NCBI RefSeq assembly: GCF_006965485.1
Contig: NZ_CP041360.1
Coordinates: 2,356,001-2,420,000, forward strand
Reading direction: 5' to 3'
From: Spirosoma sp. KCTC 42546
Lineage (GTDB): Bacteria; Bacteroidota; Bacteroidia; Cytophagales; Spirosomataceae
Length of the DNA: 64,000 bases
Every line of letters starts with the position of its first letter. The stretch's first letter is position 1. This document shows, piece by piece, positions 1-64,000 of the stretch. The translations under genes and the position numbers were made by a program. The notes below the pieces were generated by a model, which was not told the DNA's origin, searched no databases, and saw only the letters and a program-made list of their open reading frames with translations.

Positions 1-591
1 TATCAGACTATTGATGAGTAATAATGATCCATCTGGAAAACTTGGCGTTAGGAGAGACTTCGTTAGTGCAATTGGCGTAACGGGTGTGCCAAATGCTACA
101 TAAACAAAAGCGCCACCCATGGCAAATACAATCAGGCCCAGGAAATTAGCTAAGTTCTGAGTCGACCCAATCCACAAAAGAGCAATACAGACAAAACCAA
201 TCCCAATCGTTAGGGCTGGAACAGGGAGACCAGTAAGTAAGGCAAGACCAGCTACCGCTCCCAGTATATTACCTGCCTGATAAGCTGCACAACCCAGAAA
301 AATAGCTAGAAATAAGGTCCAGCCAACCCAACGCCCTCGTGCGCCTGTGTACGTTTGTGTAATAACCTGGCCTAAATCTTTGCCCGTAGCAATCGTAATG
401 CGAGCTGCTGCTTCCTGTAGCCATACCGTACCCAGCGTAGCGAACGTGAGTACCCAGAGCAGTTGTATCCCGTATTTCGAGCCAGCTATAGCACATGCGG
501 TGACTGAGCCGGGACCAATAAAGGCGGCTGAAATAACTGACCAAAACAAGACACTGCCGAGGCCAGAGCGGATAGAAAGAGATTTAGGCAC
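1..591 (-). CDS. Nramp-family divalent metal transporter, N-terminal part (cut by window edge)
   Basis: An open frame runs from 591 to the left edge, giving 197 residues. The first segment, FIGPGSVTACAIAGSKYG followed by a hydrophobic helix and QEAAAR, matches the first helix pair of Nramp (NRAMP/MntH) proton-coupled Mn2+/Fe2+ importers, including the early GPG turn. Several further membrane helices follow. The frame has no ATG before the upstream stop, so the start is probably the GTG at 591, four bases from a palindromic element. The C-terminal half lies outside the window. Dps, the iron-storing protein, is the next gene upstream on the same strand, which fits a metal-handling neighbourhood (inference). 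Confidence 0.8.
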   Translation of the reverse strand, partial: MPKSLSIRSGLGSVLFWSVISAAFIGPGSVTACAIAGSKYGIQLLWVLTFATLGTVWLQEAAARITIATGKDLGQVITQTYTGARGRWVGWTLFLAIFLGCAAYQAGNILGAVAGLALLTGLPVPALTIGIGFVCIALLWIGSTQNLANFLGLIVFAMGGAFVYVAFGTPVTPIALTKSLLTPSFPDGSLLLINSLI

Positions 592-594
592 GAT

Positions 595-680
595 AAAAAA
601 GAAGAGTGAAGAATGTAGAATGATGAATATAGGGAAAATTCCTAACTCTCATTATTCTAGACTCTTCACTCTTCTTTTTT
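595..680. repeat. Intergenic palindrome IPE-1 (dps / Nramp gap)
   Basis: The arms at 595-624 and 651-680 are reverse complements at 27 of 30 positions. The 5' arm is purine-rich (AAAAAAGAAGAGTGAAGA and onward). It fills the gap between the dps stop and the Nramp start and could form a large RNA hairpin in either direction. Confidence 0.85.
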
Positions 681-691
681 CACTATTATTC

Positions 692-1165
692 CTAAGATAG
701 ATACTTTCTCAGCATCCAGGCCATTGCTTCATGAGCCTCCATAAGTCCCGTCAGAAAATCGGCGGTACCGGCGTCCTTCAGTTCTTCGTCACACTTTTCA
801 ACATCTTCACGGAGTTCGCGAACGATTTGTTCATGATCTGATAAGAGATTCCTGAACATATCAGCCGTGTCTTTGGGTTTTCCTGAGTCTTCTTTCAGGC
901 TGGTATTATGAATAAACTCAGCCATTGTAGCCAGAGGGGTACCCCCTAACTGTCGGATGCGTTCGGCCACTTCGTCAATTTCGGCCTCTATAGCCTTGTA
1001 CTGACTTTCAAAGAATTTATGGTACTCCATGAAATTCGGTCCGGCGACATTCCAATGGTATTTTCGGGTTTTAATATAAAGTACGTGAAGATCTGACAGG
1101 AAGTCGTTTAGGAGGGTGTTGTCCTGTTTTAAGACATCTTTTTCAAGGCCTATATTGGGTTGCAT
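692..1165 (-). CDS. dps: Dps-family ferritin-like DNA-binding/iron-storage protein
   Basis: 157 residues, the usual Dps length. The protein forms 12-subunit shells that oxidise Fe2+ with hydrogen peroxide, store the iron and protect DNA. The ferroxidase signature is present: H37 in KYHWNV, H49, D64 and E68 have the same spacing as the E. coli set H31/H43/D58/E62. It starts at the ATG at 1165. A palindromic element lies downstream, before a metal transporter gene on the same strand. There is no extended lysine-rich N-terminal tail, so DNA binding may be weak (inference). Confidence 0.95.
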   Translation of the reverse strand: MQPNIGLEKDVLKQDNTLLNDFLSDLHVLYIKTRKYHWNVAGPNFMEYHKFFESQYKAIEAEIDEVAERIRQLGGTPLATMAEFIHNTSLKEDSGKPKDTADMFRNLLSDHEQIVRELREDVEKCDEELKDAGTADFLTGLMEAHEAMAWMLRKYLS

Positions 1166-1259
1166 AACGATAACGTGAGTTTAATTGACTTGGTAATTCA
1201 TTGCAACCTGCGTTGTGCAGGCTACTGATGAATAACCGTCAATTGAGCTGTTTGTTTCA

Positions 1260-2198
1260 TTATCCTACTAAGTCGGCAAAAACGTTTTTAGCATAGGCTA
1301 TATCCTGTTTAGTAGCTTCTACAGGACCCATTGTATTGGGCGAGCCTTTTTCCAAACACTGTTCCAGAACTAGTAAAGGCCGAACGCCCAGCGTTTTTAA
1401 CTCGGCGGCAAGACGTCGGTAATCAATGTCCCCATCGCCGAAGGTTTCCTGCCAAATGCCTTCCCGCGATTGACGGATATGGATCTCAACAATCCGCTTG
1501 CCGTAGAGTTTCACGACGTCGAACAAGGCTACTTGTGAGTTTCCGGACCCACGATAAACCCAGTGTGCATCTAAACAAAGCGATACATGTTTGGGATCAG
1601 TTGCCAGCAGCATATGGTGAAACTCCCGGGCGGCTTGCCGGTGTTCAGGAGCATGGGTATGGTAAGCTAGGGTGATGCCGCGTTTACGTAATTCAGCGCC
1701 CAGCCGATCAAGATTTCGAGCTTGCTCCGTCAACTCAGCGTCGGTTTTATCATCATTGCTGCCCCACTTAATCGGACTGGGATTCGTAACAAAAAGGGTT
1801 GTACCGGCAGGTCGGGCAGCATCGGCAATAGCCAGAACGGTATCGATGGATTTTTGGGCCTCAGCGGCTTGATGAAGTGTGCTGTTAACGTACAATGAAG
1901 GCATCGCCAGCTTATAGTTCGTTAATAGCGGTAGGAGTTTAGTGACTTCTTCGGCCGAGTTCACGGCTGGTTCATAGGCCGTCAGGCCCGACTGTACCAG
2001 TTCGCGAAACGATACATCTGGGTCAGCCATCCAGGTCTTACCCTGTCTTCCGTAGAACGTTAGCCAGGTATAGGAATTGCAGGCAATTGGAAATGATTTG
2101 GCAAGTGAAGCTGCCTGAGCTTGCTGGTGTATAGTGAATAATGAGCTACCGGCCAGCGCGGTGAGTGAGCCCAGGAAATGACGACGGTCTAGATTCAT
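1260..2198 (-). CDS. Exported sugar phosphate isomerase/epimerase-like TIM-barrel protein
   Basis: 312 residues. A Tat-type signal opens the protein: R5-R6-H-F-L-G, then a hydrophobic stretch to about residue 29. The rest has the xylose isomerase-like TIM-barrel pattern, with candidate metal ligands in YHTHAPE, CLDAHW, EIHIRQ and the late LEQ. Members act on sugars or inositols with a bound divalent metal; the substrate here cannot be told. Tat export suggests a cofactor-loaded enzyme folded in the cytoplasm. It lies alone between dps and an ABC ATPase gene. Such Tat-exported isomerase-like proteins are common in Bacteroidota and Planctomycetota. Confidence 0.8.
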   Translation of the reverse strand: MNLDRRHFLGSLTALAGSSLFTIHQQAQAASLAKSFPIACNSYTWLTFYGRQGKTWMADPDVSFRELVQSGLTAYEPAVNSAEEVTKLLPLLTNYKLAMPSLYVNSTLHQAAEAQKSIDTVLAIADAARPAGTTLFVTNPSPIKWGSNDDKTDAELTEQARNLDRLGAELRKRGITLAYHTHAPEHRQAAREFHHMLLATDPKHVSLCLDAHWVYRGSGNSQVALFDVVKLYGKRIVEIHIRQSREGIWQETFGDGDIDYRRLAAELKTLGVRPLLVLEQCLEKGSPNTMGPVEATKQDIAYAKNVFADLVG

Positions 2199-2325
2199 AG
2201 AGGGTACTAGTGCAAGATTGGAGCCAATGGACTCTACTGCATGGATAATCTGTACCCTACACTCAATAGAATCTAACGATCTAAAGAGTTAAAATCTGCC
2301 TACTTACTTATTCTTTCAACTAGAA

Positions 2326-3006
2326 TTATCCGCCTAGTTCCACTACTTGCCCATCCTGACAACGGAGCACACGGGCGGGGTATTTATTTAACAAATCGTA
2401 GTTATGCGTAGCCATAAGCACAGCTGTTCCGGCATTGTTAATGGCCTGAAAGACTTTCATGATCTGATCGGCTACAGACGGGTCGAGGTTACCCGTTGGT
2501 TCATCGGCGATAAGAATGAGTGGCTCATTGAGCATGGCACGGGCAATCACCACACGTTGCTGTTCACCGCCTGAGAGTTGGTGAGGCATTTTTTTCTGGG
2601 CCGTACCCAGACCAACCTGCATGAGCACATCGGCAATGCGGTTGTTCATGTCGGTCTTACTCGACCAGCCAGTTGCTTTAAGAACAAACTTTAGATTGTC
2701 TTCAACAGAACGGTCGGAAAACAACTGAAAATCCTGGAAAACGATGCCAATTTTTCGGCGAAGTTGAGGGACATCGCGGGGTTTGAGTGCTTCAAGAGAA
2801 TAACCTGCAACAAGACCTTTCCCATTCTGAAGCCACAAATCGGCATATAGGGTCTTAAGTAATGATGTCTTTCCACTCCCGGTTCGACCAATAAGATAGG
2901 CAAAATCGCCCTTATTAATCTGAAACGATACATCGCCTAAGACCAACTTCTTGTCCTGATAGATATCGGCGTGGTCGAGTGTAAGGACGGATTCTGTGGA
3001 AAACAT
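2326..3006 (-). CDS. ftsE: FtsE-like ABC transporter ATP-binding protein
   Basis: 226 residues, typical for FtsE. The Walker A motif (GRTGSGKTS, residues 40-48), the Q-loop (VFQDFQLF), the signature LSGGEQQR, Walker B ([13 protein letters not shown]) and the switch histidine (ATHNYD) are all present. FtsE pairs with the membrane protein FtsX to control peptidoglycan hydrolases during division. No FtsX-like gene is adjacent, so the assignment rests on sequence resemblance alone. A LolD/MacB-type ATPase is the main alternative, since these share the same signature. Palindrome IPE-2 lies between this gene and the upstream aldolase gene. Confidence 0.8.
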
Positions 3007-3031
3007 AAATTGGGTTATCGTATAAAGTTTA

Positions 3032-3100
3032 CGGTTTATGGTTTACGGTAGGCTGGCGCAAGAAATTATGACGCGCCAGCCTACCGTAAACCATAAACCG
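3032..3100. repeat. Intergenic palindrome IPE-2 (fsa / ftsE gap)
   Basis: A perfect 28-bp stem (3032-3059 with 3073-3100) and a 13-base loop. The 5' arm is built of GTTTATGGTTTACGG-like units and ends in a GGCTGGCGC core next to the loop. The same text reappears in IPE-20 near 44.5 kb. Confidence 0.95.
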
Positions 3101-3111
3101 AATACCGTATC

Positions 3112-3771
3112 TTACTTTTTCTCAACTTTCGCGTGATCAGCCAGGAATTTGGCGAGGCCACTGTCTGTTAATGGGTGATTGAGCAACATTTTAATAACGC
3201 CCAAAGGAGCCGTCATAACATCAGCACCGATTTCGGCGCATTGAATAACGTGCATTGGGTGACGCACCGATGCGGCCAATACTTCGGTTGTATAGCCGTA
3301 GTTGGTATAGATATTCACAATTTGTTCGATCAGGGCCATACCGTCGGTCGAGATATCGTCTAACCGACCTACGAATGGCGATACATAGGTAGCACCCGCT
3401 TTGGCAGCCAACAGCGCTTGACCAGCTGAGAATACCAGTGTGCAGTTTGTACGGATGCCTTTTTCGGAGAAATATTTAATGGCTTTGATGCTATCGCCAC
3501 TCATTGGCACTTTTACCACGATGTTCTCGTCGATATCAGCCAGTTCTTCGCCTTCCTTAATCATCTCATCGTAGGTAGTCGAGATGACTTCTGCGCTGAC
3601 ATCGCCCTGTACGATTTCGCAAATCTGCTTGTAATGCCGCATTACGTTATCTTTTCCCGTAATACCTTCTTTGGCCATCAGGGAAGGATTGGTTGTAACG
3701 CCGTCTAGGATTCCCATTTCCTGGGCCTCCCGAATGTCAGCCAGATTGGCTGTGTCAATGAAAAATTTCAT
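3112..3771 (-). CDS. fsa: Fructose-6-phosphate aldolase / transaldolase-like protein
   Basis: 219 residues, the length of the small MipB/TalC (Fsa) class and much shorter than classical transaldolase. Key positions are visible: D6 in FIDTAN, T26-T27-N28 in the GVTTNPS strand, and the Schiff-base lysine K87 in NIVVKVPM. These enzymes either split fructose-6-phosphate or perform transaldolase transfer in the pentose phosphate pathway. In Bacteroidota many members are true transaldolases, so the name fsa is tentative. It is followed by galactokinase upstream on the same strand, forming a small sugar-metabolism cluster. Confidence 0.9.
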
Positions 3772-3833
3772 GGTAAAATAGAGTTAATTAATTGTTTGTG
3801 GTCAGTAGGTCTATAAGCTGCTTTTCACGTCAT

Positions 3834-5006
3834 TTACTTATTTACACCTGCCGCCTTACTAACTATACTCGTTCCGTTCTGGATTTTGCAGACGTGAAGG
3901 TACGTATCTTTCCCCGTTTGGGCTTTGTATTGTTTTATAATCAGGTCAGTAAATGCGTTGAGGGCTTCTTCGCGCACCAGATTGATGGTACAGCCACCAA
4001 ATCCTCCGCCCATCATCCGAGCTCCCAGTACACCTTCTTGCTTGCGAGCAATGTCGACCAATATATCTAACTCCGGGCAACTAACTTCATACCATTTACT
4101 TAATCCCTCGTGGGAGCCGTACATCAATTGGCCAAACGTTGCCACATCGTTTGCTTCCAGGGCTGCAACGCCATCCAGTAAGCGCTGGTTTTCCTGCACT
4201 ACATACGCACAACGCCGGTACAGTAAGGGGTCTGCATCGCGAAGGTGTTTGTCCAGCATCGGCATGGTTACGTCGCGCAAACTCTTGATTTCTGGATAAA
4301 ATTTCTGGAGAAACCGGACGCCAGCCTCGCATTCAGACCGGCGTGTGTTGTATTCAGAGGCCACCAGGGAATGTTTCACCCGTGAGTCGCAGAGGACAAT
4401 ACTAATGCCGTCCATTTGCAAGGGAGCATAGGTGTATTCGAGCGATCGGCAGTCGAGTTTGATCACATGGTCGGCTTTGCCCATCATGCTGGCAAACATA
4501 TCCATAATGCCCACTTTGGCACCAACAAATTCGTTTTCGGCTCGTTGTGAAAGTTTGACCAGTGCAATCCGATCAAGTCCTAAGCCGAATAGTTCATTGA
4601 TTGCAAAACCAACTCCATTTTCGAGGGCTGCCGACGATGAAAGGCCGGACCCCATGGGAATTGTACCCCCGAAAACGCAGTTAAATCCACTAAATTCATG
4701 ACCGGCCAGCCGGAACTGGGAGGCCACTCCAAGCAGATAGTCTGCCCAGGTGTTTGTTGGAATTAGGTTGCTGAGTGAGCCCTGATATGTCTTGTTCAGG
4801 TCATGTGCTACAAAATGGAGCTCATTGTCGGAGCGGGGGCCAACGGCTAAATAAATTGCCTTGTCTATAGCAGCCGGAAGTACAAACCCTTCGTTGTAGT
4901 CAGTATGTTCGCCAATGAGGTTTACACGACCGGGAGAGCAAATGAGCAGCGGGTCGGTCTGAAATGAATTCTGAAACGAGGTAGTGAGTTGGCTAAGCAG
5001 ATTCAT
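3834..5006 (-). CDS. galK: Galactokinase
   Basis: 390 residues, normal for GalK. This GHMP kinase phosphorylates galactose at C1 in the Leloir pathway. The galactokinase signature near residues 24-40 (SPGRVNLIGEHTDYNEG), the ATP-binding motif PMGSGLSSSAALE around residue 120, and the C-terminal GGGFGG motif are present. The start is the ATG at 5006. The SRP RNA gene ends 87 bases upstream on the same strand. No galT or galE is next to it, although a phosphohexomutase gene lies far to the right in the window. Confidence 0.96.
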   Translation of the reverse strand: MNLLSQLTTSFQNSFQTDPLLICSPGRVNLIGEHTDYNEGFVLPAAIDKAIYLAVGPRSDNELHFVAHDLNKTYQGSLSNLIPTNTWADYLLGVASQFRLAGHEFSGFNCVFGGTIPMGSGLSSSAALENGVGFAINELFGLGLDRIALVKLSQRAENEFVGAKVGIMDMFASMMGKADHVIKLDCRSLEYTYAPLQMDGISIVLCDSRVKHSLVASEYNTRRSECEAGVRFLQKFYPEIKSLRDVTMPMLDKHLRDADPLLYRRCAYVVQENQRLLDGVAALEANDVATFGQLMYGSHEGLSKWYEVSCPELDILVDIARKQEGVLGARMMGGGFGGCTINLVREEALNAFTDLIIKQYKAQTGKDTYLHVCKIQNGTSIVSKAAGVNK

Positions 5007-5092
5007 CTTGGGTTTAGGGAATTTAGCGGTTTGATACAGCTAAACGCAGAACCCGCTAAACAGCGTAACCGCACTGGGCGGAAATAAAAAAT

Positions 5093-5182
5093 GGCAAACC
5101 AATGTCTCACCGCTACGACCACCTACCCTTGCTTCGGTCAAGACCTGGGGGATTCAGCAGGAGCTGGTAGCACCGATTTGCC
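5093..5182 (-). ncRNA. ffs: Signal recognition particle 4.5S-type RNA
   Basis: The minus-strand transcript of about 90 bases opens with GGCAAATC and closes with GGTTTGCC, giving a terminal stem. The middle holds the conserved SRP domain IV text CCCCCAGGTCTTGACCGAAG followed by CAAGGGTAGGTGG, with the CAGG / AGCA internal-loop halves that bind Ffh. The apical loop differs from the usual GGAA tetraloop. A run of T follows the closing stem (ATTTTTTATTT), which would end transcription. A TAACTTTG promoter box sits four bases upstream. It lies between the TPR lipoprotein gene and galK. Confidence 0.88.
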
Positions 5183-5186
5183 GATG

Positions 5187-5219
5187 CAAAGTTAAGCAAT
5201 TGTTAGCCAAACGACCAAA
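5187..5219 (-). promoter_or_regulatory. Promoter of the SRP RNA gene
   Basis: On the minus strand TAACTTTG (5187-5194) matches the Bacteroidota -7 box TAnnTTTG, and a TTTG at 5216-5219 is a candidate -33 box at 21 bases spacing. The RNA would start within a few bases of 5182, which fits the folded SRP RNA end. Confidence 0.65.
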
Positions 5220-5228
5220 TTTCGCACG

Positions 5229-5236
5229 TACCTTTG
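5229..5236 (+). promoter_or_regulatory. Candidate -7 box, divergent promoter toward the TPR lipoprotein gene
   Basis: TACCTTTG is an exact TAnnTTTG match pointing right, 10 bases from the SRP RNA -33 candidate. No well-spaced -33 TTTG is clear: the nearest TTG (5200-5202) is 26 bases away. A leader from here would carry palindrome IPE-3. Confidence 0.4.
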
Positions 5237-5252
5237 TCTAAATTAAAATTAA

Positions 5253-5340
5253 TTGTGAATGAGTGAATAAGTGAATGAGTGAATAAAAGCACATGACAGC
5301 TAGTCACTCATTCTCCCATTCACTCATTCGCTCAGTCAAT
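5253..5340. repeat. Intergenic palindrome IPE-3 (upstream of TPR gene)
   Basis: The 5' arm (about 5253-5286) is made of GTGAATGAGTGAATAAG units and the 3' arm (about 5304-5340) of the complementary CACTCATTC units. The match is imperfect. It ends two bases before the ATG of the TPR gene and lies in a divergent gap. Confidence 0.7.
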
Positions 5341-5342
5341 CA

Positions 5343-6065
5343 ATGAAGCGATTAACACTCTACATTATTCACTCTACATTATTCATTTTAACCGCCTGTA
5401 ATTCATCTGATAAGCATGTTGAGCAAGGACGGGTTTATTTGAAAGAAGGCAAGTTTCGGGAAGCGGTACAGGTGTTAAATCAGGCAATAGAAGCCAATGA
5501 CGCCAATTCGGAAGCGTTCAATTCACGGGGAGTGGCTTATTTTGAATTGAAAGAATATGCCAATGCCGCCCTCGATTATGACCAGGCTATCAAACTGGAA
5601 CCTGGTTTCTATCGCCCTTATTATAACCGAGGATTGCTTAAAGTGGCCCAAAATGATTTAACGGGGGCTTTAAAAGATTATTCGGATGCCATTCGATTAG
5701 CTCCCGACACCAGCCGAAGCATCAGCGCCGAATTATACCTGAACCGGGGACAATTATTTGCATCACAGGGACAAATTCAGCCCGCATTAACCGATTTTTC
5801 GCAGGCAATTACATTAGATTCTACAAACGCACTGGCTTTATACAATCGAGGGAATCTGCGATTTCAGCAGAAAGAACTGGCGGGCGCCATTGCCGATTTT
5901 CAGCAGGCAGTTAAAGCGGATTCTAAGTTTGGGAAAGCGTTTTATGGTTTAGGCATTGCTCAATTACTGCAAAATGCTCGTGAGAGTGGGTGTCTGAACC
6001 TGAAACAAGCACAAACCCTGGGCTATGCCGACGCTTCTAATGCTGTAGCCGAGTATTGTAACTAA
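5343..6065 (+). CDS. TPR-repeat lipoprotein
   Basis: 240 residues. A lipoprotein signal is visible, with the lipobox LTAC placing the lipidated cysteine at residue 19. The rest is about five to six tetratricopeptide repeats of 34 residues (for example AFNSRGVAYFELKEYANAAL and LYLNRGQLFASQGQIQPALT), ending in a short tail with two cysteines. TPR lipoproteins scaffold protein contacts at the periplasmic face of a membrane; the partner is unknown. The h-region of the signal is encoded by two exact 14-bp tandem copies (5357-5384) whose text resembles the neighbouring palindrome arms. Confidence 0.85.
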   Translation: MKRLTLYIIHSTLFILTACNSSDKHVEQGRVYLKEGKFREAVQVLNQAIEANDANSEAFNSRGVAYFELKEYANAALDYDQAIKLEPGFYRPYYNRGLLKVAQNDLTGALKDYSDAIRLAPDTSRSISAELYLNRGQLFASQGQIQPALTDFSQAITLDSTNALALYNRGNLRFQQKELAGAIADFQQAVKADSKFGKAFYGLGIAQLLQNARESGCLNLKQAQTLGYADASNAVAEYCN

Positions 6066-6073
6066 AGTATTTT

Positions 6074-6141
6074 GTGAAATAAGTGGCATACGTGAAATAG
6101 GAGGGAGGCTTCTGCTCCAATACTTACTTCACTTATTTCAC
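6074..6141. repeat. Intergenic palindrome IPE-4
   Basis: GTGAAATAAGTG at 6074-6085 pairs exactly with CACTTATTTCAC at 6130-6141. The flanks, including GGAG/CTCC nearer the loop, continue the pairing imperfectly. It lies between the TPR gene and the TMEM220-like gene, both on the plus strand. Confidence 0.7.
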
Positions 6142-6169
6142 GTACACCACCGATTAACTAAGAAATAGA

Positions 6170-6520
6170 ATGCGTAAAACCCTTTGTATCATTTTTGGCC
6201 TGCTTTTCATTCTGTTCGCGGTCGTTCAGTACAATGATCCTGACCCTGAGGTATGGATTCCAATTTATGGACTGGCCGCTGCCGCTTGTTTTATGGCTTA
6301 TGCAAGGGTGGGGCAGTGGTGGTTTTTTGTGGTATTAGCGGCTGTTTATGTTATAGCCGCTATTTACCAATGGCCCCCAAAGTTTGAAGGATTTTTATTC
6401 AGCGAAGTGGGCATGCGCAGTATGAATATCGAAATGGCCCGAGAAGCTGGAGGACTGGCTTTGGTTGCCGCTGTCATGGTCGTGCTGGCAATATGGGCTC
6501 GTCAACCAATTCGTCGATGA
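6170..6520 (+). CDS. TMEM220-like small membrane protein
   Basis: 116 residues with about four hydrophobic helices. The first helix ends in VVQYNDPDPEVWIPIYG, the hallmark of the transmembrane family 220 (TMEM220). The biochemical role of the family is unknown. The stop codon overlaps the ATG of the following HMG-CoA lyase gene in an ATGA arrangement (6517-6520), which implies translational coupling and suggests a shared role in leucine or ketone-body metabolism (inference only). Confidence 0.8.
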   Translation: MRKTLCIIFGLLFILFAVVQYNDPDPEVWIPIYGLAAAACFMAYARVGQWWFFVVLAAVYVIAAIYQWPPKFEGFLFSEVGMRSMNIEMAREAGGLALVAAVMVVLAIWARQPIRR

Positions 6521-7359
6521 AACTCATTGAGTGTCCCCGTGACGCGATGCAGGGTCTGGATCATTTTGTGCCAACCGACCTCAAGATCCAGTATTTGAAT
6601 ACCTTGCTTCAGGTTGGGTTCGATACGCTGGATTTTGGGAGTTTTGTATCGCCTAAAGCCATTCCGCAGTTGCGAGATACCGCCGAGGTATTGGCTGGTC
6701 TTACTCTATCAAAGACTAAAACGAAACTTCTGGCCATTGTTGCTAATCTGCGCGGTGCTGAACAGGCTGTTTTGTATCCGCAGATTCAGTATGTAGGATT
6801 CCCCTTGTCTATTTCAGAAACGTTTCAGCAACGGAACACGAATAAGTCAATTGCGCAGGCTTTGGTTGAAGTTGTCAACATTCAGAAATTGTGCCTGAGT
6901 ACAGGAAAACAATTGGTTGTGTATCTGTCGATGGGCTTTGGTAACCCTTATGGCGATCCATATAGCCCCGAATTGGTGGTTGAATTTACAGAGCAGTTAG
7001 TACAACTGGGTATTACAATCATTGCTCCGTCTGATACCGTTGGATCATCAACACCCGAAGCTATTGAAGTGCTTTTTCGAGAGTTGATCCAGGCCTTTCC
7101 GAAGGTTGAATTTGGAGCGCACCTACATGCTCGCCCAGGTGAAGCCGATGCTAAAGTGCGGGCCGTTGTACGGGCAGGCATTCAGCGGATAGATGGCGCC
7201 TTACGAGGCTTTGGAGGATGCCCTATGGCCGCTGACGATCTGACGGGTAACCTGCCAACCGAAGAAATTATTCAGACGTTAGCCAGCGAAGGAATTACAT
7301 TGTCTATTAACCAGGCAGCCTTACAGAAGTCCCTAATGCTAGCGGCAGGAGTGTTTTGA
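6517..7359 (+). CDS. mvaB: Hydroxymethylglutaryl-CoA lyase
   Basis: 280 residues from the ATG at 6517; an in-frame ATG at 6493 lies inside the upstream gene and is less likely. The enzyme cleaves HMG-CoA to acetyl-CoA and acetoacetate, the last step of leucine breakdown. The catalytic CPRD at the N-terminus (usual form GPRD), the metal-binding HLHARPGEA, and the signature FGGCPMAADDLTGN with the reactive cysteine are all present. The TIM-barrel length is slightly short for the family (about 300). The ATGA overlap couples it to the TMEM220-like gene. Confidence 0.92.
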   Translation: MKLIECPRDAMQGLDHFVPTDLKIQYLNTLLQVGFDTLDFGSFVSPKAIPQLRDTAEVLAGLTLSKTKTKLLAIVANLRGAEQAVLYPQIQYVGFPLSISETFQQRNTNKSIAQALVEVVNIQKLCLSTGKQLVVYLSMGFGNPYGDPYSPELVVEFTEQLVQLGITIIAPSDTVGSSTPEAIEVLFRELIQAFPKVEFGAHLHARPGEADAKVRAVVRAGIQRIDGALRGFGGCPMAADDLTGNLPTEEIIQTLASEGITLSINQAALQKSLMLAAGVF

Positions 7360-7427
7360 AACAGGGAGCCCCGGTGCAGGGAGTGCAAGTGTAGTAAACC
7401 CGGCTCCGTGCACCCTGCCCCGTGCTT
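7359..7427. repeat. Weak intergenic palindrome IPE-5
   Basis: Between convergent genes. GGAGCC near 7365 and GGCTCC near 7402 pair, and GTGCAGGG / CACCCTGCCC blocks repeat around them. The pairing is much less perfect than in other elements; it may act as a bidirectional terminator. Confidence 0.4.
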
Positions 7428-7950
7428 ACATAAACATCGCCTGAATTTCGGCCTTCAATGCATGCAGGGCATCGGATGTTGGCTGTTTATCTCCCTGAAT
7501 AATTCGTTCGAAAATACGCTTTGATAAATCGAGAGCGGGCGCGTCGGGACGGGTATCGCCCGATGCCTGATTAATAAGTACCATTACGTCGTTCATGGCA
7601 GCCTGAATCTGATCCCAGACAGCTTGGCTCATGTAAACCTGCTGCGACACGTTATGATTGTATTCATCCCGAATTTCCTGAAGGAGACGCTGCTGAAACT
7701 CCAGTACCGTTGTGGAACTACCACCCAGCCGCAACAATAAATTGTTGGGACTAATACGTTCCAGAAAGAGAACCATTCGTTCGTAAGCCTGTAGTCGAAT
7801 TGGAACAACCGTTTCGGTATAACGAGCCTGAATGTTGTACCGATGATGATCGGCCTCACGCTCCAGTAATAGCTTTACTGCCAGATACATACCGTATAAA
7901 ACTAACCCTGCCGGTACAATTAATTTTAGAAAGTCACTCAATAGGTCCAT
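7426..7950 (-). CDS. Conserved membrane-anchored protein of unknown function
   Basis: 174 residues. One transmembrane helix near the N-terminus (residues about 8-28, LIVPAGLVLYGMYLAVKLLL) is followed by a charged cytoplasmic part rich in long helices (EADHHRYNIQARYTETVVPIRLQAYERMVLFLERI, then LEFQQRLLQEIRDEYNHN). No catalytic motif is visible. The pattern recalls single-pass proteins conserved in Cytophagales without a known role. It is convergent with mvaB, and its start faces the HesB-like gene across a 62-base gap. Confidence 0.75.
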   Translation of the reverse strand: MDLLSDFLKLIVPAGLVLYGMYLAVKLLLEREADHHRYNIQARYTETVVPIRLQAYERMVLFLERISPNNLLLRLGGSSTTVLEFQQRLLQEIRDEYNHNVSQQVYMSQAVWDQIQAAMNDVMVLINQASGDTRPDAPALDLSKRIFERIIQGDKQPTSDALHALKAEIQAMFM

Positions 7951-8012
7951 AGAAAGAAGGAACGTTGTTCCGCAAAAATGGGTAAATTTGAAAAAAGGGT
8001 TTATAGTAATTT

Positions 8013-8312
8013 ATGCTGATAATCGATAATCCCGTTCGTGTTAGACCCGAAGCGCGTCAACAAATTCTGGACACATTACAAGCCAATAAAATTCCCGGTG
8101 AATATGGATTACGCGTCGGTGTTCGAGGGGGCGGTTGTGGGTCATCCTGGTTATTGGGGTTTGACCTCCCTGGTCCCACCGACGAAGTGTATAACGTTGA
8201 AGGGGTGCAGGTCATTATTGACCGGAAACATTTACTTTATGTGCTAGGGGCTGAAATTGGCTATGAAACGGGTGGTTATACTGTCGAAAAATCGCCCGCT
8301 GATAGCCATTAG
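8013..8312 (+). CDS. HesB/IscA-like protein lacking the C-terminal CxC
   Basis: 99 residues with the HesB/IscA fold pattern (VRVRPEARQQI, then LRVGVRGGGCGSSWLLGFD, then GVQVIIDRKHLLYVLGAEIGYE). A-type Fe-S carriers use three cysteines: one in the GG(G)C region, here C42, and a C-terminal CGCG pair. The pair is absent here; the chain ends GYTVEKSPADSH. It could therefore be a degenerate or regulatory relative rather than a standard cluster carrier. The start is the ATG at 8013, divergent from the membrane protein gene. Confidence 0.85.
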   Translation: MLIIDNPVRVRPEARQQILDTLQANKIPGEYGLRVGVRGGGCGSSWLLGFDLPGPTDEVYNVEGVQVIIDRKHLLYVLGAEIGYETGGYTVEKSPADSH

Positions 8313-8434
8313 GTAAGAGCCATTTGATAAACTTATCACTGCTATTTGTCAATGCCTGTCGACTGGAGCCTATTATCTGAAAACTTGGCATGATTTTAGG
8401 GAATGCTTTTGACTAAGACCATACTGCCCATTTA

Positions 8435-11400
8435 GTGAAGCGCATTGAAAAACATATTTTCCTGCTATTAGCAGCATTAGCCGCAGGCTTGTCGGTCTTG
8501 TGCTTTCTCTTGCTGGAACAGAACGCGCCAGGGGCTACTGATGAGCAATATGTGAGTGCTGTTCAGCAACGGGTAAAAGAAGAAATGCAGGTCAGTAATG
8601 CTGATTTAGACAGTGTAGCTGGCTTATTACAGCGGAACCCCAAGCCAACGTTCACCAATCTATTTAAGCTTCCAACTCAATATCCTTATTTTGTATTTCA
8701 AAATAAACAACTAGTCTATTGGTCCGACTACCGGTTTATTCCAGAATTTGCACAGTTAACTTCTGCAACGACAACACCTAAACTGATTGATTTTGAGCAG
8801 GGACGTTATTTAGTTAGCCATAAACGTGTGGCCGTAGGAGCGGAATTGCTGGATGTTTTTTCACTAGTCAACATCTATCGGTATTATCACAGTAATAATG
8901 CCTATTTACAGTCGGGCTATAATCCAAATTTGTTTGCGCTTGATCCTCAGTCTATTACTGATAAACGACAACGCGCCTACCAGGCAATTTACGATAATAC
9001 ATCCGCTTTTCTGTTCTCGGTGGAACCTCCCAAGGTAGATGCCTATCGGAACCATTCTACCCCAGTCAATACAGTTATTCTGGCTTCGCTAGCTATGATT
9101 TTTCTGGGGATGTACGTCATGCAATTGATGTTTCGTCTAAAGAAGCAACATCAGTATGAATTGGGGTTTATTGGGCTGGCCGTTTACTTATTGCTATTGA
9201 GGGCCGTGATGCTCTATTTGGGTGTACCGTTTTTATTCATCGAAACGGATCTGTTTAATCCCAAGTATTATGCCTCGTCTGTTCTGGTACCATCTCTGGG
9301 GGACTTACTGCTCAATGCATTAGTGATTGCGATACTGGCATTCTACTGGGTCAGGTATTATTACCGTTCGAAAACCTATATGTTTTTGCTGCACCGACCT
9401 CAGTGGCTCAAACTGGTGCTATCGGTAAGCTGTGTTGTGATCAGCTATATGGTATTTTCGCTCTGTTACATTGAGCTAAACAATATTTACGAAAAGTCTC
9501 AGTTTACACTCGACATCACGCTTAACATCCACTTTTCGTTTTTAAAAGTTGTGTGCCTGGTGGTTTTTATTACCATATCGTGCATCTATTTCCTGGTGAT
9601 CCATTTATTGGCTAGCCTTTTTTTGCGGTACAACCGGATTAATCATGTTGGCATTGGTCTCTTGCTTATTGTGGCAGGAACAGCGCTAGGTGGGGGAATT
9701 TGGCTTGTTCTGGGGGGGGCATTAGATCCTGTATTTCTCCTGAATGGCGTCTACTTCCTGCTCATTTACATTAGCCAATTGCCGAAAACCCTTTATACAT
9801 TTCGGTACAAAACCTCAATATACCTATTCCTGGCAGCATTCATTTGTGCTGTAATGACATCTTATGTAGTTTATAATCAGGAAATTAGGAAGCAGCTAAA
9901 TCATGAACAGGAGTTTGCCACACAACTCCTGGCCGAAAATGATGTATTTGGGGAATTCTTAATGAGTAAAGCGCAGGAGTCCATTCAAAAAGACGCTGAA
10001 ATTGGGCGTGCTTTACAAACAGATACCTTATTGGTGCGGGAGCGTATTCAGCAACGGGTAAAAAGCCTTCACTTAGATAAGTACTTTGATAAATATGATA
10101 TTGAAGTGTTTTCATTCCGGGCAAATGGGCGCCCACTCGACATAAGCCCGAATCCTATTTCATTTACAACCTTAACAAATCGGTACCGGAAGACCAACTA
10201 TAAAACAGAATATCCAGGCGTATATTTTATAAATGAAGTTGATAATCAATTTGTTAAGCAATACGTTTGCTTTGTAGCTATTCGCCAGCCTAGCACTGTG
10301 TCAACAGTAAGCCGGCCCTTGAGTACCTCCTCGTCTGATACATTGGGGTATGTTGTCCTGGATCTCCGGCTGCGTAATGAACGGCCCAAAAGTGTTTATC
10401 CTGAATTATTGGTTGATACTAAGTTTACGCAGAACCCGGACACGCAAGAATATAGTTATGCGTTCTTTTCCGGTCCGGCATTAGGCCGTTCATCATTTGG
10501 GACGGCACAACATCGGCTGCTCTATAGTGGCCCTGGCAGTTATAATTATGATCGGAAGCTGGAGCTATCCATGCTCGATAATCCGGCGCTGTTTTCGACT
10601 GGAGTTGCCAGTAATCAATTTCAGCACGTTGCCCAGCGCGGGCAGGATGGGCGGATTGTGGTGGTATCATCACCGGAATATCCGTTCAGAAACATCTTTT
10701 CCAATTTCTCCTTTCTGTATTTATTATTGGTTATGACGGTTATCCTGGTCATTTTAGGGTATGCCATCAATTACCGCTTCTCCAAGTTTAATATTAACTA
10801 CTCGACCCGGATTCAAATTCTGCTGAACCTGGCCTTTTTTCTGCCGTTGATATTTGTCATTCTTATCATCTTGGGGGTCATAAGTTCCAATTATGTTGAT
10901 AATCAGAAAAATACATACATCAGCAACACGCGGAATATTGCTACGAACTTCCTGGCGTATTTAGATGAGCACCTCGATACAAAAAAGCGTAGTAAAGCAT
11001 CCATGGAGGAGGAGTTGAGTAAAATTGCCCGCGACGCCGACATTGACATCAATCTGTTCGATACAAAAGGTCAGCTCTATACGTCCACGCGTCCACTCAT
11101 CTATGAAAGCGGGTATCTTTCCAAACGAATTAACCCGGAGGCCTACATTCATATAATTGAGGACAAAGAGAATCAGATTTTGCTCGATGAGTCACTGGGA
11201 AGTAAGCAGTATAGAACAGCCTATGCCGGAATTAAATCGTATGATGGTCGATTGCTAGGTGTATTGAGTATTCCGTATTTCTATGCGCAACCTGAACTCG
11301 ATCGGAAAATTATTGAGGTTATTGCTACCTCGCTCAGCATATTTACGGCGCTGTTTTTATTCTTCCTGATCCTGTCCTATTTCGCATCACACATGCTGAC

Positions 11401-12292
11401 GAAACCCCTTCGGTTACTGACGCAGAAAATCAGGAAAACCAATTTAGAACTTCCCAATGATCCCTTACCCTGGCAATCTGACGACGAAATTGGTCTGCTG
11501 ATTCGGGAATACAACCGAATGTTACTCAAACTGGAAGAGAGCAAGCTGGCACTGGCCCAAACCGAGAAGCAGTCGGCCTGGCGCGAAATGGCTAAACAAG
11601 TAGCTCACGAAATCAAGAACCCGCTTACACCCATGAAACTTACGTTGCAGCATTTGCAGCGGACGTTTCCAAATTCCAAAGATTCGTCGGCAGGAGCCAA
11701 TGATCCGGCCCGTCGGATCATTTTGAGAACGTTTGATTCGTTGCTGGACCAGATTGATAACCTGAGCGATATTGCAACCTCGTTCTCCGAATTTGCGAAA
11801 ATGCCTTTGCCCAAGAAGGAAGTTTTTGAAATGACGGGGGTGTTCAATAAAACAGCTGACTTGTATGCTGATGACAAGCGGATTATACTCCGGCGACAGG
11901 TAACGGATGGGCCAGTAATGGCGATGGGCGATCGGCAGCTAACGGGAAGCATGCTGACCAACCTGATTATCAATGCCATTCAGTCGGTTCCCCCCGATCG
12001 GAAGCCTGTTATTGATCTGAAGCTCTATACCAACAGCGATGCTGTTCAGATTGAAATTCACGACAATGGCGCTGGCATTCCGGAGGCCATTCAAAGCAAG
12101 GTTTTCCTGCCAAATTTTAGTACAAAACGGGGTGGGTCGGGTCTAGGGCTGGCTCTTGCTAAACGGGGGGTTGAGCATGCAGGAGGTACTATCTGGTTCG
12201 AAACCGTTGAAGGCGTTGGTACTTCATTCTTTGTATCACTCCCACTAGCGGGCGTTCCTGGACCATTAGTTGGCGAATCGGTTAATTATTGA
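8435..12292 (+). CDS. Large multi-pass membrane sensor histidine kinase (NtrY-like)
   Basis: 1285 residues from a GTG start. A signal-anchor helix (about 8-28) leads into a periplasmic domain to about 210. A block of several membrane helices (about 213-480) follows, then a second extracytoplasmic region to about 755, helices near 760 and 797, a third extracytoplasmic region, a helix near 962-985, and HAMP. The kinase core follows: H-box HEIKNPL with H1058, N-box NLIINAIQ near 1176, DNGAGIPE near 1210 and GGSGLGLALAKR near 1234. The HEIKNPLTPMKL box and the layout resemble NtrY-type kinases. No response regulator gene is adjacent. It is much longer than usual. Confidence 0.92.
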   Translation: MKRIEKHIFLLLAALAAGLSVLCFLLLEQNAPGATDEQYVSAVQQRVKEEMQVSNADLDSVAGLLQRNPKPTFTNLFKLPTQYPYFVFQNKQLVYWSDYRFIPEFAQLTSATTTPKLIDFEQGRYLVSHKRVAVGAELLDVFSLVNIYRYYHSNNAYLQSGYNPNLFALDPQSITDKRQRAYQAIYDNTSAFLFSVEPPKVDAYRNHSTPVNTVILASLAMIFLGMYVMQLMFRLKKQHQYELGFIGLAVYLLLLRAVMLYLGVPFLFIETDLFNPKYYASSVLVPSLGDLLLNALVIAILAFYWVRYYYRSKTYMFLLHRPQWLKLVLSVSCVVISYMVFSLCYIELNNIYEKSQFTLDITLNIHFSFLKVVCLVVFITISCIYFLVIHLLASLFLRYNRINHVGIGLLLIVAGTALGGGIWLVLGGALDPVFLLNGVYFLLIYISQLPKTLYTFRYKTSIYLFLAAFICAVMTSYVVYNQEIRKQLNHEQEFATQLLAENDVFGEFLMSKAQESIQKDAEIGRALQTDTLLVRERIQQRVKSLHLDKYFDKYDIEVFSFRANGRPLDISPNPISFTTLTNRYRKTNYKTEYPGVYFINEVDNQFVKQYVCFVAIRQPSTVSTVSRPLSTSSSDTLGYVVLDLRLRNERPKSVYPELLVDTKFTQNPDTQEYSYAFFSGPALGRSSFGTAQHRLLYSGPGSYNYDRKLELSMLDNPALFSTGVASNQFQHVAQRGQDGRIVVVSSPEYPFRNIFSNFSFLYLLLVMTVILVILGYAINYRFSKFNINYSTRIQILLNLAFFLPLIFVILIILGVISSNYVDNQKNTYISNTRNIATNFLAYLDEHLDTKKRSKASMEEELSKIARDADIDINLFDTKGQLYTSTRPLIYESGYLSKRINPEAYIHIIEDKENQILLDESLGSKQYRTAYAGIKSYDGRLLGVLSIPYFYAQPELDRKIIEVIATSLSIFTALFLFFLILSYFASHMLTKPLRLLTQKIRKTNLELPNDPLPWQSDDEIGLLIREYNRMLLKLEESKLALAQTEKQSAWREMAKQVAHEIKNPLTPMKLTLQHLQRTFPNSKDSSAGANDPARRIILRTFDSLLDQIDNLSDIATSFSEFAKMPLPKKEVFEMTGVFNKTADLYADDKRIILRRQVTDGPVMAMGDRQLTGSMLTNLIINAIQSVPPDRKPVIDLKLYTNSDAVQIEIHDNGAGIPEAIQSKVFLPNFSTKRGGSGLGLALAKRGVEHAGGTIWFETVEGVGTSFFVSLPLAGVPGPLVGESVNY

Positions 12293-12349
12293 AGTCAGTA
12301 AGTGGCTAATCAGCGAAAGCAGCAATTCAGCCTCTGCAACTTACTGACT
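12293..12349. repeat. Intergenic palindrome IPE-6
   Basis: AGTCAGTAAGT (12293-12303) pairs exactly with ACTTACTGACT (12339-12349), directly after the stop codon of the kinase gene. It shares AGTCAGTAAGTGGCT with IPE-10 and IPE-14. The neighbours are convergent. Confidence 0.75.
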
Positions 12350-12366
12350 CTACTTCAGGTATCAAC

Positions 12367-12960
12367 TTATTCAATGGTAACGTGCTTCCAGTTTTCGCCC
12401 GATCGGATACGATTCAGTTGCGTATGCGTAATGCCAAACTGCTTTGCAATCATTTTTAGCCGGTTTTTATCATTAAGCAACAGCTTTTTAATGATTTTGA
12501 CTTTGCTTTCAGTAAGCTTGTAATTGCGGGTTTGACGAGGTAGTTGGCGGTTTTTCAGGCTGGGGTTATTCCGATTGTGCTCAATCATTTCGTCTTTCGT
12601 TACCCAGCGCAGATTTGGATAGTAATTATTCTGCTTATCGTGATCGAGGTGAATAACGAAGGTCTGCTCAGGCTGATCGCGTTTAACGAAGTGTTCGGCT
12701 ACTAATTTGTGGACGTACCGATTAAACGTTTTCCCTCCTGAACGAATGTTAAGGGACCGATAGCCCTGAATGACAGACCCTTTAATTGGTTTTCCGGCGG
12801 CATTGCCAGCTACACTACCAGCAGGCGTAGTAGGAGCAGATTGAAAACTGCGTAGCCTTCCATAATTTGAGACCTCATAGCGGGGAGGATTCTCAATTCC
12901 TTCAAACACAATTGGTGTCCACTTTTCATTCCAGAAGCTTTGGTTCCCTTTGGCATCCAT
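12367..12960 (-). CDS. NUMOD4/HNH homing-endonuclease-like protein
   Basis: 197 residues. A NUMOD4 DNA-binding motif lies near residues 12-40 (WTPIVFEGIENPPRYEVSNY, then GRLRS). An HNH_3-type nuclease site follows near 100-125 (VIHLDHDKQNNYYPNLRWVT), and a helix-turn-helix lies in the C-terminal 50 residues (KLTESKVKIIKKLL, then AKQFGITHTQLNRI). The three modules match free-standing HNH homing endonucleases of phages and bacteria. No intron, intein or phage genes adjoin it. It stands between the kinase gene and the CoA-binding gene, so it may be a selfish insertion or a domesticated nuclease. Confidence 0.88.
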   Translation of the reverse strand: MDAKGNQSFWNEKWTPIVFEGIENPPRYEVSNYGRLRSFQSAPTTPAGSVAGNAAGKPIKGSVIQGYRSLNIRSGGKTFNRYVHKLVAEHFVKRDQPEQTFVIHLDHDKQNNYYPNLRWVTKDEMIEHNRNNPSLKNRQLPRQTRNYKLTESKVKIIKKLLLNDKNRLKMIAKQFGITHTQLNRIRSGENWKHVTIE

Positions 12961-13275
12961 GACCGAAGTAATTTTTAATGTTTTTGTTTAGCTGTGAAGT
13001 ACAATTGAACAGGCCAAACTCAGTTAATGAGTGCTTAACAACCGTATGGCAAAATAGTTGTCAGTTTATTGATATATTGATTGTACTGCCCAGGTGAACC
13101 AGTAAAGTAGAATATTACCAGCATAAGCTATTGATACTGACCGGATTTTGCGCAGAAGTAACGTTAATCTTTGATAAATTTTTATCCAGAATACGTTACA
13201 TCCCGAAACCGCTTGTATAGTAGATTGGTTAAGAATGTATGGGACTGTACGCCTAATGTGCATGCCTATGAGACA
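12961..13275. other. Intergenic stretch, 315 bases, no gene seen
   Basis: Divergent region between the HNH gene and the CoA-binding gene. The in-frame ATG at 13171 would add 35 residues to the CoA-binding protein, but these are unlike that family and the family start is at 13276. The region is AT-rich and probably holds both promoters; no confident TAnnTTTG box was found. Confidence 0.5.
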
Positions 13276-13647
13276 ATGGAAGCACACACAAAGAAAACCT
13301 TGGTTGTTGGAGCCACCGAAAAGGCGGGTCGCTATGCAAATTTGGCCGCCTATAGTTTGCTTCGTCACGGCCACGAAATTGAACTGGTTGGCTTACGGGA
13401 AGGCCAGATTGAGGGAAATCCGATTCGAACAGGGCAGCCAGTGCTCGAAGATATCGATACCGTCACGATGTATGTTGGGCCACAAAACCAACCCAACTTA
13501 TACGACTATATCAAAAGCCTGAAGCCCCGCCGGGTAATTTTCAATCCAGGTGCCGAAAATCCAGAATTTGAGAAACAGCTTCAGGCTGAAGGTATCCAAC
13601 CCATTGAAGCCTGTACACTCGTCATGCTGTCGGTAGGAACGTATTAG
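13276..13647 (+). CDS. CoA-binding domain protein (YccU-like)
   Basis: 123 residues from the ATG at 13276. It is a single CoA_binding_2 Rossmann domain: KTLVVGATEKAGRYANLAAY, then GHEIELVGLREGQIEG, DIDTVTMYVGPQNQPNLYDY and RRVIFNPGAENPEFE. Such small stand-alone domains resemble the nucleotide-binding half of succinyl-CoA synthetase but have no catalytic module; their role is unknown. The E-N-P-E near the end of the domain is conserved in the family. The stop codon at 13647 directly abuts a long palindrome shared with the convergent fabH. Confidence 0.88.
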   Translation: MEAHTKKTLVVGATEKAGRYANLAAYSLLRHGHEIELVGLREGQIEGNPIRTGQPVLEDIDTVTMYVGPQNQPNLYDYIKSLKPRRVIFNPGAENPEFEKQLQAEGIQPIEACTLVMLSVGTY

Positions 13648-13749
13648 TTAAATGGTGGAGTAGTTGTATTGGTGAAGTATGTGTGGTTGTGATTTTACTT
13701 TTAGCACTTACTCCACATACTTCACCAATACAACTACTTTACCATTTAA
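13648..13749. repeat. Intergenic palindrome IPE-7 (CoA-binding / fabH)
   Basis: 36-bp arms (13648-13683 and 13714-13749) with two mismatches. The 5' arm has no C at all. The left arm begins right after one stop codon and the right arm contains the stop and last codons of the convergent fabH. Confidence 0.95.
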
Positions 13750-14746
13750 TTAATGCAGATGCCCAGGTAAAACCGCTTCCGAAGGCCGCCAGGCAAACTA
13801 AATCACCGGGATTAATGCGCCCCTGTTCAAAGGCTTCGGTCAGGGCAATAGGAATAGAGGCCGCTGTAGTATTACCGTACTGATGAATATTATTAAATAC
13901 TTTCTCTTCCGGTAAATTCATCTGCTGACGAACATAGTCCGAAATGCGGATATTTGCCTGATGCGGGACTAATAGGGCAAGATCGTCGGATTTATAGCCG
14001 TTTGCCTCAAGACTCTCGTTTATTACCTCCATGAACCGCACTACAGCGTGTTTAAAAACGGTATTACCATTCATCGTCACGTTATAGTTGCCATCGGTTA
14101 GCGTACTTTCGGTGAGCCAACGCCCTTCCCGACTGCTGCCCGGATCGCGCACATATAGTTCTTCGGCATAGCGCCCATCAGCGTGAAGGTGGGTAGATAA
14201 AACCCGGTGCTCAGGGTCTGTCGTGGCCTGTACAACGGCCGCTCCGGCACCATCACCGAAAATGACAGCAACTCCCCGGCCCGCATTACTTTTATCTAAA
14301 AATGTTGACTGGATTTCCGAGCCGACCACCAGAATGGTTTTATACATTCCCGTTTTAATGAACTGGTCGGCTATTGATAGCGCATATACAAAGCCCGAAC
14401 ACTGGTTCCGAATGTCGATTACTCCAATGCCTTCTAGCCCTAATTCGCGCTGCATCAGAAAGGCCGACCCAGGGAAATAGTAATCCGGTGTTATAGTTGC
14501 ATAAACAATCAGGTCAACGTCTTTGGCCACCAGATTCGCCCGATCGAGCGCCATACGGGAGGCCGCCGTTGCCATACTGGCATTCGTATCTTTTCCGTGG
14601 GTAAAGTACCGACGTTGTTTAATACCCGTCCGTTCCTGTATCCAGGCATCGGAGGTGTCCATATACTGGGTGAGGTCATCGTTCGTAACAATGGTATCTG
14701 GAACGTAGAAACCTAACCCTTTAATACTTGAATAAATTGTATTCAT
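13739..14746 (-). CDS. fabH: 3-oxoacyl-ACP synthase III (KAS III)
   Basis: 335 residues, normal length. FabH condenses acetyl-CoA (or a branched acyl-CoA) with malonyl-ACP to start fatty acid synthesis. The early motif DTSDAWIQERTGI and the catalytic triad are visible: C116 in RNQCSGFVYAL, His in LVPHQANIRI and Asn in YGNTTAASIP. The glycine-rich C-terminus AAFGSGFTWAS completes the thiolase fold. It starts at the ATG at 14746; purS lies upstream on the same strand after its own terminator. In Cytophagales, which make iso-branched fatty acids, branched primers are likely (family knowledge). Confidence 0.95.
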   Translation of the reverse strand: MNTIYSSIKGLGFYVPDTIVTNDDLTQYMDTSDAWIQERTGIKQRRYFTHGKDTNASMATAASRMALDRANLVAKDVDLIVYATITPDYYFPGSAFLMQRELGLEGIGVIDIRNQCSGFVYALSIADQFIKTGMYKTILVVGSEIQSTFLDKSNAGRGVAVIFGDGAGAAVVQATTDPEHRVLSTHLHADGRYAEELYVRDPGSSREGRWLTESTLTDGNYNVTMNGNTVFKHAVVRFMEVINESLEANGYKSDDLALLVPHQANIRISDYVRQQMNLPEEKVFNNIHQYGNTTAASIPIALTEAFEQGRINPGDLVCLAAFGSGFTWASALIKW

Positions 14747-14833
14747 TCGCAGTTAGCAAAATAGTGGGCAAAAATAGTACTTTTTATGGTGTAAATTCTC
14801 TCGAATAAACCATGGGTACTACTTATGCCGGAA

Positions 14834-14853
14834 AAAGACAACGGTTGTCTTTA
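14834..14853 (-). terminator. Intrinsic terminator after purS
   Basis: Read on the minus strand, the purS stop runs into AAAGACAACCGTTGTCTTT followed by TTTCC: a short hairpin with a small T-run between purS and fabH. Confidence 0.6.
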
Positions 14854-15102
14854 GGCTGTGTGCAAATCGAATGAGTACTCTTCCATAATCAAATTCGCAA
14901 GCAATTGACGGCAGGCTGCATCGACGGTTGTCCGGGCCTGATCTTCGGTTTCCGCATCCACTTCGAGCCGGATATGCTTTCCAATACGAACATTGTCGAT
15001 GGTGTCCATCTGAAGATTATGAAGTCCCAGTTTAACGGCTTTGCCCTGTGGATCCAGAATTTCCGAACGGGTCATAATGTTAATTTCAGCGATGTATTTC
15101 AT
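14851..15102 (-). CDS. purS: Phosphoribosylformylglycinamidine synthase subunit PurS
   Basis: 83 residues from the ATG at 15102, the normal PurS size. PurS bridges PurL and PurQ in the three-part FGAM synthase of purine synthesis. The sequence MKYIAEINIMTRSEILDPQG, then VRIGKHIRLEVDAE, matches the family (ILDPQG and GK are typical). The frame extends to 15258 without a stop, but that 52-residue extension lies in a palindrome and the end of pssA, so it is rejected. PurL and PurQ genes are not in the window. Confidence 0.92.
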   Translation of the reverse strand: MKYIAEINIMTRSEILDPQGKAVKLGLHNLQMDTIDNVRIGKHIRLEVDAETEDQARTTVDAACRQLLANLIMEEYSFDLHTA

Positions 15103-15131
15103 TGTAAAGAGTGAACCGGAACGCCGGAGCG

Positions 15132-15206
15132 GAGTGAAAGAGTGGAAGAGCGAATTGGGGAGTGTATAGATTTCACTTTTTCGCTTCTTAGCTCTTTCGC
15201 TCTTTG
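15132..15206. repeat. Imperfect palindrome IPE-8 (pssA / purS)
   Basis: GA-rich left arm (GAGTGAAAGAGTGGAAGAGC) and complementary right arm near 15182-15206, pairing at roughly three quarters of positions. The right arm overlaps the last codons and stop of pssA. Confidence 0.6.
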
Positions 15207-15874
15207 GTAAAAAGTGAAAGAATAATGTAAAGTAGAATAATAAGCGGGATGGCTGCAAACTGCAAAAATAACAGGAGTAGTATAGATGCGATCAGAAAAC
15301 TGTATTTAATCTGATTATCAGCCCAGCCAAACGACTTGAATTTGAGCGCAAAGAGAGGTATTTCTGTCACCATCATAAACGAGAAGGCAATCATCATACC
15401 CAGGCCAATATCGTTTTTCCAGATGGCATCGAACTGAGGCTGATAGCGTTCCATAAGCGGAAACGCAGCAATCAGCATTGTATTAGCGGGCACGGGTAAG
15501 CCAAGAAAAGATTCTGACTGGCGGGTATCGATGTTAAAATTCGCCAGGCGTAAAGCAGCCAGAATAGCAATCAGAAAAGCACCGTACGAAATTGAGCCGA
15601 GTCCCTGAAACCACCCAAGCTGAAAGACGATTGCAGCCGGTAAAACACCAAAGGTTACGACATCGGCCAATGAATCCAGTTCTTTCCCAAATGGGCCCGA
15701 TACTTTCACTAACCGGGCTACGAAACCATCCCCAAAATCGAGAACAGCTGCAAGCATTATCAACCAGGAAGCTGTTTCCAGATGCCCACGTAAGGTCATG
15801 ACCAATCCGATACAACCACACAGCAAATTGCCACAGGTCATAGCGTTAGGTAAGTGTTTGAAGAGAGATTTCAA
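15188..15874 (-). CDS. pssA: CDP-diacylglycerol-serine O-phosphatidyltransferase
   Basis: 228 residues with several membrane helices. It makes phosphatidylserine, the precursor of phosphatidylethanolamine. The CDP-alcohol phosphotransferase motif is complete: D49-G50-x2-A53-R54-x8-G63-x3-D67-x3-D71. The start is a TTG at 15874, immediately preceded in frame by a stop, so no upstream start is possible. That start codon lies inside the left arm of palindrome IPE-9, and the C-terminal codons lie in the arm of IPE-8, so both ends of the gene border palindromes. Confidence 0.93.
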   Translation of the reverse strand: MKSLFKHLPNAMTCGNLLCGCIGLVMTLRGHLETASWLIMLAAVLDFGDGFVARLVKVSGPFGKELDSLADVVTFGVLPAAIVFQLGWFQGLGSISYGAFLIAILAALRLANFNIDTRQSESFLGLPVPANTMLIAAFPLMERYQPQFDAIWKNDIGLGMMIAFSFMMVTEIPLFALKFKSFGWADNQIKYSFLIASILLLLFLQFAAIPLIILLYIILSLFTKERKS

Positions 15875-15951
15875 TTATAAATGATGAATTAATTATGAAT
15901 TATAACTGATGAATTGCTTAGTAGAGATTTACAATTCATCATTTATAATTG
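15872..15951. repeat. Intergenic palindrome IPE-9 (hydrolase / pssA)
   Basis: A perfect 19-bp stem, 15872-15890 with 15933-15951. The left arm contains the pssA TTG start codon; the right arm contains the stop and last codons of the upstream hydrolase. The interior repeats ATGATGAATT and ATTATGAATT units. Confidence 0.9.
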
Positions 15952-16584
15952 TTTAACAAACGGATTTGTTCGCTTTTCGTGGCCAATGGTGGTTGGTTCC
16001 ATATGACCGGCATATACTACATAGTCGTCAGGCAGTGTAAAAAACTGGGTTCGAATACTGTTTATGAGGTCGGCATGGTTACAATACGGAAAGTCCGTTC
16101 GGCCAACACTTCCCCTAAATAACACATCACCTCCAATCACGTACCGTTCTGCATGGTTTACAAAGGCTACATGCCCCGGCGCATGTCCTGGTACAAAGAT
16201 GACATCTAAAACGGTATTGCCGAATCGAAACTGGTCACCTTCCTTGAGAAAGGCATCGATTTCGGAAGGTTCGTAGCCACGTAGGCCAAAGAGGGCGCAA
16301 CGCGTTGGGACATCGTTATAGATGACCATATCCAGCTCGTTGAGGTAGGCTTTAACCCCGAATTTGCGCTTTATATAAGCAACACCAAAGACGTGATCGA
16401 GATGAGAGTGTGTGAGGAGTAGGTACTTAAGATTGAGTTTATGATCCGTTATGAATCGTGCCAGCGCTTCTTTTTCAACCTGTTCGTAGCAGCCGGGGTC
16501 AATGACAACAGCCTCGCCAGTCGCATCGTCGGAAATGACGTATGTATTTTCGTGAAACGGAGAAAACTCGAAAGCTTGAATCAT
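15943..16584 (-). CDS. Metallo-beta-lactamase-fold hydrolase (glyoxalase II-like, YcbL type)
   Basis: 213 residues. The metal motif H59-x-H61-x-D63-H64 (THSHLDH) is intact, and later ligands appear in PGHAPGHVAFV, GGDVLF and YAGHMEP. The compact length and GDVLFRGSVGRTDFP match the YcbL/glyoxalase II-like branch, which hydrolyses thioesters such as S-lactoylglutathione or related compounds; the substrate here is unknown. It lies in a run of minus-strand genes from selD to fabH, separated from its upstream neighbour by the long palindrome IPE-10. Confidence 0.9.
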   Translation of the reverse strand: MIQAFEFSPFHENTYVISDDATGEAVVIDPGCYEQVEKEALARFITDHKLNLKYLLLTHSHLDHVFGVAYIKRKFGVKAYLNELDMVIYNDVPTRCALFGLRGYEPSEIDAFLKEGDQFRFGNTVLDVIFVPGHAPGHVAFVNHAERYVIGGDVLFRGSVGRTDFPYCNHADLINSIRTQFFTLPDDYVVYAGHMEPTTIGHEKRTNPFVKQL

Positions 16585-16588
16585 GAAC

Positions 16589-16686
16589 TAGTTGGTAAGT
16601 TTGGTAAGTCGATAAGTCAGTAAGTGGCTGACGCCTAAGTAATCTATATGCGTCAGCCACTTACTGACTTATCGACTTACCAACTA
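16589..16686. repeat. Intergenic palindrome IPE-10
   Basis: A perfect 34-bp stem (16601-16634 with 16650-16683) and a 15-base loop. The arm ends in GTAAGTGGCTGACGC next to the loop. Outside the left arm the unit TTGGTAAGT is duplicated (16592-16600 copies 16601-16609), so the outermost bases pair only after skipping one copy. Confidence 0.97.
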
Positions 16687-16691
16687 ATTTC

Positions 16692-17393
16692 CTACAAAAG
16701 TAGAAACACTGTTGGTTTTTTACGTAAATCGGGGACCTGCGATTTCCATTCCCGGATAGTTAGTGTACGAATGAAGGCATCAGGTGCAGTGAGGTTGCTG
16801 GCTACGCACAAGCGTGTGTTTGGCTGACAATTGGCCAGTACATCCGCAAATAGTGCATCATTTCGGTAAGGGGTTTCCATGAAAATCTGGGTCTGTTGCC
16901 GCAGTTGCGCTTCTTTTTCAAGGTGCCGTACCGTACGAGCGCGGTCTTGCCGGTCAATGGGGAGGTATCCATGAAACACAAACGACTGCCCGCTCATGCC
17001 TGATCCCATTAGAGCAAGTAAAATAGACGATGGACCCACAAGTGGCTCTACTCGCCAACCCAACGCGTGTGCCATACCAACAACTACAGCCCCGGGATCG
17101 GCTACGCCTGGGCAACCCGCTTCCGACAATACACCTGCATTCCGTCTGCGTTCCGTTAACTCCTGAATCTGTCGGCGAGTGTCGGCAGGGGGAGTGTCTT
17201 TATCGAGGTCAAAAAACGTGGTTTCGTCAATAATACGTTCCGTTTTCAACCCGCTAATGAATCGTCGGGCCGTGCGGACGTTTTCGACAAAATACACGTC
17301 GGTTTTTTCAATGATCCCTTGTATATGAGCAGGCAACACCTGACCAGCGGTATCGTCGGCAAGTAAAGTAGGGATTAGGTAGAGGGTTGGCAT
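16692..17393 (-). CDS. RsmI-family SAM-dependent methyltransferase
   Basis: 233 residues from the ATG at 17393; a TTG at 17411 gives six extra residues inside a palindrome and is less likely. The tetrapyrrole-methylase fold signs are clear: TLYLIPTLLADD, then SEAGCPGVADPGAVVV and the SAM-site VGPSSILLALMGSGMSGQSF. RsmI itself methylates the 2'-O of C1402 in 16S rRNA. This copy is a divergent form lacking the GNLGD motif at its N-terminus, so the target may differ. Confidence 0.85.
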   Translation of the reverse strand: MPTLYLIPTLLADDTAGQVLPAHIQGIIEKTDVYFVENVRTARRFISGLKTERIIDETTFFDLDKDTPPADTRRQIQELTERRRNAGVLSEAGCPGVADPGAVVVGMAHALGWRVEPLVGPSSILLALMGSGMSGQSFVFHGYLPIDRQDRARTVRHLEKEAQLRQQTQIFMETPYRNDALFADVLANCQPNTRLCVASNLTAPDAFIRTLTIREWKSQVPDLRKKPTVFLLL

Positions 17394-17399
17394 AATATG

Positions 17400-17491
17400 T
17401 TTTAAACGCAAAGGGCGCTAAGGTAAGCGCAAGGTACGCAAGGAAAAGCTTAGCGCTCTTTGCGCTTACTTAGCGCCCTTTGCGTTTAAAA
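17400..17491. repeat. Intergenic palindrome IPE-11
   Basis: The outer 23 bp pair perfectly (17400-17422 with 17469-17491), and the inner part continues imperfectly. The arm is made of ACGCAAAGGGCGCTAAG units. The right arm encodes the last residues (NAKGAK) of the neighbouring hydrolase, and its stop directly precedes it. Confidence 0.95.
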
Positions 17492-18248
17492 AAGCCATTA
17501 ATGTCTCCACAAACTCAACTGGTTTTTCGGCTTGTACCCAGTGGCCTGCACCCTGAATGGTTTCGATTTGGGAATTTGGGAAAATACGTTTGATGGCCGG
17601 AATATCTTCATCTACAATATAAGGCGACTCGCTCCCCCGGATAAATAAGGTTGGATCCGTCACAACACTTGGGTTGGTCAGTTCCTCACCAATTCCATGC
17701 AGTTCGCGTTCGATGACGGGTATGTTAATACGCCAGTCAAATCCCCCCTGCTCGTTACGGTACAGGTTTTTAAGCAAAAACTGCCGTACTGGTACTATTG
17801 GCTCATATTGCTGTAAAATGGCATCTGCATCAGTGCGCCCTTTGATACCAGCTAAATCAATGGCTTTTAAACCGCGTAAAATTTCGGCATGGTGAATTGG
17901 GTAAAACTTAGGGGCAATATCGACCACAACGAGTCTTGCAAATGTGCCAGGATAGAGCATGGCATACTGCATTACCGTTTTTCCCCCCATCGAATGGCCA
18001 ACCAGGTTAGGTGTACCCAGGTTTTGATCAATGAGAAACTCGCGCAGATCAGCTGCCATAGCCTGGTAATCCTGATCATTGGCACGGGGCGACTGACCAT
18101 GATTACGCTGATCGAGGAGAAACACCCGGTAGCCTTGTGCGGCAATAGTTTTGCTGATGGTTAACCAGTTGTCGGAAGAACCAAACAGGCCGTGCAGAAT
18201 AACGATGGCCGGACCGGTCTCGCCGGTTTGACGGAAGAATAATTTCAT
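17466..18248 (-). CDS. Alpha/beta hydrolase (YbfF-like esterase)
   Basis: 260 residues. The oxyanion-hole motif is ILHGLFGSSDNW near residue 19, the nucleophile elbow is GHSMGGKT near residue 87, and the catalytic His is in GAGHWVQAEKP. The acid is probably in the RGSESPYI region. The order and spacing match the YbfF/MhpC esterases; the substrate cannot be told. The C-terminal residues NAKGAK come from the palindrome arm. It lies between selD and the RsmI-like gene on the same strand. Confidence 0.9.
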   Translation of the reverse strand: MKLFFRQTGETGPAIVILHGLFGSSDNWLTISKTIAAQGYRVFLLDQRNHGQSPRANDQDYQAMAADLREFLIDQNLGTPNLVGHSMGGKTVMQYAMLYPGTFARLVVVDIAPKFYPIHHAEILRGLKAIDLAGIKGRTDADAILQQYEPIVPVRQFLLKNLYRNEQGGFDWRINIPVIERELHGIGEELTNPSVVTDPTLFIRGSESPYIVDEDIPAIKRIFPNSQIETIQGAGHWVQAEKPVEFVETLMAFLNAKGAK

Positions 18249-18250
18249 AG

Positions 18251-18339
18251 AATGGAGGAGGGGAGAAAGGGAGGAGGGGGACGAAAGGGTAGGGGCTACT
18301 TTCCTTTAGTCCCTTTCTTCTCCTTGCTTCCTTTTCTCC
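18251..18339. repeat. Imperfect purine/pyrimidine palindrome IPE-12 (selD / hydrolase)
   Basis: Left half GGAGGAGGGGAGAAAGGGAG-like, right half CCCTTTCTTCTCCTTGCTTC-like. Pairing is approximate, but the purine-rich 5' and pyrimidine-rich 3' layout is the same as in other elements. Confidence 0.6.
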
Positions 18340-18341
18340 GA

Positions 18342-19394
18342 TTAATTTACATACACCACTTTTTCCCGCTGTTCGACTAATGCACCGAACGATTGTAGGA
18401 TAAACCCGTTTTCGGAGGCTACTCGTTCAAATTCTTCGGCGCTGTTGGGCTCAACGGCAATGAGCAGACCACCGGATGTTTGTGGATCAGCCAGAATATA
18501 GCGTTGCGTTTCGGTTAGTTCACTGATTTTATGCCCATAACTGTCCCAGTTGCGGACGGTACCGCCCGGAAAGCTTTTCTGGGCCAAATACTCCTCAATC
18601 ATGGGCAGTTTAGGTACAGCATCGAACTCAATAACCGCGCTTAAACCCGATCCTTCGGCCATTTCTGTCAGGTGCCCTAGCAGACCAAACCCTGTTACGT
18701 CGGTTAATGCCTTCACGTAAGGCAGTTTGCCTAAAACGGCTCCAAAACGATTCAGTTGCGCCATTTGACTAGGCGCTGTGTTGGCATGTTCGGGTTTTAA
18801 AATCCCTTTCTTCTGAGCCGTTGTCAGAATTCCGACGCCAAGTGGTTTGGTCAGGTATAACTGGCAACCTTCAGTAGCTGTATTGTTTTGCTTGAGGTGG
18901 TCGATTCGAACTTTACCCGTTACGGCCAGCCCGAAAATTGGTTCGGGGGAGTCGATGCTATGGCCACCCGCCAGGGGTATACCTGCTTCGAGACAAATGG
19001 CCCGAGAGCCCTCGAGGACAAGACCCGCAACTTCGGGAGGGAGTTTATCCAGTGGCCAGCCCAAAATAGCAATCGCCATGATTGGTTCGCCCCCCATTGC
19101 GTAGATATCACTGATGGCATTTGCCGATGCAATCCGACCAAAGTCGAATGCATCATCGACAATTGGCATAAAAAAGTCGGTCGTACTAATAATCGCTTCG
19201 CCATTGCCCAGATCGAGTACGGCAGCATCGTCACGGGAATCGTTTCCGACCAGCAGGTTTTTGTAGAAAGGCTGAACAGACGTTTGATTGGAATGCAGAA
19301 TCTGATCCAGGATTTTGGGCGAAATCTTGCAGCCGCAGCCCGCACCGTGGCTATATTGGGTGAGCTTGAAAGCTTGTGTGTCGGTTACTTGCAT
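18342..19394 (-). CDS. selD: Selenide, water dikinase
   Basis: 350 residues, closely following the E. coli SelD pattern. It makes selenophosphate from selenide and ATP. The catalytic loop [13 protein letters not shown] has C20 (equal to E. coli C17) and K23. Further sites are [39 protein letters not shown] and DPQTSGGLL. The catalytic residue is Cys, not Sec, so no recoding is needed. No selA, selB or mnmH gene is adjacent, so the selenium product (tRNA selenouridine or selenocysteine) is unknown. Confidence 0.96.
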
Positions 19395-19719
19395 AAGAGG
19401 ACAAAACTAAGATGTAAATGGCGTTGGGTAGCCAAAGCAGGTGGATATAATTACACATTTATTTACTGAATGACGATGTGTATAGGCGGAGCTATCTAAA
19501 TGGTTCTCTGAGCTTAACAATATGGTAATGCCTAATATAGAACGTAAGCATTTTAAAATGATATTATTTGTAGAATTTTGTCTATTGTTTTCGGTATGGT
19601 GGTACTTTTTAAAGATGCCTTGCTTTTTTGCCTTAAAAAAAATAGCATATTTGTCATTAAATTGAGAAAACGTCTGATGGACGAACGTCTCATTACTTAC
19701 TAACAAAACAAACACTTCT
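19395..19719. other. Intergenic stretch, 325 bases, divergent promoter region
   Basis: It lies between the starts of selD and the Oar-like receptor gene. It is AT-rich in the right half. A small hairpin CGTCTGATGGACG lies about 50 bases before the receptor ATG. No confident promoter box or gene was seen. Confidence 0.5.
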
Positions 19720-22700
19720 ATGTCTAAAAAATTACTGCAATTTCGAGTGGCTTTCGTGCTAATCGGCAGTATGCTATTGGCGGTGCTCAGCGGGAGCATA
19801 GCGATGGCACAGGTAACCACAGCCGTCATTGATGGCCAGGTGACCGACGATAAAGGCGGGGTTCTGCCTGGCGCCACTATTGTCGCTATTCACCTGCCAT
19901 CGGGTAGCCGCTATGGTACAACTACTAATGCATCTGGCCGTTACACGATTCCTGGCGTCCGTGTAGGTGGTCCTTTCAAAGTAACCGCTACGTTTGTTGG
20001 CTTTAAGGATCAGGTTGTAGACGGTGTCTTTACAAACCTGGGTACTTCGGCCGACGTAAGTTTTAAAATGGCTGATAACAGCACAGCCTTATCGGAAGTA
20101 GTTGTAACGAGCAATCGGAATGGTATTATTAGCTCGAATCGCACGGGTGCTGCTACCTCCTACGGTCGGGAAACGATCAATACAGTTCCAACGATTGGTC
20201 GTACATTGACTGACATTACCAAATACAATGCGTATGGTAATGGTCAATCATTTGGCGGTCAGGACCCTCGTTTCAATAACATCACGATTGATGGTGCAGT
20301 GTTTAACAACGGCTTCGGCCTGGGTTCGTCTGCTATCGCGGGTGGACGTACGGGTACAACGGCTGTTTCTTTAGATGCGTTAGACGAAATTCAGCTTAAC
20401 GTTGCCCCATATGACGTTCGCCAGACTGGTTTTTCAGGTGCTGGTATCAACGCTGTAACCCGTTCTGGTACGAACGATTTTTCGGGATCGGTATATTATC
20501 TGTTCCAGAATAACAGCTTAGCTGGTAAAAAAGCTGATGGCCGGGATCTAGCCCCAGTAACTATTGATAAGAAAACATCTGGCTTCCGGTTAGGTGGACC
20601 AATCATTCCAAACAAGTTGTTCTTCTTTGTGAATGTAGAACAATTCAAGAGCAGCGTACCCGCTCTGGATTGGGTAGCTAGCCGACCAGGATCAACTGCC
20701 GGTAACGTATCGCGCGTAACAGCCGAAGATTTGGAAGATCTGAGCGCGTTCATGAAAACGAATTTCAATCGTGATCTAGGCGCTATCGATAACTTCAACA
20801 ACCAGGTAAAAAGCACAAAAGGTTTAATTCGCCTGGATTGGAACATTAACGACAACAATAAACTGTCGGTGCGTTATTCTCACCATGATTCTAAGTCAGA
20901 TCAGGCCATTAGCAACAGTAGCAGTAGCGGCACGGCTGGTAATGGTAACCGTACCGGTTATGCTTCTTCGGGTTATGCTGGTAACCTGGCGCTTTCTCCA
21001 CAGAATACGGGCTATCAAATTGCTGATAACACCCGGTCTATTGCTGCTGAATTGAACTCTACATTTGGTGGTAAGTTTGCCAACAAACTGGTTGCTACTT
21101 ATAACAAGCAGATTGAAGACCGGACGTATTTGACGGGCGTATTTCCAACCGTTGATATTCTGAAAGACGGAACTACCTATACTTCCATTGGTTTTGATCC
21201 GTTTACCCCGAATAACAAGTTGAATTACTCTACGCTGAACATTACTGATAACTTCAGCTATTTCGCTGGTAAGCACACGCTTACATTGGGCTTGTCCTAC
21301 GAGAAATATACATCGAACAACGTATTCTTCCCAGCTTCGAACGGTGTATATGTGTATAACTCGATTGCCGATTTCAAAACGGCGGCCCTGGCTTCTATTA
21401 ATAATCCAACGGCTACGACGTCACCAGTACCAGTACGGCAATATAACCTCCGTTACTCATTGGTACAAGGTGGTGGAGAGCCATTGCAAACTTTACACAG
21501 AAGTACCTACAGCGCTTATGTGCAGGATGAGTTTCAGATTAACCCAACCTTCAAACTGACGGCTGGTGTTCGGGCTGATATTTTCGCTTACGATAACTCA
21601 ACGGCTGCTGCATTCAACAACCCAAAAGTAGCTGGCCTGACTTATAAAGACGAAAATGGTGCTAATTATTACCTCAATACGGGTGTTTTTCCAAAAGCTC
21701 GTCTATTGATATCTCCTCGTGTTGGTTTTAACTGGGATGTAAAAGGGGATAAAAAGACGCAAATTCGTGGAGGAAGTGGCTTATTTGTTTCGCGTATTCC
21801 CGAAGTATTGGTGTCGAATCAGTTGGGTAATAATGGAGTAAATACAGGCGTATTGACTAGACTAAATAGTACGACTATTGCCTCCGCTACTGATGTTCCC
21901 TTCGCTACTGATCCCAGCAAATTGCCTGCCGGTGTCTTGCCCGCGATCAATACTGATGTTACGAGTCTGAGCGGCTATGCTGTTAACGCAACAGATCCGA
22001 ATCTGAAATATCCTGTGGTTTGGAAAACGAATATTGCTATTGACCAACGTCTGCCCTGGGGCTTGATTGGAACATTGGAAGTAATTTATAACAAGACAAT
22101 CCAGGCTCTTCGGTATATTGATGCTAACTTACAATCGCCAACCAGCCAGCTTAGTGGTCCTGACACACGTGGTCGGTATCCTGCACTGGGCGTAACCGGT
22201 ACAGCAGCGATCAACACAGCTCGTTATATCAACTACCCTACTAACACCAACGCGTTTGTGCTTAAAAACACAAAAGAAGGTAGTTCCTATACGTTCACGG
22301 CTAAACTTGAGAAACCAACAAGCCGAGGTTTTGGTGGTATGTTAGCCTATACATACGGTCTGTCGCGCGATTTGATGTCGGTTGGTAGTACTGTCGTTGG
22401 TAACACACCTACTGTGGCTGGTCAGAACTTCCTAACTACTTCGTTTGGTGATAATGACCTACGTCATCGGATTATCGGTTACCTGAACTATCGACTGAAC
22501 TACGGTGGTAAGTTTGGTGGTTCGACTACCTTTACGTTGGGCATGCAATCGACTAGTGGTTATAAAGGATCGTACATCTATGGTAGTGACCTGAATGGTG
22601 ACGGTCAAACAAACGACCTGATTTACGTTCCTAAAACAGCTTCTGAGTTGACATTCGCTCCACTAACAGTTGGTTCTGGAGCTTCTGCTGTAACGTATTC

Positions 22701-23124
22701 GGCTGAACAACAACAAGCAGCTTTCGATGCCTATATTGAGGGTAATGATTACCTTAAAACGCGTCGTGGTCAGTATGCTGAACGTAATGGTGGTTATGCT
22801 CCCTGGTTGACCCGCTTCGACTTCACTGTACTTCAAGAGTTCTACGTAGCAGTTGGATCGAAAGGAACAAAGCACACGATTCAATTCCGTGCCGATATTC
22901 TTAATGTTGGTAACTTGCTGAACAACAAATGGGGTGTAGGTTGGGTTTCGACAACGGCTAACCCATTGGCAATCGCTAGTGTTAGTGCAGCAGGTTTACC
23001 TACCTACCGGCTTGCTACGCAGAATTTGAACGGTCAAATAATTCTGCTGAAAGATTCGTGGGTTAAAAGCATCACGATCGATAACGTTTGGCAGGCTCAG
23101 CTTGGCGTTCGTTACTCGTTCTAA
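19720..23124 (+). CDS. Oar-like TonB-dependent outer membrane receptor
   Basis: 1134 residues. A signal peptide (residues 1-30, ending SIAMAQ) is followed by a carboxypeptidase-like regulatory domain (about 35-110, [20 protein letters not shown]), a short linker with SEVVVTSN, a plug near 140-260 and a large barrel ending in ..GVRYSF. The layout matches the Oar-type group rather than SusC: no SusD partner follows, and the plug reads [15 protein letters not shown]. Such proteins take up large substrates or export-related ligands using TonB energy. A strong terminator follows at once. Confidence 0.93.
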
Positions 23125-23143
23125 TCCCATTAGTAATCGAATG

Positions 23144-23181
23144 AAAAATCCCCCGCACAGCGATTGTGACGGGGGATTTTT
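23144..23181 (+). terminator. Intrinsic terminator of the Oar-like receptor gene
   Basis: AAAAATCCCCCG pairs with CGGGGGATTTTT around a 14-base loop, ending in a T-run. The flanking A-run lets it work on both strands. Confidence 0.92.
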
Positions 23182-23200
23182 GCTTATTTAGATTTACGCT

Positions 23201-24079
23201 ATGAAAATAACTATTTTCTTTTTACTGGTTTGCTCAATGGCAACTGAAGTGATGGCGCAAGAGCAAAACCGCTTTCATGACAATAAGATGATTGATGCCT
23301 TCTTCCAGTATAAACCAGACCGGAAGCGACCACTTATTCTGGCCCATCGGGGAGGGCCGGGGGCGTCGGATACCGAAAATTCGATTATCACATTCGACAA
23401 AACAACAAAGGTTCTTCCTGATGCTATCATTGAAATGGATGTGCGTATGACGCGAGACAGCGGCTTTGTGTTGTTGCACGATGCAACCTTAGATCGGGAG
23501 TCTGACGCCAAAGGCCCGGTAGCCGAACAGACAATGGCCGATCTGAGAAAAATTAAGCTCAAAACGCTCGCTGGTGAACTGACGAATCAGTCGATGCCCA
23601 CCTTTACGGACATCCTGAGCTGGAATAAAAATCGCTATATGTTAGCGCTGGATGTGAAGCCCGGAACAGATCCGCTTCGTGTAATGAAGGAGGTACAGAA
23701 GTACAAGGCTGAGTACTCTGTTTTTGTCATTTGTTATTCGATGGCCGATGCGCAGCGTGTACGTGACCAATATCCGGTGCTTTGGCTGGCAGTTGGGATA
23801 AACAGTATAGCTGACCTTGAGCGACTGGAAGGCAGTAAACTGGCATCATCAGGAAGACTGATCGCGTTAACACCACAGAAGCTTCAGCCAACTACTTACT
23901 ATGAACGGTTGCACAAACTCGGAATTCCCTGCTCGATTGGTACATATGGTCCTAACCAATTAGATGAAAAGACAATAGCAGAGGCTACGACTGGCTATCG
24001 GGACTTATTCCGGCAGGGTGGCGATATACTAACGACTGATCGCCCAGTTGATGTTTCCGTTTTGTTTTTAACTAAGTAA
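23201..24079 (+). CDS. Secreted glycerophosphodiester phosphodiesterase
   Basis: 292 residues. Signal peptide to about residue 20 (MATEVMAQ). The GDPD active site is present: AHRGG with the catalytic His near 48, TENS, EMDVRMTRD with the metal-binding E-x-D, and LLHD with the second catalytic His. The late LALDVKPG supplies a further metal ligand. It hydrolyses glycerophosphodiesters to glycerol-3-phosphate and an alcohol, outside the cytoplasm. It follows the receptor's terminator, so it probably has its own promoter, and it fits the phosphate-scavenging theme with PafA. Confidence 0.93.
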   Translation: MKITIFFLLVCSMATEVMAQEQNRFHDNKMIDAFFQYKPDRKRPLILAHRGGPGASDTENSIITFDKTTKVLPDAIIEMDVRMTRDSGFVLLHDATLDRESDAKGPVAEQTMADLRKIKLKTLAGELTNQSMPTFTDILSWNKNRYMLALDVKPGTDPLRVMKEVQKYKAEYSVFVICYSMADAQRVRDQYPVLWLAVGINSIADLERLEGSKLASSGRLIALTPQKLQPTTYYERLHKLGIPCSIGTYGPNQLDEKTIAEATTGYRDLFRQGGDILTTDRPVDVSVLFLTK

Positions 24080-24090
24080 TCTTGTGAAAA

Positions 24091-24162
24091 TTTAAACACA
24101 GAGACACAGAGCACAGAGATAAAAAACATTTGCATTTAAAATTCTGTGTCTCTGTGTTTAAA
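24091..24162. repeat. Intergenic palindrome IPE-13
   Basis: A perfect 20-bp outer stem (24091-24110 with 24143-24162) with arms of CACAGAGACACAGAG type, between two plus-strand genes. The following frame stays open through the right arm. Confidence 0.92.
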
Positions 24163-24171
24163 CCACTTTGT

Positions 24172-25431
24172 ATGCAAGTCTCTCAGCTGTTAGCTTTCAC
24201 TGTACTGTTCTTGTCGGCGACTAATACGTTCGCGCAACAGGTAGGGGAACCGCTGCCCGTTTGGCAGACGGGACAACTTGATATTCATCATATCAATACG
24301 GGGCAAGGGAATGCCACCTTTCTTGTGTTTCCTGATGGAGCAAGCTTATTAGTTGATGCGGGCGCTATTAGCCCGCTTGACTGGCGAACGAACAAGCCTC
24401 GAAACATTCCGATAAAGCCTACAAATGAGCGTCAGGCGGGCGAATGGATCGCTCGTTACATACGTACAGCCTTACGCTTTAAAGCCAACCCAGCGATTGA
24501 TTACGCCATCATCACGCATTTTCATGACGATCATATGGGGTCACCGATAAACGCTGCCAGGCGGGCCACAGGTGGATATGCGCTAACGGGTATCACAGAA
24601 GTGGCTGAATACATTCCCATTCGTAAGATTCTGGATCGGGGCTGGCCTGATTACGCCTACCCACGATCTCTGGCCAATGATTCGATGGTCACTAATTACC
24701 GCCGATTCCTGAATTGGCAGATTCAGCATAAAGGGGTAGTTGTAGAACCGTTTCAGGCAGGGCGCAACAACCAGATTATGGTAGTCGGGCAATCTAAGTT
24801 AGGCCAAGAATATCCGGTTGAAATTAGAAACTTAGCCGTTAATGGAAGAATTTGGACGGGTACTGGTAACGAAACCCGGTCGCTCTTTCCCGACTTAACG
24901 CCGTTGAAACCTACAGAGTATCCAAACGAAAATATGTGCAGCATTGCATTTCAAATTCGTTATGGCGATTTTGATTATTTTTCGGGAGCTGATATCCAGG
25001 GTGTCCTTCAGTTCGGTACGCCTGCCTGGCATGATATAGAAACACCTCTGGCTAAAGTGGTGGGATCTGTAGACGTTCAATTACTTGATCACCATGGCTA
25101 TGCTGATTCTGAAAATGGTGCTTTGTTGGCAAGCTTACGCCCTCGTGTGTTGGTAATACCGTCCTGGGCGTCTTCACATCCAGGCCGCGATGTACTCGAA
25201 CGTATCTTCTCCGAACAGATATACTCTGGAGAGCGTGATGTATTCGCTACTAATTTACTAGACGAAGCCAAAACCGCTATTGGCGATCTCGTTCATCGAC
25301 TAAAAAGTGAGTCCGGCCATATTGTCATACGCGTTGAGCCCGGTGGCAAATTCTATCGGGTGTTAGTTTTAGATGATACAAACGAGTCGTTTACTATAAA
25401 AGCAATCTGCGGACCTTATCCGTCGCGGTAA
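24172..25431 (+). CDS. Secreted ComEC-like metallo-beta-lactamase-fold hydrolase
   Basis: 419 residues from the ATG at 24172, which opens a clear signal peptide ending in TNTFAQ. The ATG at 24130 lies inside the palindrome and is rejected. The hydrolase core reads LDIHHINTGQGNATFLVFPD, then DYAIITHFHDDHMGS (the H-x-H-x-D-H site) and FDYFSGADI, then LLDHHGYADS. This matches the ComEC C-terminal MBL domain, here without the membrane channel. Stand-alone secreted forms may act on extracellular nucleic acid or phosphoesters (inference). Its stop lies 8 bases from the convergent patatin stop. Confidence 0.87.
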   Translation: MQVSQLLAFTVLFLSATNTFAQQVGEPLPVWQTGQLDIHHINTGQGNATFLVFPDGASLLVDAGAISPLDWRTNKPRNIPIKPTNERQAGEWIARYIRTALRFKANPAIDYAIITHFHDDHMGSPINAARRATGGYALTGITEVAEYIPIRKILDRGWPDYAYPRSLANDSMVTNYRRFLNWQIQHKGVVVEPFQAGRNNQIMVVGQSKLGQEYPVEIRNLAVNGRIWTGTGNETRSLFPDLTPLKPTEYPNENMCSIAFQIRYGDFDYFSGADIQGVLQFGTPAWHDIETPLAKVVGSVDVQLLDHHGYADSENGALLASLRPRVLVIPSWASSHPGRDVLERIFSEQIYSGERDVFATNLLDEAKTAIGDLVHRLKSESGHIVIRVEPGGKFYRVLVLDDTNESFTIKAICGPYPSR

Positions 25432-25439
25432 CGGGATGG

Positions 25440-26435
25440 TCAGGGCAAAACCGTGGGATTGTCCGTTTGCCGATTCCACTTCAACATATCGGTTCCCGCC
25501 TGATATCCCTGAACAATCATCTTTCCGATGTCGTCGGATGTAAATTTCATCAGGTTTAAATAAAGAGGTTCCGTCGGTCGAATAATGGTTAGGTTAAGGC
25601 TGCGACCATGAAGTTTTTCGCGTTCGGAGAAGCGTTCGGCCCAGGCAATGTCGTTGTTTACCAGTTGATTAACGGTAATGTCTTTTACCCGATCCATTAA
25701 GTTCAGTAGATTCCGGTAATTAAACTTCTCGTTGTAGATTTTCTTGGCGTGACAGGCGATACAGGCAATATCGGTAGCCCCATCCTCAATAGCTACACGT
25801 AAAGGAGCTACTTCGCGTAGGCCACCATCTAAGAACGCCCGCCGATGGTCGCCCCCAATTTGCACGGCTGGCATCAGAAAGGGGAGCGAACTACTGGCAA
25901 ACACATAATCTAAAAAATTGGGGTCGTGGACATCGGCATAACACATATCGCCCTGAATAATATCTACCGCGCCAACTTTAAGTGATACAGGCCCGGTTTT
26001 AATCGCTTCCAGATCAATATGACTACGAATTAGATTCTGGATAGGGGAGCTATCCAGTAAACCATCGAAACGACTCGTAATCGTGTTGTATCCCATTCTG
26101 AACCGCGACCGAATGACAGCTACATCATCGGGTTTGGTAATATTCCGAATCCAGAACTCAATCAGGTATTTTCCTACTTTTTCCCAGTCAACCTTACCGT
26201 TTTCTGCATGCTGACGTGCCGCTTCGTTTGCAATAAAGGTGGCATTCAGACTCCCAACGGAAATGCCATATAATTGATCGGGTACAAAGCCGGACTCAAA
26301 GAGTGCCATAACCGCTCCAACCTGAAAGGCGCCTTTCAATGAGCCACCGCCCAGCACAAGAGCACGTACGGGAGATTGGGGGGTAGGTTGAACTGTAGTT
26401 GATTTTGGAAGTGATGGAGTCGGATTATCAATCAT
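25440..26435 (-). CDS. Patatin-like phospholipase
   Basis: 331 residues from the ATG at 26435; a TTG at 26471 would add 12 residues. Patatins are lipid acyl hydrolases with a Ser-Asp dyad. The oxyanion motif GGGSLKGAFQVG, the nucleophile elbow GISVG and the catalytic Asp in FLDGGLREVAPL are intact. No signal peptide, so it acts in the cytoplasm or at the inner membrane. It is convergent with the ComEC-like gene and divergent from the polyprenyl synthase gene. Confidence 0.93.
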   Translation of the reverse strand: MIDNPTPSLPKSTTVQPTPQSPVRALVLGGGSLKGAFQVGAVMALFESGFVPDQLYGISVGSLNATFIANEAARQHAENGKVDWEKVGKYLIEFWIRNITKPDDVAVIRSRFRMGYNTITSRFDGLLDSSPIQNLIRSHIDLEAIKTGPVSLKVGAVDIIQGDMCYADVHDPNFLDYVFASSSLPFLMPAVQIGGDHRRAFLDGGLREVAPLRVAIEDGATDIACIACHAKKIYNEKFNYRNLLNLMDRVKDITVNQLVNNDIAWAERFSEREKLHGRSLNLTIIRPTEPLYLNLMKFTSDDIGKMIVQGYQAGTDMLKWNRQTDNPTVLP

Positions 26436-26600
26436 ATCAGGCAAAAAATAGAGAACGTTAGCAGCACACAATTCGGGTAAGTTGAGACTTTTTAAGTAAT
26501 AAACAAACGAATTGATGTACGGATAGTTATGAAAAGGTTGCCCGGTTTTCTAAACGGCTTTTTCGGCGTCTGCTCTTTACTTGCTATAATTGTCAGAAAA

Positions 26601-26695
26601 TTAGTAAGTAAGTTGATAAGTCAGTAAGTGGCTGACGCGAGAGCAATGCATACATCTGCTACTTACTGACATCAATTTACCGACTTACCAACTAT
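26601..26695. repeat. Intergenic palindrome IPE-14
   Basis: Imperfect arms (about 26601-26640 and 26655-26695). The left arm contains GATAAGTCAGTAAGTGGCTG followed by ACGC, the same 24 bases as in IPE-10. It ends one base before the ATG of the polyprenyl synthase gene, so it forms that gene's leader. Confidence 0.88.
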
Positions 26696-26696
26696 A

Positions 26697-27671
26697 ATGC
26701 CCCTTACCGTCGCTGATATACAGGCTCCTATTGCTGTCGAAATGGAATTGTTCGAACAGAAGTTCCGGGGGTTGATGAAGAGTGACGTCATGCTCCTCGA
26801 TCAGATTACGAAGTACATTGTGAAACGGAAAGGCAAACAGCTTCGCCCAATGTTCGTGTTTCTGATGGCGGGTGTTTGTGGACAAATTAATGAATCGACC
26901 TATCGGGGAGCCTCTCTCATTGAATTGTGCCACACTGCTTCTCTTGTCCATGACGATGTTGTTGATGAGTCCAACTATCGACGTGGTTTCTTTTCCATCA
27001 ATGCTCTATGGAAAAATAAAGTAGCCGTTCTTGTTGGCGACTATTTGCTGACGCGTGGTCTCTTTCTGGCCGTTGATAATAATGATCATGATCTGCTTCG
27101 GATTGTTACCATGGCTGTACGTGAGCTGAGCGAAGGTGAATTGCTTCAGATAGAAAAAGCCCGGCGATTAGATATTACCGAGGCTGTTTATTACGAGATA
27201 ATCCGCCAAAAAACGGCTTCCCTGATTGCGGCTTGTTGTGCCGTAGGTGCACAATCGGTCGGTGTTAATAAGACTCTGGTTGAGAAGGCACGGGTTTTTG
27301 GGGAAAAAGTTGGAATCGCCTTCCAGATTAAGGACGATCTGTTTGATTACGGTACCGCCGAAGTTGGGAAGCCGCTGGGTATTGACATCAAGGAGAAAAA
27401 GATGACGCTGCCACTTATTTATGCACTTAATAAGGCTGGCTTCTTCGAGAAACGACGCATAATAAACATCATCAAAAACGAGAGCGAAAAGCCCAAAAAA
27501 GTCAATGAGGTAATTGCCTTCGTCAAGAATTCAGGCGGCATTGAGTACGCGACTCAGGCAATGAATCAATATGTTGCCGAAGCCCAGGAGTTGTTAAACG
27601 CCTTTCCTGACTCGCGCTATCGGCAGTCCTTACACCAACTTGTGCAGTATACTATTGATAGAAGTAAATAG
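26697..27671 (+). CDS. Polyprenyl diphosphate synthase
   Basis: 324 residues, the size of all-trans long-chain prenyl synthases. The first aspartate motif is LVHDDVVDES near residue 85 and the second is QIKDDLFDYG near residue 215; KRKGKQLRPMF gives the IPP-binding Lys/Arg. It extends farnesyl diphosphate with isopentenyl units, probably to the side chain of menaquinone. Small residues just before the first motif (HTAS) are consistent with a long product. The gene starts directly after palindrome IPE-14, and the convergent desaturase gene lies beyond IPE-15. Confidence 0.94.
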   Translation: MPLTVADIQAPIAVEMELFEQKFRGLMKSDVMLLDQITKYIVKRKGKQLRPMFVFLMAGVCGQINESTYRGASLIELCHTASLVHDDVVDESNYRRGFFSINALWKNKVAVLVGDYLLTRGLFLAVDNNDHDLLRIVTMAVRELSEGELLQIEKARRLDITEAVYYEIIRQKTASLIAACCAVGAQSVGVNKTLVEKARVFGEKVGIAFQIKDDLFDYGTAEVGKPLGIDIKEKKMTLPLIYALNKAGFFEKRRIINIIKNESEKPKKVNEVIAFVKNSGGIEYATQAMNQYVAEAQELLNAFPDSRYRQSLHQLVQYTIDRSK

Positions 27672-27674
27672 TAT

Positions 27675-27754
27675 ATAGTATTAGTAGTGAGGAGTTGCTG
27701 ATGCAACCCAATAACGGGCGTCAGGAACTCCTCACTCCTCACTACTAATACTAT
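27675..27754. repeat. Intergenic palindrome IPE-15
   Basis: A perfect 21-bp outer stem (27675-27695 with 27734-27754). The right arm has an extra 7-bp copy (GTGAGGA twice when read on the minus strand); skipping it restores pairing into a GTTnCTGAnGC core. It lies between convergent genes. Confidence 0.93.
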
Positions 27755-28523
27755 TTTTCGTTTTCTCCCCAAATAGTCGATGAAAATCCGGACTTTCTGT
27801 TTTCATCCACTTATCCCAAAAAGTGAAGTATAAACCATAGTTGAACCGAAACTGGGTGTGGTGCAGGCTATGGTGCGTCGCGCCGATTAGCCAGCGTCCT
27901 AGCCAGTGATTGTCAAAGTTTTTTGGGTAGATTTCAGTATTCAAGTGGTTGACCGCGCTTGACAGGGTCATAATCAATAAAATAATCCCTACTGCCGAAA
28001 TATGCAGAGGCAACACAAATGTCATTATCGGAATGACAATGGCCTGTAATGTACTCTCAATCGGGTGAAACGAGAAAGCGGTCCAGGGTGACGTTGTAAT
28101 ACTATCATGGTGCGTTCTGTGAACCCATTTATACACGCCCGGTCTGTGCATCCAACGGTGAAGCCAGTAATAATAGGTTTCGTGGATAAACAGAACTAGT
28201 ATAATGCTGACCGGATACCACAGCAGTGGATAAGCATGAAAGTTTACATAGATTTTAGTATAGCCTGCCTGATAAGCCAGAATGACCCCCATGGCAATAG
28301 CCGTAAAGATGAGTGATGTCAGCAGCGACCACCGAATCTCTCGCCAATCCTGACCCGGTTTTCGAGGGCGTGTTTGCACGGCCCTGTGGGCAAACTGGTT
28401 TTTCATCGACACCTTGAATAGCCACCAGAATGCCAGCGAAAAAAGGACGTATCGCCCAAAAATAGCGCCGAAAAATAGTAGAGCTGTCAGCCAGAATGTA
28501 GCAGAACCAGTAATCTGAATCAT
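27732..28523 (-). CDS. Sterol desaturase / fatty acid hydroxylase family protein
   Basis: 263 residues with four to five membrane helices. The di-iron histidine boxes are visible: HETYYYWLHRWMHRP, then HRTHHDS and HSLHHTQF. Members hydroxylate or desaturate lipids (sterols, fatty acids, carotenoids); in Bacteroidota many act on carotenoids or sphingolipids, but the substrate here cannot be read from sequence. It is convergent with polyprenyl synthase and divergent from pafA. Confidence 0.92.
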   Translation of the reverse strand: MIQITGSATFWLTALLFFGAIFGRYVLFSLAFWWLFKVSMKNQFAHRAVQTRPRKPGQDWREIRWSLLTSLIFTAIAMGVILAYQAGYTKIYVNFHAYPLLWYPVSIILVLFIHETYYYWLHRWMHRPGVYKWVHRTHHDSITTSPWTAFSFHPIESTLQAIVIPIMTFVLPLHISAVGIILLIMTLSSAVNHLNTEIYPKNFDNHWLGRWLIGATHHSLHHTQFRFNYGLYFTFWDKWMKTESPDFHRLFGEKTKNSISSEE

Positions 28524-28678
28524 ACTGTATAAAGAGGATGCGGATATTGAATCCGCTGCTTGTTCAACAGAATCAACACGATAATGTTGAGAAAAATCGC
28601 GCTACGTATACACAGATTGTTTTATTTTTTGGATTTGCCCGGATTGGGCTTTACAAAGGCTTTATACCCATCCGTCAA

Positions 28679-28706
28679 TTGCCCACTAATTTGTTTTGTA
28701 CATTTG
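28679..28706 (+). promoter_or_regulatory. Candidate promoter of pafA
   Basis: TACATTTG (28699-28706) is an exact TAnnTTTG match, with TTG (28679-28681) 17 bases upstream as candidate -33 box, about 35 bases before the pafA ATG. Confidence 0.5.
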
Positions 28707-28741
28707 TCCGAAAAGTTACTCAATAACCAACGAACGACCTT

Positions 28742-30394
28742 ATGCGTCTGATTTCTTCCGTTTTGCTGTCGTCTTTGCTCACGATAACAGCCTTGGCTCA
28801 ACCTAAAAAAATACCTTTACCAGCCCGCTCACCGTTAGCTAAACCTAAACTCGTTGTCGGAATTGTAGTCGATCAAATGCGGTACGATTACCTGTATCGG
28901 TATTATGCTAAATATGGTACGGGTGGCTTTAGGCGGCTGATGGATGAGGGGTTCAATGCCCGTAATAACCATTATCATTACGCAGCTACGTATACAGGCC
29001 CTGGTCATGCAGCTATTTATACGGGATCGGCCCCTGCTCTCAATGGCATTGTTGGTAATGACTTTTATGAGCGGAATATTGGCCGATTACTCTATTGTGC
29101 CGAGGATACTACAGTTAGTACGGTGGGTAATACAGGTAGTGCGGGCAAAATGTCGCCCCGGAACTTGCTCGTAACAACGATTGGTGATCAGCTTAAGCTT
29201 GCTACCGATGGTCGGGCTAAAGTTGTTGGGATTGCCTTGAAAGATCGGGGAGCCATTCTGCCAGCTGGTCACGCTGCCAATGCTGCCTATTGGTTCGATT
29301 CGAAAGATGGTAACTTTATTAGCAGCACATTTTATCAGAAGGAGTTACCTCAGTGGGTACAGGCATTTAACGCCCAGAAACTGCCCGAGAAATTTATTAG
29401 TCAGAAGTGGGAGCCTACATTAGCGTTGAACCAATATACAGAAAGCACTTCAGACGATCAATCGTATGAAGCAACAATGCCGGGTGAAGCCAAGTCTGTT
29501 TTCCCACATGAATTCGTTGTTCAAACCGGCAGCAGTAAATATGAAGTGCTGCGCACCAGCCCGTACGGAGATCAGATTACGAAAGAGTTTGCGCTGGCTG
29601 CGATAAAAGGAGAACAGTTGGGTCAACATGATGTAACCGATATGCTTTGCCTAAGTTTTTCATCACCTGATTACATTGGCCACGCTTTTGGGACGCACGC
29701 CATAGAAACCGAGGATAACTACATTCGTTTAGATCGGCAATTGGCTGATATTTTTGCCCAGTTGGATGCAACTGTTGGAAAAGGACAATGGGTAGCCTTT
29801 CTATCGGCCGATCACGGCGCTGTTGATGCACCGGGTTTTTCACAGCAATATCGGATTCCGGCTGGTGTAAAGACCTATGGAGAAATTGGCGAAACGGTGA
29901 AAGCTACGCTCGAAAAAGCCTATGGCCCAGGGCAATGGATGCTGTCTTATATCAATCAGCAGGTTTATCTGAACCATGCCTTATTAACGGAGAAAAAGAT
30001 CGCCATGCAGGAGGTTTATGAATTGCTTCGGACTACCTTGCTTAAACAGAAAGCGGTAGTCAACGTGGTTAATTTACATAACTTGGGGGCCGAAGCGTTG
30101 CCTCTCTTGCAGGAAAATCTGTTTCGGAATGTTTATCATCCCAATCGTAGTGGCGATTTCTACGTAATGCAATCCCCAGGCTGGATCGAAGGACGGAATA
30201 AAGGCACTACACATGGTACTACCTATGCGTATGACACCCATGTACCATTCCTGCTCTACGGCTGGGGTGTAAAACCCGGTCAGACTCTCCGCCGGACACA
30301 CATTCATGATATTGCCCCTACAATTACGGCGCTACTTGGATTATTAGAACCCAATGGAAGCATTGGCAATCCCGTAGAGGAAGCAATTAAGTAG
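28742..30394 (+). CDS. pafA: PafA-type alkaline phosphatase
   Basis: 550 residues with a signal peptide ending TALAQ near residue 20. It belongs to the alkaline phosphatase / nucleotide pyrophosphatase superfamily. The first metal aspartate is in VVDQM (D44), the nucleophile threonine in AATYTGPGHA (about T85, equal to T79 of the Elizabethkingia enzyme) and the phosphate-binding pair is in LKDRGAILPAGH. The second metal site is SADHGAVDAPG. It releases phosphate from esters in the periplasm. Its stop codon TAG is the first bases of palindrome IPE-16, and birA is convergent. Confidence 0.94.
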   Translation: MRLISSVLLSSLLTITALAQPKKIPLPARSPLAKPKLVVGIVVDQMRYDYLYRYYAKYGTGGFRRLMDEGFNARNNHYHYAATYTGPGHAAIYTGSAPALNGIVGNDFYERNIGRLLYCAEDTTVSTVGNTGSAGKMSPRNLLVTTIGDQLKLATDGRAKVVGIALKDRGAILPAGHAANAAYWFDSKDGNFISSTFYQKELPQWVQAFNAQKLPEKFISQKWEPTLALNQYTESTSDDQSYEATMPGEAKSVFPHEFVVQTGSSKYEVLRTSPYGDQITKEFALAAIKGEQLGQHDVTDMLCLSFSSPDYIGHAFGTHAIETEDNYIRLDRQLADIFAQLDATVGKGQWVAFLSADHGAVDAPGFSQQYRIPAGVKTYGEIGETVKATLEKAYGPGQWMLSYINQQVYLNHALLTEKKIAMQEVYELLRTTLLKQKAVVNVVNLHNLGAEALPLLQENLFRNVYHPNRSGDFYVMQSPGWIEGRNKGTTHGTTYAYDTHVPFLLYGWGVKPGQTLRRTHIHDIAPTITALLGLLEPNGSIGNPVEEAIK

Positions 30395-30473
30395 TGGAGT
30401 AAGTGAAATGGGTGGAGTTAGTGCAGTCGATTAGCCTGCTGCACTAACTCCACCCATTTCACTTACTCCACTA
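30392..30473. repeat. Intergenic palindrome IPE-16 (pafA / birA)
   Basis: A perfect 35-bp stem (30392-30426 with 30439-30473) and a 12-base loop. The 5' arm (TAGTGGAGTAAGTGAAATGG and onward) has only one C. The left arm begins with the pafA stop codon, and the right arm holds the birA stop. Confidence 0.97.
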
Positions 30474-31230
30474 AAAAACTTACTTCTTTAAAACTAAAGT
30501 ATCGTACCTGGCCGTCGATTGCAATTGCAAGACGGCCAGTTGTGTCTATACCAATGATTGTTCCCCGGAAAAGATGCCCATCCGATTCGAACGTATGTTC
30601 TTCCTGATACCGATAAAGTAGTTGTAAGTAGTTTATCTTTAGTACGTCACGCTGGCCTGAGCGAAGTTGCAGGTAACGTTGTTCAAGGGTTTCGCAGAGA
30701 CGGCTCAGTAGACCTGGCAAGTCATACGCATTAGGAAGTGGCGATTGGAGCTGGAGCGAAGTGGCCGTTGAGTAGCCGAATTCGGTTTGATTTATATTCA
30801 TACCCATTCCCACAATCGACCACTCGATTGTATAACCATGTAAAATATTTTCGATTAGAATTCCGCCTAATTTCTGATCGCCTACGTAAATATCATTAGG
30901 CCATTTAATGCGTAGCGTATCGCCAACGAGAGGGGAAAGTGCATCATAAATACCCAGCGAAATGGCTATGTTCAGCCAAAACTGCTCCGTTGCTGCTAAA
31001 AAAGAAGGCTTTAGAATCAGTGAAACAGTTAGATTTTGCCCACTTTTTGCTTCCCATTGATTACCACGCTGTCCTCGTCCGGCTGTCTGATTGTCCGTTA
31101 TGACAAGCATGCCTTCTGGTGGGTCTATTTGGGCAATCAAAGCAGACGCTTCGTCGTTAGTAGACTGACAGCTTGGCAGATATTGGATTATTTGTCCAAG
31201 AAAAAGCGTTTTGGGATAGATTTTGTACAA
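30463..31230 (-). CDS. birA: Biotin-acetyl-CoA-carboxylase ligase
   Basis: 255 residues. The enzyme activates biotin with ATP and attaches it to the carrier lysine of acetyl-CoA carboxylase. The biotinyl-AMP site GRGQRGNQWEAKSGQN and the catalytic KWPNDIYVGDQKLGGILIEN motif are clear. It has no N-terminal helix-turn-helix, so it is not a repressor. The start is a TTG at 31230; no ATG is in frame before the upstream stop. The last two codons and stop lie in palindrome IPE-16. It is divergent from rsfS. Confidence 0.93.
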   Translation of the reverse strand: MYKIYPKTLFLGQIIQYLPSCQSTNDEASALIAQIDPPEGMLVITDNQTAGRGQRGNQWEAKSGQNLTVSLILKPSFLAATEQFWLNIAISLGIYDALSPLVGDTLRIKWPNDIYVGDQKLGGILIENILHGYTIEWSIVGMGMNINQTEFGYSTATSLQLQSPLPNAYDLPGLLSRLCETLEQRYLQLRSGQRDVLKINYLQLLYRYQEEHTFESDGHLFRGTIIGIDTTGRLAIAIDGQVRYFSFKEVSFLVE

Positions 31231-31333
31231 AATATTGTATAGTTTAGTAGTAGAGCTAATAAATGGTGCTTAGGGCCTTATGTCCTTCAGACAAAGTACC
31301 CGCTGGTTAGCGTGGCAATGTTAAACCGAAAGC

Positions 31334-31729
31334 ATGAGAATTAACAACAATAAAGACTTTACCGCAGAGCAAATACGTGATTTCGTTGTTCGCGGAATGC
31401 AGGAGAAAAAAGGGCAGGACATCGTCGTAATGGACTTGCGGAATGTGAAGAACGCTATCTGTGATTACTTTGTCATTTGCTCGGGTAACTCCGATACACA
31501 AATTGACGCCATCTCAACGTCTATTGAAGAAGAAGTTTATAAAGCGAGCAAACAAGATCCCTGGCATAAGGAAGGCAAACTAAACCGGGAGTGGATTTTG
31601 TTAGATTATGTAGATGTTGTAGCGCACGTATTTAAAAAAGAGCGCCGATCTTTTTACGATCTTGAACAACTTTGGGGGGATGCTGAAATTCGTTTAATCG
31701 AAGACAACGAACTATCAGTAGCTTCCTGA
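31334..31729 (+). CDS. rsfS: Ribosome silencing factor
   Basis: 131 residues. RsfS binds uL14 and blocks subunit joining in starvation. The DUF143 pattern is present: VVMDLRNVKNAICDYFVICSGNSDTQ, then DPWHKEGKLNREWILLDYVDVVAHVF and RRSFYDLEQLWGDAEI. It precedes ftsH at 220 bases spacing, an order common in Bacteroidota. It has an ATG start at 31334 and is divergent from birA. Confidence 0.96.
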   Translation: MRINNNKDFTAEQIRDFVVRGMQEKKGQDIVVMDLRNVKNAICDYFVICSGNSDTQIDAISTSIEEEVYKASKQDPWHKEGKLNREWILLDYVDVVAHVFKKERRSFYDLEQLWGDAEIRLIEDNELSVAS

Positions 31730-31949
31730 ATAACAATCATTGACTAATACGTTTTCTGTAAACAAGTAGCTATCGCTAACAGAATAACCAATAAAACAAT
31801 GACTCATTATTCATTGCACTTAATTAAAATAGGTTCATAATGGGCCGTTTATCGGACTGACTAACCGTCTGTCCTAACCGTTTCGCGAAAGAAACATTCA
31901 ATTGCAAAACGGTGTTACTTGTTGAAATCCGTTTGTATAACCTGAAGAA

Positions 31950-33980
31950 ATGGCAGAAAATAATAATAGAAATCCGTTAGTACCTCGTGGAGGGCCTCGT
32001 AAGCCTAACTTTCAGGGTTGGATTGTTGCGTTGCTGATTGCCGCCATTCTTGGCATTACGTTCTTTAACAAAAGCTCGGCCACTCGCGAAACAACGCAGA
32101 AGCGGTTCGAGGCTATGGTGAAAGATCACGAAGTTGCCGAAGTGACGGTGGTAAATGATAAAATTGCTGAAGTGACACTCACGCAGCAGGCCGCGCAAAG
32201 CCCTAAATACCGATCCTTGTTTACCGAAAAGCCTTATTTTGGTAGCGGTCATGGCCCACATTTTCAATTTCAGATAGCATCTGGTGAAACCTTTAAGAAG
32301 GATTTAGATGCTATGCAGCAGGGTGTACCCGCTGGTGATAAGGTTGATTATAAATTCGAACAACGCAGCGACTTTGGTAGTATTATTAGCACATGGGGAT
32401 TCCTGATTGTTATGATACTGGCTATGTATTTCCTGCTGGGCCGAATGTCGGGCGCAGGCGGCCCTGGTGGTCAGATTTTCAATATTGGTAAGTCGAAAGC
32501 CGCGTTATTCGATGCGGATAATAAGGTGAAAATCACCTTTAATGACGTAGCTGGCCTGGATGAAGCGAAGGAGGAAATCAAGGAAATTGTTGATTACCTT
32601 AAGAATCCAACCAAGTTTACGAAACTGGGTGCTAAAATTCCGAAAGGCGCTTTGCTGATTGGCCCTCCGGGTACCGGTAAAACTCTGCTGGCGAAAGCTG
32701 TTGCGGGTGAAGCAGGTGTTCCGTTCTTTTCACTATCGGGCTCCGATTTCGTGGAAATGTTTGTTGGGGTGGGTGCTGCGCGTGTGCGTGACCTGTTTAA
32801 GCAAGCGAAAGAGAAAGCGCCTTGTATTATCTTCATTGATGAGATTGACGCGGTAGGTCGTTCACGTGGACGAGGTTCAATGCCTGGTGCTAATGATGAG
32901 CGCGAGAATACACTCAACTCCTTATTAGTTGAAATGGATGGGTTTGCCACTGACTCGGGTATTATCATCCTGGCAGCAACAAACCGCCCAGATGTACTTG
33001 ATTCGGCGCTATCTCGTCCTGGTCGTTTTGACCGTCAAATCAGTATCGATAAGCCAGATATTATTGGCCGGGAGGCTATCTTCCGGGTTCACTTGAAACC
33101 AATCAAGTTGTCACCCGACGTTGATCCAAGAGAACTGGCAGCCCAAACACCAGGGTTTGCTGGTGCTGAAATTGCCAACGTTTGCAATGAAGCAGCCCTG
33201 ATTGCTGCCCGTAGCGACAAGGAAGCCGTCGATATGAAGGATTTTCAGGACGCTATGGACCGGGTAATCGGTGGTCTGGAAAAGAAAAACAAGATTATTT
33301 CTCCTGAGGAAAAAGAAATTGTTGCCTATCATGAAGCAGGTCACGCAGTGGCAGGCTGGTTCCTCGAACATGCCGATCCGCTCGTGAAAGTGACCATCGT
33401 GCCACGTGGGGTAGCTGCTCTGGGTTACGCCCAGTATCTACCACGTGAACAGTACCTATATCGTACTGAGCAACTCATGGACGAAATGTGCATGGCATTA
33501 GGTGGACGGGCTGCTGAAGACCTTATTTTCGGCAAAGTATCGACAGGTGCATTGAGCGATCTGGAACGTATCACTAAACTGGCGTACAGCATGGTGACGA
33601 TGTATGGTATGAATGATAAGATTGGTAATGTATCATTCTACGATTCAAAACAATCAGATTACGCATTTAATAAGCCGTACTCTGAAGAGACTGCCAAGCA
33701 TATTGACGAAGAAGTTCGTAAGATTGTTGATATCGCCTATACACGGACGAAAGAGTTGCTGTCTGAGCACCGTGAAGCGTTGGAAATCATCGCTAAGGAA
33801 TTGCTCTCGAAAGAAATTCTGTATCAAAACGATTTAGTTCGTTTGATCGGGAAACGTCCTTTTGAGCGTGAAACCGTTTATCAGGCCTATAAAAACAAAG
33901 GTGTAGCTGAGGAAGTGAAAGAAGAAATCGGTAAAGAATCTAAGCCTGCTGAAACAGAGCCTGAATCGCTGCCGATATAA
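31950..33980 (+). CDS. ftsH: ATP-dependent zinc metalloprotease FtsH
   Basis: 676 residues. FtsH is a membrane hexamer that extracts and degrades membrane and soluble proteins. A first helix (about 26-43) and a second (about 149-166) frame a periplasmic domain. The AAA module has Walker A GPPGTGKT near 238-245, Walker [12 protein letters not shown] and the second-region homology box RPGRFDRQ. The zinc site is HEAGH (first His about residue 461). The C-terminus is Glu-rich. A bidirectional terminator follows. The 220-base gap upstream may hold its own promoter. Confidence 0.97.
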
Positions 33981-33995
33981 GTTTTGAGTCTTGAC

Positions 33996-34029
33996 AAAAA
34001 AGGGCTTCCCATTCAGGAAGCCCTTTTTT
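33996..34029. terminator. Bidirectional intrinsic terminator between ftsH and yfcE-like gene
   Basis: AAAAAAGGGCTTCC pairs with GGAAGCCCTTTTTT around a short loop. T-runs lie on the 3' side on both strands, serving both convergent genes. Confidence 0.93.
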
Positions 34030-34035
34030 ATTGGC

Positions 34036-34527
34036 TTACTTTTTACCTAGTTCGATCACCTGCATATCTAAAACTCGGCCCGCGTCGAGCGAAAACCGAA
34101 TGGCAGTTCGCATAACATGAAAGCCCGTTTTCCCGGCCGCGCCTGGATTTACAAAGAGCATATTATTCATCGTTGAATCTCGTGTAACTTTGAGGATATG
34201 CGAATGCCCGCATACAAACAGATTAGGGGTGTTTTCCTTGAGTTGTGGGCGAACGACAGGATTATATTTGGGCGGTGAACCACCAATGTGTGTCATCCAA
34301 ATGGTCAAACCCTCAAGCTCGAAACGCTGGTTAGCTGGTAAATCGCTGCTTTCGCGATCAATGTTGCCCGATACAATTCGAAGTGGTCGAAAGGTTCGTA
34401 ACTGTTCTGCAACCGATAACGCACCTACATCTCCTGCATGCCAGATTTCATCACATGCCTCAAAGTGAGTGAAAATTTGAGGGTCCAGATAACTATGTGT
34501 GTCAGATAATAAGCCAATTCGAGTCAT
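34036..34527 (-). CDS. YfcE/MJ0936-family metallophosphoesterase
   Basis: 163 residues from the ATG at 34527; a longer frame to 34569 runs into a palindrome and is rejected. The metallophosphoesterase motifs are complete: GLLSDTHSYLD (D and H), IWHAGDVG, IVSGNIDRE, WMTHIGGSP and CGHSHILK. Members are small two-metal phosphodiesterases. The target is not known. Its leader is formed by palindrome IPE-17, with the acyl-CoA synthetase gene upstream on the same strand. Confidence 0.92.
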   Translation of the reverse strand: MTRIGLLSDTHSYLDPQIFTHFEACDEIWHAGDVGALSVAEQLRTFRPLRIVSGNIDRESSDLPANQRFELEGLTIWMTHIGGSPPKYNPVVRPQLKENTPNLFVCGHSHILKVTRDSTMNNMLFVNPGAAGKTGFHVMRTAIRFSLDAGRVLDMQVIELGKK

Positions 34528-34534
34528 ATGAGTT

Positions 34535-34619
34535 AAACACAGAGGAACGAAGATTTTCACAGAGAACACAGAAAAATAGTCTCTGTGTTCTCTGTGAAAA
34601 TCTTCGTTCCTCTATGTTT
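34535..34619. repeat. Intergenic palindrome IPE-17
   Basis: 38-bp arms (34535-34572 and 34582-34619) with one mismatch and a 9-base loop. Arms carry AACACAGAGGAACGAAG units. It lies in the 99-base gap between two minus-strand genes, filling most of it. Confidence 0.97.
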
Positions 34620-34626
34620 GAAAAAA

Positions 34627-36324
34627 TCACACTGCATGAGTTCCTAAAATAGCGTCCTTCATTTCGCTCCGGATACGCTTTTTGTCAATTTTGCCAACGC
34701 TGGTCTTTGGAATTTCCGGCACGAATAAAATCCGGTCGGGAACGTACCATTTGTGAAGATCACCCCGATCTACTTTTTCTTTTAGGCCAGCTTTAATCCC
34801 TTCTGCTGTTAGCGTATAGCCTGGCTTTTGAACGATCAAGGCATGTGGTCGCTCACCCCATCGAACGTCCGGAAGCCCAATTACTGCCGACTCCGCGACG
34901 CCTTCCACTTGAGAGAGTACGTTCTCCATGTCTAGCGACGAGACCCATTCTCCACCGGTTTTAATAACGTCTTTGGTTCGGTCTGCAATCATAACCCAAT
35001 AATCTGGTGATATGCTGGCGACATCACCCGTATGAAGCCAGCCACCTTTCCAGAGTTCAGCGCCCCGTTCGGGGTCGTTATAGTACCCTTGTGTGAGCCA
35101 GGGACCACGCGCTACAATTTCGCCAAGGGAATGACCATCATGCGGAACGAAATTCCCTTCATCATCCATAAGTCGCATCTCAATGAAGGGAGAAATCCGG
35201 CCTGCCCGCGTGCGTAATTCGATCTGTTCTTCCGTTGGTAATGTCTGCTCCTGCTCATTCAGATAGCCAACCGCCATGACGGGCGCTGTTTCAGACATTC
35301 CATATCCCGACATAACCGTAATGCCTAAATCGGTAGCGGCCTGAGCTAGCCCTTTCGTAAGCGCCGAACCGCCAATAAGCACTTTCCAACGGCTAAGATT
35401 GTCACGGAATTTTTGTGCCGCCGGGCTACTAACGAGCATGTTTAAAATGGTCGGGACACAGTGCGAAAGCGTAACTCCTTCCTTAATCAGTAATTTGAGC
35501 AGTAATTCCGGTTCATAACGGCCCGGATACACCTGCTTAGCCGACATCATGGTTGCCAGGAATGGGAACCCCCACGCGTGTACATGGAACATTGGCGTAA
35601 TGGGCATGTACACATCTGTTGACCCTTTGAAAGGCATCGCTTCATACCCAATAATATAAGCCAACAAGCCCATCGTGTGCATAAACAACTGGCGGTGCGA
35701 GAAATAAACGCCTTTAGGATTACCTGTTGTTCCTGTCGTATAGAACGTTGTTGCCCAGGTATTTTCGTCGAAATCCGGGAAGTCATAGTCTGGCGATGCC
35801 TCCTTTAATAAGGCCTCGTATTCGCCCGAAAAATAGGCTGGTAGATCGCTAAGGACCTCCAGATCCGTAGGGCCATATACTTTATCACTCAAAACGACAA
35901 ACTTCTCAACGGTTGAAAGCTGTTCTTTTATAGCAGCCAGAATTGGCAAAAAATCCTCATGAATCAGCACAACCTTGTCTTCTGCATGATTCATCGTATA
36001 GAGAATCTGGGCAGGCGAAAGCCGTACATTTACAGTATGCAGAATGGCTCCAACACTCGTAACACCGAAGAAACATTCAAGGTAACGGTGGCTATCCCAG
36101 TCTAGTACGGCTATAGTATCACCTGCCACCACACCTAAATTGGCTAGAACATTAGCCAGTTGTCGAACCCGCTGGTTGAATTGAACATAGTTCATGCGAA
36201 ATAAGTCACGATAAACAATTTCGCGTTGTGGTTCGTATTTAAGCGATTGGGCTAATAGGGACTTTATGAGTAAGGGAGGCTCGCTAGCCTCGGCAGTACG
36301 CGGAATTAGTTTTGTCTGGATCAT
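34627..36324 (-). CDS. Fatty-acyl-CoA synthetase (AMP-binding enzyme)
   Basis: 565 residues from the ATG at 36324; the ATG at 36354 gives ten more residues and cannot be excluded. The AMP-binding signature FYTTGTTGNPKGV near residue 190 and the YGMSETAPV motif are present. ERP, the PDVRWGERPHALIV region and the C-terminal lysine in KTSVGKIDKK complete the ANL fold. It activates medium- or long-chain fatty acids with ATP and CoA. No signal peptide. A terminator of the nupC gene lies upstream. Confidence 0.9.
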   Translation of the reverse strand: MIQTKLIPRTAEASEPPLLIKSLLAQSLKYEPQREIVYRDLFRMNYVQFNQRVRQLANVLANLGVVAGDTIAVLDWDSHRYLECFFGVTSVGAILHTVNVRLSPAQILYTMNHAEDKVVLIHEDFLPILAAIKEQLSTVEKFVVLSDKVYGPTDLEVLSDLPAYFSGEYEALLKEASPDYDFPDFDENTWATTFYTTGTTGNPKGVYFSHRQLFMHTMGLLAYIIGYEAMPFKGSTDVYMPITPMFHVHAWGFPFLATMMSAKQVYPGRYEPELLLKLLIKEGVTLSHCVPTILNMLVSSPAAQKFRDNLSRWKVLIGGSALTKGLAQAATDLGITVMSGYGMSETAPVMAVGYLNEQEQTLPTEEQIELRTRAGRISPFIEMRLMDDEGNFVPHDGHSLGEIVARGPWLTQGYYNDPERGAELWKGGWLHTGDVASISPDYWVMIADRTKDVIKTGGEWVSSLDMENVLSQVEGVAESAVIGLPDVRWGERPHALIVQKPGYTLTAEGIKAGLKEKVDRGDLHKWYVPDRILFVPEIPKTSVGKIDKKRIRSEMKDAILGTHAV

Positions 36325-36432
36325 TTTATTCTGGATGGGGTTTAGATCATACATCTGTATGGAAGCACCGGTACTAAAACGTTAGGAATCGAAAGTAGGA
36401 TTGAATAATGTAAAGAAAAAATAGTAATGAGC

Positions 36433-36467
36433 AAAAAAGCCCGGCTACTGACGAATCAGAGCCGGGC
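36433..36467 (-). terminator. Intrinsic terminator of nupC
   Basis: On the minus strand, GCCCGGCT pairs with AGCCGGGC, followed by a run of T (AAAAAA on the plus strand at 36433-36438), just downstream of the nupC stop. Confidence 0.88.
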
Positions 36468-36494
36468 GGGTATACTATCGAGTGGGCGTTAAAA

Positions 36495-37736
36495 TCAAAT
36501 CAGTAATCCAGCCAGCGTTGCTGACATATAGCTGGCTAATGTACCACAGATAAGGGCTTTGAACCCTAATTTGGCCAGGTCGCTCCGACGCTTGGGGGCC
36601 AACTCACCAATACCTCCCACCTGAATGGCAATAGAGCTAAAATTGGCAAATCCGCAGAGTGCAAAACTAACAATGGCAATTGTTTTAGGGTCGAGAGTGG
36701 ATTTGACTTTCACTAATTCTAAGTAGGCAACAAACTCGTTTACAACCATTTTTGTCCCCATTAACGACCCCGCAACCTGTATATCTTTACCAGGAACCCC
36801 CATTGCCCAGGCAAATACAGAGAATACTTTCCCCAGTAAAAAATTCATGCTTAGGTAGTCTATTCCTAATACATAGAATCCAAGGTGAAACAGTAAACTG
36901 TCAATTAAGGCAATGAGTGCAATGAAGCCAATAAGCATGGCAATTACGTTGAATCCTACTTTCAGGCCTTCGCTGGCACCGGAAGCAATTGCATCGAGCA
37001 GGTTAGCGTGGACCTTCTTAATTTCAACTTTCACGGTTCCCTGTGTTTCCGAAACCTTTGTTTCGGGCATTACAATTTTGCTGATCACCAGAGCCCCTGG
37101 CGCAGCCATGATACTGGCTGCTAACAGATACGGAGCCGGTACGCCCAAGGAGATATAAACAGCCAATACTCCACCGGCTATACAGGCAAAAGAGCCTGTC
37201 ATACTGGCCAGTAGTTCGGAGTTGGTCATGCCGTTCAAATACGGTTTAATCATGATCTGGGCTTCTACCTGACCCACAAAGGTACTTGCCACGTTCGAGA
37301 GCGCTTCAGCTCCACTTACGCCAAGCAGCCACTTCATAGCGCGAGCCATAACGGCAACTACACGCTGCATAATGCCTAAATGGTAAAAAATATTGACCAG
37401 AACGGCCACAAAAATAATTGTCGGAATGACCTTGAAGAAGAAAATAAAGTTGTTTTCTGGACCGAAGGCCTTTGTCAGAACATCGGGTTTGACCAGCGAT
37501 GAGAAAACAAACTCAGCGCCTTTGTTGGCTTTTTGTAAAAGGCGGTCAACATAAAAGCCGAGTGCCTGAAAGAGGTTGCTTCCAAATTCGGTTTTTAGAA
37601 CAAATAAGGCCAGCCCGAACTGGAGACCTAATCCTACGCCAACAGTGCGGTAATTAATTGCTTTTCGGTTATCAGAGAGAGCGTAGGCGATGCCCAGAAT
37701 TAAAACAATGCCAATCAGGCCGGTAAAACGATCCAT
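36495..37736 (-). CDS. nupC: Concentrative nucleoside transporter (NupC/CNT family)
   Basis: 413 residues with about ten membrane helices. The CNT signature is clear: GVSGAEALSNVASTFVGQVE followed by AQIMIKPYL, and later VNEFVAYLEL and FALCGFANFSSIAIQVGG. It imports nucleosides with protons or sodium. It lies between ppk1 and the acyl-CoA synthetase gene on the same strand and ends in its own terminator. The 24-bp palindrome upstream separates it from ppk1. Confidence 0.93.
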   Translation of the reverse strand: MDRFTGLIGIVLILGIAYALSDNRKAINYRTVGVGLGLQFGLALFVLKTEFGSNLFQALGFYVDRLLQKANKGAEFVFSSLVKPDVLTKAFGPENNFIFFFKVIPTIIFVAVLVNIFYHLGIMQRVVAVMARAMKWLLGVSGAEALSNVASTFVGQVEAQIMIKPYLNGMTNSELLASMTGSFACIAGGVLAVYISLGVPAPYLLAASIMAAPGALVISKIVMPETKVSETQGTVKVEIKKVHANLLDAIASGASEGLKVGFNVIAMLIGFIALIALIDSLLFHLGFYVLGIDYLSMNFLLGKVFSVFAWAMGVPGKDIQVAGSLMGTKMVVNEFVAYLELVKVKSTLDPKTIAIVSFALCGFANFSSIAIQVGGIGELAPKRRSDLAKLGFKALICGTLASYMSATLAGLLI

Positions 37737-37816
37737 TCAGTGATGATGAAATTACAGTTAGGTGGGCTAAGATACAAAAAGAAGCACACTACGAGTCCAC
37801 CCTAAAGAGAACAAAA

Positions 37817-37867
37817 TGAAAACTGGCTGATTTAACGAATATTATTCGTTAAATCAGCCAGTTTTCA
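37817..37867. terminator. Perfect 24-bp palindrome after ppk1, terminator-like
   Basis: TGAAAACTGGCTGATTTAAC and onward at 37817-37840 pairs without mismatch with 37844-37867; the loop is ATT. On the minus strand a T-rich run (TTTTCATTTTG) follows the stem. It differs in type from the IPE family (small loop, no repeat units) and probably ends the ppk1 transcript. Confidence 0.75.
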
Positions 37868-37965
37868 TTAGCCATATTTTGCTTAGATGAGGGTGGTCAG
37901 TATAGGCAAAATGTATGACTATGGATTGAGAATCGCATGAGGTCTCTGCAAAATTCATCTGCCCC

Positions 37966-40314
37966 TTAAATATCCGCAATAGCGCGTTCGGCACCTTCCT
38001 GATATTCTTCTTCAATTTTAGCGACCTCTGCTGGTTTAATCTCTGGGTCGAATAGCCGGGCTTCAATTGCCTCTTTCTCCGTCACATCGAAAAAACGCTG
38101 GTGCATATTGAATGGCTCACCACCTTCGGGTACCTCGCACTTCTGAAAATCCCCGTCTTCTTTCAATTCGTAGGAATTGACATTGTCGAGCAGGTTGTAT
38201 TTCAGGATCAGAATAGCTTGCTGTTTCACCCGTAAATCTGCCAGGTAAAACAGCGACTCGATACGTCGGTCGAAACTGCGCACCATGACATCGGCACTAC
38301 CACTATATACCTTTGGGTCGCCGTTGTTGTGAAAATAATAAATACGGGTGTGTTCTAGAAAATCGCCGACAATAGATCGTACGGTGATGTGTTCGCTCAA
38401 TCCCTCCCGCTGCGGGCGCAGGCAGCAAATACTTCGCACAATGAGCCGAATGGGTACGCCAGCCTGTGAAGCCTTGTATAATTCGTCAATGACCTGTTTG
38501 TCTTCCAGCGAGTTGACTTTAATACAGATACCACTGGGCAGATCGCGTTTGGCATTTTCAGCTTCCAGCCGGATAAGCCGAACCAACTGATCGCGCATAT
38601 CACGCGGGGCCGTAATCAGGTATTGGTATTCGTTGGGTAATGAGTGGCCTGTGATTACATTGAAAAACTCCGAAATATCGTGTGTATACGTCTCATTGGT
38701 CGTCAACAGGCCAATATCGGTATAGAGTTTCGAGGTATCTTCATTATAATTACCCGTGGCCATGTGGGCATAACGCACAACCCGACTCCCCTCACTACGC
38801 ACAACCAGTAACAGCTTGGTGTGCGTTTTGAAACGGCTAATGCCATAGATCACAAAGCACCCGGCTTTCTGTAAGCGCTGTGCTTCTCGGATGTTATTTT
38901 CTTCGTCGAAACGGGCTTTTACTTCGAATAAAACGGATACGTGCTTACCATTTTCAGCCGCTTTCAAGAGGGCTTCGGTGATGCGTGAGCGTTTCGCCAG
39001 CCGGTAGACCGTAATTTTGATCGCCAGTACATTTGGGTCTTCCGCTGCCTGTTCGAGCAGTTGCAGTACGGGCTCGAAATTGTTGTAAGGGTGATGCAGT
39101 AGTAAATCTCGCTGCTTGATCGTTTCAAAAATATCGTCCGTTTTTTCGCGAGTAAAGCCTAGTGGGAGAACTGGCGCATGAGGACGAGGCATGTCGTCTT
39201 TAAATTCCGGGTGACCGATGATTTGCCAGCATGCCGAAAAGTCAAGCAAACCAGCCGACTCGAAAATATTCAGATCGTCAATTTCCCAGCGTTTTTTAAG
39301 CAGGTTCAACATCCAGGGCGAATTCGTTCTGGATGCAGTGTTCGTATAGGTTTCTACCTCAACGCGTGTGACACGGCCTAAGCGACGATTCTTGATTTTC
39401 TGACGAACTTCATCAATAAAATCGACTTCGTCGTCATCATTTTCATCCAGTGTGAAATCACCGTTACGCGTGATACGAAACAGATTTACCGATAGGATTT
39501 CGACGTTGCGGTAGAGCTTTTTAATATTGTGCCGAACGATTTCTTCAATCGGTAAAAAGAGAATAGTATCCTCTCGCTCAAAGGACAGAAATCGTGGTAA
39601 ATTGGCCGGAATTTGTACAAACGATAAGCGTTGACGGTCATCTTCATCATCTGAATGCTGATTCTGCATATCGATGCTATCGGGACTCTGCGTGACGACT
39701 CCGAAGATAAGCACTTTGGCCAGTAACACCGGGAATGTGTGCGTATAATCGTACAACATTGGTGTTAGCGTTGGGTAAATGGCCCGGTCGAAATAATCGG
39801 TTGCTTCAGTACGCTCCTCAGCATTCAAATCGTTGTACGTAACTAGCTGAAGACCATTTTCACTAAACAGTGGTAGTAGTTGTTCTGTAAAAACAGTTTG
39901 CTGGTCCTGACAGAGTTGATGAGCTGCCGTAAATAAAGCTTTTCGGAAAGGTACTTCACGAAGCCCGGAATAATCGACGCGTTGTTTATGATAATCCAGG
40001 TAATTGTACAAACTCCCAACGCGAATCATAAAAAACTCATCGAGATTTGAGGCCGAAATTGCCAGAAACTTCAACCGTTCCATGAGCGTTCGGTGCGGGC
40101 TACGCGCCTGATCCAGAACACGTTCGTTAAATTTAAGCCAGCTTAAATCACGGCTGAGGTAATCGCTTTGATCAATTACACTGCTTACTTTTTCACTAAC
40201 TTTTGCCATTTTATCAGTGACCTGGGCGGTGGTAGTTGACTGACGGTGTGTAAACCGGGAAACTAAATTGCCCAATATAGTTCGGTTCGGATTCAGGGAA
40301 TAACGCATACTCAT
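37966..40314 (-). CDS. ppk1: Polyphosphate kinase 1
   Basis: 782 residues from the ATG at 40314, somewhat longer at the N-terminus than usual (about 690-700); an internal start near RDLSWLKF is possible. It polymerises the gamma phosphate of ATP to inorganic polyphosphate. RDLSWLKFNERVLDQA opens the N domain; the phosphorylated histidine is in VVRYAHMATGNYNED; KTHTKLLLVVR and the second motif SGSADVMVRSFDRRIE are present. It lies downstream of gyrB's terminator. With PafA and GDPD it forms a phosphate-handling set. Confidence 0.95.
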   Translation of the reverse strand: MSMRYSLNPNRTILGNLVSRFTHRQSTTTAQVTDKMAKVSEKVSSVIDQSDYLSRDLSWLKFNERVLDQARSPHRTLMERLKFLAISASNLDEFFMIRVGSLYNYLDYHKQRVDYSGLREVPFRKALFTAAHQLCQDQQTVFTEQLLPLFSENGLQLVTYNDLNAEERTEATDYFDRAIYPTLTPMLYDYTHTFPVLLAKVLIFGVVTQSPDSIDMQNQHSDDEDDRQRLSFVQIPANLPRFLSFEREDTILFLPIEEIVRHNIKKLYRNVEILSVNLFRITRNGDFTLDENDDDEVDFIDEVRQKIKNRRLGRVTRVEVETYTNTASRTNSPWMLNLLKKRWEIDDLNIFESAGLLDFSACWQIIGHPEFKDDMPRPHAPVLPLGFTREKTDDIFETIKQRDLLLHHPYNNFEPVLQLLEQAAEDPNVLAIKITVYRLAKRSRITEALLKAAENGKHVSVLFEVKARFDEENNIREAQRLQKAGCFVIYGISRFKTHTKLLLVVRSEGSRVVRYAHMATGNYNEDTSKLYTDIGLLTTNETYTHDISEFFNVITGHSLPNEYQYLITAPRDMRDQLVRLIRLEAENAKRDLPSGICIKVNSLEDKQVIDELYKASQAGVPIRLIVRSICCLRPQREGLSEHITVRSIVGDFLEHTRIYYFHNNGDPKVYSGSADVMVRSFDRRIESLFYLADLRVKQQAILILKYNLLDNVNSYELKEDGDFQKCEVPEGGEPFNMHQRFFDVTEKEAIEARLFDPEIKPAEVAKIEEEYQEGAERAIADI

Positions 40315-40333
40315 TTCAAACTTTGAAGTACAA

Positions 40334-40362
40334 CAAAAAAGCGGACTAAAAAGCCCGCTTTA
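40334..40362 (-). terminator. Intrinsic terminator of gyrB
   Basis: On the minus strand a hairpin of AAAGCGGGC with GTCCGCTTT and a T-run (TTTTTTG) follows the gyrB stop. It sits between gyrB and ppk1. Confidence 0.85.
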
Positions 40363-40375
40363 TGTTATCATTCGG

Positions 40376-42697
<2,322 letters not shown>

Positions 42698-42728
42698 ATC
42701 AAGCCGAATCAGATTGATTCGGCTTGAT
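42698..42728 (-). terminator. Intrinsic terminator of the small unknown gene
   Basis: ATCAAGCCGAATCA pairs perfectly with TGATTCGGCTTGAT around a 3-base loop, and TTGTTTT follows on the minus strand. Confidence 0.92.
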
Positions 42729-42749
42729 AAAAGGCAGAAAAAGTACTGA

Positions 42750-43154
42750 TTAATCTTCGGGGTATGGAATATACACAAAGCCCGCAAAATCGCCGTGCAC
42801 GACGAATAAACAGCAATATTCATCAGGCTTTTTATAGTTTTCCTTCCACAAGTCAATTGAGTCCTCGCCGATGAGTTCGCGTTGAATAAACTCATCCAGA
42901 AAAGAGGCTTTGTAATTCCATTTATTCTCCAGTTCATCGGCCGCGATGAGCACTTGCCCTATCGGAACATCCCGGCGTGATGCGACAAAAACAGGATACT
43001 CTGAAAAGCCGCGCTTACGAATCTGATAGGACGCTTCTTTAAGCTGATCGGATACCTTCACGAAATCCGACGAAATTGTTCCCATCAACTCTTTATTGAC
43101 ATCGTACGAGTTGGCGTCGTCGAGGAGGGTATTTTCGTTGCTATGGTTAATCAT
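42750..43154 (-). CDS. Small conserved protein of unknown function
   Basis: 134 residues, soluble, no signal peptide or membrane helix. The N-terminal third is acidic and helical (NENTLLDDANSYDVNKELM, then DFVKVSDQLKEASYQIRKRG). The C-terminal part alternates strands and has FPVFV-like, EYCCLFVVHGDFAGFVYIPY motifs with two adjacent cysteines. I do not recognise a family. It lies between ald and gyrB on the same strand with its own strong terminator, so it is probably expressed; palindrome IPE-19 forms its leader. Confidence 0.7.
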   Translation of the reverse strand: MINHSNENTLLDDANSYDVNKELMGTISSDFVKVSDQLKEASYQIRKRGFSEYPVFVASRRDVPIGQVLIAADELENKWNYKASFLDEFIQRELIGEDSIDLWKENYKKPDEYCCLFVVHGDFAGFVYIPYPED

Positions 43155-43169
43155 GGGAAGAAAGTTTGT

Positions 43170-43243
43170 AGTTTGACGTTTATAGTTTGAGGTTTGTAGT
43201 TAGCAGCAGTTAACTACAAACCTCAAACTATAAACGTCAAACT
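43170..43243. repeat. Intergenic palindrome IPE-19
   Basis: A perfect 33-bp stem (43170-43202 with 43211-43243) and an 8-base loop. Arms are made of GTTTGACGTTTATAGTTTGA units. It fills most of the 91-base gap between ald and the small unknown gene; an extra GTTTGTA unit precedes the left arm. Confidence 0.97.
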
Positions 43244-43245
43244 TC

Positions 43246-44457
43246 TTAGAATCGGGCGGCCAGCAAGAGGTCTAAATCTTTAAAACGCAGGTTGAACTTG
43301 CGGGCGATGTAGGCATTGGTGAGCGTTCCCTTATGGGTATAAACACCTTTCATAAACCAACGGTTCGCATACATCATCTGTTCAATGCCGCCCGTTGTTC
43401 CGGTTTCCAGCAAGAACGGTAAGAAGATGTTGCTCAGAGCCATACTCGCCGTGTAAGCAACACGAGCGGCAATATTGGGAACACAGTAGTGAATAACACC
43501 CATGTGCTTATAGGTGGGCTGTTTGTGGGTCGTCATGCGCGACGTCTCGAAATTGCCACCCTGATCTATTGACACGTCGATAATAACCGACTCCGGTTTC
43601 ATCCGACTGATCATTTCCTCCGTAACAACCACCGGACTAAGACCATCCTCAGCCCTCATTGCCCCAATCACGACATCGGCCCGCTGAATGGCTTCGGCCA
43701 TGGTATCGGTGTCGATGATGGAGGTGTAAACGTGTTGTCCGACGGCATATTTGAGCCGTTGTAATTTGTACAGATGCTTGTCGAATACCTTTACATCGGC
43801 ACCCATACCGAGCGCCATGCGGATCGCGTATTCGGTTACGGTTCCAGCTCCGAGCATGACGACTTTAGTTGGGGGAACGCCCGTGATGCCGCCCAGAATA
43901 ATCCCCCGACCATTATCGGCGTTGCTGAGGTATTCACCTGCAATGAGCATGACAGTGCTGCCCGCAATCTCACTCATCGACCGGATAACGGGTAAGCCAC
44001 CACTCTGATCTTCAATGTATTCGTAGCCAAACGCAGTCAGGTTCTTACTCAGCATTTTCTCGAAGTAAGCTTTGTCGTGCGACGGCAGGTTCAGCGCCGA
44101 AATGACTGTACTACCCGATTGAATGTGCTCGAACTCATCCTCGACAAGTGGCTCAATTTTCAGGATAAGATTAGCCTCGTAGACTTCTTTGGGCGATTGG
44201 GCAATCTGTGCACCCGCTTCGCTGTATTCATGATCCGGAAATTTGGCTTTTTCCCCCGCGTTTTTCTCCACAATCACATTGTGGCCATTTCGAACCAGAA
44301 TTGCCACTGCTTCGGGTGTGAGCGCAATGCGGTTTTCCTGAAGCGATACTTCTTTGGGTAATCCAATAAGCAGGCCGTTTCGGCTGGTTTTTACCGCCAG
44401 CGGAGCTTCTTTTGGATACAGGGCCGTTTGCTTGGCCAATTCCTCAAATCCAGTCAA
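43246..44457 (-). CDS. ald: Alanine dehydrogenase
   Basis: 403 residues. It interconverts alanine and pyruvate with NAD. IGLPKEVSLQENRIALTPEAV gives the N-terminal substrate site (R, K); the NAD-binding loop is VVMLGAGTVTEYAIRMALGMG. The motif VIDVSIDQGGNFETSR is typical for Ald and the related transhydrogenase alpha subunit. The start is a TTG at 44457: the only upstream options before a stop are non-standard codons. A 23-residue N-terminal extension before the family start is seen, as in other Cytophagales. IPE-20 forms its leader, with tsaE upstream. Confidence 0.9.
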   Translation of the reverse strand: MTGFEELAKQTALYPKEAPLAVKTSRNGLLIGLPKEVSLQENRIALTPEAVAILVRNGHNVIVEKNAGEKAKFPDHEYSEAGAQIAQSPKEVYEANLILKIEPLVEDEFEHIQSGSTVISALNLPSHDKAYFEKMLSKNLTAFGYEYIEDQSGGLPVIRSMSEIAGSTVMLIAGEYLSNADNGRGIILGGITGVPPTKVVMLGAGTVTEYAIRMALGMGADVKVFDKHLYKLQRLKYAVGQHVYTSIIDTDTMAEAIQRADVVIGAMRAEDGLSPVVVTEEMISRMKPESVIIDVSIDQGGNFETSRMTTHKQPTYKHMGVIHYCVPNIAARVAYTASMALSNIFLPFLLETGTTGGIEQMMYANRWFMKGVYTHKGTLTNAYIARKFNLRFKDLDLLLAARF

Positions 44458-44472
44458 TGCTTTGATGTTTAT

Positions 44473-44553
44473 GGTTTACGGTTTATCGTTTATGGTGGGC
44501 TGACGCAAGAATAACTGATGCGTCAGCCCATCGTAAACGGTAAACCGTAAACT
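44473..44553. repeat. Intergenic palindrome IPE-20
   Basis: 35-bp arms (44473-44507 and 44519-44553) matching at 31 positions, made of GGTTTACGGTTTATCG units and ending in the core GGCTGACGCA. It fills most of the gap between tsaE and ald and shares text with IPE-2. Confidence 0.95.
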
Positions 44554-44554
44554 G

Positions 44555-44974
44555 TTAAACTATGTCAGCTTCAACCATTCGATGACCATCTGCGTCTACC
44601 GAAAGTTGAACCTGATAATACATGGAAGGCCAAAGAGACATAATTCGCTCAGGCCATTCAATAAAACAATAATCACCTGATGCGAAATATTCCTCAATGC
44701 CGATGTCCAGCGCTTCAGCTTCGTTTCGGAGCCGGTAACAATCGAAATGATACACGGAATGCCCCTCGTGGGTAGTGTACTCATTGACAATTGAAAACGT
44801 TGGACTCTGTACCGTACTAACAACCCCTAAGGCTCGGCAAAGAGCTTTAATGAGTGTGGTTTTGCCAGCCCCCATCTCGCCGTCTAGTAACCACACCGGC
44901 CGTTGTCGGCCTTCAGCGAGTAGCTGATGGGCTACTGTATCGAGTTCGTCGAGATGGTCAAAATTCAGTGTCAT
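44555..44974 (-). CDS. tsaE: tRNA threonylcarbamoyladenosine biosynthesis ATPase TsaE
   Basis: 139 residues, normal size. TsaE hydrolyses ATP to reset the TsaBD complex that makes t6A37 on tRNA. The Walker A motif GEMGAGKTT near residues 31-39, SPTFSIVNEY and HFDCYRL, then IEWPERI near the end, match the family. Its stop lies 2 bases from the IPE-20 right arm. It is upstream of ald on the same strand. Confidence 0.96.
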   Translation of the reverse strand: MTLNFDHLDELDTVAHQLLAEGRQRPVWLLDGEMGAGKTTLIKALCRALGVVSTVQSPTFSIVNEYTTHEGHSVYHFDCYRLRNEAEALDIGIEEYFASGDYCFIEWPERIMSLWPSMYYQVQLSVDADGHRMVEADIV

Positions 44975-45072
44975 AGGCTTGCGAACGTACTAGCCTGCAA
45001 AGATACAGATTTTAGATCGTCTACTTCGTTCTTGTAGGTTGACTTAGTGCATGATTGTACTGATTTGGAAAC

Positions 45073-45114
45073 AAAAACGGGCAATGAGTAAGTCTCGCTT
45101 GCTCATTGCCCGTT
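45073..45114 (-). terminator. Intrinsic terminator of the distal SusD-like gene
   Basis: A 13-bp stem (AACGGGCAATGAG with CTCATTGCCCGTT). Read on the minus strand it ends in a T-run, downstream of the susD-like stop at 45161. Confidence 0.92.
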
Positions 45115-45118
45115 AGAC

Positions 45119-45151
45119 AACTTCCCGAAAGTTCTAAACTTTCAGGAAGTT
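45119..45151. repeat. Second hairpin between SusD-like gene and terminator
   Basis: AACTTCCCGAAAGTT pairs with AACTTTCAGGAAGTT at 14 of 15 positions around a CTA loop. It lies between the stop codon and the terminator and may protect the 3' end. Confidence 0.8.
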
Positions 45152-45160
45152 CAATGATCG

Positions 45161-46543
45161 CTAATATCCTTGATTTTGAGGAAAAGTCGTCTTGTTGTTG
45201 TAAACATCAATTTCCGATTGCGGAATGGGATACACTACGCGGTAATCAGGCATGGTGATGCCCGTTACTTTGATAGCCGCTACCGCAGTTCCCGTACGAA
45301 TGAGATCGAACCAACGGTCGCTTTCCAAGGCAAGTTCCAGTCGACGTTCATTAATAACGGCCGTCTGGAAAGCATCTTTCGTGGCGAGTTGCGCACTCGT
45401 ATAAGCCGTAACGCCTGCCCGTGTTCGTACGCGATTTAACGCTTTAAAGGCGTCACCATCTGCCTGATAACCAACCTGATTGAGTGCTTCGGCATAGAGC
45501 AGTAACACATCGGCATAGCGTAAGACCGGGAAATCGTTACCCACATCATTCGTTGACGAAAGCTCGTCATAGAACTTTCTGGGAACGGCATTTATACTAC
45601 TGGGAACGGGCACCATGACCGTTAGCGGAAGCCGCTTATCACCAGCCGGGTAAGCCGCCCGCAACGATGGCTCAATGGGGTCGCCAATGCTGGTGCCGAA
45701 CCAGGAACCGTGGCCTTCGCCAATGGTACCACCTTTTTTAAATTTGACAGAAAACAGCAGTTCCGCATTGTTCTTGTTCGTTACCGAAAACACATCGGCA
45801 ATATTCGGAAGCAGTTGATAGGTAGTCCCATTCGCCAGATCTTTCAGCGTCGAAACGGCCAGATCATACTTCTTTTCGGTTACGTACACCTTGCCAAGCA
45901 GACCGGTTGCTGCCCCTGAGGTTGCACGACCGATATCATTGCCTGTGTAGGTTGCGGGTAAACCAGCCGCGGCTGCAATCAGATCTTTTTCAATAGCCGC
46001 GTAGATGTCGGTAACTTCATTCCGAATGTAGGAACGAGCTTCGGTAGTTGTTCCCGCTGTGAGAACCAGGGGCACTTTGCCCCATAAACGCACCAGATTG
46101 AAATACGACAGCGCTCGAATAAACTGAGCTTCCCCTTTGTAGCGAGCTTTCAGGGCAGCATCCATCGTAACTGCGTCGATCTTGTCCAGAATCAGATTAG
46201 ACCGGTTAATACCTGTATAAAGGCTGCCCCAGGTATCGCGTAGAACGGTGTTCGTGGTTGGTTCGATGAACCGGTCGATGTTGTACCGAAGTCCCGAACC
46301 CGACGACGGGTCGTTATCAAGAACATTATCGCTCCGAGCCTCCACAATTGTATTGTAATCACCACCATACTGGGTTGAGCTTTGGAGTGCATCGTAGGCA
46401 CCATTCACCGCGTTGTTAAAGTCGGTGGCGGTTTTGTAAAAATTATCGACGTTGGGTTGCGACAGGGGCTTGAGGTCCAGAAAATCTTTCTGGCAGGCTG
46501 TCAGACCCACGAAAGCAGTGAGAAATAAGGCTATCTTTTTCAT
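45161..46543 (-). CDS. SusD/RagB-like outer membrane nutrient-binding lipoprotein (pair 1)
   Basis: 460 residues. Lipoprotein signal with lipobox LTAC (Cys17). The N-terminal FLDLKPLSQPNVDNFYKTATDFNNAVNGAYDAL and the C-terminal RVRTRAGVTAY, FQTAVINERRLELALESDRWFDLIRTG and YPIPQSEIDVY are typical SusD patterns. It caps the SusC-like channel encoded 8 bases upstream and selects the substrate, probably an oligosaccharide. No glycosidase or regulator gene is in the cluster, so the substrate is unknown. Confidence 0.94.
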   Translation of the reverse strand: MKKIALFLTAFVGLTACQKDFLDLKPLSQPNVDNFYKTATDFNNAVNGAYDALQSSTQYGGDYNTIVEARSDNVLDNDPSSGSGLRYNIDRFIEPTTNTVLRDTWGSLYTGINRSNLILDKIDAVTMDAALKARYKGEAQFIRALSYFNLVRLWGKVPLVLTAGTTTEARSYIRNEVTDIYAAIEKDLIAAAAGLPATYTGNDIGRATSGAATGLLGKVYVTEKKYDLAVSTLKDLANGTTYQLLPNIADVFSVTNKNNAELLFSVKFKKGGTIGEGHGSWFGTSIGDPIEPSLRAAYPAGDKRLPLTVMVPVPSSINAVPRKFYDELSSTNDVGNDFPVLRYADVLLLYAEALNQVGYQADGDAFKALNRVRTRAGVTAYTSAQLATKDAFQTAVINERRLELALESDRWFDLIRTGTAVAAIKVTGITMPDYRVVYPIPQSEIDVYNNKTTFPQNQGY

Positions 46544-46551
46544 GGTTGCTA

Positions 46552-49500
46552 TTAGAATGACAGGTTGAGACCAACAGAGGTAGTGCGGGCGAGGGGGTAG
46601 GTTCCATAATCTTCCCCCGACGATAGGGCGCTATCAGGACGGCTGTTAACCTCTGGGTTGAATCCCAGATACTTGGTAAACGTAAATGGATTTTGGGTAG
46701 TCACATACAGGCGGGCACGGCTCAGATGCAACCGACTCAATACCCCAGCGGGCAGCGAATAGCCCAGGGTGATGTTACGAACCCGTACGTACGATCCATC
46801 TTCAATATGCCAGGTCGAAATTTCACCGTTCGAACCTGAGGCCAGCCGGTTAGCGCGGTTCACCAGGCTATTGCCTGGATTGTCAGCCGATTGCCAGCGA
46901 TCCAGAGCACCTCTGAACAGGTTGCCGTTACCCTCCATGTTGTAGATATACCGTCGGATCAGGTTCAGGATTTTATGTCCCTGAACGCCCTGTACAGCTA
47001 CCGCCAGATCGAACCCAGCGTAGGCAAAGCTTGTGTTAAACCCAAAGGTGTATTTGGGGAAGTAGCTGCCGGTTACGGCACGATCGCTGCTGAAATCAAT
47101 TTTGCCATCGCCATTGTTATCGCGGAATTTAAAATCGCCGGGACGAGTCGTTGTCGTGTGCGGATAGGCATCGATTTCCGCCTGATTTTTAAAGACACCA
47201 TCGTAAATCATGGTATAGTATTCGCCAATGGGGTGGCCAATCTGGGTGATAAACTGCGCTCCGGCAACGCCACCCGCTACAATAATCGGATCGCCCGCGG
47301 GTCCGAGTGCTTTTACCTCATTGCGGTTGCTGGCAATGTTAGCGCTGGCATCCCACCGTAACCGGCCAAACGTTTGCCGTGTACCCAGTGTAAATTCGAT
47401 CCCCTGGTTGTTTACTTTTCCGATATTCTGCAACTCCGTACTAAATCCGGAAGCACGGGGCACGGGTACGTTTAGCAGTAAGTCAGAGGTATTGGCATTG
47501 TAATAGTCGACCGTCAAGTTTAGTTTGTTGCGCAGGAAACTCACATCAAAACCTACGTCGAGCATCGCCGTTTTTTCCCATTTCAGCTTGTCATTGGCCG
47601 AATTACCGGGAGCCAAACCACTCACTACGGTTTCGTTACCCAGAATATAGTTCGAATAGTTGAGCAAGCTGACAGAGCCATAGTTCGGAATCTGGAAATT
47701 CCCCGTTAAGCCGTAGCTGGCCCGTATTTTCAGGTCGCTCAGCCAGTTCACTGATTTCAGGAACGTCTCCTGCGATACATTCCAGCCAGCAGATACCGAC
47801 GGGAAATAACCCCATCGGTTGGCTTTCCCAAAGCGCGAGGAACCATCGGCCCGGATAGCGCCCGATAGCAGATATTTTCCGGCGTAATCATACTGAACCC
47901 GGCCCAGATACGACAGCAGCGACCATTCCTGAACGTCGGAACTCCCCGACGTAACCTGACCCGCATTGAGCGTGGTTACTAAATCATTGGGGAAATTGGT
48001 CGCCGTTAATTCATTCGCTACCCGACGATCTTTCTGCGACGAGAAACCCGCCAGTGCGGAAATCGTGTGCTGCCCGAACGAGCGGTTATAATTGAGTGTG
48101 TTTTCTACCAGCCAGTTTACGAAATTCTGAGCCCGTGAGAAGCCGGTTGGTGTAGAAGCGCCTTTTCGATCCCGTATTTCGAGGGTTGATGGTCGGTAAT
48201 AATCGCGCTGGAAACTGTTGATGTCGGTACCCACGCTGAGCCGGTACGATAAGCCATCAATGATTTCATACTGCGCATAGGCATTGCCCAGCAACCTGAG
48301 CTGACTAAGTTTATCGCTAACCTGATTGGCAATGGCAACCGGGTTCAGGATCGATGTAGCGCCATAACCCCAGGCGTTACCGCCAAAATTGTAGGAACCA
48401 TCGGCATTGTAGACTGGGAAAAGTGGTGGCATTTGCAGCGCTAATCCCACAACACCTTCGCCCAGATAAGGGCCTTCTGCCTTGATCAGATCATGGTACG
48501 AATACGTCGGGTTGAAGTTGATACCCGCCGTTAGCCGACCGTTTTTAACCTCAACATTGGCCCGCATTCCGTAGCGTTTAAAGCCAGAGTTGATAACTAC
48601 CCCCCGCTGATTCAGGTAGTTGCCCGATAGGTAATATTTGACGTTTTCTTTACCACCAGAGATGGAAAGCGTATGGTTCTGAATCGTAGCCGACCGGAAA
48701 ATGGCATCCTGCCAATCGGTGTTGGTCAGACCCGCCTGACCGCTTAGATAGGGCACAATTTCGGGCTGGATGAGTGTACTGGGTGCGCCTACGCCCGCAT
48801 TCCGAATAGTATTCGAGTCGGTTGGTTTCCCGGTTGGGTTTCGATCGAGATAGGCATTGTTTTTGGCCTCGTAGCTCAATTGTGCGTATTCATAGGCATT
48901 GAGCATGTCAATCTTTTTCGAAACATTCTGCACGCCTACGTAGGAGTCGTAGTTAATTACGGTTTTACCCTCTTTACCCCGTTTGGTCGTGATCAGTACC
49001 ACTCCGTTCGAACCACGTGAGCCGTAAATGGCTGATGCAGAAGCATCTTTCAGTACTTCAATACTTTCGATATCGTCGGTATTGACCGTACTCATTACGT
49101 TGATCGGGTTATCTGGAAATTGCGTATTTGTACCCCCGGTTGCATATTTCGTATCGCGCGAAAGCGGAATACCGTCAATAACGTACAGGGGATCGTTACC
49201 TGCGCTGATCGATCCCGTTCCGCGCACCCGAATGGAAAGTGCTGCGCCCGGTGCGCCTGATGTTTGTGTAACCTGAACACCCGCAATTTTAGCTGCCAGC
49301 GCCTGGTCGAAACTGGCAACGGGTTGGTTTGCCAGATCTTTCGCCTTTACCGAGCCAATGGCTGTGGTAATGTCCCGCTTGTTCTGAACACCATACCCCA
49401 CCACAACCACTTCGCTGAGGGCATTGTCGGTGGCGGTTAGTTTGGCGTTAACAACGCTTTGGTTCCCCACAGCAATCTCAAGAGGCTGGTAGCCGATGAA

Positions 49501-49752
49501 CGAGAAAATAAGCGTTTTTGCGCCCGTGGGTAGATTCAGTTGGTACGTCCCCTGCGCATTGCTGGTAGCACCTACGTTGGTGCCTTTGGCCTGAATGGTT
49601 GTGCCTGCCAATACCTCGCCAGTTGTGGCATCGGTTACCGTGCCGGTAATTGTTGATTGGGCGTAAATCAACTGAGTCGACAGAAATAGTAGACCAAATA
49701 ACACCCATTGTCGGTACCCATGTCGGGTAGATTCTGGTAATGGAGTCATCAT
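46552..49752 (-). CDS. SusC/RagA-like TonB-dependent receptor (pair 1)
   Basis: 1066 residues from the ATG at 49752 (or the next codon). An earlier start at 49809 gives a hydrophobic non-signal extension and is less likely. Signal peptide ending LIYAQ; carboxypeptidase-regulatory-like domain (ITGTVTDATTGEVLAGTTI); TonB box region ALSEVVVVGYG; plug with VASFDQALAAKIAGVQV and DPLYVIDGIPL; DASASAIYGSRGSNGVVLITTKRG; then a barrel ending in ..VGLNLSF. It imports substrates with SusD 1, 8 bases downstream. Confidence 0.95.
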   Translation of the reverse strand: MMTPLPESTRHGYRQWVLFGLLFLSTQLIYAQSTITGTVTDATTGEVLAGTTIQAKGTNVGATSNAQGTYQLNLPTGAKTLIFSFIGYQPLEIAVGNQSVVNAKLTATDNALSEVVVVGYGVQNKRDITTAIGSVKAKDLANQPVASFDQALAAKIAGVQVTQTSGAPGAALSIRVRGTGSISAGNDPLYVIDGIPLSRDTKYATGGTNTQFPDNPINVMSTVNTDDIESIEVLKDASASAIYGSRGSNGVVLITTKRGKEGKTVINYDSYVGVQNVSKKIDMLNAYEYAQLSYEAKNNAYLDRNPTGKPTDSNTIRNAGVGAPSTLIQPEIVPYLSGQAGLTNTDWQDAIFRSATIQNHTLSISGGKENVKYYLSGNYLNQRGVVINSGFKRYGMRANVEVKNGRLTAGINFNPTYSYHDLIKAEGPYLGEGVVGLALQMPPLFPVYNADGSYNFGGNAWGYGATSILNPVAIANQVSDKLSQLRLLGNAYAQYEIIDGLSYRLSVGTDINSFQRDYYRPSTLEIRDRKGASTPTGFSRAQNFVNWLVENTLNYNRSFGQHTISALAGFSSQKDRRVANELTATNFPNDLVTTLNAGQVTSGSSDVQEWSLLSYLGRVQYDYAGKYLLSGAIRADGSSRFGKANRWGYFPSVSAGWNVSQETFLKSVNWLSDLKIRASYGLTGNFQIPNYGSVSLLNYSNYILGNETVVSGLAPGNSANDKLKWEKTAMLDVGFDVSFLRNKLNLTVDYYNANTSDLLLNVPVPRASGFSTELQNIGKVNNQGIEFTLGTRQTFGRLRWDASANIASNRNEVKALGPAGDPIIVAGGVAGAQFITQIGHPIGEYYTMIYDGVFKNQAEIDAYPHTTTTRPGDFKFRDNNGDGKIDFSSDRAVTGSYFPKYTFGFNTSFAYAGFDLAVAVQGVQGHKILNLIRRYIYNMEGNGNLFRGALDRWQSADNPGNSLVNRANRLASGSNGEISTWHIEDGSYVRVRNITLGYSLPAGVLSRLHLSRARLYVTTQNPFTFTKYLGFNPEVNSRPDSALSSGEDYGTYPLARTTSVGLNLSF

Positions 49753-50202
49753 AAATGGTAGAATTAGAATTACAGGTTGAATTGATAAAATTGAAAAAGG
49801 CATCAACAACTGGTTTGATGACCTACAATAATACTTCGCAAAGCTCGATTTTTTTTAATATAGTATTAATACTTAATGTGAAGAGACATACTGGAGAAGT
49901 AGGCCTGTAACGCAAGATAAAGGCATTTTCGAGGCTAAACGGCAGTCTTCTTACGGCTTTTTTATAGATTTTAACTCTCGTTTAGGATAATATATGGATT
50001 AAGTAGTTATATAGGGTGTTAGGCGTAGCGCAAGACAAAGCTTTATGTTGATGGTATGGCTATAAATACTAGTAAAGCGAACCCGTTTATCAACTGTATT
50101 CTAGACTTTTTTCTTTCAACTACCCAAAATTTATCTCTAAATACTTCCTTATCCCTGATAGATTTATGCCTATGAAGCTTGCTAAGCTGTACTGAGTTGG
50201 AA
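49753..50202. other. Intergenic stretch, about 450 bases, leader of SusC pair 1
   Basis: AT-rich. A 12-bp palindrome AGTATTAATACT lies near 49860. No gene was recognised and no clear TAnnTTTG box with a good partner was found. The neighbouring terminator at 50203-50237 isolates the two pairs. Confidence 0.5.
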
Positions 50203-50237
50203 CAAAAAAAGGGACTAAGTAAGCGATACTTAGTCCC
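50203..50237 (-). terminator. Intrinsic terminator of SusD pair 2
   Basis: GGGACTAAGTA pairs perfectly with TACTTAGTCCC, and a run of T follows on the minus strand (AAAAAAA at 50204-50210 on the plus strand). Confidence 0.93.
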
Positions 50238-50259
50238 TCCGAAATAAGGTTGATGACGT

Positions 50260-51990
50260 TTAATTATATCCTGGATTCTGAGTCAAGGTTTCTTTCCCAT
50301 CTTTTTTACTGTTGAAAATCTCCTGGATTGGAATAGGGAAATATTCGTGCTGGCCTTTGATAAACTTGACGCCGTTCAGGTAAATCCGTTTAGGAGCTTC
50401 GCCAACATAATAGGCGTTTAAAACCTGATCGGCTATTCCCCAGCGCACAAGATCGAACCGACGATGGCCTTCCATGCCGAATTCCAGCCGTTCTTCAAAC
50501 TGAACGGCTTTGCGGGCCGTAGCCTGATCCGTCCAGGATGCGCTGTACGGTTTAATGACGTAATTAGCTGCAGCTGTTCCATCGGCATTTTTTACAAATC
50601 CATCGGGGTTAGCCGCCCGTTGGCGAACCTGATTGACGTAGCCGCGTGCTTTGTTCAGGTCGCCAATTTCCACTTCAACCTCTGCTAACCAAAGCAATAC
50701 GTGGTCGTAACGAATCATGCGGTAGTTGTTGGCATTCAGGCGAGGGTTACCGGCAAAGGTGTTTGTACCCACATCCGATTTGTACATCACGTGCTTTTTG
50801 GGCGAATAAGGGCCACCGTAGGCCTGATCACGAACATAGGCTTTGCCCGGATGAACGCCCCAGTCCAGATAGGGAATACCCCGGCGACCAACCGTCCAGT
50901 CCAGCCGTGGATCAACCGGGCCTGCGTAAGGCGTAAATGGCGCTGTTGATTCGACACCCTGATCGCTGGGCAGGTCCGACGCATTAAAGGTGTCTACCAG
51001 TGGCAATCCATTGGCATCGGTTTTGAAAGCGTTCACCAGATTTTGCGAAGGCTGGAAGAAACCGCAGCAGGTTGTTACACCACCACCACCATATGGATAG
51101 TTCAGGGTAGAGCCAATGTTGCCGTTTTCACCACCTGATGCGCCATCGTTAACTGAATACTGCACCTCAAAAATCGACTCCGTATTGTTGTTGGTTACGG
51201 CCTTAAAGTTGTCGTGATACCGGTCCATTAACTTATACTGACCACTGGCCACAATGGCCTCCAGCAGTGGCTTGGCTTCGGCATACTTTTTCTGAAACAA
51301 ATAAGCCTTGGCGAGGGTAGCACCAGCCGCCCATTTCGTTGGCCGACCAACCTGAGTTTGTTTGGTGGGCAGTACGTCGTAAGCAGCTTTGATATCGGCT
51401 ATGATATTGGGCCATATGTCGGTGCTATTCGCTACTTTGGTGCTCTCCAGATCGTTCGGATTGTAGATCTTCTCGTCGATGTAAGGCACCATATTGAACA
51501 TTTTCTTGAGTTCAAGATGGTAGTGCCCCCGTAAGAAACGGGCTTCGGCGATGACTTGGGCTTTCTCCGCATCGGTCATGTCTTTGGCTGCCGCCACAGC
51601 CTGTAACACATCGTTTGAGCGGGCGATGCCGTCGTACATACCCCGCCATTTACCCCGAAAATAGATGTTGTCAGACTGGATATTACCCTGTTCGATCAGT
51701 GAAATAGGCGGTTGGTCACCAGCAATAGTTCCTTTATAGGCGTCATCACTGGCAACACTGCCATACACCCAGTTATCGGCCCCCACATTGTACGAGCGGT
51801 AGGCACCTTCGGCCGTTGCCCAGCCATCCAGAAGGGAATAGGCACCAATTAGTAGAGCATTTACGCCTGTTTTGTTTTGCAGTACACTGACCGCTAAGGC
51901 CGCTTTAGGCTGCACATCTAAGAACTTGTCGGAGCAGGAAGTTGCCACTGCCAGACAAAGCGTAGTTATGAATATCGTTAGTTTTTTCAT
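50260..51990 (-). CDS. SusD/RagB-like lipoprotein (pair 2)
   Basis: 576 residues, longer than pair 1's protein. Lipoprotein signal with Cys19 in VATSCSD. The N-terminal FLDVQPKAALAVSVLQNKTGVNALLIGAYSLLDG is typical, as are RGHYHLELKKMFNMVPYIDE and, near the end, AVQFEERLEFGMEGHRRFDLVRWG with YFPIPIQEI. It serves the SusC-like protein encoded upstream across an 85-base gap holding palindrome IPE-21. Confidence 0.94.
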   Translation of the reverse strand: MKKLTIFITTLCLAVATSCSDKFLDVQPKAALAVSVLQNKTGVNALLIGAYSLLDGWATAEGAYRSYNVGADNWVYGSVASDDAYKGTIAGDQPPISLIEQGNIQSDNIYFRGKWRGMYDGIARSNDVLQAVAAAKDMTDAEKAQVIAEARFLRGHYHLELKKMFNMVPYIDEKIYNPNDLESTKVANSTDIWPNIIADIKAAYDVLPTKQTQVGRPTKWAAGATLAKAYLFQKKYAEAKPLLEAIVASGQYKLMDRYHDNFKAVTNNNTESIFEVQYSVNDGASGGENGNIGSTLNYPYGGGGVTTCCGFFQPSQNLVNAFKTDANGLPLVDTFNASDLPSDQGVESTAPFTPYAGPVDPRLDWTVGRRGIPYLDWGVHPGKAYVRDQAYGGPYSPKKHVMYKSDVGTNTFAGNPRLNANNYRMIRYDHVLLWLAEVEVEIGDLNKARGYVNQVRQRAANPDGFVKNADGTAAANYVIKPYSASWTDQATARKAVQFEERLEFGMEGHRRFDLVRWGIADQVLNAYYVGEAPKRIYLNGVKFIKGQHEYFPIPIQEIFNSKKDGKETLTQNPGYN

Positions 51991-52008
51991 GGCTATGAAT
52001 GGATAATG

Positions 52009-52073
52009 AATAATGGAAAATGAAAAGAGACTCTTTGGCCATATTCCTTATTCATTGTTCATTTTACATTATT
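52009..52073. repeat. Intergenic palindrome IPE-21 (SusC2 / SusD2)
   Basis: AATAATGGAAAATGAA (52009-52024) pairs with 52058-52073 at 15 of 16 positions, and flanks continue imperfectly. It is unusual in lying between the two genes of a SusCD pair. The text resembles the repeats at the start of the TPR gene. Confidence 0.7.
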
Positions 52074-52075
52074 AA

Positions 52076-55000
52076 TTAAAATGCTAGATTCAGACCTACT
52101 AATACCGTTTTAGCGACTGGATATGAACCTCCATCGACGCCGATCTGACGGTCGTTACCAGCCGAATAAGCGCGAAGGTTGATCTCAGGATCCATACCCG
52201 AATACTTGGTAACCGTCAACAGGTTTTGTCCCTGTATGTAAACCGACGTAGCGGATAAACCTAGTTTCGACAGTAATCCCTGCGGTAGCTGGTAAGTCAA
52301 CTGGATGTTTTTCATCCGGAAGTACGAACCGCTTTCCAGGTAATAGGTCGATGGCTGGATACTAACCTGATCGCTTGACCGGAGTTGGGGCAGAACGGCA
52401 TCCGTTTTGCCGGGACGCCACGACTGATATAGCATCCGGGTGCTCCGGTTTCCGGCGAAGGTTGGGAAATCGGTCCAGTACTTGGTGTAGTTGAAAATCT
52501 GGTTGCCGTCAACCCCCTGTCCAAACAATGTTAGTCCGAAGTTTTTGTAATTCAGGCTCAGGTTCAGGCCGTAGGTGAATTTAGGGTGCGGGCTACCGAT
52601 AATGCTCAGGTCTTTGGTATTGATCACACCATCGCCGTTGATGTCACGGAATTTAAACCGGCCGGCTACGTTCTCTGAGGCTGCATTGCCAAATTGCACA
52701 GGTGCAGCTTTAGCTTCCTCGTTAGTCTGGAAAATTCCATCAATCGTATAGCCAAAGAACGAGGCAATGGGGTAGTCCTGCTGGGTTACAACAAAGTTTT
52801 GAATCCGCTCATCATTGATCCCAAAATATTGCGTGCTGGGATCGCCATTGGTTTTCGTCACTACGTTACGATAGGTACTAAAGTTGGCACTTACGTTGTA
52901 GCTCAAACCGCTACCGCCGAGTTTATCTCCATAGCCAATCATCAGGTCAACACCCCGGTTGCGCATCGAACCGATGTTTTGGAATGGAACTGTAGCAACG
53001 CCCTGGGTAAGTGGTGCTTGTACGGGAAACAGCATGTCCGAAGTGGTACGGGTGTACCAGTCGAAACCGATGCTTAGCTTGTTTTTGAGCAACAGCGCGT
53101 CAAAACCAATGTTCAAACTGGTTGTGGTTTCCCACTTGGCCTTGGCGTTACCGAACTGGGTCAGCTCGTAGCCTGGAACAGCCGAGGTACGCGTGCCATT
53201 GATGTCGTAAAATGACGTAATAGGGTTCGTACTAAACTGCGTGTAGGAGTTGTAGTTGCCAATTTCCTGGTTACCTGTCTGACCCAGACCCGCCCGAAAT
53301 TTCAGATCATTGATGAGTGTGATTGGCTTGAAGAAATTTTCTTTAGAAACCCGCCATCCCACACTGGCCGCTGGGAAGACTGCCGACCGGAATTCAGGCG
53401 CAAAACGAGATGATCGGTCACGACGAACGGTCAGGTCAATCAGGTATTTGTCATCCAGCGCATAGTTAAGTTTGGCAAACTCTGATGCCAACCGCCAGTT
53501 CGAAGCGCCACCATTGTTGGTCTGAACGCCTGTACCCGCGCTCAGATAGCGGTTTTCGATGTCATCCACGGCAAAGTTGGTGCGGCTGGCGTCAAAAAAC
53601 TCAAAGTAGTTTTTAATTGACTCTGTACCGGCAATTAAGTTAAACCGATGCCGATCACCTAGCGACAGATTATAGGTCAGGGTGTTATACCAGGTCCATG
53701 TCCATTCATAGTTATTGTTGGTTTGTAGCTGGTTCGACCCTCTGGCTTCTGCCGATTCAATATCGCGGATAGTGTAGTTGCGGTAGTTGAATAGGTTATA
53801 GTCGATACCGAAACTCGTGCGAGCAGTCAGGTTAGGCAGAATGTCGACTTCGGCAAATGCATTGCCAAATAACCGGACTTCTTTTTGTACGTTGTCTTTG
53901 TTTCGATACAACAGCGCAACGGGGTTGTTTGCGTTGTCGAGGTCACCGCCACGAGTACCGGCAAAATTCCCGGCTACGTCGTACACCGGAATGATCGATT
54001 GAATTCGGTAAGCAAACGAAGTGGGGTTACTTTCCGCATTATTCCCATTGGGCTGGCCAAGGCGTTCACCATACGCTACCTGGAAATTCTGCCCGGCCCG
54101 AACCCGCTTATTGATATTAAACTCCGTATTTGCCCGCAGTGAATAGCGTTTGTAACCCGTGTACTTCATGATACCTTCCTGGTTGAAGTAGTTGAGCGAC
54201 ATGGCATACCGACCATTCTCATTACCACCCGATACACCCAGCTGATGGTTCTGAATCGGGGCTGTCTGGAAAATCTCTTCCAGCCAGTTCGTTCCTACTT
54301 TATTGGCTTTAGTGATCAGCAGGAATTTGGGCGAATTAATATCATTGTTGTAGTTCATATAGGTTCCGTCGGGGTTTTGAGCAACGCGTGGGTCGCTGGC
54401 CGAGGCACCCGTTGGTAGAACGTAGTCAGGAATAACAGGAGTTGGTCCATTTCCGAACTGGGAATGGATTGGATTGCCATTAGCACCCACTACCCCCGAG
54501 TTGATCCGGGATTCCCAGGTTAGCTGAGCATACTCCTGCGTGTTAAGCATGTCGAGCAACTTGCCATGCCGTTGCGAACCGTAGTAGGTATCGTAGGTGA
54601 ACTTGGGTTTACCCGCTTTCCCTTTTTTCGTGGTGATAATGACTACGCCGTTACCAGCCCGCGACCCATAGATAGAAGCCGCCGAAGCATCTTTTAGGAT
54701 CTGCATACTCTCTACATCATTGAGGTTCAGTGTGTTGAGGTTCCCCTTCGTTGGAACACCATCAATAACATAGAGTGGGGAGTTATCATTGATTGTTCCG
54801 AAACCACGAATACGAACCATCACGCCACCGCCAGGCGCATTCTCATTGCCAACCTGTACCCCCGCCACACGGCCCTGTAACGCTTGTCCAACGTTTGTGG
54901 CCGGAACGGATAGCAACTGTTTGGTATCTACAGTAGCTACTGCACCCGTAATATCGCGTTTCGCCTGAGCACCATAGCCCGTTACGACCACTTCATTTAG

Positions 55001-55327
55001 GGTTTTAATGTCAGGGGATAAGGCAAGGTTTATAGATGTGCGGGAGCCAATTGTCACATCCTGTGTAGCATAGCCGATAGCAGAGATCGTTAAAATGTCG
55101 CGACCCTGAGCCACATTCAATGAAAACTGCCCATTGGCATCGGTAACTACACCGGTTTGCGTTCCCTTTACAACAACGTTAGCACCAGGTAGTGCAGTGT
55201 TGTCGTTACCGTCTGTAATACGGCCTGTAATTTTGCGATCCTGGGCAAATGCCCCCACGCACAAGAGCCAGCTAAATAAAAATAGCGGCAGGGTGCGGTA
55301 CGCTTGTCGTAAAGCGTTCTTCATCAT
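52076..55327 (-). CDS. SusC/RagA-like TonB-dependent receptor (pair 2)
   Basis: 1083 residues. Signal peptide ending GAFAQ; regulatory-like domain ITGRITDGNDNTALPGANVV; TonB box region LNEVVVTGYG; plug text VGQALQGRVAGVQV and SPLYVIDGVPT; DASAASIYGSRAGNGVVIITTKKG; then a barrel ending ..VLVGLNLAF. It pairs with SusD 2. Pairs 1 and 2 are clearly paralogous but diverged, especially in the extracellular loops. An MM doublet gives two possible starts. A terminator and gap separate it from the mutase gene. Confidence 0.95.
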   Translation of the reverse strand: MMKNALRQAYRTLPLFLFSWLLCVGAFAQDRKITGRITDGNDNTALPGANVVVKGTQTGVVTDANGQFSLNVAQGRDILTISAIGYATQDVTIGSRTSINLALSPDIKTLNEVVVTGYGAQAKRDITGAVATVDTKQLLSVPATNVGQALQGRVAGVQVGNENAPGGGVMVRIRGFGTINDNSPLYVIDGVPTKGNLNTLNLNDVESMQILKDASAASIYGSRAGNGVVIITTKKGKAGKPKFTYDTYYGSQRHGKLLDMLNTQEYAQLTWESRINSGVVGANGNPIHSQFGNGPTPVIPDYVLPTGASASDPRVAQNPDGTYMNYNNDINSPKFLLITKANKVGTNWLEEIFQTAPIQNHQLGVSGGNENGRYAMSLNYFNQEGIMKYTGYKRYSLRANTEFNINKRVRAGQNFQVAYGERLGQPNGNNAESNPTSFAYRIQSIIPVYDVAGNFAGTRGGDLDNANNPVALLYRNKDNVQKEVRLFGNAFAEVDILPNLTARTSFGIDYNLFNYRNYTIRDIESAEARGSNQLQTNNNYEWTWTWYNTLTYNLSLGDRHRFNLIAGTESIKNYFEFFDASRTNFAVDDIENRYLSAGTGVQTNNGGASNWRLASEFAKLNYALDDKYLIDLTVRRDRSSRFAPEFRSAVFPAASVGWRVSKENFFKPITLINDLKFRAGLGQTGNQEIGNYNSYTQFSTNPITSFYDINGTRTSAVPGYELTQFGNAKAKWETTTSLNIGFDALLLKNKLSIGFDWYTRTTSDMLFPVQAPLTQGVATVPFQNIGSMRNRGVDLMIGYGDKLGGSGLSYNVSANFSTYRNVVTKTNGDPSTQYFGINDERIQNFVVTQQDYPIASFFGYTIDGIFQTNEEAKAAPVQFGNAASENVAGRFKFRDINGDGVINTKDLSIIGSPHPKFTYGLNLSLNYKNFGLTLFGQGVDGNQIFNYTKYWTDFPTFAGNRSTRMLYQSWRPGKTDAVLPQLRSSDQVSIQPSTYYLESGSYFRMKNIQLTYQLPQGLLSKLGLSATSVYIQGQNLLTVTKYSGMDPEINLRAYSAGNDRQIGVDGGSYPVAKTVLVGLNLAF

Positions 55328-55448
55328 AAGGTTTGGGAGAATATAAGGTAAGTAATAGTTAAAAATACATAGGTACTAATGCTTAAAGAGATTTATAAAC
55401 AAATTCTAATTAATCTTTAATTAATCTTATTCCTTTATTTTTAATCAC

Positions 55449-55480
55449 AAAAAAAGTCCGCTTGCTTGCGCAATGCGGAC
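55449..55480 (-). terminator. Intrinsic terminator of the phosphohexomutase gene
   Basis: GTCCGC pairs with GCGGAC across a 13-base loop; a run of seven A on the plus strand (T on the minus strand) follows the stem. Confidence 0.85.
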
Positions 55481-55529
55481 CTGGTATTTTATGGATATAG
55501 TATAGTCCTAAAGCGTGGTAATGTAAACG

Positions 55530-57287
55530 TTAGGTCAACTGTAACTCGTCGATTACTCGCTGCACTTTTGCCTTTAACTGAGCGTAGGTATCGTCGAAGG
55601 CTTCTTTACTTTCGAGCGGCTCTCGAACACTGACATAGAATTTGATTTTTGGTTCGGTACCCGATGGGCGGGCCGAAACTTTGGTGCCATCTTCGGTAAA
55701 GAACTGCAACACGTTCGACGATTCGATTCCCATTTTACCTGCCTCAATGGCCGATGTCTGACCATTCTGCGCATCCAGGCGTGTCAGGGCTTTATAGTCG
55801 TCAACGCGAACTACCGGCGAGCCAGCAATGGACTTGGGTGGATTGGCGCGGAAGTCGGCCATCATCTGTTGAATCTCTTCGGCCCCAGATTTACCTTTCT
55901 TAGTCAGCGATACCAGTGCTTCGTAATAGAACCCATTTTCCTGATACATCGCCATCAGCATATCGAACAGGCTCTTGCCCTGATCTTTAGCGTAGGCAGT
56001 CAGTTCGGCAATGATGGCGCAGGAGGCAATGGCATCTTTGTCGCGTACGAAATCGCCGATGAGGTAACCATAGCTTTCTTCGCCACCACCAATGAACTTC
56101 TCTTTGCCTTCCAGTTCACGAATGACTTCGGCAATGTATTTGAAGCCTGTTAGTGTGTTGTAGCAGGTAACCCCGTAATTTTTGCACATCTGGTCGATGA
56201 GGTCGGTAGTTACGATCGTCTTGGCTACGAACTCCTTACCAGTCAGTTTACCTGCATCTTTCCAGGCATTCAGCAGGTAATAAATGATCAGACTGGCCAT
56301 CTGGTTGCCATTCAGCAACTCAAATTCGCCATGATGGTTGCGAGCACCGGCGCCAACGCGGTCGGCATCTGGGTCGGTAGCCATCACGAGGTCGGCGTTT
56401 AGTTTATTGGCCAGATCGAGCGCCAGTTGCATAGCCGCCCGCTCTTCGGGATTCGGCGATTTTACCGTTGGGAAATTGCCATCGGGCGTAGCTTGCTCTT
56501 CAACAATGTGAACATTATTGAAACCCAGGGCATCAAGTACACGTGGCACCAGCGTGATGCCCGTTCCATGGATTGGCGTGTACACGATGTTCAGATTGGC
56601 CTGCCGCTTGATGACATCCGGGTTCACTGCGTTCGACTTGACCCGCTCCACATAAGGCGCATCGATTTCTTCGTCGATCAGGTGAATCCGTTCGGGTATA
56701 CCATCGAATTTAATCAAATCGACAGACGTGATTTTGTTCACCTCTTCAATGATCGCTTTGTCGTGCGGAGCTACGACCTGACCACCATCGTTCCAGTACA
56801 CTTTATAGCCGTTATACTCGGGCGGGTTGTGCGAGGCCGTAACCACAATACCACTCTGGCAACCCAACTGCCGAATGGCGAACGACAATTCTGGTGTTGG
56901 GCGAAGAGCACTGAACAGATATACTTTGATGCCATTTGCCGAAAAAATATCGGCCACCAAGCGCGCAAACTCCGGGCTCATCCGGCGACTATCATGTGCA
57001 ATAGCCACGCTGATGTCCTCGCCCGGAAAAGCGGCATTGATGTAATTGGAAAGCCCCTGCGTAGCTGCGCCAACGGTATAGCGGTTCATGCGGTTGGAGC
57101 CCACGCCCAGAATGCCGCGCAGACCACCCGTGCCAAATTCAAGGTCGCGGTAGAATGAATCGGTCAGCTCAGTAGTATTGCCAGAATCAATCAGGTGTTG
57201 AATCGATTCTTTAGTGGCGGCATCGTAATTGCCGCTAAGCCATTTATCAACGCGTTGCTGAGTAGGGGAGTCAAGGGTTACATCCAT
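55530..57287 (-). CDS. pgm: Phospho-sugar mutase (phosphoglucomutase / phosphomannomutase)
   Basis: 585 residues, the length of the PgcA-type mutases. The alpha-D-phosphohexomutase motifs are: GTGGLRG near residue 52, catalytic serine in TASHNPPEYNGYK, metal site DPDADRVG, sugar loop GGGEESYGYL and phosphate loop RPSGTEPKIKFY. It interconverts glucose-1- and -6-phosphate (or the mannose forms). The start (ATG 57285-57287) overlaps the end of the PIN-domain toxin-like gene by 10 bases on the same strand, so it may be co-transcribed with the toxin-antitoxin-like pair. A terminator follows. Confidence 0.94.
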   Translation of the reverse strand: MDVTLDSPTQQRVDKWLSGNYDAATKESIQHLIDSGNTTELTDSFYRDLEFGTGGLRGILGVGSNRMNRYTVGAATQGLSNYINAAFPGEDISVAIAHDSRRMSPEFARLVADIFSANGIKVYLFSALRPTPELSFAIRQLGCQSGIVVTASHNPPEYNGYKVYWNDGGQVVAPHDKAIIEEVNKITSVDLIKFDGIPERIHLIDEEIDAPYVERVKSNAVNPDVIKRQANLNIVYTPIHGTGITLVPRVLDALGFNNVHIVEEQATPDGNFPTVKSPNPEERAAMQLALDLANKLNADLVMATDPDADRVGAGARNHHGEFELLNGNQMASLIIYYLLNAWKDAGKLTGKEFVAKTIVTTDLIDQMCKNYGVTCYNTLTGFKYIAEVIRELEGKEKFIGGGEESYGYLIGDFVRDKDAIASCAIIAELTAYAKDQGKSLFDMLMAMYQENGFYYEALVSLTKKGKSGAEEIQQMMADFRANPPKSIAGSPVVRVDDYKALTRLDAQNGQTSAIEAGKMGIESSNVLQFFTEDGTKVSARPSGTEPKIKFYVSVREPLESKEAFDDTYAQLKAKVQRVIDELQLT

Positions 57288-57703
57288 TGGTCAAGTGTAA
57301 TAATTTGGGGTTTATTAATAGTAGACAATCGTTTATCATTAGTAATGAAAACCTCGCATTGGAGAACTACGGTTGCACCGAGTTGCATAGAATCCATTGC
57401 TATTAAGCTAAGTAATTGTGTTTGTAAGCTAAGGGCTTCATTGATAATCTCTGCTGTAATGGAAACGACATTCGTATGGGATACCGCAATAAGCTCATCA
57501 AATGCGCTTACTACATTCATGTGGTTTGCACGTAAAGGCTTTGTTTTAAACTCTAACCCGGTAAGGACAGAGGTTGTTACGACAACAGCGTGGTTTTGAC
57601 AATACGTAAGAATGTATTTTACAATAGGTGCAAATTGCAAATGACCTTCAATCAAATAGATGAACGGAGACGTGTCGAGAAAAGCTGATTTAAAACCGTT
57701 CAT
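57278..57703 (-). CDS. PIN-domain ribonuclease, VapC-like toxin candidate
   Basis: 141 residues from the ATG at 57703; an ATG at 57718 gives five more. The PIN fold acids can be traced: D in AFLDTSPFIYLIEG, E in LTGLEFKTK, D in IAMDSMQLGATVV and D in VFITNDKRL. VapC enzymes cut tRNA or rRNA when not bound by antitoxin. The small gene upstream overlaps it by 14 bases, and its own stop overlaps the pgm start by 10 bases, so the three are tightly coupled on the minus strand. Confidence 0.85.
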   Translation of the reverse strand: MNGFKSAFLDTSPFIYLIEGHLQFAPIVKYILTYCQNHAVVVTTSVLTGLEFKTKPLRANHMNVVSAFDELIAVSHTNVVSITAEIINEALSLQTQLLSLIAMDSMQLGATVVLQCEVFITNDKRLSTINKPQIITLDQWM

Positions 57704-57932
57704 TCGTTCGACTCTCATTTACATATAGCTGGGCATCCTGCTCCCAAATATCCTTGCCTATGCCAATATAGTTGTCGAAATTAGTTTGCGTAGGTACCAT
57801 GGGTGTAGGTGTGGCCAATATTCGATCTACTAACTGATGAAGGAGTTTTAGCTTTTCATCAGGTTGTAATTTATCCACCTCGTTTAAAATCGCGTCAACG
57901 GCTTCCATGAGCTTGATCGGTTTATCGGCCAA
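57690..57932 (-). CDS. Small helical protein, antitoxin candidate for the PIN gene
   Basis: 80 residues, charged and helical (KPIKLMEAVDAILNEVDKLQPDEKLKLLHQLVDRIL), then a loop rich in Pro/Thr and an acidic tail ending NESRTNERF. I do not recognise a named antitoxin family. Its position, overlapping the start of a PIN ribonuclease gene, and its size match VapB-type partners, with the helical half likely to dimerise or bind DNA and the tail to cover the toxin (inference). Confidence 0.65.
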   Translation of the reverse strand: MADKPIKLMEAVDAILNEVDKLQPDEKLKLLHQLVDRILATPTPMVPTQTNFDNYIGIGKDIWEQDAQLYVNESRTNERF

Positions 57933-58131
57933 AATTACAATTATACTAATACCTCACAAATTCACAGCTCAGATTCGAAGTTATATAGTGCCATTGATCC
58001 GTTGCATTGGCGAAGAAAGTCGTAAGTCTTTATGTGTCTTTAATTAATTTTTAATATACTACTTGCAACGCCTTTCAGATGCAAACGTATTAGGTGTAAA
58101 TAAATGATTTTACATTTTAAATACATCTGTT

Positions 58132-58935
58132 ATGACTATTCTGGTGATTGGTGGTTGTCAGGTCTATGGATACGGACTTACTGATAAAGAGTCTAGTTTT
58201 CTAGATCAATTTGTCTATCAGCTTAGCGAACAGGGATATCATCCTGAGGTAACCAGCTACGTTTTTCTTCCATTGGCCGACATTCGCGAAACACTAACTC
58301 ATCTGGATTTATCACAATTCGATTTACTACTTATTCAGCCTGCCCATTATTACCTGCAGCACCCGCCCACGTTCTGGAAACTATTTAAAACGCCACCCCA
58401 GAAAGTGCCAGCACATGCGGGAGCAGGATTACGCATGACTGATCTTGACGCGCTACGAAATCTGCCGCTGTTACCACTCGAAAGAACACCCGCCAGTTGG
58501 GTAAAGCGAACAAAAAGCGTTCTTAAATGTTTACTGCTGACTTTAGGCAATCAGGCTGGCCTGGTGAAGCAGTTACTCTACGTGCAGCAGGAATTGACTG
58601 CCTTACTAAAGCAATTACAGATCCATCGCCAAAAGGTTTTCTTGTTAACGCCAACCCCGCATCGTGAGCTGGTGAGCCAGTGGTTGCGAAAACAGGGAAG
58701 ATCCTTAGTCATACACGAAGGCCATCGGTGGGGAATAACTGTGTTAGATACGCATTCGATTATCAAGCCCCAGGAAGAGTTTTATATTTCCGATGATCCG
58801 AGTCATCTGAATGCTATCGGCCATGAACTGATGGGGCGGGCCTTATTCGCTTGCTATAACGCAAAACGAAATAGGCTATCTGATGTAGAGCAATCAGTCG
58901 AGTTACAGCCTAAACCAGCGATGGAGACTGCTTAG
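58132..58935 (+). CDS. SGNH/GDSL-hydrolase-like protein with Cys in place of the nucleophile Ser
   Basis: 267 residues, no signal peptide. The N-terminal strand and loop TILVIGGCQVYGYGLTDKES take the place of the GDS motif of SGNH hydrolases, with Cys9 where Ser is expected. Late in the chain DDPSHLNAIGHELMG matches the block V D-x-x-H pair followed by an N-x-x-G helix. The middle reads FDLLLIQPAHYYL and VFLLTPTPHRE. It is either a thiol-type hydrolase or an inactive fold. A terminator follows. Neighbours give no pathway. Confidence 0.7.
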   Translation: MTILVIGGCQVYGYGLTDKESSFLDQFVYQLSEQGYHPEVTSYVFLPLADIRETLTHLDLSQFDLLLIQPAHYYLQHPPTFWKLFKTPPQKVPAHAGAGLRMTDLDALRNLPLLPLERTPASWVKRTKSVLKCLLLTLGNQAGLVKQLLYVQQELTALLKQLQIHRQKVFLLTPTPHRELVSQWLRKQGRSLVIHEGHRWGITVLDTHSIIKPQEEFYISDDPSHLNAIGHELMGRALFACYNAKRNRLSDVEQSVELQPKPAMETA

Positions 58936-58938
58936 GTT

Positions 58939-58996
58939 AACAGGCTGTATTTTAAAAACAACTGCTCTGTATTTTTCGGAATACGACCTGTTTTTT
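58939..58996 (+). terminator. Bulged intrinsic terminator after the SGNH-like gene
   Basis: AACAGG pairs with CCTGTT and GTATT with AATAC across a 2-base mismatch, followed by a run of T. The convergent DUF4249 gene lies just beyond. Confidence 0.6.
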
Positions 58997-59010
58997 CTGA
59001 TTATTACGAA

Positions 59011-60312
59011 TTAATCCTGCCAGCCAACTGGCTTAAACGGCGTTCGGCTGTCGCTGGGGACACAGATAGCGGTTACCGGTCGGGGAGGGCCGCCCAGGAT
59101 TCGGATATTGGGGTAGGGGTAGAGCGGTTCGGGGATGGGTTGTCGTAGATTAAGCGAGTAGAACAATTCGGAACCCGGTAATTTAGATTCTCCAGCCGGG
59201 TCCGTCTGCCCGAATGGCAGGCCAATAATATCTTTCCGATCGAGCCAATGCCGGACCGCCGACACGGCCGACGCTGTGAAATACCCCACCACCCGTTCCT
59301 GACTATTGCTGGTATTCTGAATATTACCCACCGGAGCTGATGGTATGGGATCGGCGATACCGCCCACGTTCTGGGTTTGATCCTGGAAGCGCTTGAAATA
59401 GGTGTAGGCTGTTTTAGTCATTGATAATTGCCGGATTTCGACCAGACAGGCGGTACTATCGTAGTAGGGAATCTGGGCAATTTTTCGCTTTGTAATCAAC
59501 CCACCGTTACTGTACTGGTCATCGAACACGTTGAGCGATGAACTGTACAATATCTCCCAGCATTGGGTACGGCAAGGGTAATCATAAACATATAAACCGC
59601 TTGCCAAAGGAGGTTGACTGGCCTCGAAATAATTAGTTGGTACGAAACAGCTTTCAAATGGCTGATCGCCGGATACGTAAAACGTTTTGTCTTTATACAC
59701 GTGGTCAAGAATGGTATTGACCGCATAAATACCCTGCTGACAACTCCGGCACCAGGATTGTTTTTCCCATAATTTCCACTCCCAGCGGTAATAATTATGC
59801 TCCGTGGCCGGGTCTCTCCAGTCGATATACACATCATGCCCGGCCCGATAGCCGCCAGTTAATTGTTCTTCAACGGGCAAACTGGCAGGATTATACTGAG
59901 CCGATACCCGGTCAATCGCAGGAACAGCGGGCATAATTTGTGGAGTCGACTGGTAGTGTGTTCCATCGCTGAGGGTAAATCGGAGTTGGTAACTATGGCC
60001 GATCTGGCCTTTAAAATCGCTGGGTAACTGGTAACTGCCATCCTCGGTTTCATGACAGGAAATCACAAGCGAGGAATCAACGAGCACCTCAACAGTAGCT
60101 TTTGTGATGGGGACGCTGCCAAAACGACCCGTGAGTGGGTCGGCTTTTGAGCGATTGAGCCGAATAACTTGTGGTTCGGGCAGGTTCGTGATTGTTCCAT
60201 CAACAACCAGCGTGTTCACTGTCCCGTTAATCGTCAGCTCAGCCGGATCAACACAGGCCGTGAGCAGGCGGGTTAAGAGAAAGACAGTAAGGGTAAAAAC
60301 AAGAAAGCGCAT
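59011..60312 (-). CDS. DUF4249 outer membrane lipoprotein
   Basis: 433 residues. Lipoprotein signal with lipobox LTAC (Cys20). The DUF4249 pattern is recognised from LVVDGTITNLPEPQVIRLNRS, then ISCHETEDGSYQLPSDFKGQIGHSYQLRF, the cysteine-rich WCRSCQQGIYAV and DYPCRTQCWEILYS. In Bacteroidota such lipoproteins are usually encoded next to a FecA-like TonB receptor and are thought to help it. Here the nearest such receptor starts at 62859 on the other strand and in a different orientation, so a direct partnership is uncertain. Confidence 0.87.
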   Translation of the reverse strand: MRFLVFTLTVFLLTRLLTACVDPAELTINGTVNTLVVDGTITNLPEPQVIRLNRSKADPLTGRFGSVPITKATVEVLVDSSLVISCHETEDGSYQLPSDFKGQIGHSYQLRFTLSDGTHYQSTPQIMPAVPAIDRVSAQYNPASLPVEEQLTGGYRAGHDVYIDWRDPATEHNYYRWEWKLWEKQSWCRSCQQGIYAVNTILDHVYKDKTFYVSGDQPFESCFVPTNYFEASQPPLASGLYVYDYPCRTQCWEILYSSSLNVFDDQYSNGGLITKRKIAQIPYYDSTACLVEIRQLSMTKTAYTYFKRFQDQTQNVGGIADPIPSAPVGNIQNTSNSQERVVGYFTASAVSAVRHWLDRKDIIGLPFGQTDPAGESKLPGSELFYSLNLRQPIPEPLYPYPNIRILGGPPRPVTAICVPSDSRTPFKPVGWQD

Positions 60313-60504
60313 GCGAGCTAAAAAAGGTAATTTAACCAGAATGTTTTGATAAATAACACGCTGGTTTATTTCTGCTCACCGATTAATCTGGAACTCTGTC
60401 AAAAATAGTAACCACCCATCTTTCTAAACTGCCAACTGTCAATTATTGACTCTTTACGATTATCGAAAACATAGCTTTGTTAAGCTATCGATCAATCTGT
60501 TCCT

Positions 60505-61518
60505 ATGCGTATAAAAAAGAGGTTACTTATCAGCTTAATGCTAATCGGTTTTTTTGCTCGAGCCCAACAAACCCCTGCGTCAAAATCACAAGTTGAAACC
60601 TATTTGATGAATGCCCATAAAGATGGTTTGTTCAATGGGAACGTTTTAATCGTTGAAGGCGGTAAGGTTCTTCTGCGAAAATCAATTGGCTTTGCCGATG
60701 CTAGTAAACAGGTGATTTTGACTCCAGAATACCGGTTCCATATTGGCTCGATTGCTAAAGAGTTTGATGCGGTAGCAATCATGCTGTTAGTGGAACAGGG
60801 AAAATTGACATTGGATGACAAACTCGTAAAGTTTTTTCCAACCTTGCCAGAGTGGGCAAAACAAATCAGCGTCCGTAACTTAATGCAATACACGAGTGGT
60901 TTGCCAGAAATAAACTACCAGACAGTTCGTAGCGATGCCGATAATTGGAAAGATCTTATGGCTATCAGCCAACTAGATTTTGTGCCGGGCAGCAGTTATG
61001 CTTACAACAACAACAATACGTTCATGCGTCGTCAACTGGTCGAAAAAATCAGCGGCATGCGTTTTAAAGATTTCGTTGAACAAAGGATGCTGAAAAAAGC
61101 TGGGCTTAAAGAAGGCATTGTTGATCCAACGGATGCAGATTCGTTGTTGGCCAAATCGTTTAACAATAATTTCAAACAGGATAAGTTACAAGCGCCTATT
61201 TCTGGTTGGACCTGTGTTAATCTGGACGACCTTTATAAATGGTCAGCAAGTATTAATGCCTTTACATTGATTAGTCCCGAGTCAACAAATTTTATTTTGA
61301 CACCTGTTGGACCAGACAGACAAGCCGGCCTTGGCCGGGGAACGATGGACAATAATCGTGTGCTTACCCACATTCACGATGGAGCCGCCTTACGGTACCA
61401 GGCACTTCTGATGGTGGATAACGCCAGAGGCAGAACGATTATCTTACTCACTAATCAGAAACATGACAATATATATGACCTGGGTAATGGCATTAAAGCA
61501 ATTCTGGATAAGTTATGA
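60505..61518 (+). CDS. Secreted beta-lactamase-family serine hydrolase
   Basis: 337 residues with a signal peptide ending FFARAQ near residue 21. The class C/beta-lactamase-like active site is visible: S82-x-x-K85 in HIGSIAKEF and Y-x-N in SSYAYNNNN near residue 174. Members include D-aminopeptidases, esterases and penicillin-binding relatives acting in the periplasm. No clear KTG triad is seen, the third motif being divergent. It stands alone on the plus strand between a DUF4249 gene and a gene remnant. Confidence 0.88.
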   Translation: MRIKKRLLISLMLIGFFARAQQTPASKSQVETYLMNAHKDGLFNGNVLIVEGGKVLLRKSIGFADASKQVILTPEYRFHIGSIAKEFDAVAIMLLVEQGKLTLDDKLVKFFPTLPEWAKQISVRNLMQYTSGLPEINYQTVRSDADNWKDLMAISQLDFVPGSSYAYNNNNTFMRRQLVEKISGMRFKDFVEQRMLKKAGLKEGIVDPTDADSLLAKSFNNNFKQDKLQAPISGWTCVNLDDLYKWSASINAFTLISPESTNFILTPVGPDRQAGLGRGTMDNNRVLTHIHDGAALRYQALLMVDNARGRTIILLTNQKHDNIYDLGNGIKAILDKL

Positions 61519-61545
61519 CTAGACCTATTCGCACAAGGTCAATAA

Positions 61546-61704
61546 TTACTGATTATACGTGAACTCAATGGTATTAATGAAGTCCTCACCCCGATACGAT
61601 TTCATTTGAGAAGTGTACCCATCAGGTTGATACGTGTATTCGTAGCGCCATAACGAAGTTCCTGAACATGATCGTGGATTGGTTAGCAACTTTATAGGAA
61701 TCAC
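61546..61704 (-). pseudogene. C-terminal remnant of a lost gene
   Basis: On the minus strand a reading frame free of stops runs from 61710 to the TAA at 61546-61548 and reads, near its end, WRYEYTYQPDGYTSQMKSYR then GEDFINTIEFTYNQ. This resembles the strand-repeat C-terminus of secreted Bacteroidota lipoproteins (Y-x-Y-x-Y...PxKM...ITFTYN). A stop lies directly upstream and no signal or start of the expected type exists, so it looks like a decayed 3' fragment. Confidence 0.45.
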
Positions 61705-61764
61705 TGCCTATGCAACACAAGTATGTTACTCACACGTACACTCATAGCCTAGCTACTGAGCGCG

Positions 61765-62481
61765 TTAGTGGCCTTTAATTTTATAAAGCACGCCAAACCG
61801 GATTACCGTGGAATTACATTCATTCCGCCCGCCAATCCAGCCACTTTTGTAATTATTCAGGCCATAGGCGTAGCTCGTATAAGCGCCAACCTTTCTATAA
61901 AATACAGCCACTTGCACTCGGGGCCTAATATCCGTTTTTATCCCTGTTCGGTCTAAAGAGGTACTGTACGTTTTACCATTATCCGCAGTAGCTTTTCCAT
62001 GTTCCGTTGAACTCAACAGGTAACCAATATCAAGGCCACCCGTCAGATCCACCGAAATTTGGCGGATTCCTACTCGGTAACCCAGGTAAGGAAACGCATT
62101 CAGTTGCTTGTTCGATAGATAGGTTTGCCCGGTGGCTACATCCTGAAAAGTCCCCGTTTTATCATACCCGTTAACGCCCGTAATGGTTGTCTTACTTCGC
62201 AGGTTTTCATAGCCTACACTAACACCGGCAATAAAATTACTTCGGGAGATGCGTTGAATCTGGTAGGATGCACCATACGAAAGCCCATTTTTAGCCCCGA
62301 ATGGATTGTTTGTATAGCCTGTAGTGCCATTAGACGCCAAATTCAGTTGAGAGCTTTTCTCCGCCGAATAGCCCTGAAACGAGAACAAGCCAGAATTTAA
62401 GGCCAGGATGGATTCGGTCTTCTGGCCAAAAGTCAGGTTGACCGTTAGGGTTGTTAACAGCAGTAAAAGTAACTTTTTCAT
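61765..62481 (-). CDS. Outer membrane beta-barrel protein
   Basis: 238 residues. Signal peptide ending LTFGQ near residue 20. Alternating strands follow (FIAGVSVGYENLRSKTTITG, LNAFPYLGYRVGIRQISVDLTGG, VQVAVFYRKVGAYTSYAYGL) with the C-terminus STVIRFGVLYKIKGH, the pattern of an 8-10-strand porin-like barrel (OmpW/PF13568-type). Function unknown. It is isolated between a gene remnant and a receptor gene on the other strand. Confidence 0.82.
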   Translation of the reverse strand: MKKLLLLLLTTLTVNLTFGQKTESILALNSGLFSFQGYSAEKSSQLNLASNGTTGYTNNPFGAKNGLSYGASYQIQRISRSNFIAGVSVGYENLRSKTTITGVNGYDKTGTFQDVATGQTYLSNKQLNAFPYLGYRVGIRQISVDLTGGLDIGYLLSSTEHGKATADNGKTYSTSLDRTGIKTDIRPRVQVAVFYRKVGAYTSYAYGLNNYKSGWIGGRNECNSTVIRFGVLYKIKGH

Positions 62482-62858
62482 AGCAGTGAACTAGATTCTT
62501 CTTACTGACCCGCTCTTAGGCTGAATAGTTGGAATGCTAGCGAAGATAGTTTTATGGCCAAACGGCTGTAAATGACCATCTATTCCTAATTCCTGACTGG
62601 CTGATTTATCAAAAAAAGTTGAGCTACAGGCCGCCCCGCCGTACGTTAACACAAGTATATAAAAGTTTCGCTATCCTTTATAATTAATGCATGTTGGTTG
62701 ACTAATATTTTGGTTGAAAAGTACGATACGTGCTAAACGAATCTTAAAATAAAACCAGCTGACAGCGTTTCCCGTCCTTAATACGTCTAGGTTGATAACC
62801 AGACAAATTAGCACGCCACGCTAAAGGCAACTGTCCTACACCTTTACCTTTTCTTTTC
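62482..62858. other. Intergenic stretch, 377 bases, divergent promoter region
   Basis: Between the beta-barrel gene and the TonB receptor gene, which are divergent. Some GC-rich spots (62620-62645) but no gene, RNA or clear promoter box was recognised. Confidence 0.5.
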
Positions 62859-64000
62859 ATGATTCGATCACTACTTGTAATTGTAGTTCTGGCTATTGGA
62901 GCGTCGGTAGCCCATGCTCAGATACTGTATACACTTTCCGGTACCGTTCGCGACTCCGCCAGTCATCAGCCCATTGTGCGGGCAGCCGTGGTACTCGACT
63001 ATGAAAAGTCTACCACCGGTACCTACACAGATGCAGAAGGGCATTTCTCCATTAAAACCCGAATAGGACAGCATATTCTGGTGGTACGAAGTCTGGGCTT
63101 TGTTCCGTTTCGGACCACCATCAACCTGCGCGAGAATACCGTCCTCAACGTTCGACTTCCTTCCGTATCCAGTCAGTTAGAAGAGGTTGTCGTCACCAGC
63201 AAGGGCTACGACCGAAACGTACGTCAGCCGCTGCTGGGCGTGAGCCAGATTAATATCGCTACCCTCAAAAAGATGCCAGCAGCCCTGGGGGAAGTCGATA
63301 TTCTGAGGAGTCTGCAAATGCTGCCCGGTGTAACTAGCGTGGGCGAAGCGGCCAACGGGGTCAATATCCGGGGCGGTACCACCGACCAAAACCTGATCCT
63401 GCTCGATGATACCCCGATTTTCAACCCGACGCACATGTTCGGGCTTTTCTCGGTCTTTCCGCCCGATGCTGTGGGAGGTCTGGATTTATACAAAGGAAAC
63501 GTACCGGCTCGTTACGGCGGTCGGGCGGCTTCAGTGCTGGACATTAGTCTTCGAAATCCCGATCTGAATCAGTTTCATTTAACGGGTGGGGTGAGTTTGG
63601 TGGCCAATCGGCTAACGGTCGAAACGCCAATTATTAAAGGCAAACTGGCCCTGATGGTATCGGGGAGAGGGGCATTCAACGATTTTCTATTGCGGGCTGT
63701 TTCACCTCGTTTTGATAACATCCGGGCTAAATTTGGCGATGGGACCGCCAAGCTATTTTGGCGAGTCAACGACAAAAACACGGTGACAGCCATGGGCTAT
63801 TACAGCCAGGATTTGTTTCAGACGAATCTACTGGGAAGTCTGGCTAATGTCAATGCTGTAAATACCCAATATGCCCAGCAAACGGCTAACGGTATGGTGC
63901 GCTGGTTTCACGCGTTCAATGATCGGCTAAATCTGCAAACAACGGCGCTAGTGGCGCAATACATTCCCCGAATTCTATCGACTGAGGACAGTACCGACAA
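62859..64000 (+). CDS. FecA-like TonB-dependent receptor with regulatory-like domain (cut by right edge)
   Basis: An open frame from the ATG at 62859 to the window end gives 380 residues. Signal peptide ending VAHAQ; carboxypeptidase-like regulatory domain (LSGTVRDSASHQPIVRAAVV); LEEVVVTSKGYDR; then the plug QPLLGVSQINIATLKKMPAA, DILRSLQMLPGVTSVGEAAN and GVNIRGGTTDQNLILLDDTP. The plug text is typical of the receptors that pair with DUF4249 lipoproteins. The barrel lies beyond the window. A DUF4249 gene may follow outside the window. Confidence 0.93.
   Translation, partial: MIRSLLVIVVLAIGASVAHAQILYTLSGTVRDSASHQPIVRAAVVLDYEKSTTGTYTDAEGHFSIKTRIGQHILVVRSLGFVPFRTTINLRENTVLNVRLPSVSSQLEEVVVTSKGYDRNVRQPLLGVSQINIATLKKMPAALGEVDILRSLQMLPGVTSVGEAANGVNIRGGTTDQNLILLDDTPIFNPTHMFGLFSVFPPDAVGGLDLYKGNVPARYGGRAASVLDISLRNPDLNQFHLTGGVSLVANRLTVETPIIKGKLALMVSGRGAFNDFLLRAVSPRFDNIRAKFGDGTAKLFWRVNDKNTVTAMGYYSQDLFQTNLLGSLANVNAVNTQYAQQTANGMVRWFHAFNDRLNLQTTALVAQYIPRILSTEDSTD

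Follow-up and report, generated by a model that had tools for sequence, protein, structure and literature searches.

The intergenic gaps of this Spirosoma genome carry small dispersed DNA palindromes that are probably kept by template switching, many of them made of 7–9 base words, some REP-like in appearance and some ordinary terminators. The palindromes lie near gene 3' ends, belong to families that recur, and are present in some species in gaps that are nearly empty in others; mirrored arm changes, loop inversion and the absence of an RNA-pairing signature were also observed in the set.

Palindromes were called at a strict threshold (match +1, mismatch −3, score ≥14, loop ≤60), at which the window (the whole stretch of 64,000 nucleotides analysed) contained 16, compared to 1 in total over 20 dinucleotide shuffles. 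Thirteen of the 17 gaps in which an earlier note on this DNA had listed an inverted repeat passed this threshold, and the perfect arms it reported (35 bp at 30392, 34 at 16601, 33 at 43170 and 28 at 3032) were correct; the gaps at 6074, 12293, 26601 and 52009 also hold a palindrome, but one that is weaker or gapped relative to the threshold. Two palindromes, at 37815–37869 (27 bp arms, 1-base loop) and 42698–42728, were absent from that list. The elements of the window are given below by position, none being assigned to a strand.

595–680: palindrome with AATG/GTGAAGA-type arms and outer A6/T6.
3022–3110: palindrome with GTTTACG-word arms and a GGCTGGCGC core; the perfect 28 bp lie at 3032–3100.
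5257–5329: divergent-gap palindrome, its arms made of GAATGAGT words.
6078–6155: imperfect palindrome that follows a stop codon; its arms measure 22 nt (82%).
12293–12349: short palindrome with GTCAGTAAGT arms in a convergent gap; its score of 11 is below the strict threshold.
13643–13754: 41 bp arms, 93% complementary, across two convergent stop codons.
15872–15951: palindrome with ATGAATTATAA-type arms, 19 bp perfect.
16601–16683: palindrome with GTAAGTC-word arms and a GGCTGACGC core, 34 bp perfect.
17400–17491: palindrome with CGCAAAG-word arms.
24091–24162: palindrome with CACAGAG-word arms.
26601–26695: gapped palindrome with GTAAGTC words and GGCTGACGC, in a divergent gap.
27666–27756: convergent-gap palindrome, its arms made of GTGAGGAG words; the perfect 21 bp lie at 27675–27754.
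30392–30473: 35 bp perfect palindrome that starts at the TAG stop of 28742–30394.
33996–34029: ordinary bidirectional intrinsic terminator 3' of ftsH, with a AAAAAAGGG stem.
34535–34619: 38 bp arms (97%) with CACAGAG words.
37815–37869: 27 bp perfect palindrome in which word structure was not seen.
42698–42728: short palindrome within a long gap, 14 bp arms.
43170–43243: 33 bp perfect palindrome with GTTTGAG-word arms.
44474–44552: palindrome with GTTTACG words and a GGCTGACGC core.
52004–52073: weak palindrome with AATGAATAATG words.

At Rfam gathering scores, the sole match in the window was the small SRP RNA. Palindromes also occur beyond the window, with 80 in 400 kb from elsewhere in the chromosome and 85 in a 400 kb sample of the same chromosome, and at a score ≥24 their density was 6 per 100 kb in the sample of this chromosome, as opposed to 0.3 in other Bacteroidota and none in 100 kb of E. 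coli. Degenerate repeats within arms do inflate self-similarity; nevertheless, given the shuffles and these densities, chance or low-complexity sequence is hardly credible as an explanation. The same holds for an assembly artefact, because palindromes were also found in stretches of 11 further Spirosoma species and of a twelfth, G016.

The position of a dispersed hairpin-forming class near gene 3' ends, as proposed in the earlier note, was borne out by gap occupancy and by distances to stop codons. Palindromes occupied 39–43% of convergent, 14–25% of co-directional and 4–8% of divergent gaps (5/60 and 9/211 for the last). They lay a median of 11 nt 3' of the stop codon in co-directional gaps, and 88 of 119 in convergent gaps lay ≤25 nt from both stops; gene calls were greedy longest ORFs, which biases start-side distances and stop-side distances less so. 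At two gaps, species without a palindrome had 5–18 bases where others had 50–95 with one, and in some relatives gaps were filled yet lacked a palindrome. As to the hallmarks of a MITE, a target-site duplication and a cognate transposase, no duplication was recognised by eye in five gaps, and the transposase search covered Y1_Tnp.

Some arms had an internal period: of 85 arms, 22 were significant at lag 7 and 34 at lags 7, 8 and 9 jointly, whereas lags 4/5/6 and 10/11/12 were each significant in 2; part of the arms thus contain 7-base periodic units as in heptamer tandem repeats. Shared clusters took in 51 of 100 arms at a cut-off of 12; as the 99.9% null value is slightly higher (12.5), chance may account for some of the small clusters. 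The arms of 16601–16683, used as a query, gave 25 matches at 13 places in their own genome (self included). An inverted partner unit accompanied CACAGAG arrays in 14/14 cases, GTTTAYS in 5/5 and GTAAGT in 3/3 (each strand counted apart), and AATG (41/48) and TGAGTGAA (10/19) were less strictly paired. The CACAGAG palindrome occurred in about nine phyla and, within this genus and phylum, in scattered species only. A scan of viral contigs returned 10 stretches with the CACAGAG palindrome. These results indicate that the earlier description of arms as differing between loci was overstated, as was that of a constant architecture, since some palindromes look REP-like and some are ordinary terminators. 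Its argument against transposed copies was half right, given that word families recur genome-wide and CACAGAG across phyla.

Five exact CACAGAG and ACGAAG word strings were found in no paper of the open-access collection searched. Among the matches listed in searches on heptamer repeats, RAYT/Bacteroidetes, template switching, Chitinophaga palindromes and concerted evolution of inverted repeats, palindromes of this kind were not described in this genus. The GGGAATC heptamers of Xanthomonas (PMC4692102) likewise form intergenic arrays of a 7-base word, often in inverted convergent pairs (70 in Xcc and 75 in Xac), with a length that varies between the two species and a single or paired type that is usually kept. 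That system, as presented there, involves one G-rich word studied for quadruplexes, whereas here there are many words, several nearly always paired, and mirrored changes and loop inversions were measured. The TAACTGA heptamers of Beggiatoaceae (PMC4679880) are also intergenic words common to distant phyla with a carrier that is not known; in the main genome they are nearly all direct and mostly just upstream of starts, while ours are inverted and follow stops.

To compare arms, four close species pairs were used, in which 66 of 80 palindromes were alignable, 10 had no orthologous place and 4 could not be aligned. The comparison left out 58 already mismatched pairs and 71 with gaps and covered 1,466 arm pairs, comprising 1,259 unchanged, 123 one-sided, 70 double complementary and 14 double non-complementary. 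Arms were thus homogenised, with 70 mirrored changes relative to ~5.0 under independence, although selection on pairing acts in the ordinary terminators that form part of the aligned set. In the G001–G022 comparison, doubly changed pairs had a frequency of 0.066 at true partners and 0.013–0.022 at slid partners, and most differences between 43170–43243 and its G008 counterpart were mirrored in both arms by eye. Some spacers were also inverted. A strict loop test examined 118 palindromes and dropped 67 (18 without an orthologous place, 7 with arms that could not be aligned, 9 whose partner had no palindrome, 6 whose partner had another palindrome and 27 with a loop <7 nt), and of the 51 scored loops 6 were inverted, 32 forward and 13 undecided, with ~1 false inversion expected at the cut-off. 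In a looser test of 89 loops, in which some species pairs were counted both ways, 18 were inverted, 57 were forward and 14 were ambiguous; the strict test is preferred.

Mirrored changes and loop inversions fit DNA template switching, which produces arm homogenisation and spacer inversion (PMC8604942). Hairpins maintained in this way share with ours paired changes in two arms and inversion of the spacer, and are described in PMC8794818 and PMC8604942 for RNA genes and yeast coding DNA, as opposed to the long palindromes of bacterial gaps seen here. During replication, a strand would fold back so that one arm templates the other (quasipalindrome correction), which would re-perfect mutated arms and at times flip the loop; combined with slippage between words, such copying could cause fast sequence drift while the palindrome persists. 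Palindromes probably accumulate 3' of stop codons because they would do least harm there. Against this, one-sided changes (123) outnumbered mirrored ones (70), indicating that arm correction is slow or partial. Relatively conserved arms have also been reported near terminators (PMC13155455) and in proteobacterial gaps (cited in PMC8604942). The two less strictly paired word families and the filled gaps that lack a palindrome, both given above, count against it too. Ectopic copying from a palindrome of the same family could alternatively yield simultaneous two-arm changes, and recombination between arms could yield loop inversions.

Long perfect hairpins 3' of genes are usually taken as terminators, and two-arm paired changes as proof of RNA structure. 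The palindromes could be RNA 3'-end hairpins that serve as terminators or stabilise mRNA; most would lack a U-tract, and selection on the transcript would keep them paired. The distances to stop codons agree with this reading, as does the general enrichment of bacterial inverted repeats 3' of stop codons (PMC13155455). The gap 3' of ftsH also alternates between species, with the AAAAAAGGG terminator stem kept in G008, G003, G015 and G016, and a different, longer palindrome in G001 and G022. We nevertheless consider this reading unlikely. G-U was not favoured among mismatches on the transcribed strand (21 G-U vs 26 A-C, and 47 vs 52 in relatives), and transversions were similarly common in doubles (31 vs 39 transitions, 44%) and singles (45 vs 78; Fisher p 0.36), so that doubles show no favour for changes reachable through G-U. 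TTTT followed in only 11/57 and 21/100 co-directional cases. Canonical terminators occurred at 54/192 convergent ends with a palindrome and 51/236 without, and at 25/109 and 113/456 co-directional ends, respectively, where the item counted may be the palindrome itself. Some palindromes lie in divergent gaps, as given above. Unlike intrinsic terminators, with which they share a hairpin 3' of a stop codon, most have no U-tract, and the set shows no RNA-pairing signal. The stems of usual terminators are also shorter than these arms.

Functional hotspots were considered when a first occupancy test returned 67 co-occupied pairs relative to 48.0 expected (0/20,000). This excess of refilling disappeared once inherited and unrelated pairs were split, with 43 co-occupied pairs of unrelated palindromes and 43.8 expected (35 vs 40.1 in gaps ≥35 nt; 32 vs 38.9 with divergent gaps excluded), and hotspots are therefore not claimed. 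Overall, G-U pairs, T-runs, terminator frequency and gap refilling gave no support for the function in transcript ends or gene insulation suggested in the earlier note. A role in transcription is not needed to explain the data, though the palindromes may still have a function.

REP/REPIN-like elements mobilised by RAYT-type transposases resemble our palindromes in being dispersed in gaps, in many copies and in several families per genome (PMC3733652 and PMC6006769). The genome has five Y1_Tnp (RAYT-like) genes. One is bordered on one side by a GGTTTCTCAAAACC palindrome, a string that recurs elsewhere; another (L027) sits between two long near-identical inverted repeats; and a third (L025) has a GACAGG...GGATT-like palindrome ~1.1 kb away. 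Three relatives carry GTAG-bearing palindromes in the gap at 34535, and Bacteroidetes RAYT genes of subclass 2.6 are reported to have atypical flanking structures without the usual tag and with copies elsewhere in the genome (PMC6006769). Mobilisation of this kind is quite unlikely for the set as a whole: within ~1.5 kb on each side of the five loci, exact CACAGAG, AATGAATAATG and TTTACGGT were absent and GTAAGTC occurred once, so that for the four words searched no RAYT-like gene was flanked by the same repeat, this one GTAAGTC excepted. In the window palindromes, GTAG was seen by eye inside the arms of 13643 and 43170 and CGTC inside the GGCTGACGC core, and an unpaired end tag was not recognised. 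Arms here are also word-built and reach up to 41 bp, unlike those of REP/REPIN elements.

Template switching as proposed here does not explain why a single word, CACAGAG, occurs in about nine phyla. A bolder and rather unlikely extension is that a transposase-less class of palindromes with a small shared vocabulary of 7–9 bases spreads between phyla. The hairpin would be its persisting unit, and replication errors would both re-perfect and rewrite the arms, such that a given gap would hold unrelated sequences with the same fold in sister species. If template switching maintains these palindromes, paired changes are here a mark of DNA copying and not of RNA selection, and surveys of RNA structure that rely on covariation alone could be misled in such genomes. 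With many natural palindromes per genome and several levels of divergence, the genus would allow arm correction and loop flipping to be measured.

The window lies on a single 8.66 Mb contig (positions 2,356,001–2,420,000), and its gene content, including SusD and TonB-dependent receptor domains, was Bacteroidota-like. One structural RNA was recognised:

5088–5190, minus strand: small SRP RNA, Bacteroidales-type (82.7 bits; gathering threshold 55.2)

The divergent gap that holds this RNA also houses a palindrome, at 5257.

The earlier note had described a family of palindromes in short intergenic gaps, and this observation was upheld, with an extent exceeding the window. An inverted-repeat finder called 16 repeats in the window vs 1 over 20 dinucleotide shuffles, so that arms are commoner than expected at random. 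The four perfect arm lengths reported previously were exact on recheck, and 13 of the 17 gaps named there passed the inverted-repeat threshold, the other four being weaker. Twenty 20-kb stretches over the chromosome (400 kb, hereafter the sample) yielded 80 inverted repeats with a mismatch score of −3 and 85 with −2, which extrapolates to ~1,700–1,850 in the genome; repeats were also present in relatives. Repeats scoring ≥24 (match +1) numbered 24 in the sample (6 per 100 kb) and 8 in the window (12.5 per 100 kb). Palindrome density is high in the genus and variable within it: 11 relatives had 0–12 per 100 kb, with the fewest in congeners G009 and G021, vs a single one across 320 kb of sequence drawn from 16 other Bacteroidota genomes and none within 100 kb of E. 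coli K-12.

Lag-7 periodicity was significant in 22 of 85 arms of ≥18 nt, and lags 7/8/9 were jointly significant in 34; lags 4/5/6 and lags 10/11/12 each reached significance in 2 of 85. Clustering placed 51 of 100 arms in 15 clusters, some small ones of which may be chance (CACAGAG cluster, 13 arms; AATGAATAATG cluster, 9), and left 49 single, some visibly bearing the words. With strands counted apart, an inverted partner unit was found within 110 nt for 14/14 CACAGAG arrays, 5/5 GTTTAYS, 3/3 GTAAGT, 41/48 AATG words and 10/19 TGAGTGAA. A GGCTGACGC core was common to families with differing outer words and recurred in other species, its TTTACGG form in 7 of 36 genomes.

Palindromes were concentrated at gene ends. 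In our genome (window plus sample, 464 kb) they occupied 26/67 convergent, 56/220 co-directional and 5/60 divergent gaps; in relatives (1.39 Mb) the corresponding counts were 92/214, 98/693 and 9/211. Divergent gaps were on average the longest in both sets, and therefore length does not explain this bias. The median distance from stop codon to palindrome start in co-directional gaps was 11 nt, while 88 of 119 convergent-gap palindromes came to 25 nt or less from each of the two stop codons, and 47 of the 119 extended into the end of a called reading frame. Placement of this kind avoids promoters and fits a 3'-end function and simple tolerance alike.

Selection on transcript pairing should raise G-U above A-C mismatches on the transcribed strand. 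No such preference was seen in co-directional gaps, where 21 G-U vs 26 A-C mismatches were counted in our genome and 47 vs 52 in relatives. A TTTT run lay downstream of 11/57 co-directional palindromes in our genome and 21/100 in relatives (AAAA, 9 and 6), the majority having no T-run. Where a palindrome was present, canonical terminators occurred at 54/192 convergent and 25/109 co-directional gene ends; where it was absent, at 51/236 and 113/456, respectively (shuffled controls, 0.02–0.05; in some cases the palindrome itself may be the terminator counted). The proposed role at transcript ends was not borne out, given mismatches without G-U bias, T-runs in a minority and terminators about equally frequent with and without a palindrome.

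We compared four close pairs of congeneric genomes (G001-G022, G005-G004, G010-G027 and G009-G021), in which 66 of 80 palindromes were alignable. Among 1,466 arm pairs, 1,259 were unchanged, 123 had changed on one side, 70 had changed on both sides with complementarity retained and 14 on both without; independent change would give 3.8 + 0.7 + 0.4 + 0.1 complementary doubles over the four pairs. Two reverse directions and G001-G015 concurred (46 vs 4.1, 12 vs 0.9 and 16 vs 2.5 expected), and doubly changed pairs in G001-G022 stood at 0.066 at true partners vs 0.013–0.022 at slid partners. Double changes comprised 39 transitions and 31 transversions and single ones 78 and 45 (p 0.36); changes confined to one arm produced 15 G-T and 19 A-C pairs in co-directional gaps. 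Outgroup G015 polarised 6 of 11 double changes to a single lineage (five G022, one G001); at 4 others it had a non-Watson-Crick state and at 1 a third state. For CACAGAG palindromes from other phyla, mirrored inter-word bases numbered 106 of 139 vs 62.8 expected, a count skewed towards mirroring as it covers only positions in arms called by the palindrome finder. Among 51 scorable loops of ≥7 nt, 32 matched forward, 6 as the reverse complement and 13 were undecided; two of the inverted loops were exact, over 8 and 9 bases, and one was marginal (p 0.012). Arm-to-arm copying of DNA would keep a palindrome near-perfect. Sections of PMC8604942 describe arm homogenisation and spacer inversion through DNA polymerase template switching, and part of PMC8794818 proposes hairpin maintenance by template switching. 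At two loci of congener G003 (L092 and L094, matching window gaps 44474 and 5257), a CCGGGCCGCYGG segment lay symmetrically in the two arms, themselves word-built, as though one arm had copied an insertion present in the other.

In orthologous gaps of sister species the palindrome was absent, alike or from another word family; gap 13,643 held several kinds among seven genomes, as judged by eye. Two gaps measured 5–18 nt in some species vs 50–95 nt with a palindrome in others, yet some relatives had 36–73 nt and no palindrome. Outside the G001/G015/G022 trio, 114 pairs were co-occupied; arm similarity was <9 in 74 of them and ≥12 in 23, the 95% point between different gaps being 8.5. Inside the trio it was ≥12 in 14 of 21 pairs. 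Co-occupancy exceeded chance (67 observed vs 48.0 expected) owing to alike copies only. Unrelated co-occupancy of the same gap was no more than chance (43 vs 43.8), which argues against a hairpin being needed at particular gaps.

The word-built palindromes may be of RAYT origin. The genome has five Y1_Tnp (RAYT-like) genes, and PMC6006769 describes a Bacteroidetes subclass of RAYT-type genes whose flanks hold atypical structures with further copies at other genomic sites. One Y1_Tnp gene had a GGTTTCTCAAAACC palindrome on one side, and the GGTTTCTCAAAACC string was found again in the sample, which favours such an origin; against it, of four words looked for, exact CACAGAG, AATGAATAATG and TTTACGGT strings were missing at all five loci and GTAAGTC occurred once. 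Repeats at three Y1_Tnp loci were:

L027, 1121–1263 and 1857–1998: long, near-identical inverted repeats either side of a Y1_Tnp gene (scores 47 and 46)
L024, 1255–1398: GCCCTGAAAGGGC palindromes beside a second Y1_Tnp gene
L025, 330–398: GACAGG...GGATT-like palindrome ~1.1 kb from a third Y1_Tnp gene

L027 is probably a RAYT unit that has a repeat family of its own. The GCCCTGAAAGGGC string was not found in the 464 kb of window plus sample; a word similar to the L025 palindrome occurred in sample palindromes, and palindromes containing GTAG were seen in relatives (e.g. at gap 34535). The palindrome population includes REP-like elements.

The exact CACAGAG palindrome pattern was found in at least 120 stretches of species-representative genomes. 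Going by record names, we take the 80 matches listed to span Pseudomonadota, Acidobacteriota, Gemmatimonadota, Planctomycetota, Verrucomicrobiota, Bacteroidota, Myxococcota, Desulfobacterota and Chloroflexota; one Gemmatimonadetes assembly was the source of many of those listed. The pattern was rare in Bacteroidota (2/395 genomes, ours included) and present in 9/36 genomes of the genus (10 copies in ours, 5 each in G019 and G032, 1–2 in six others). Occurrence in several copies but in scattered genomes suggests that the palindrome arrived horizontally and then multiplied locally. Ten viral-contig stretches (L281–L290), which may be true phage or host DNA, also carried the palindrome.

Taken together, these elements are best read as small dispersed palindromes, near-perfect through DNA-level copying between arms and concentrated after stop codons. 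This reading draws on known kinds (heptamer repeats, REP-like palindromes and template-switched quasipalindromes); the variant is new, the category is not. The G009/G021 pair (loci L117–L126) had 0 and 1 long palindromes per 100 kb (score ≥24), far below congeners, and this scarcity is a natural contrast for tracing the cause of palindrome density.
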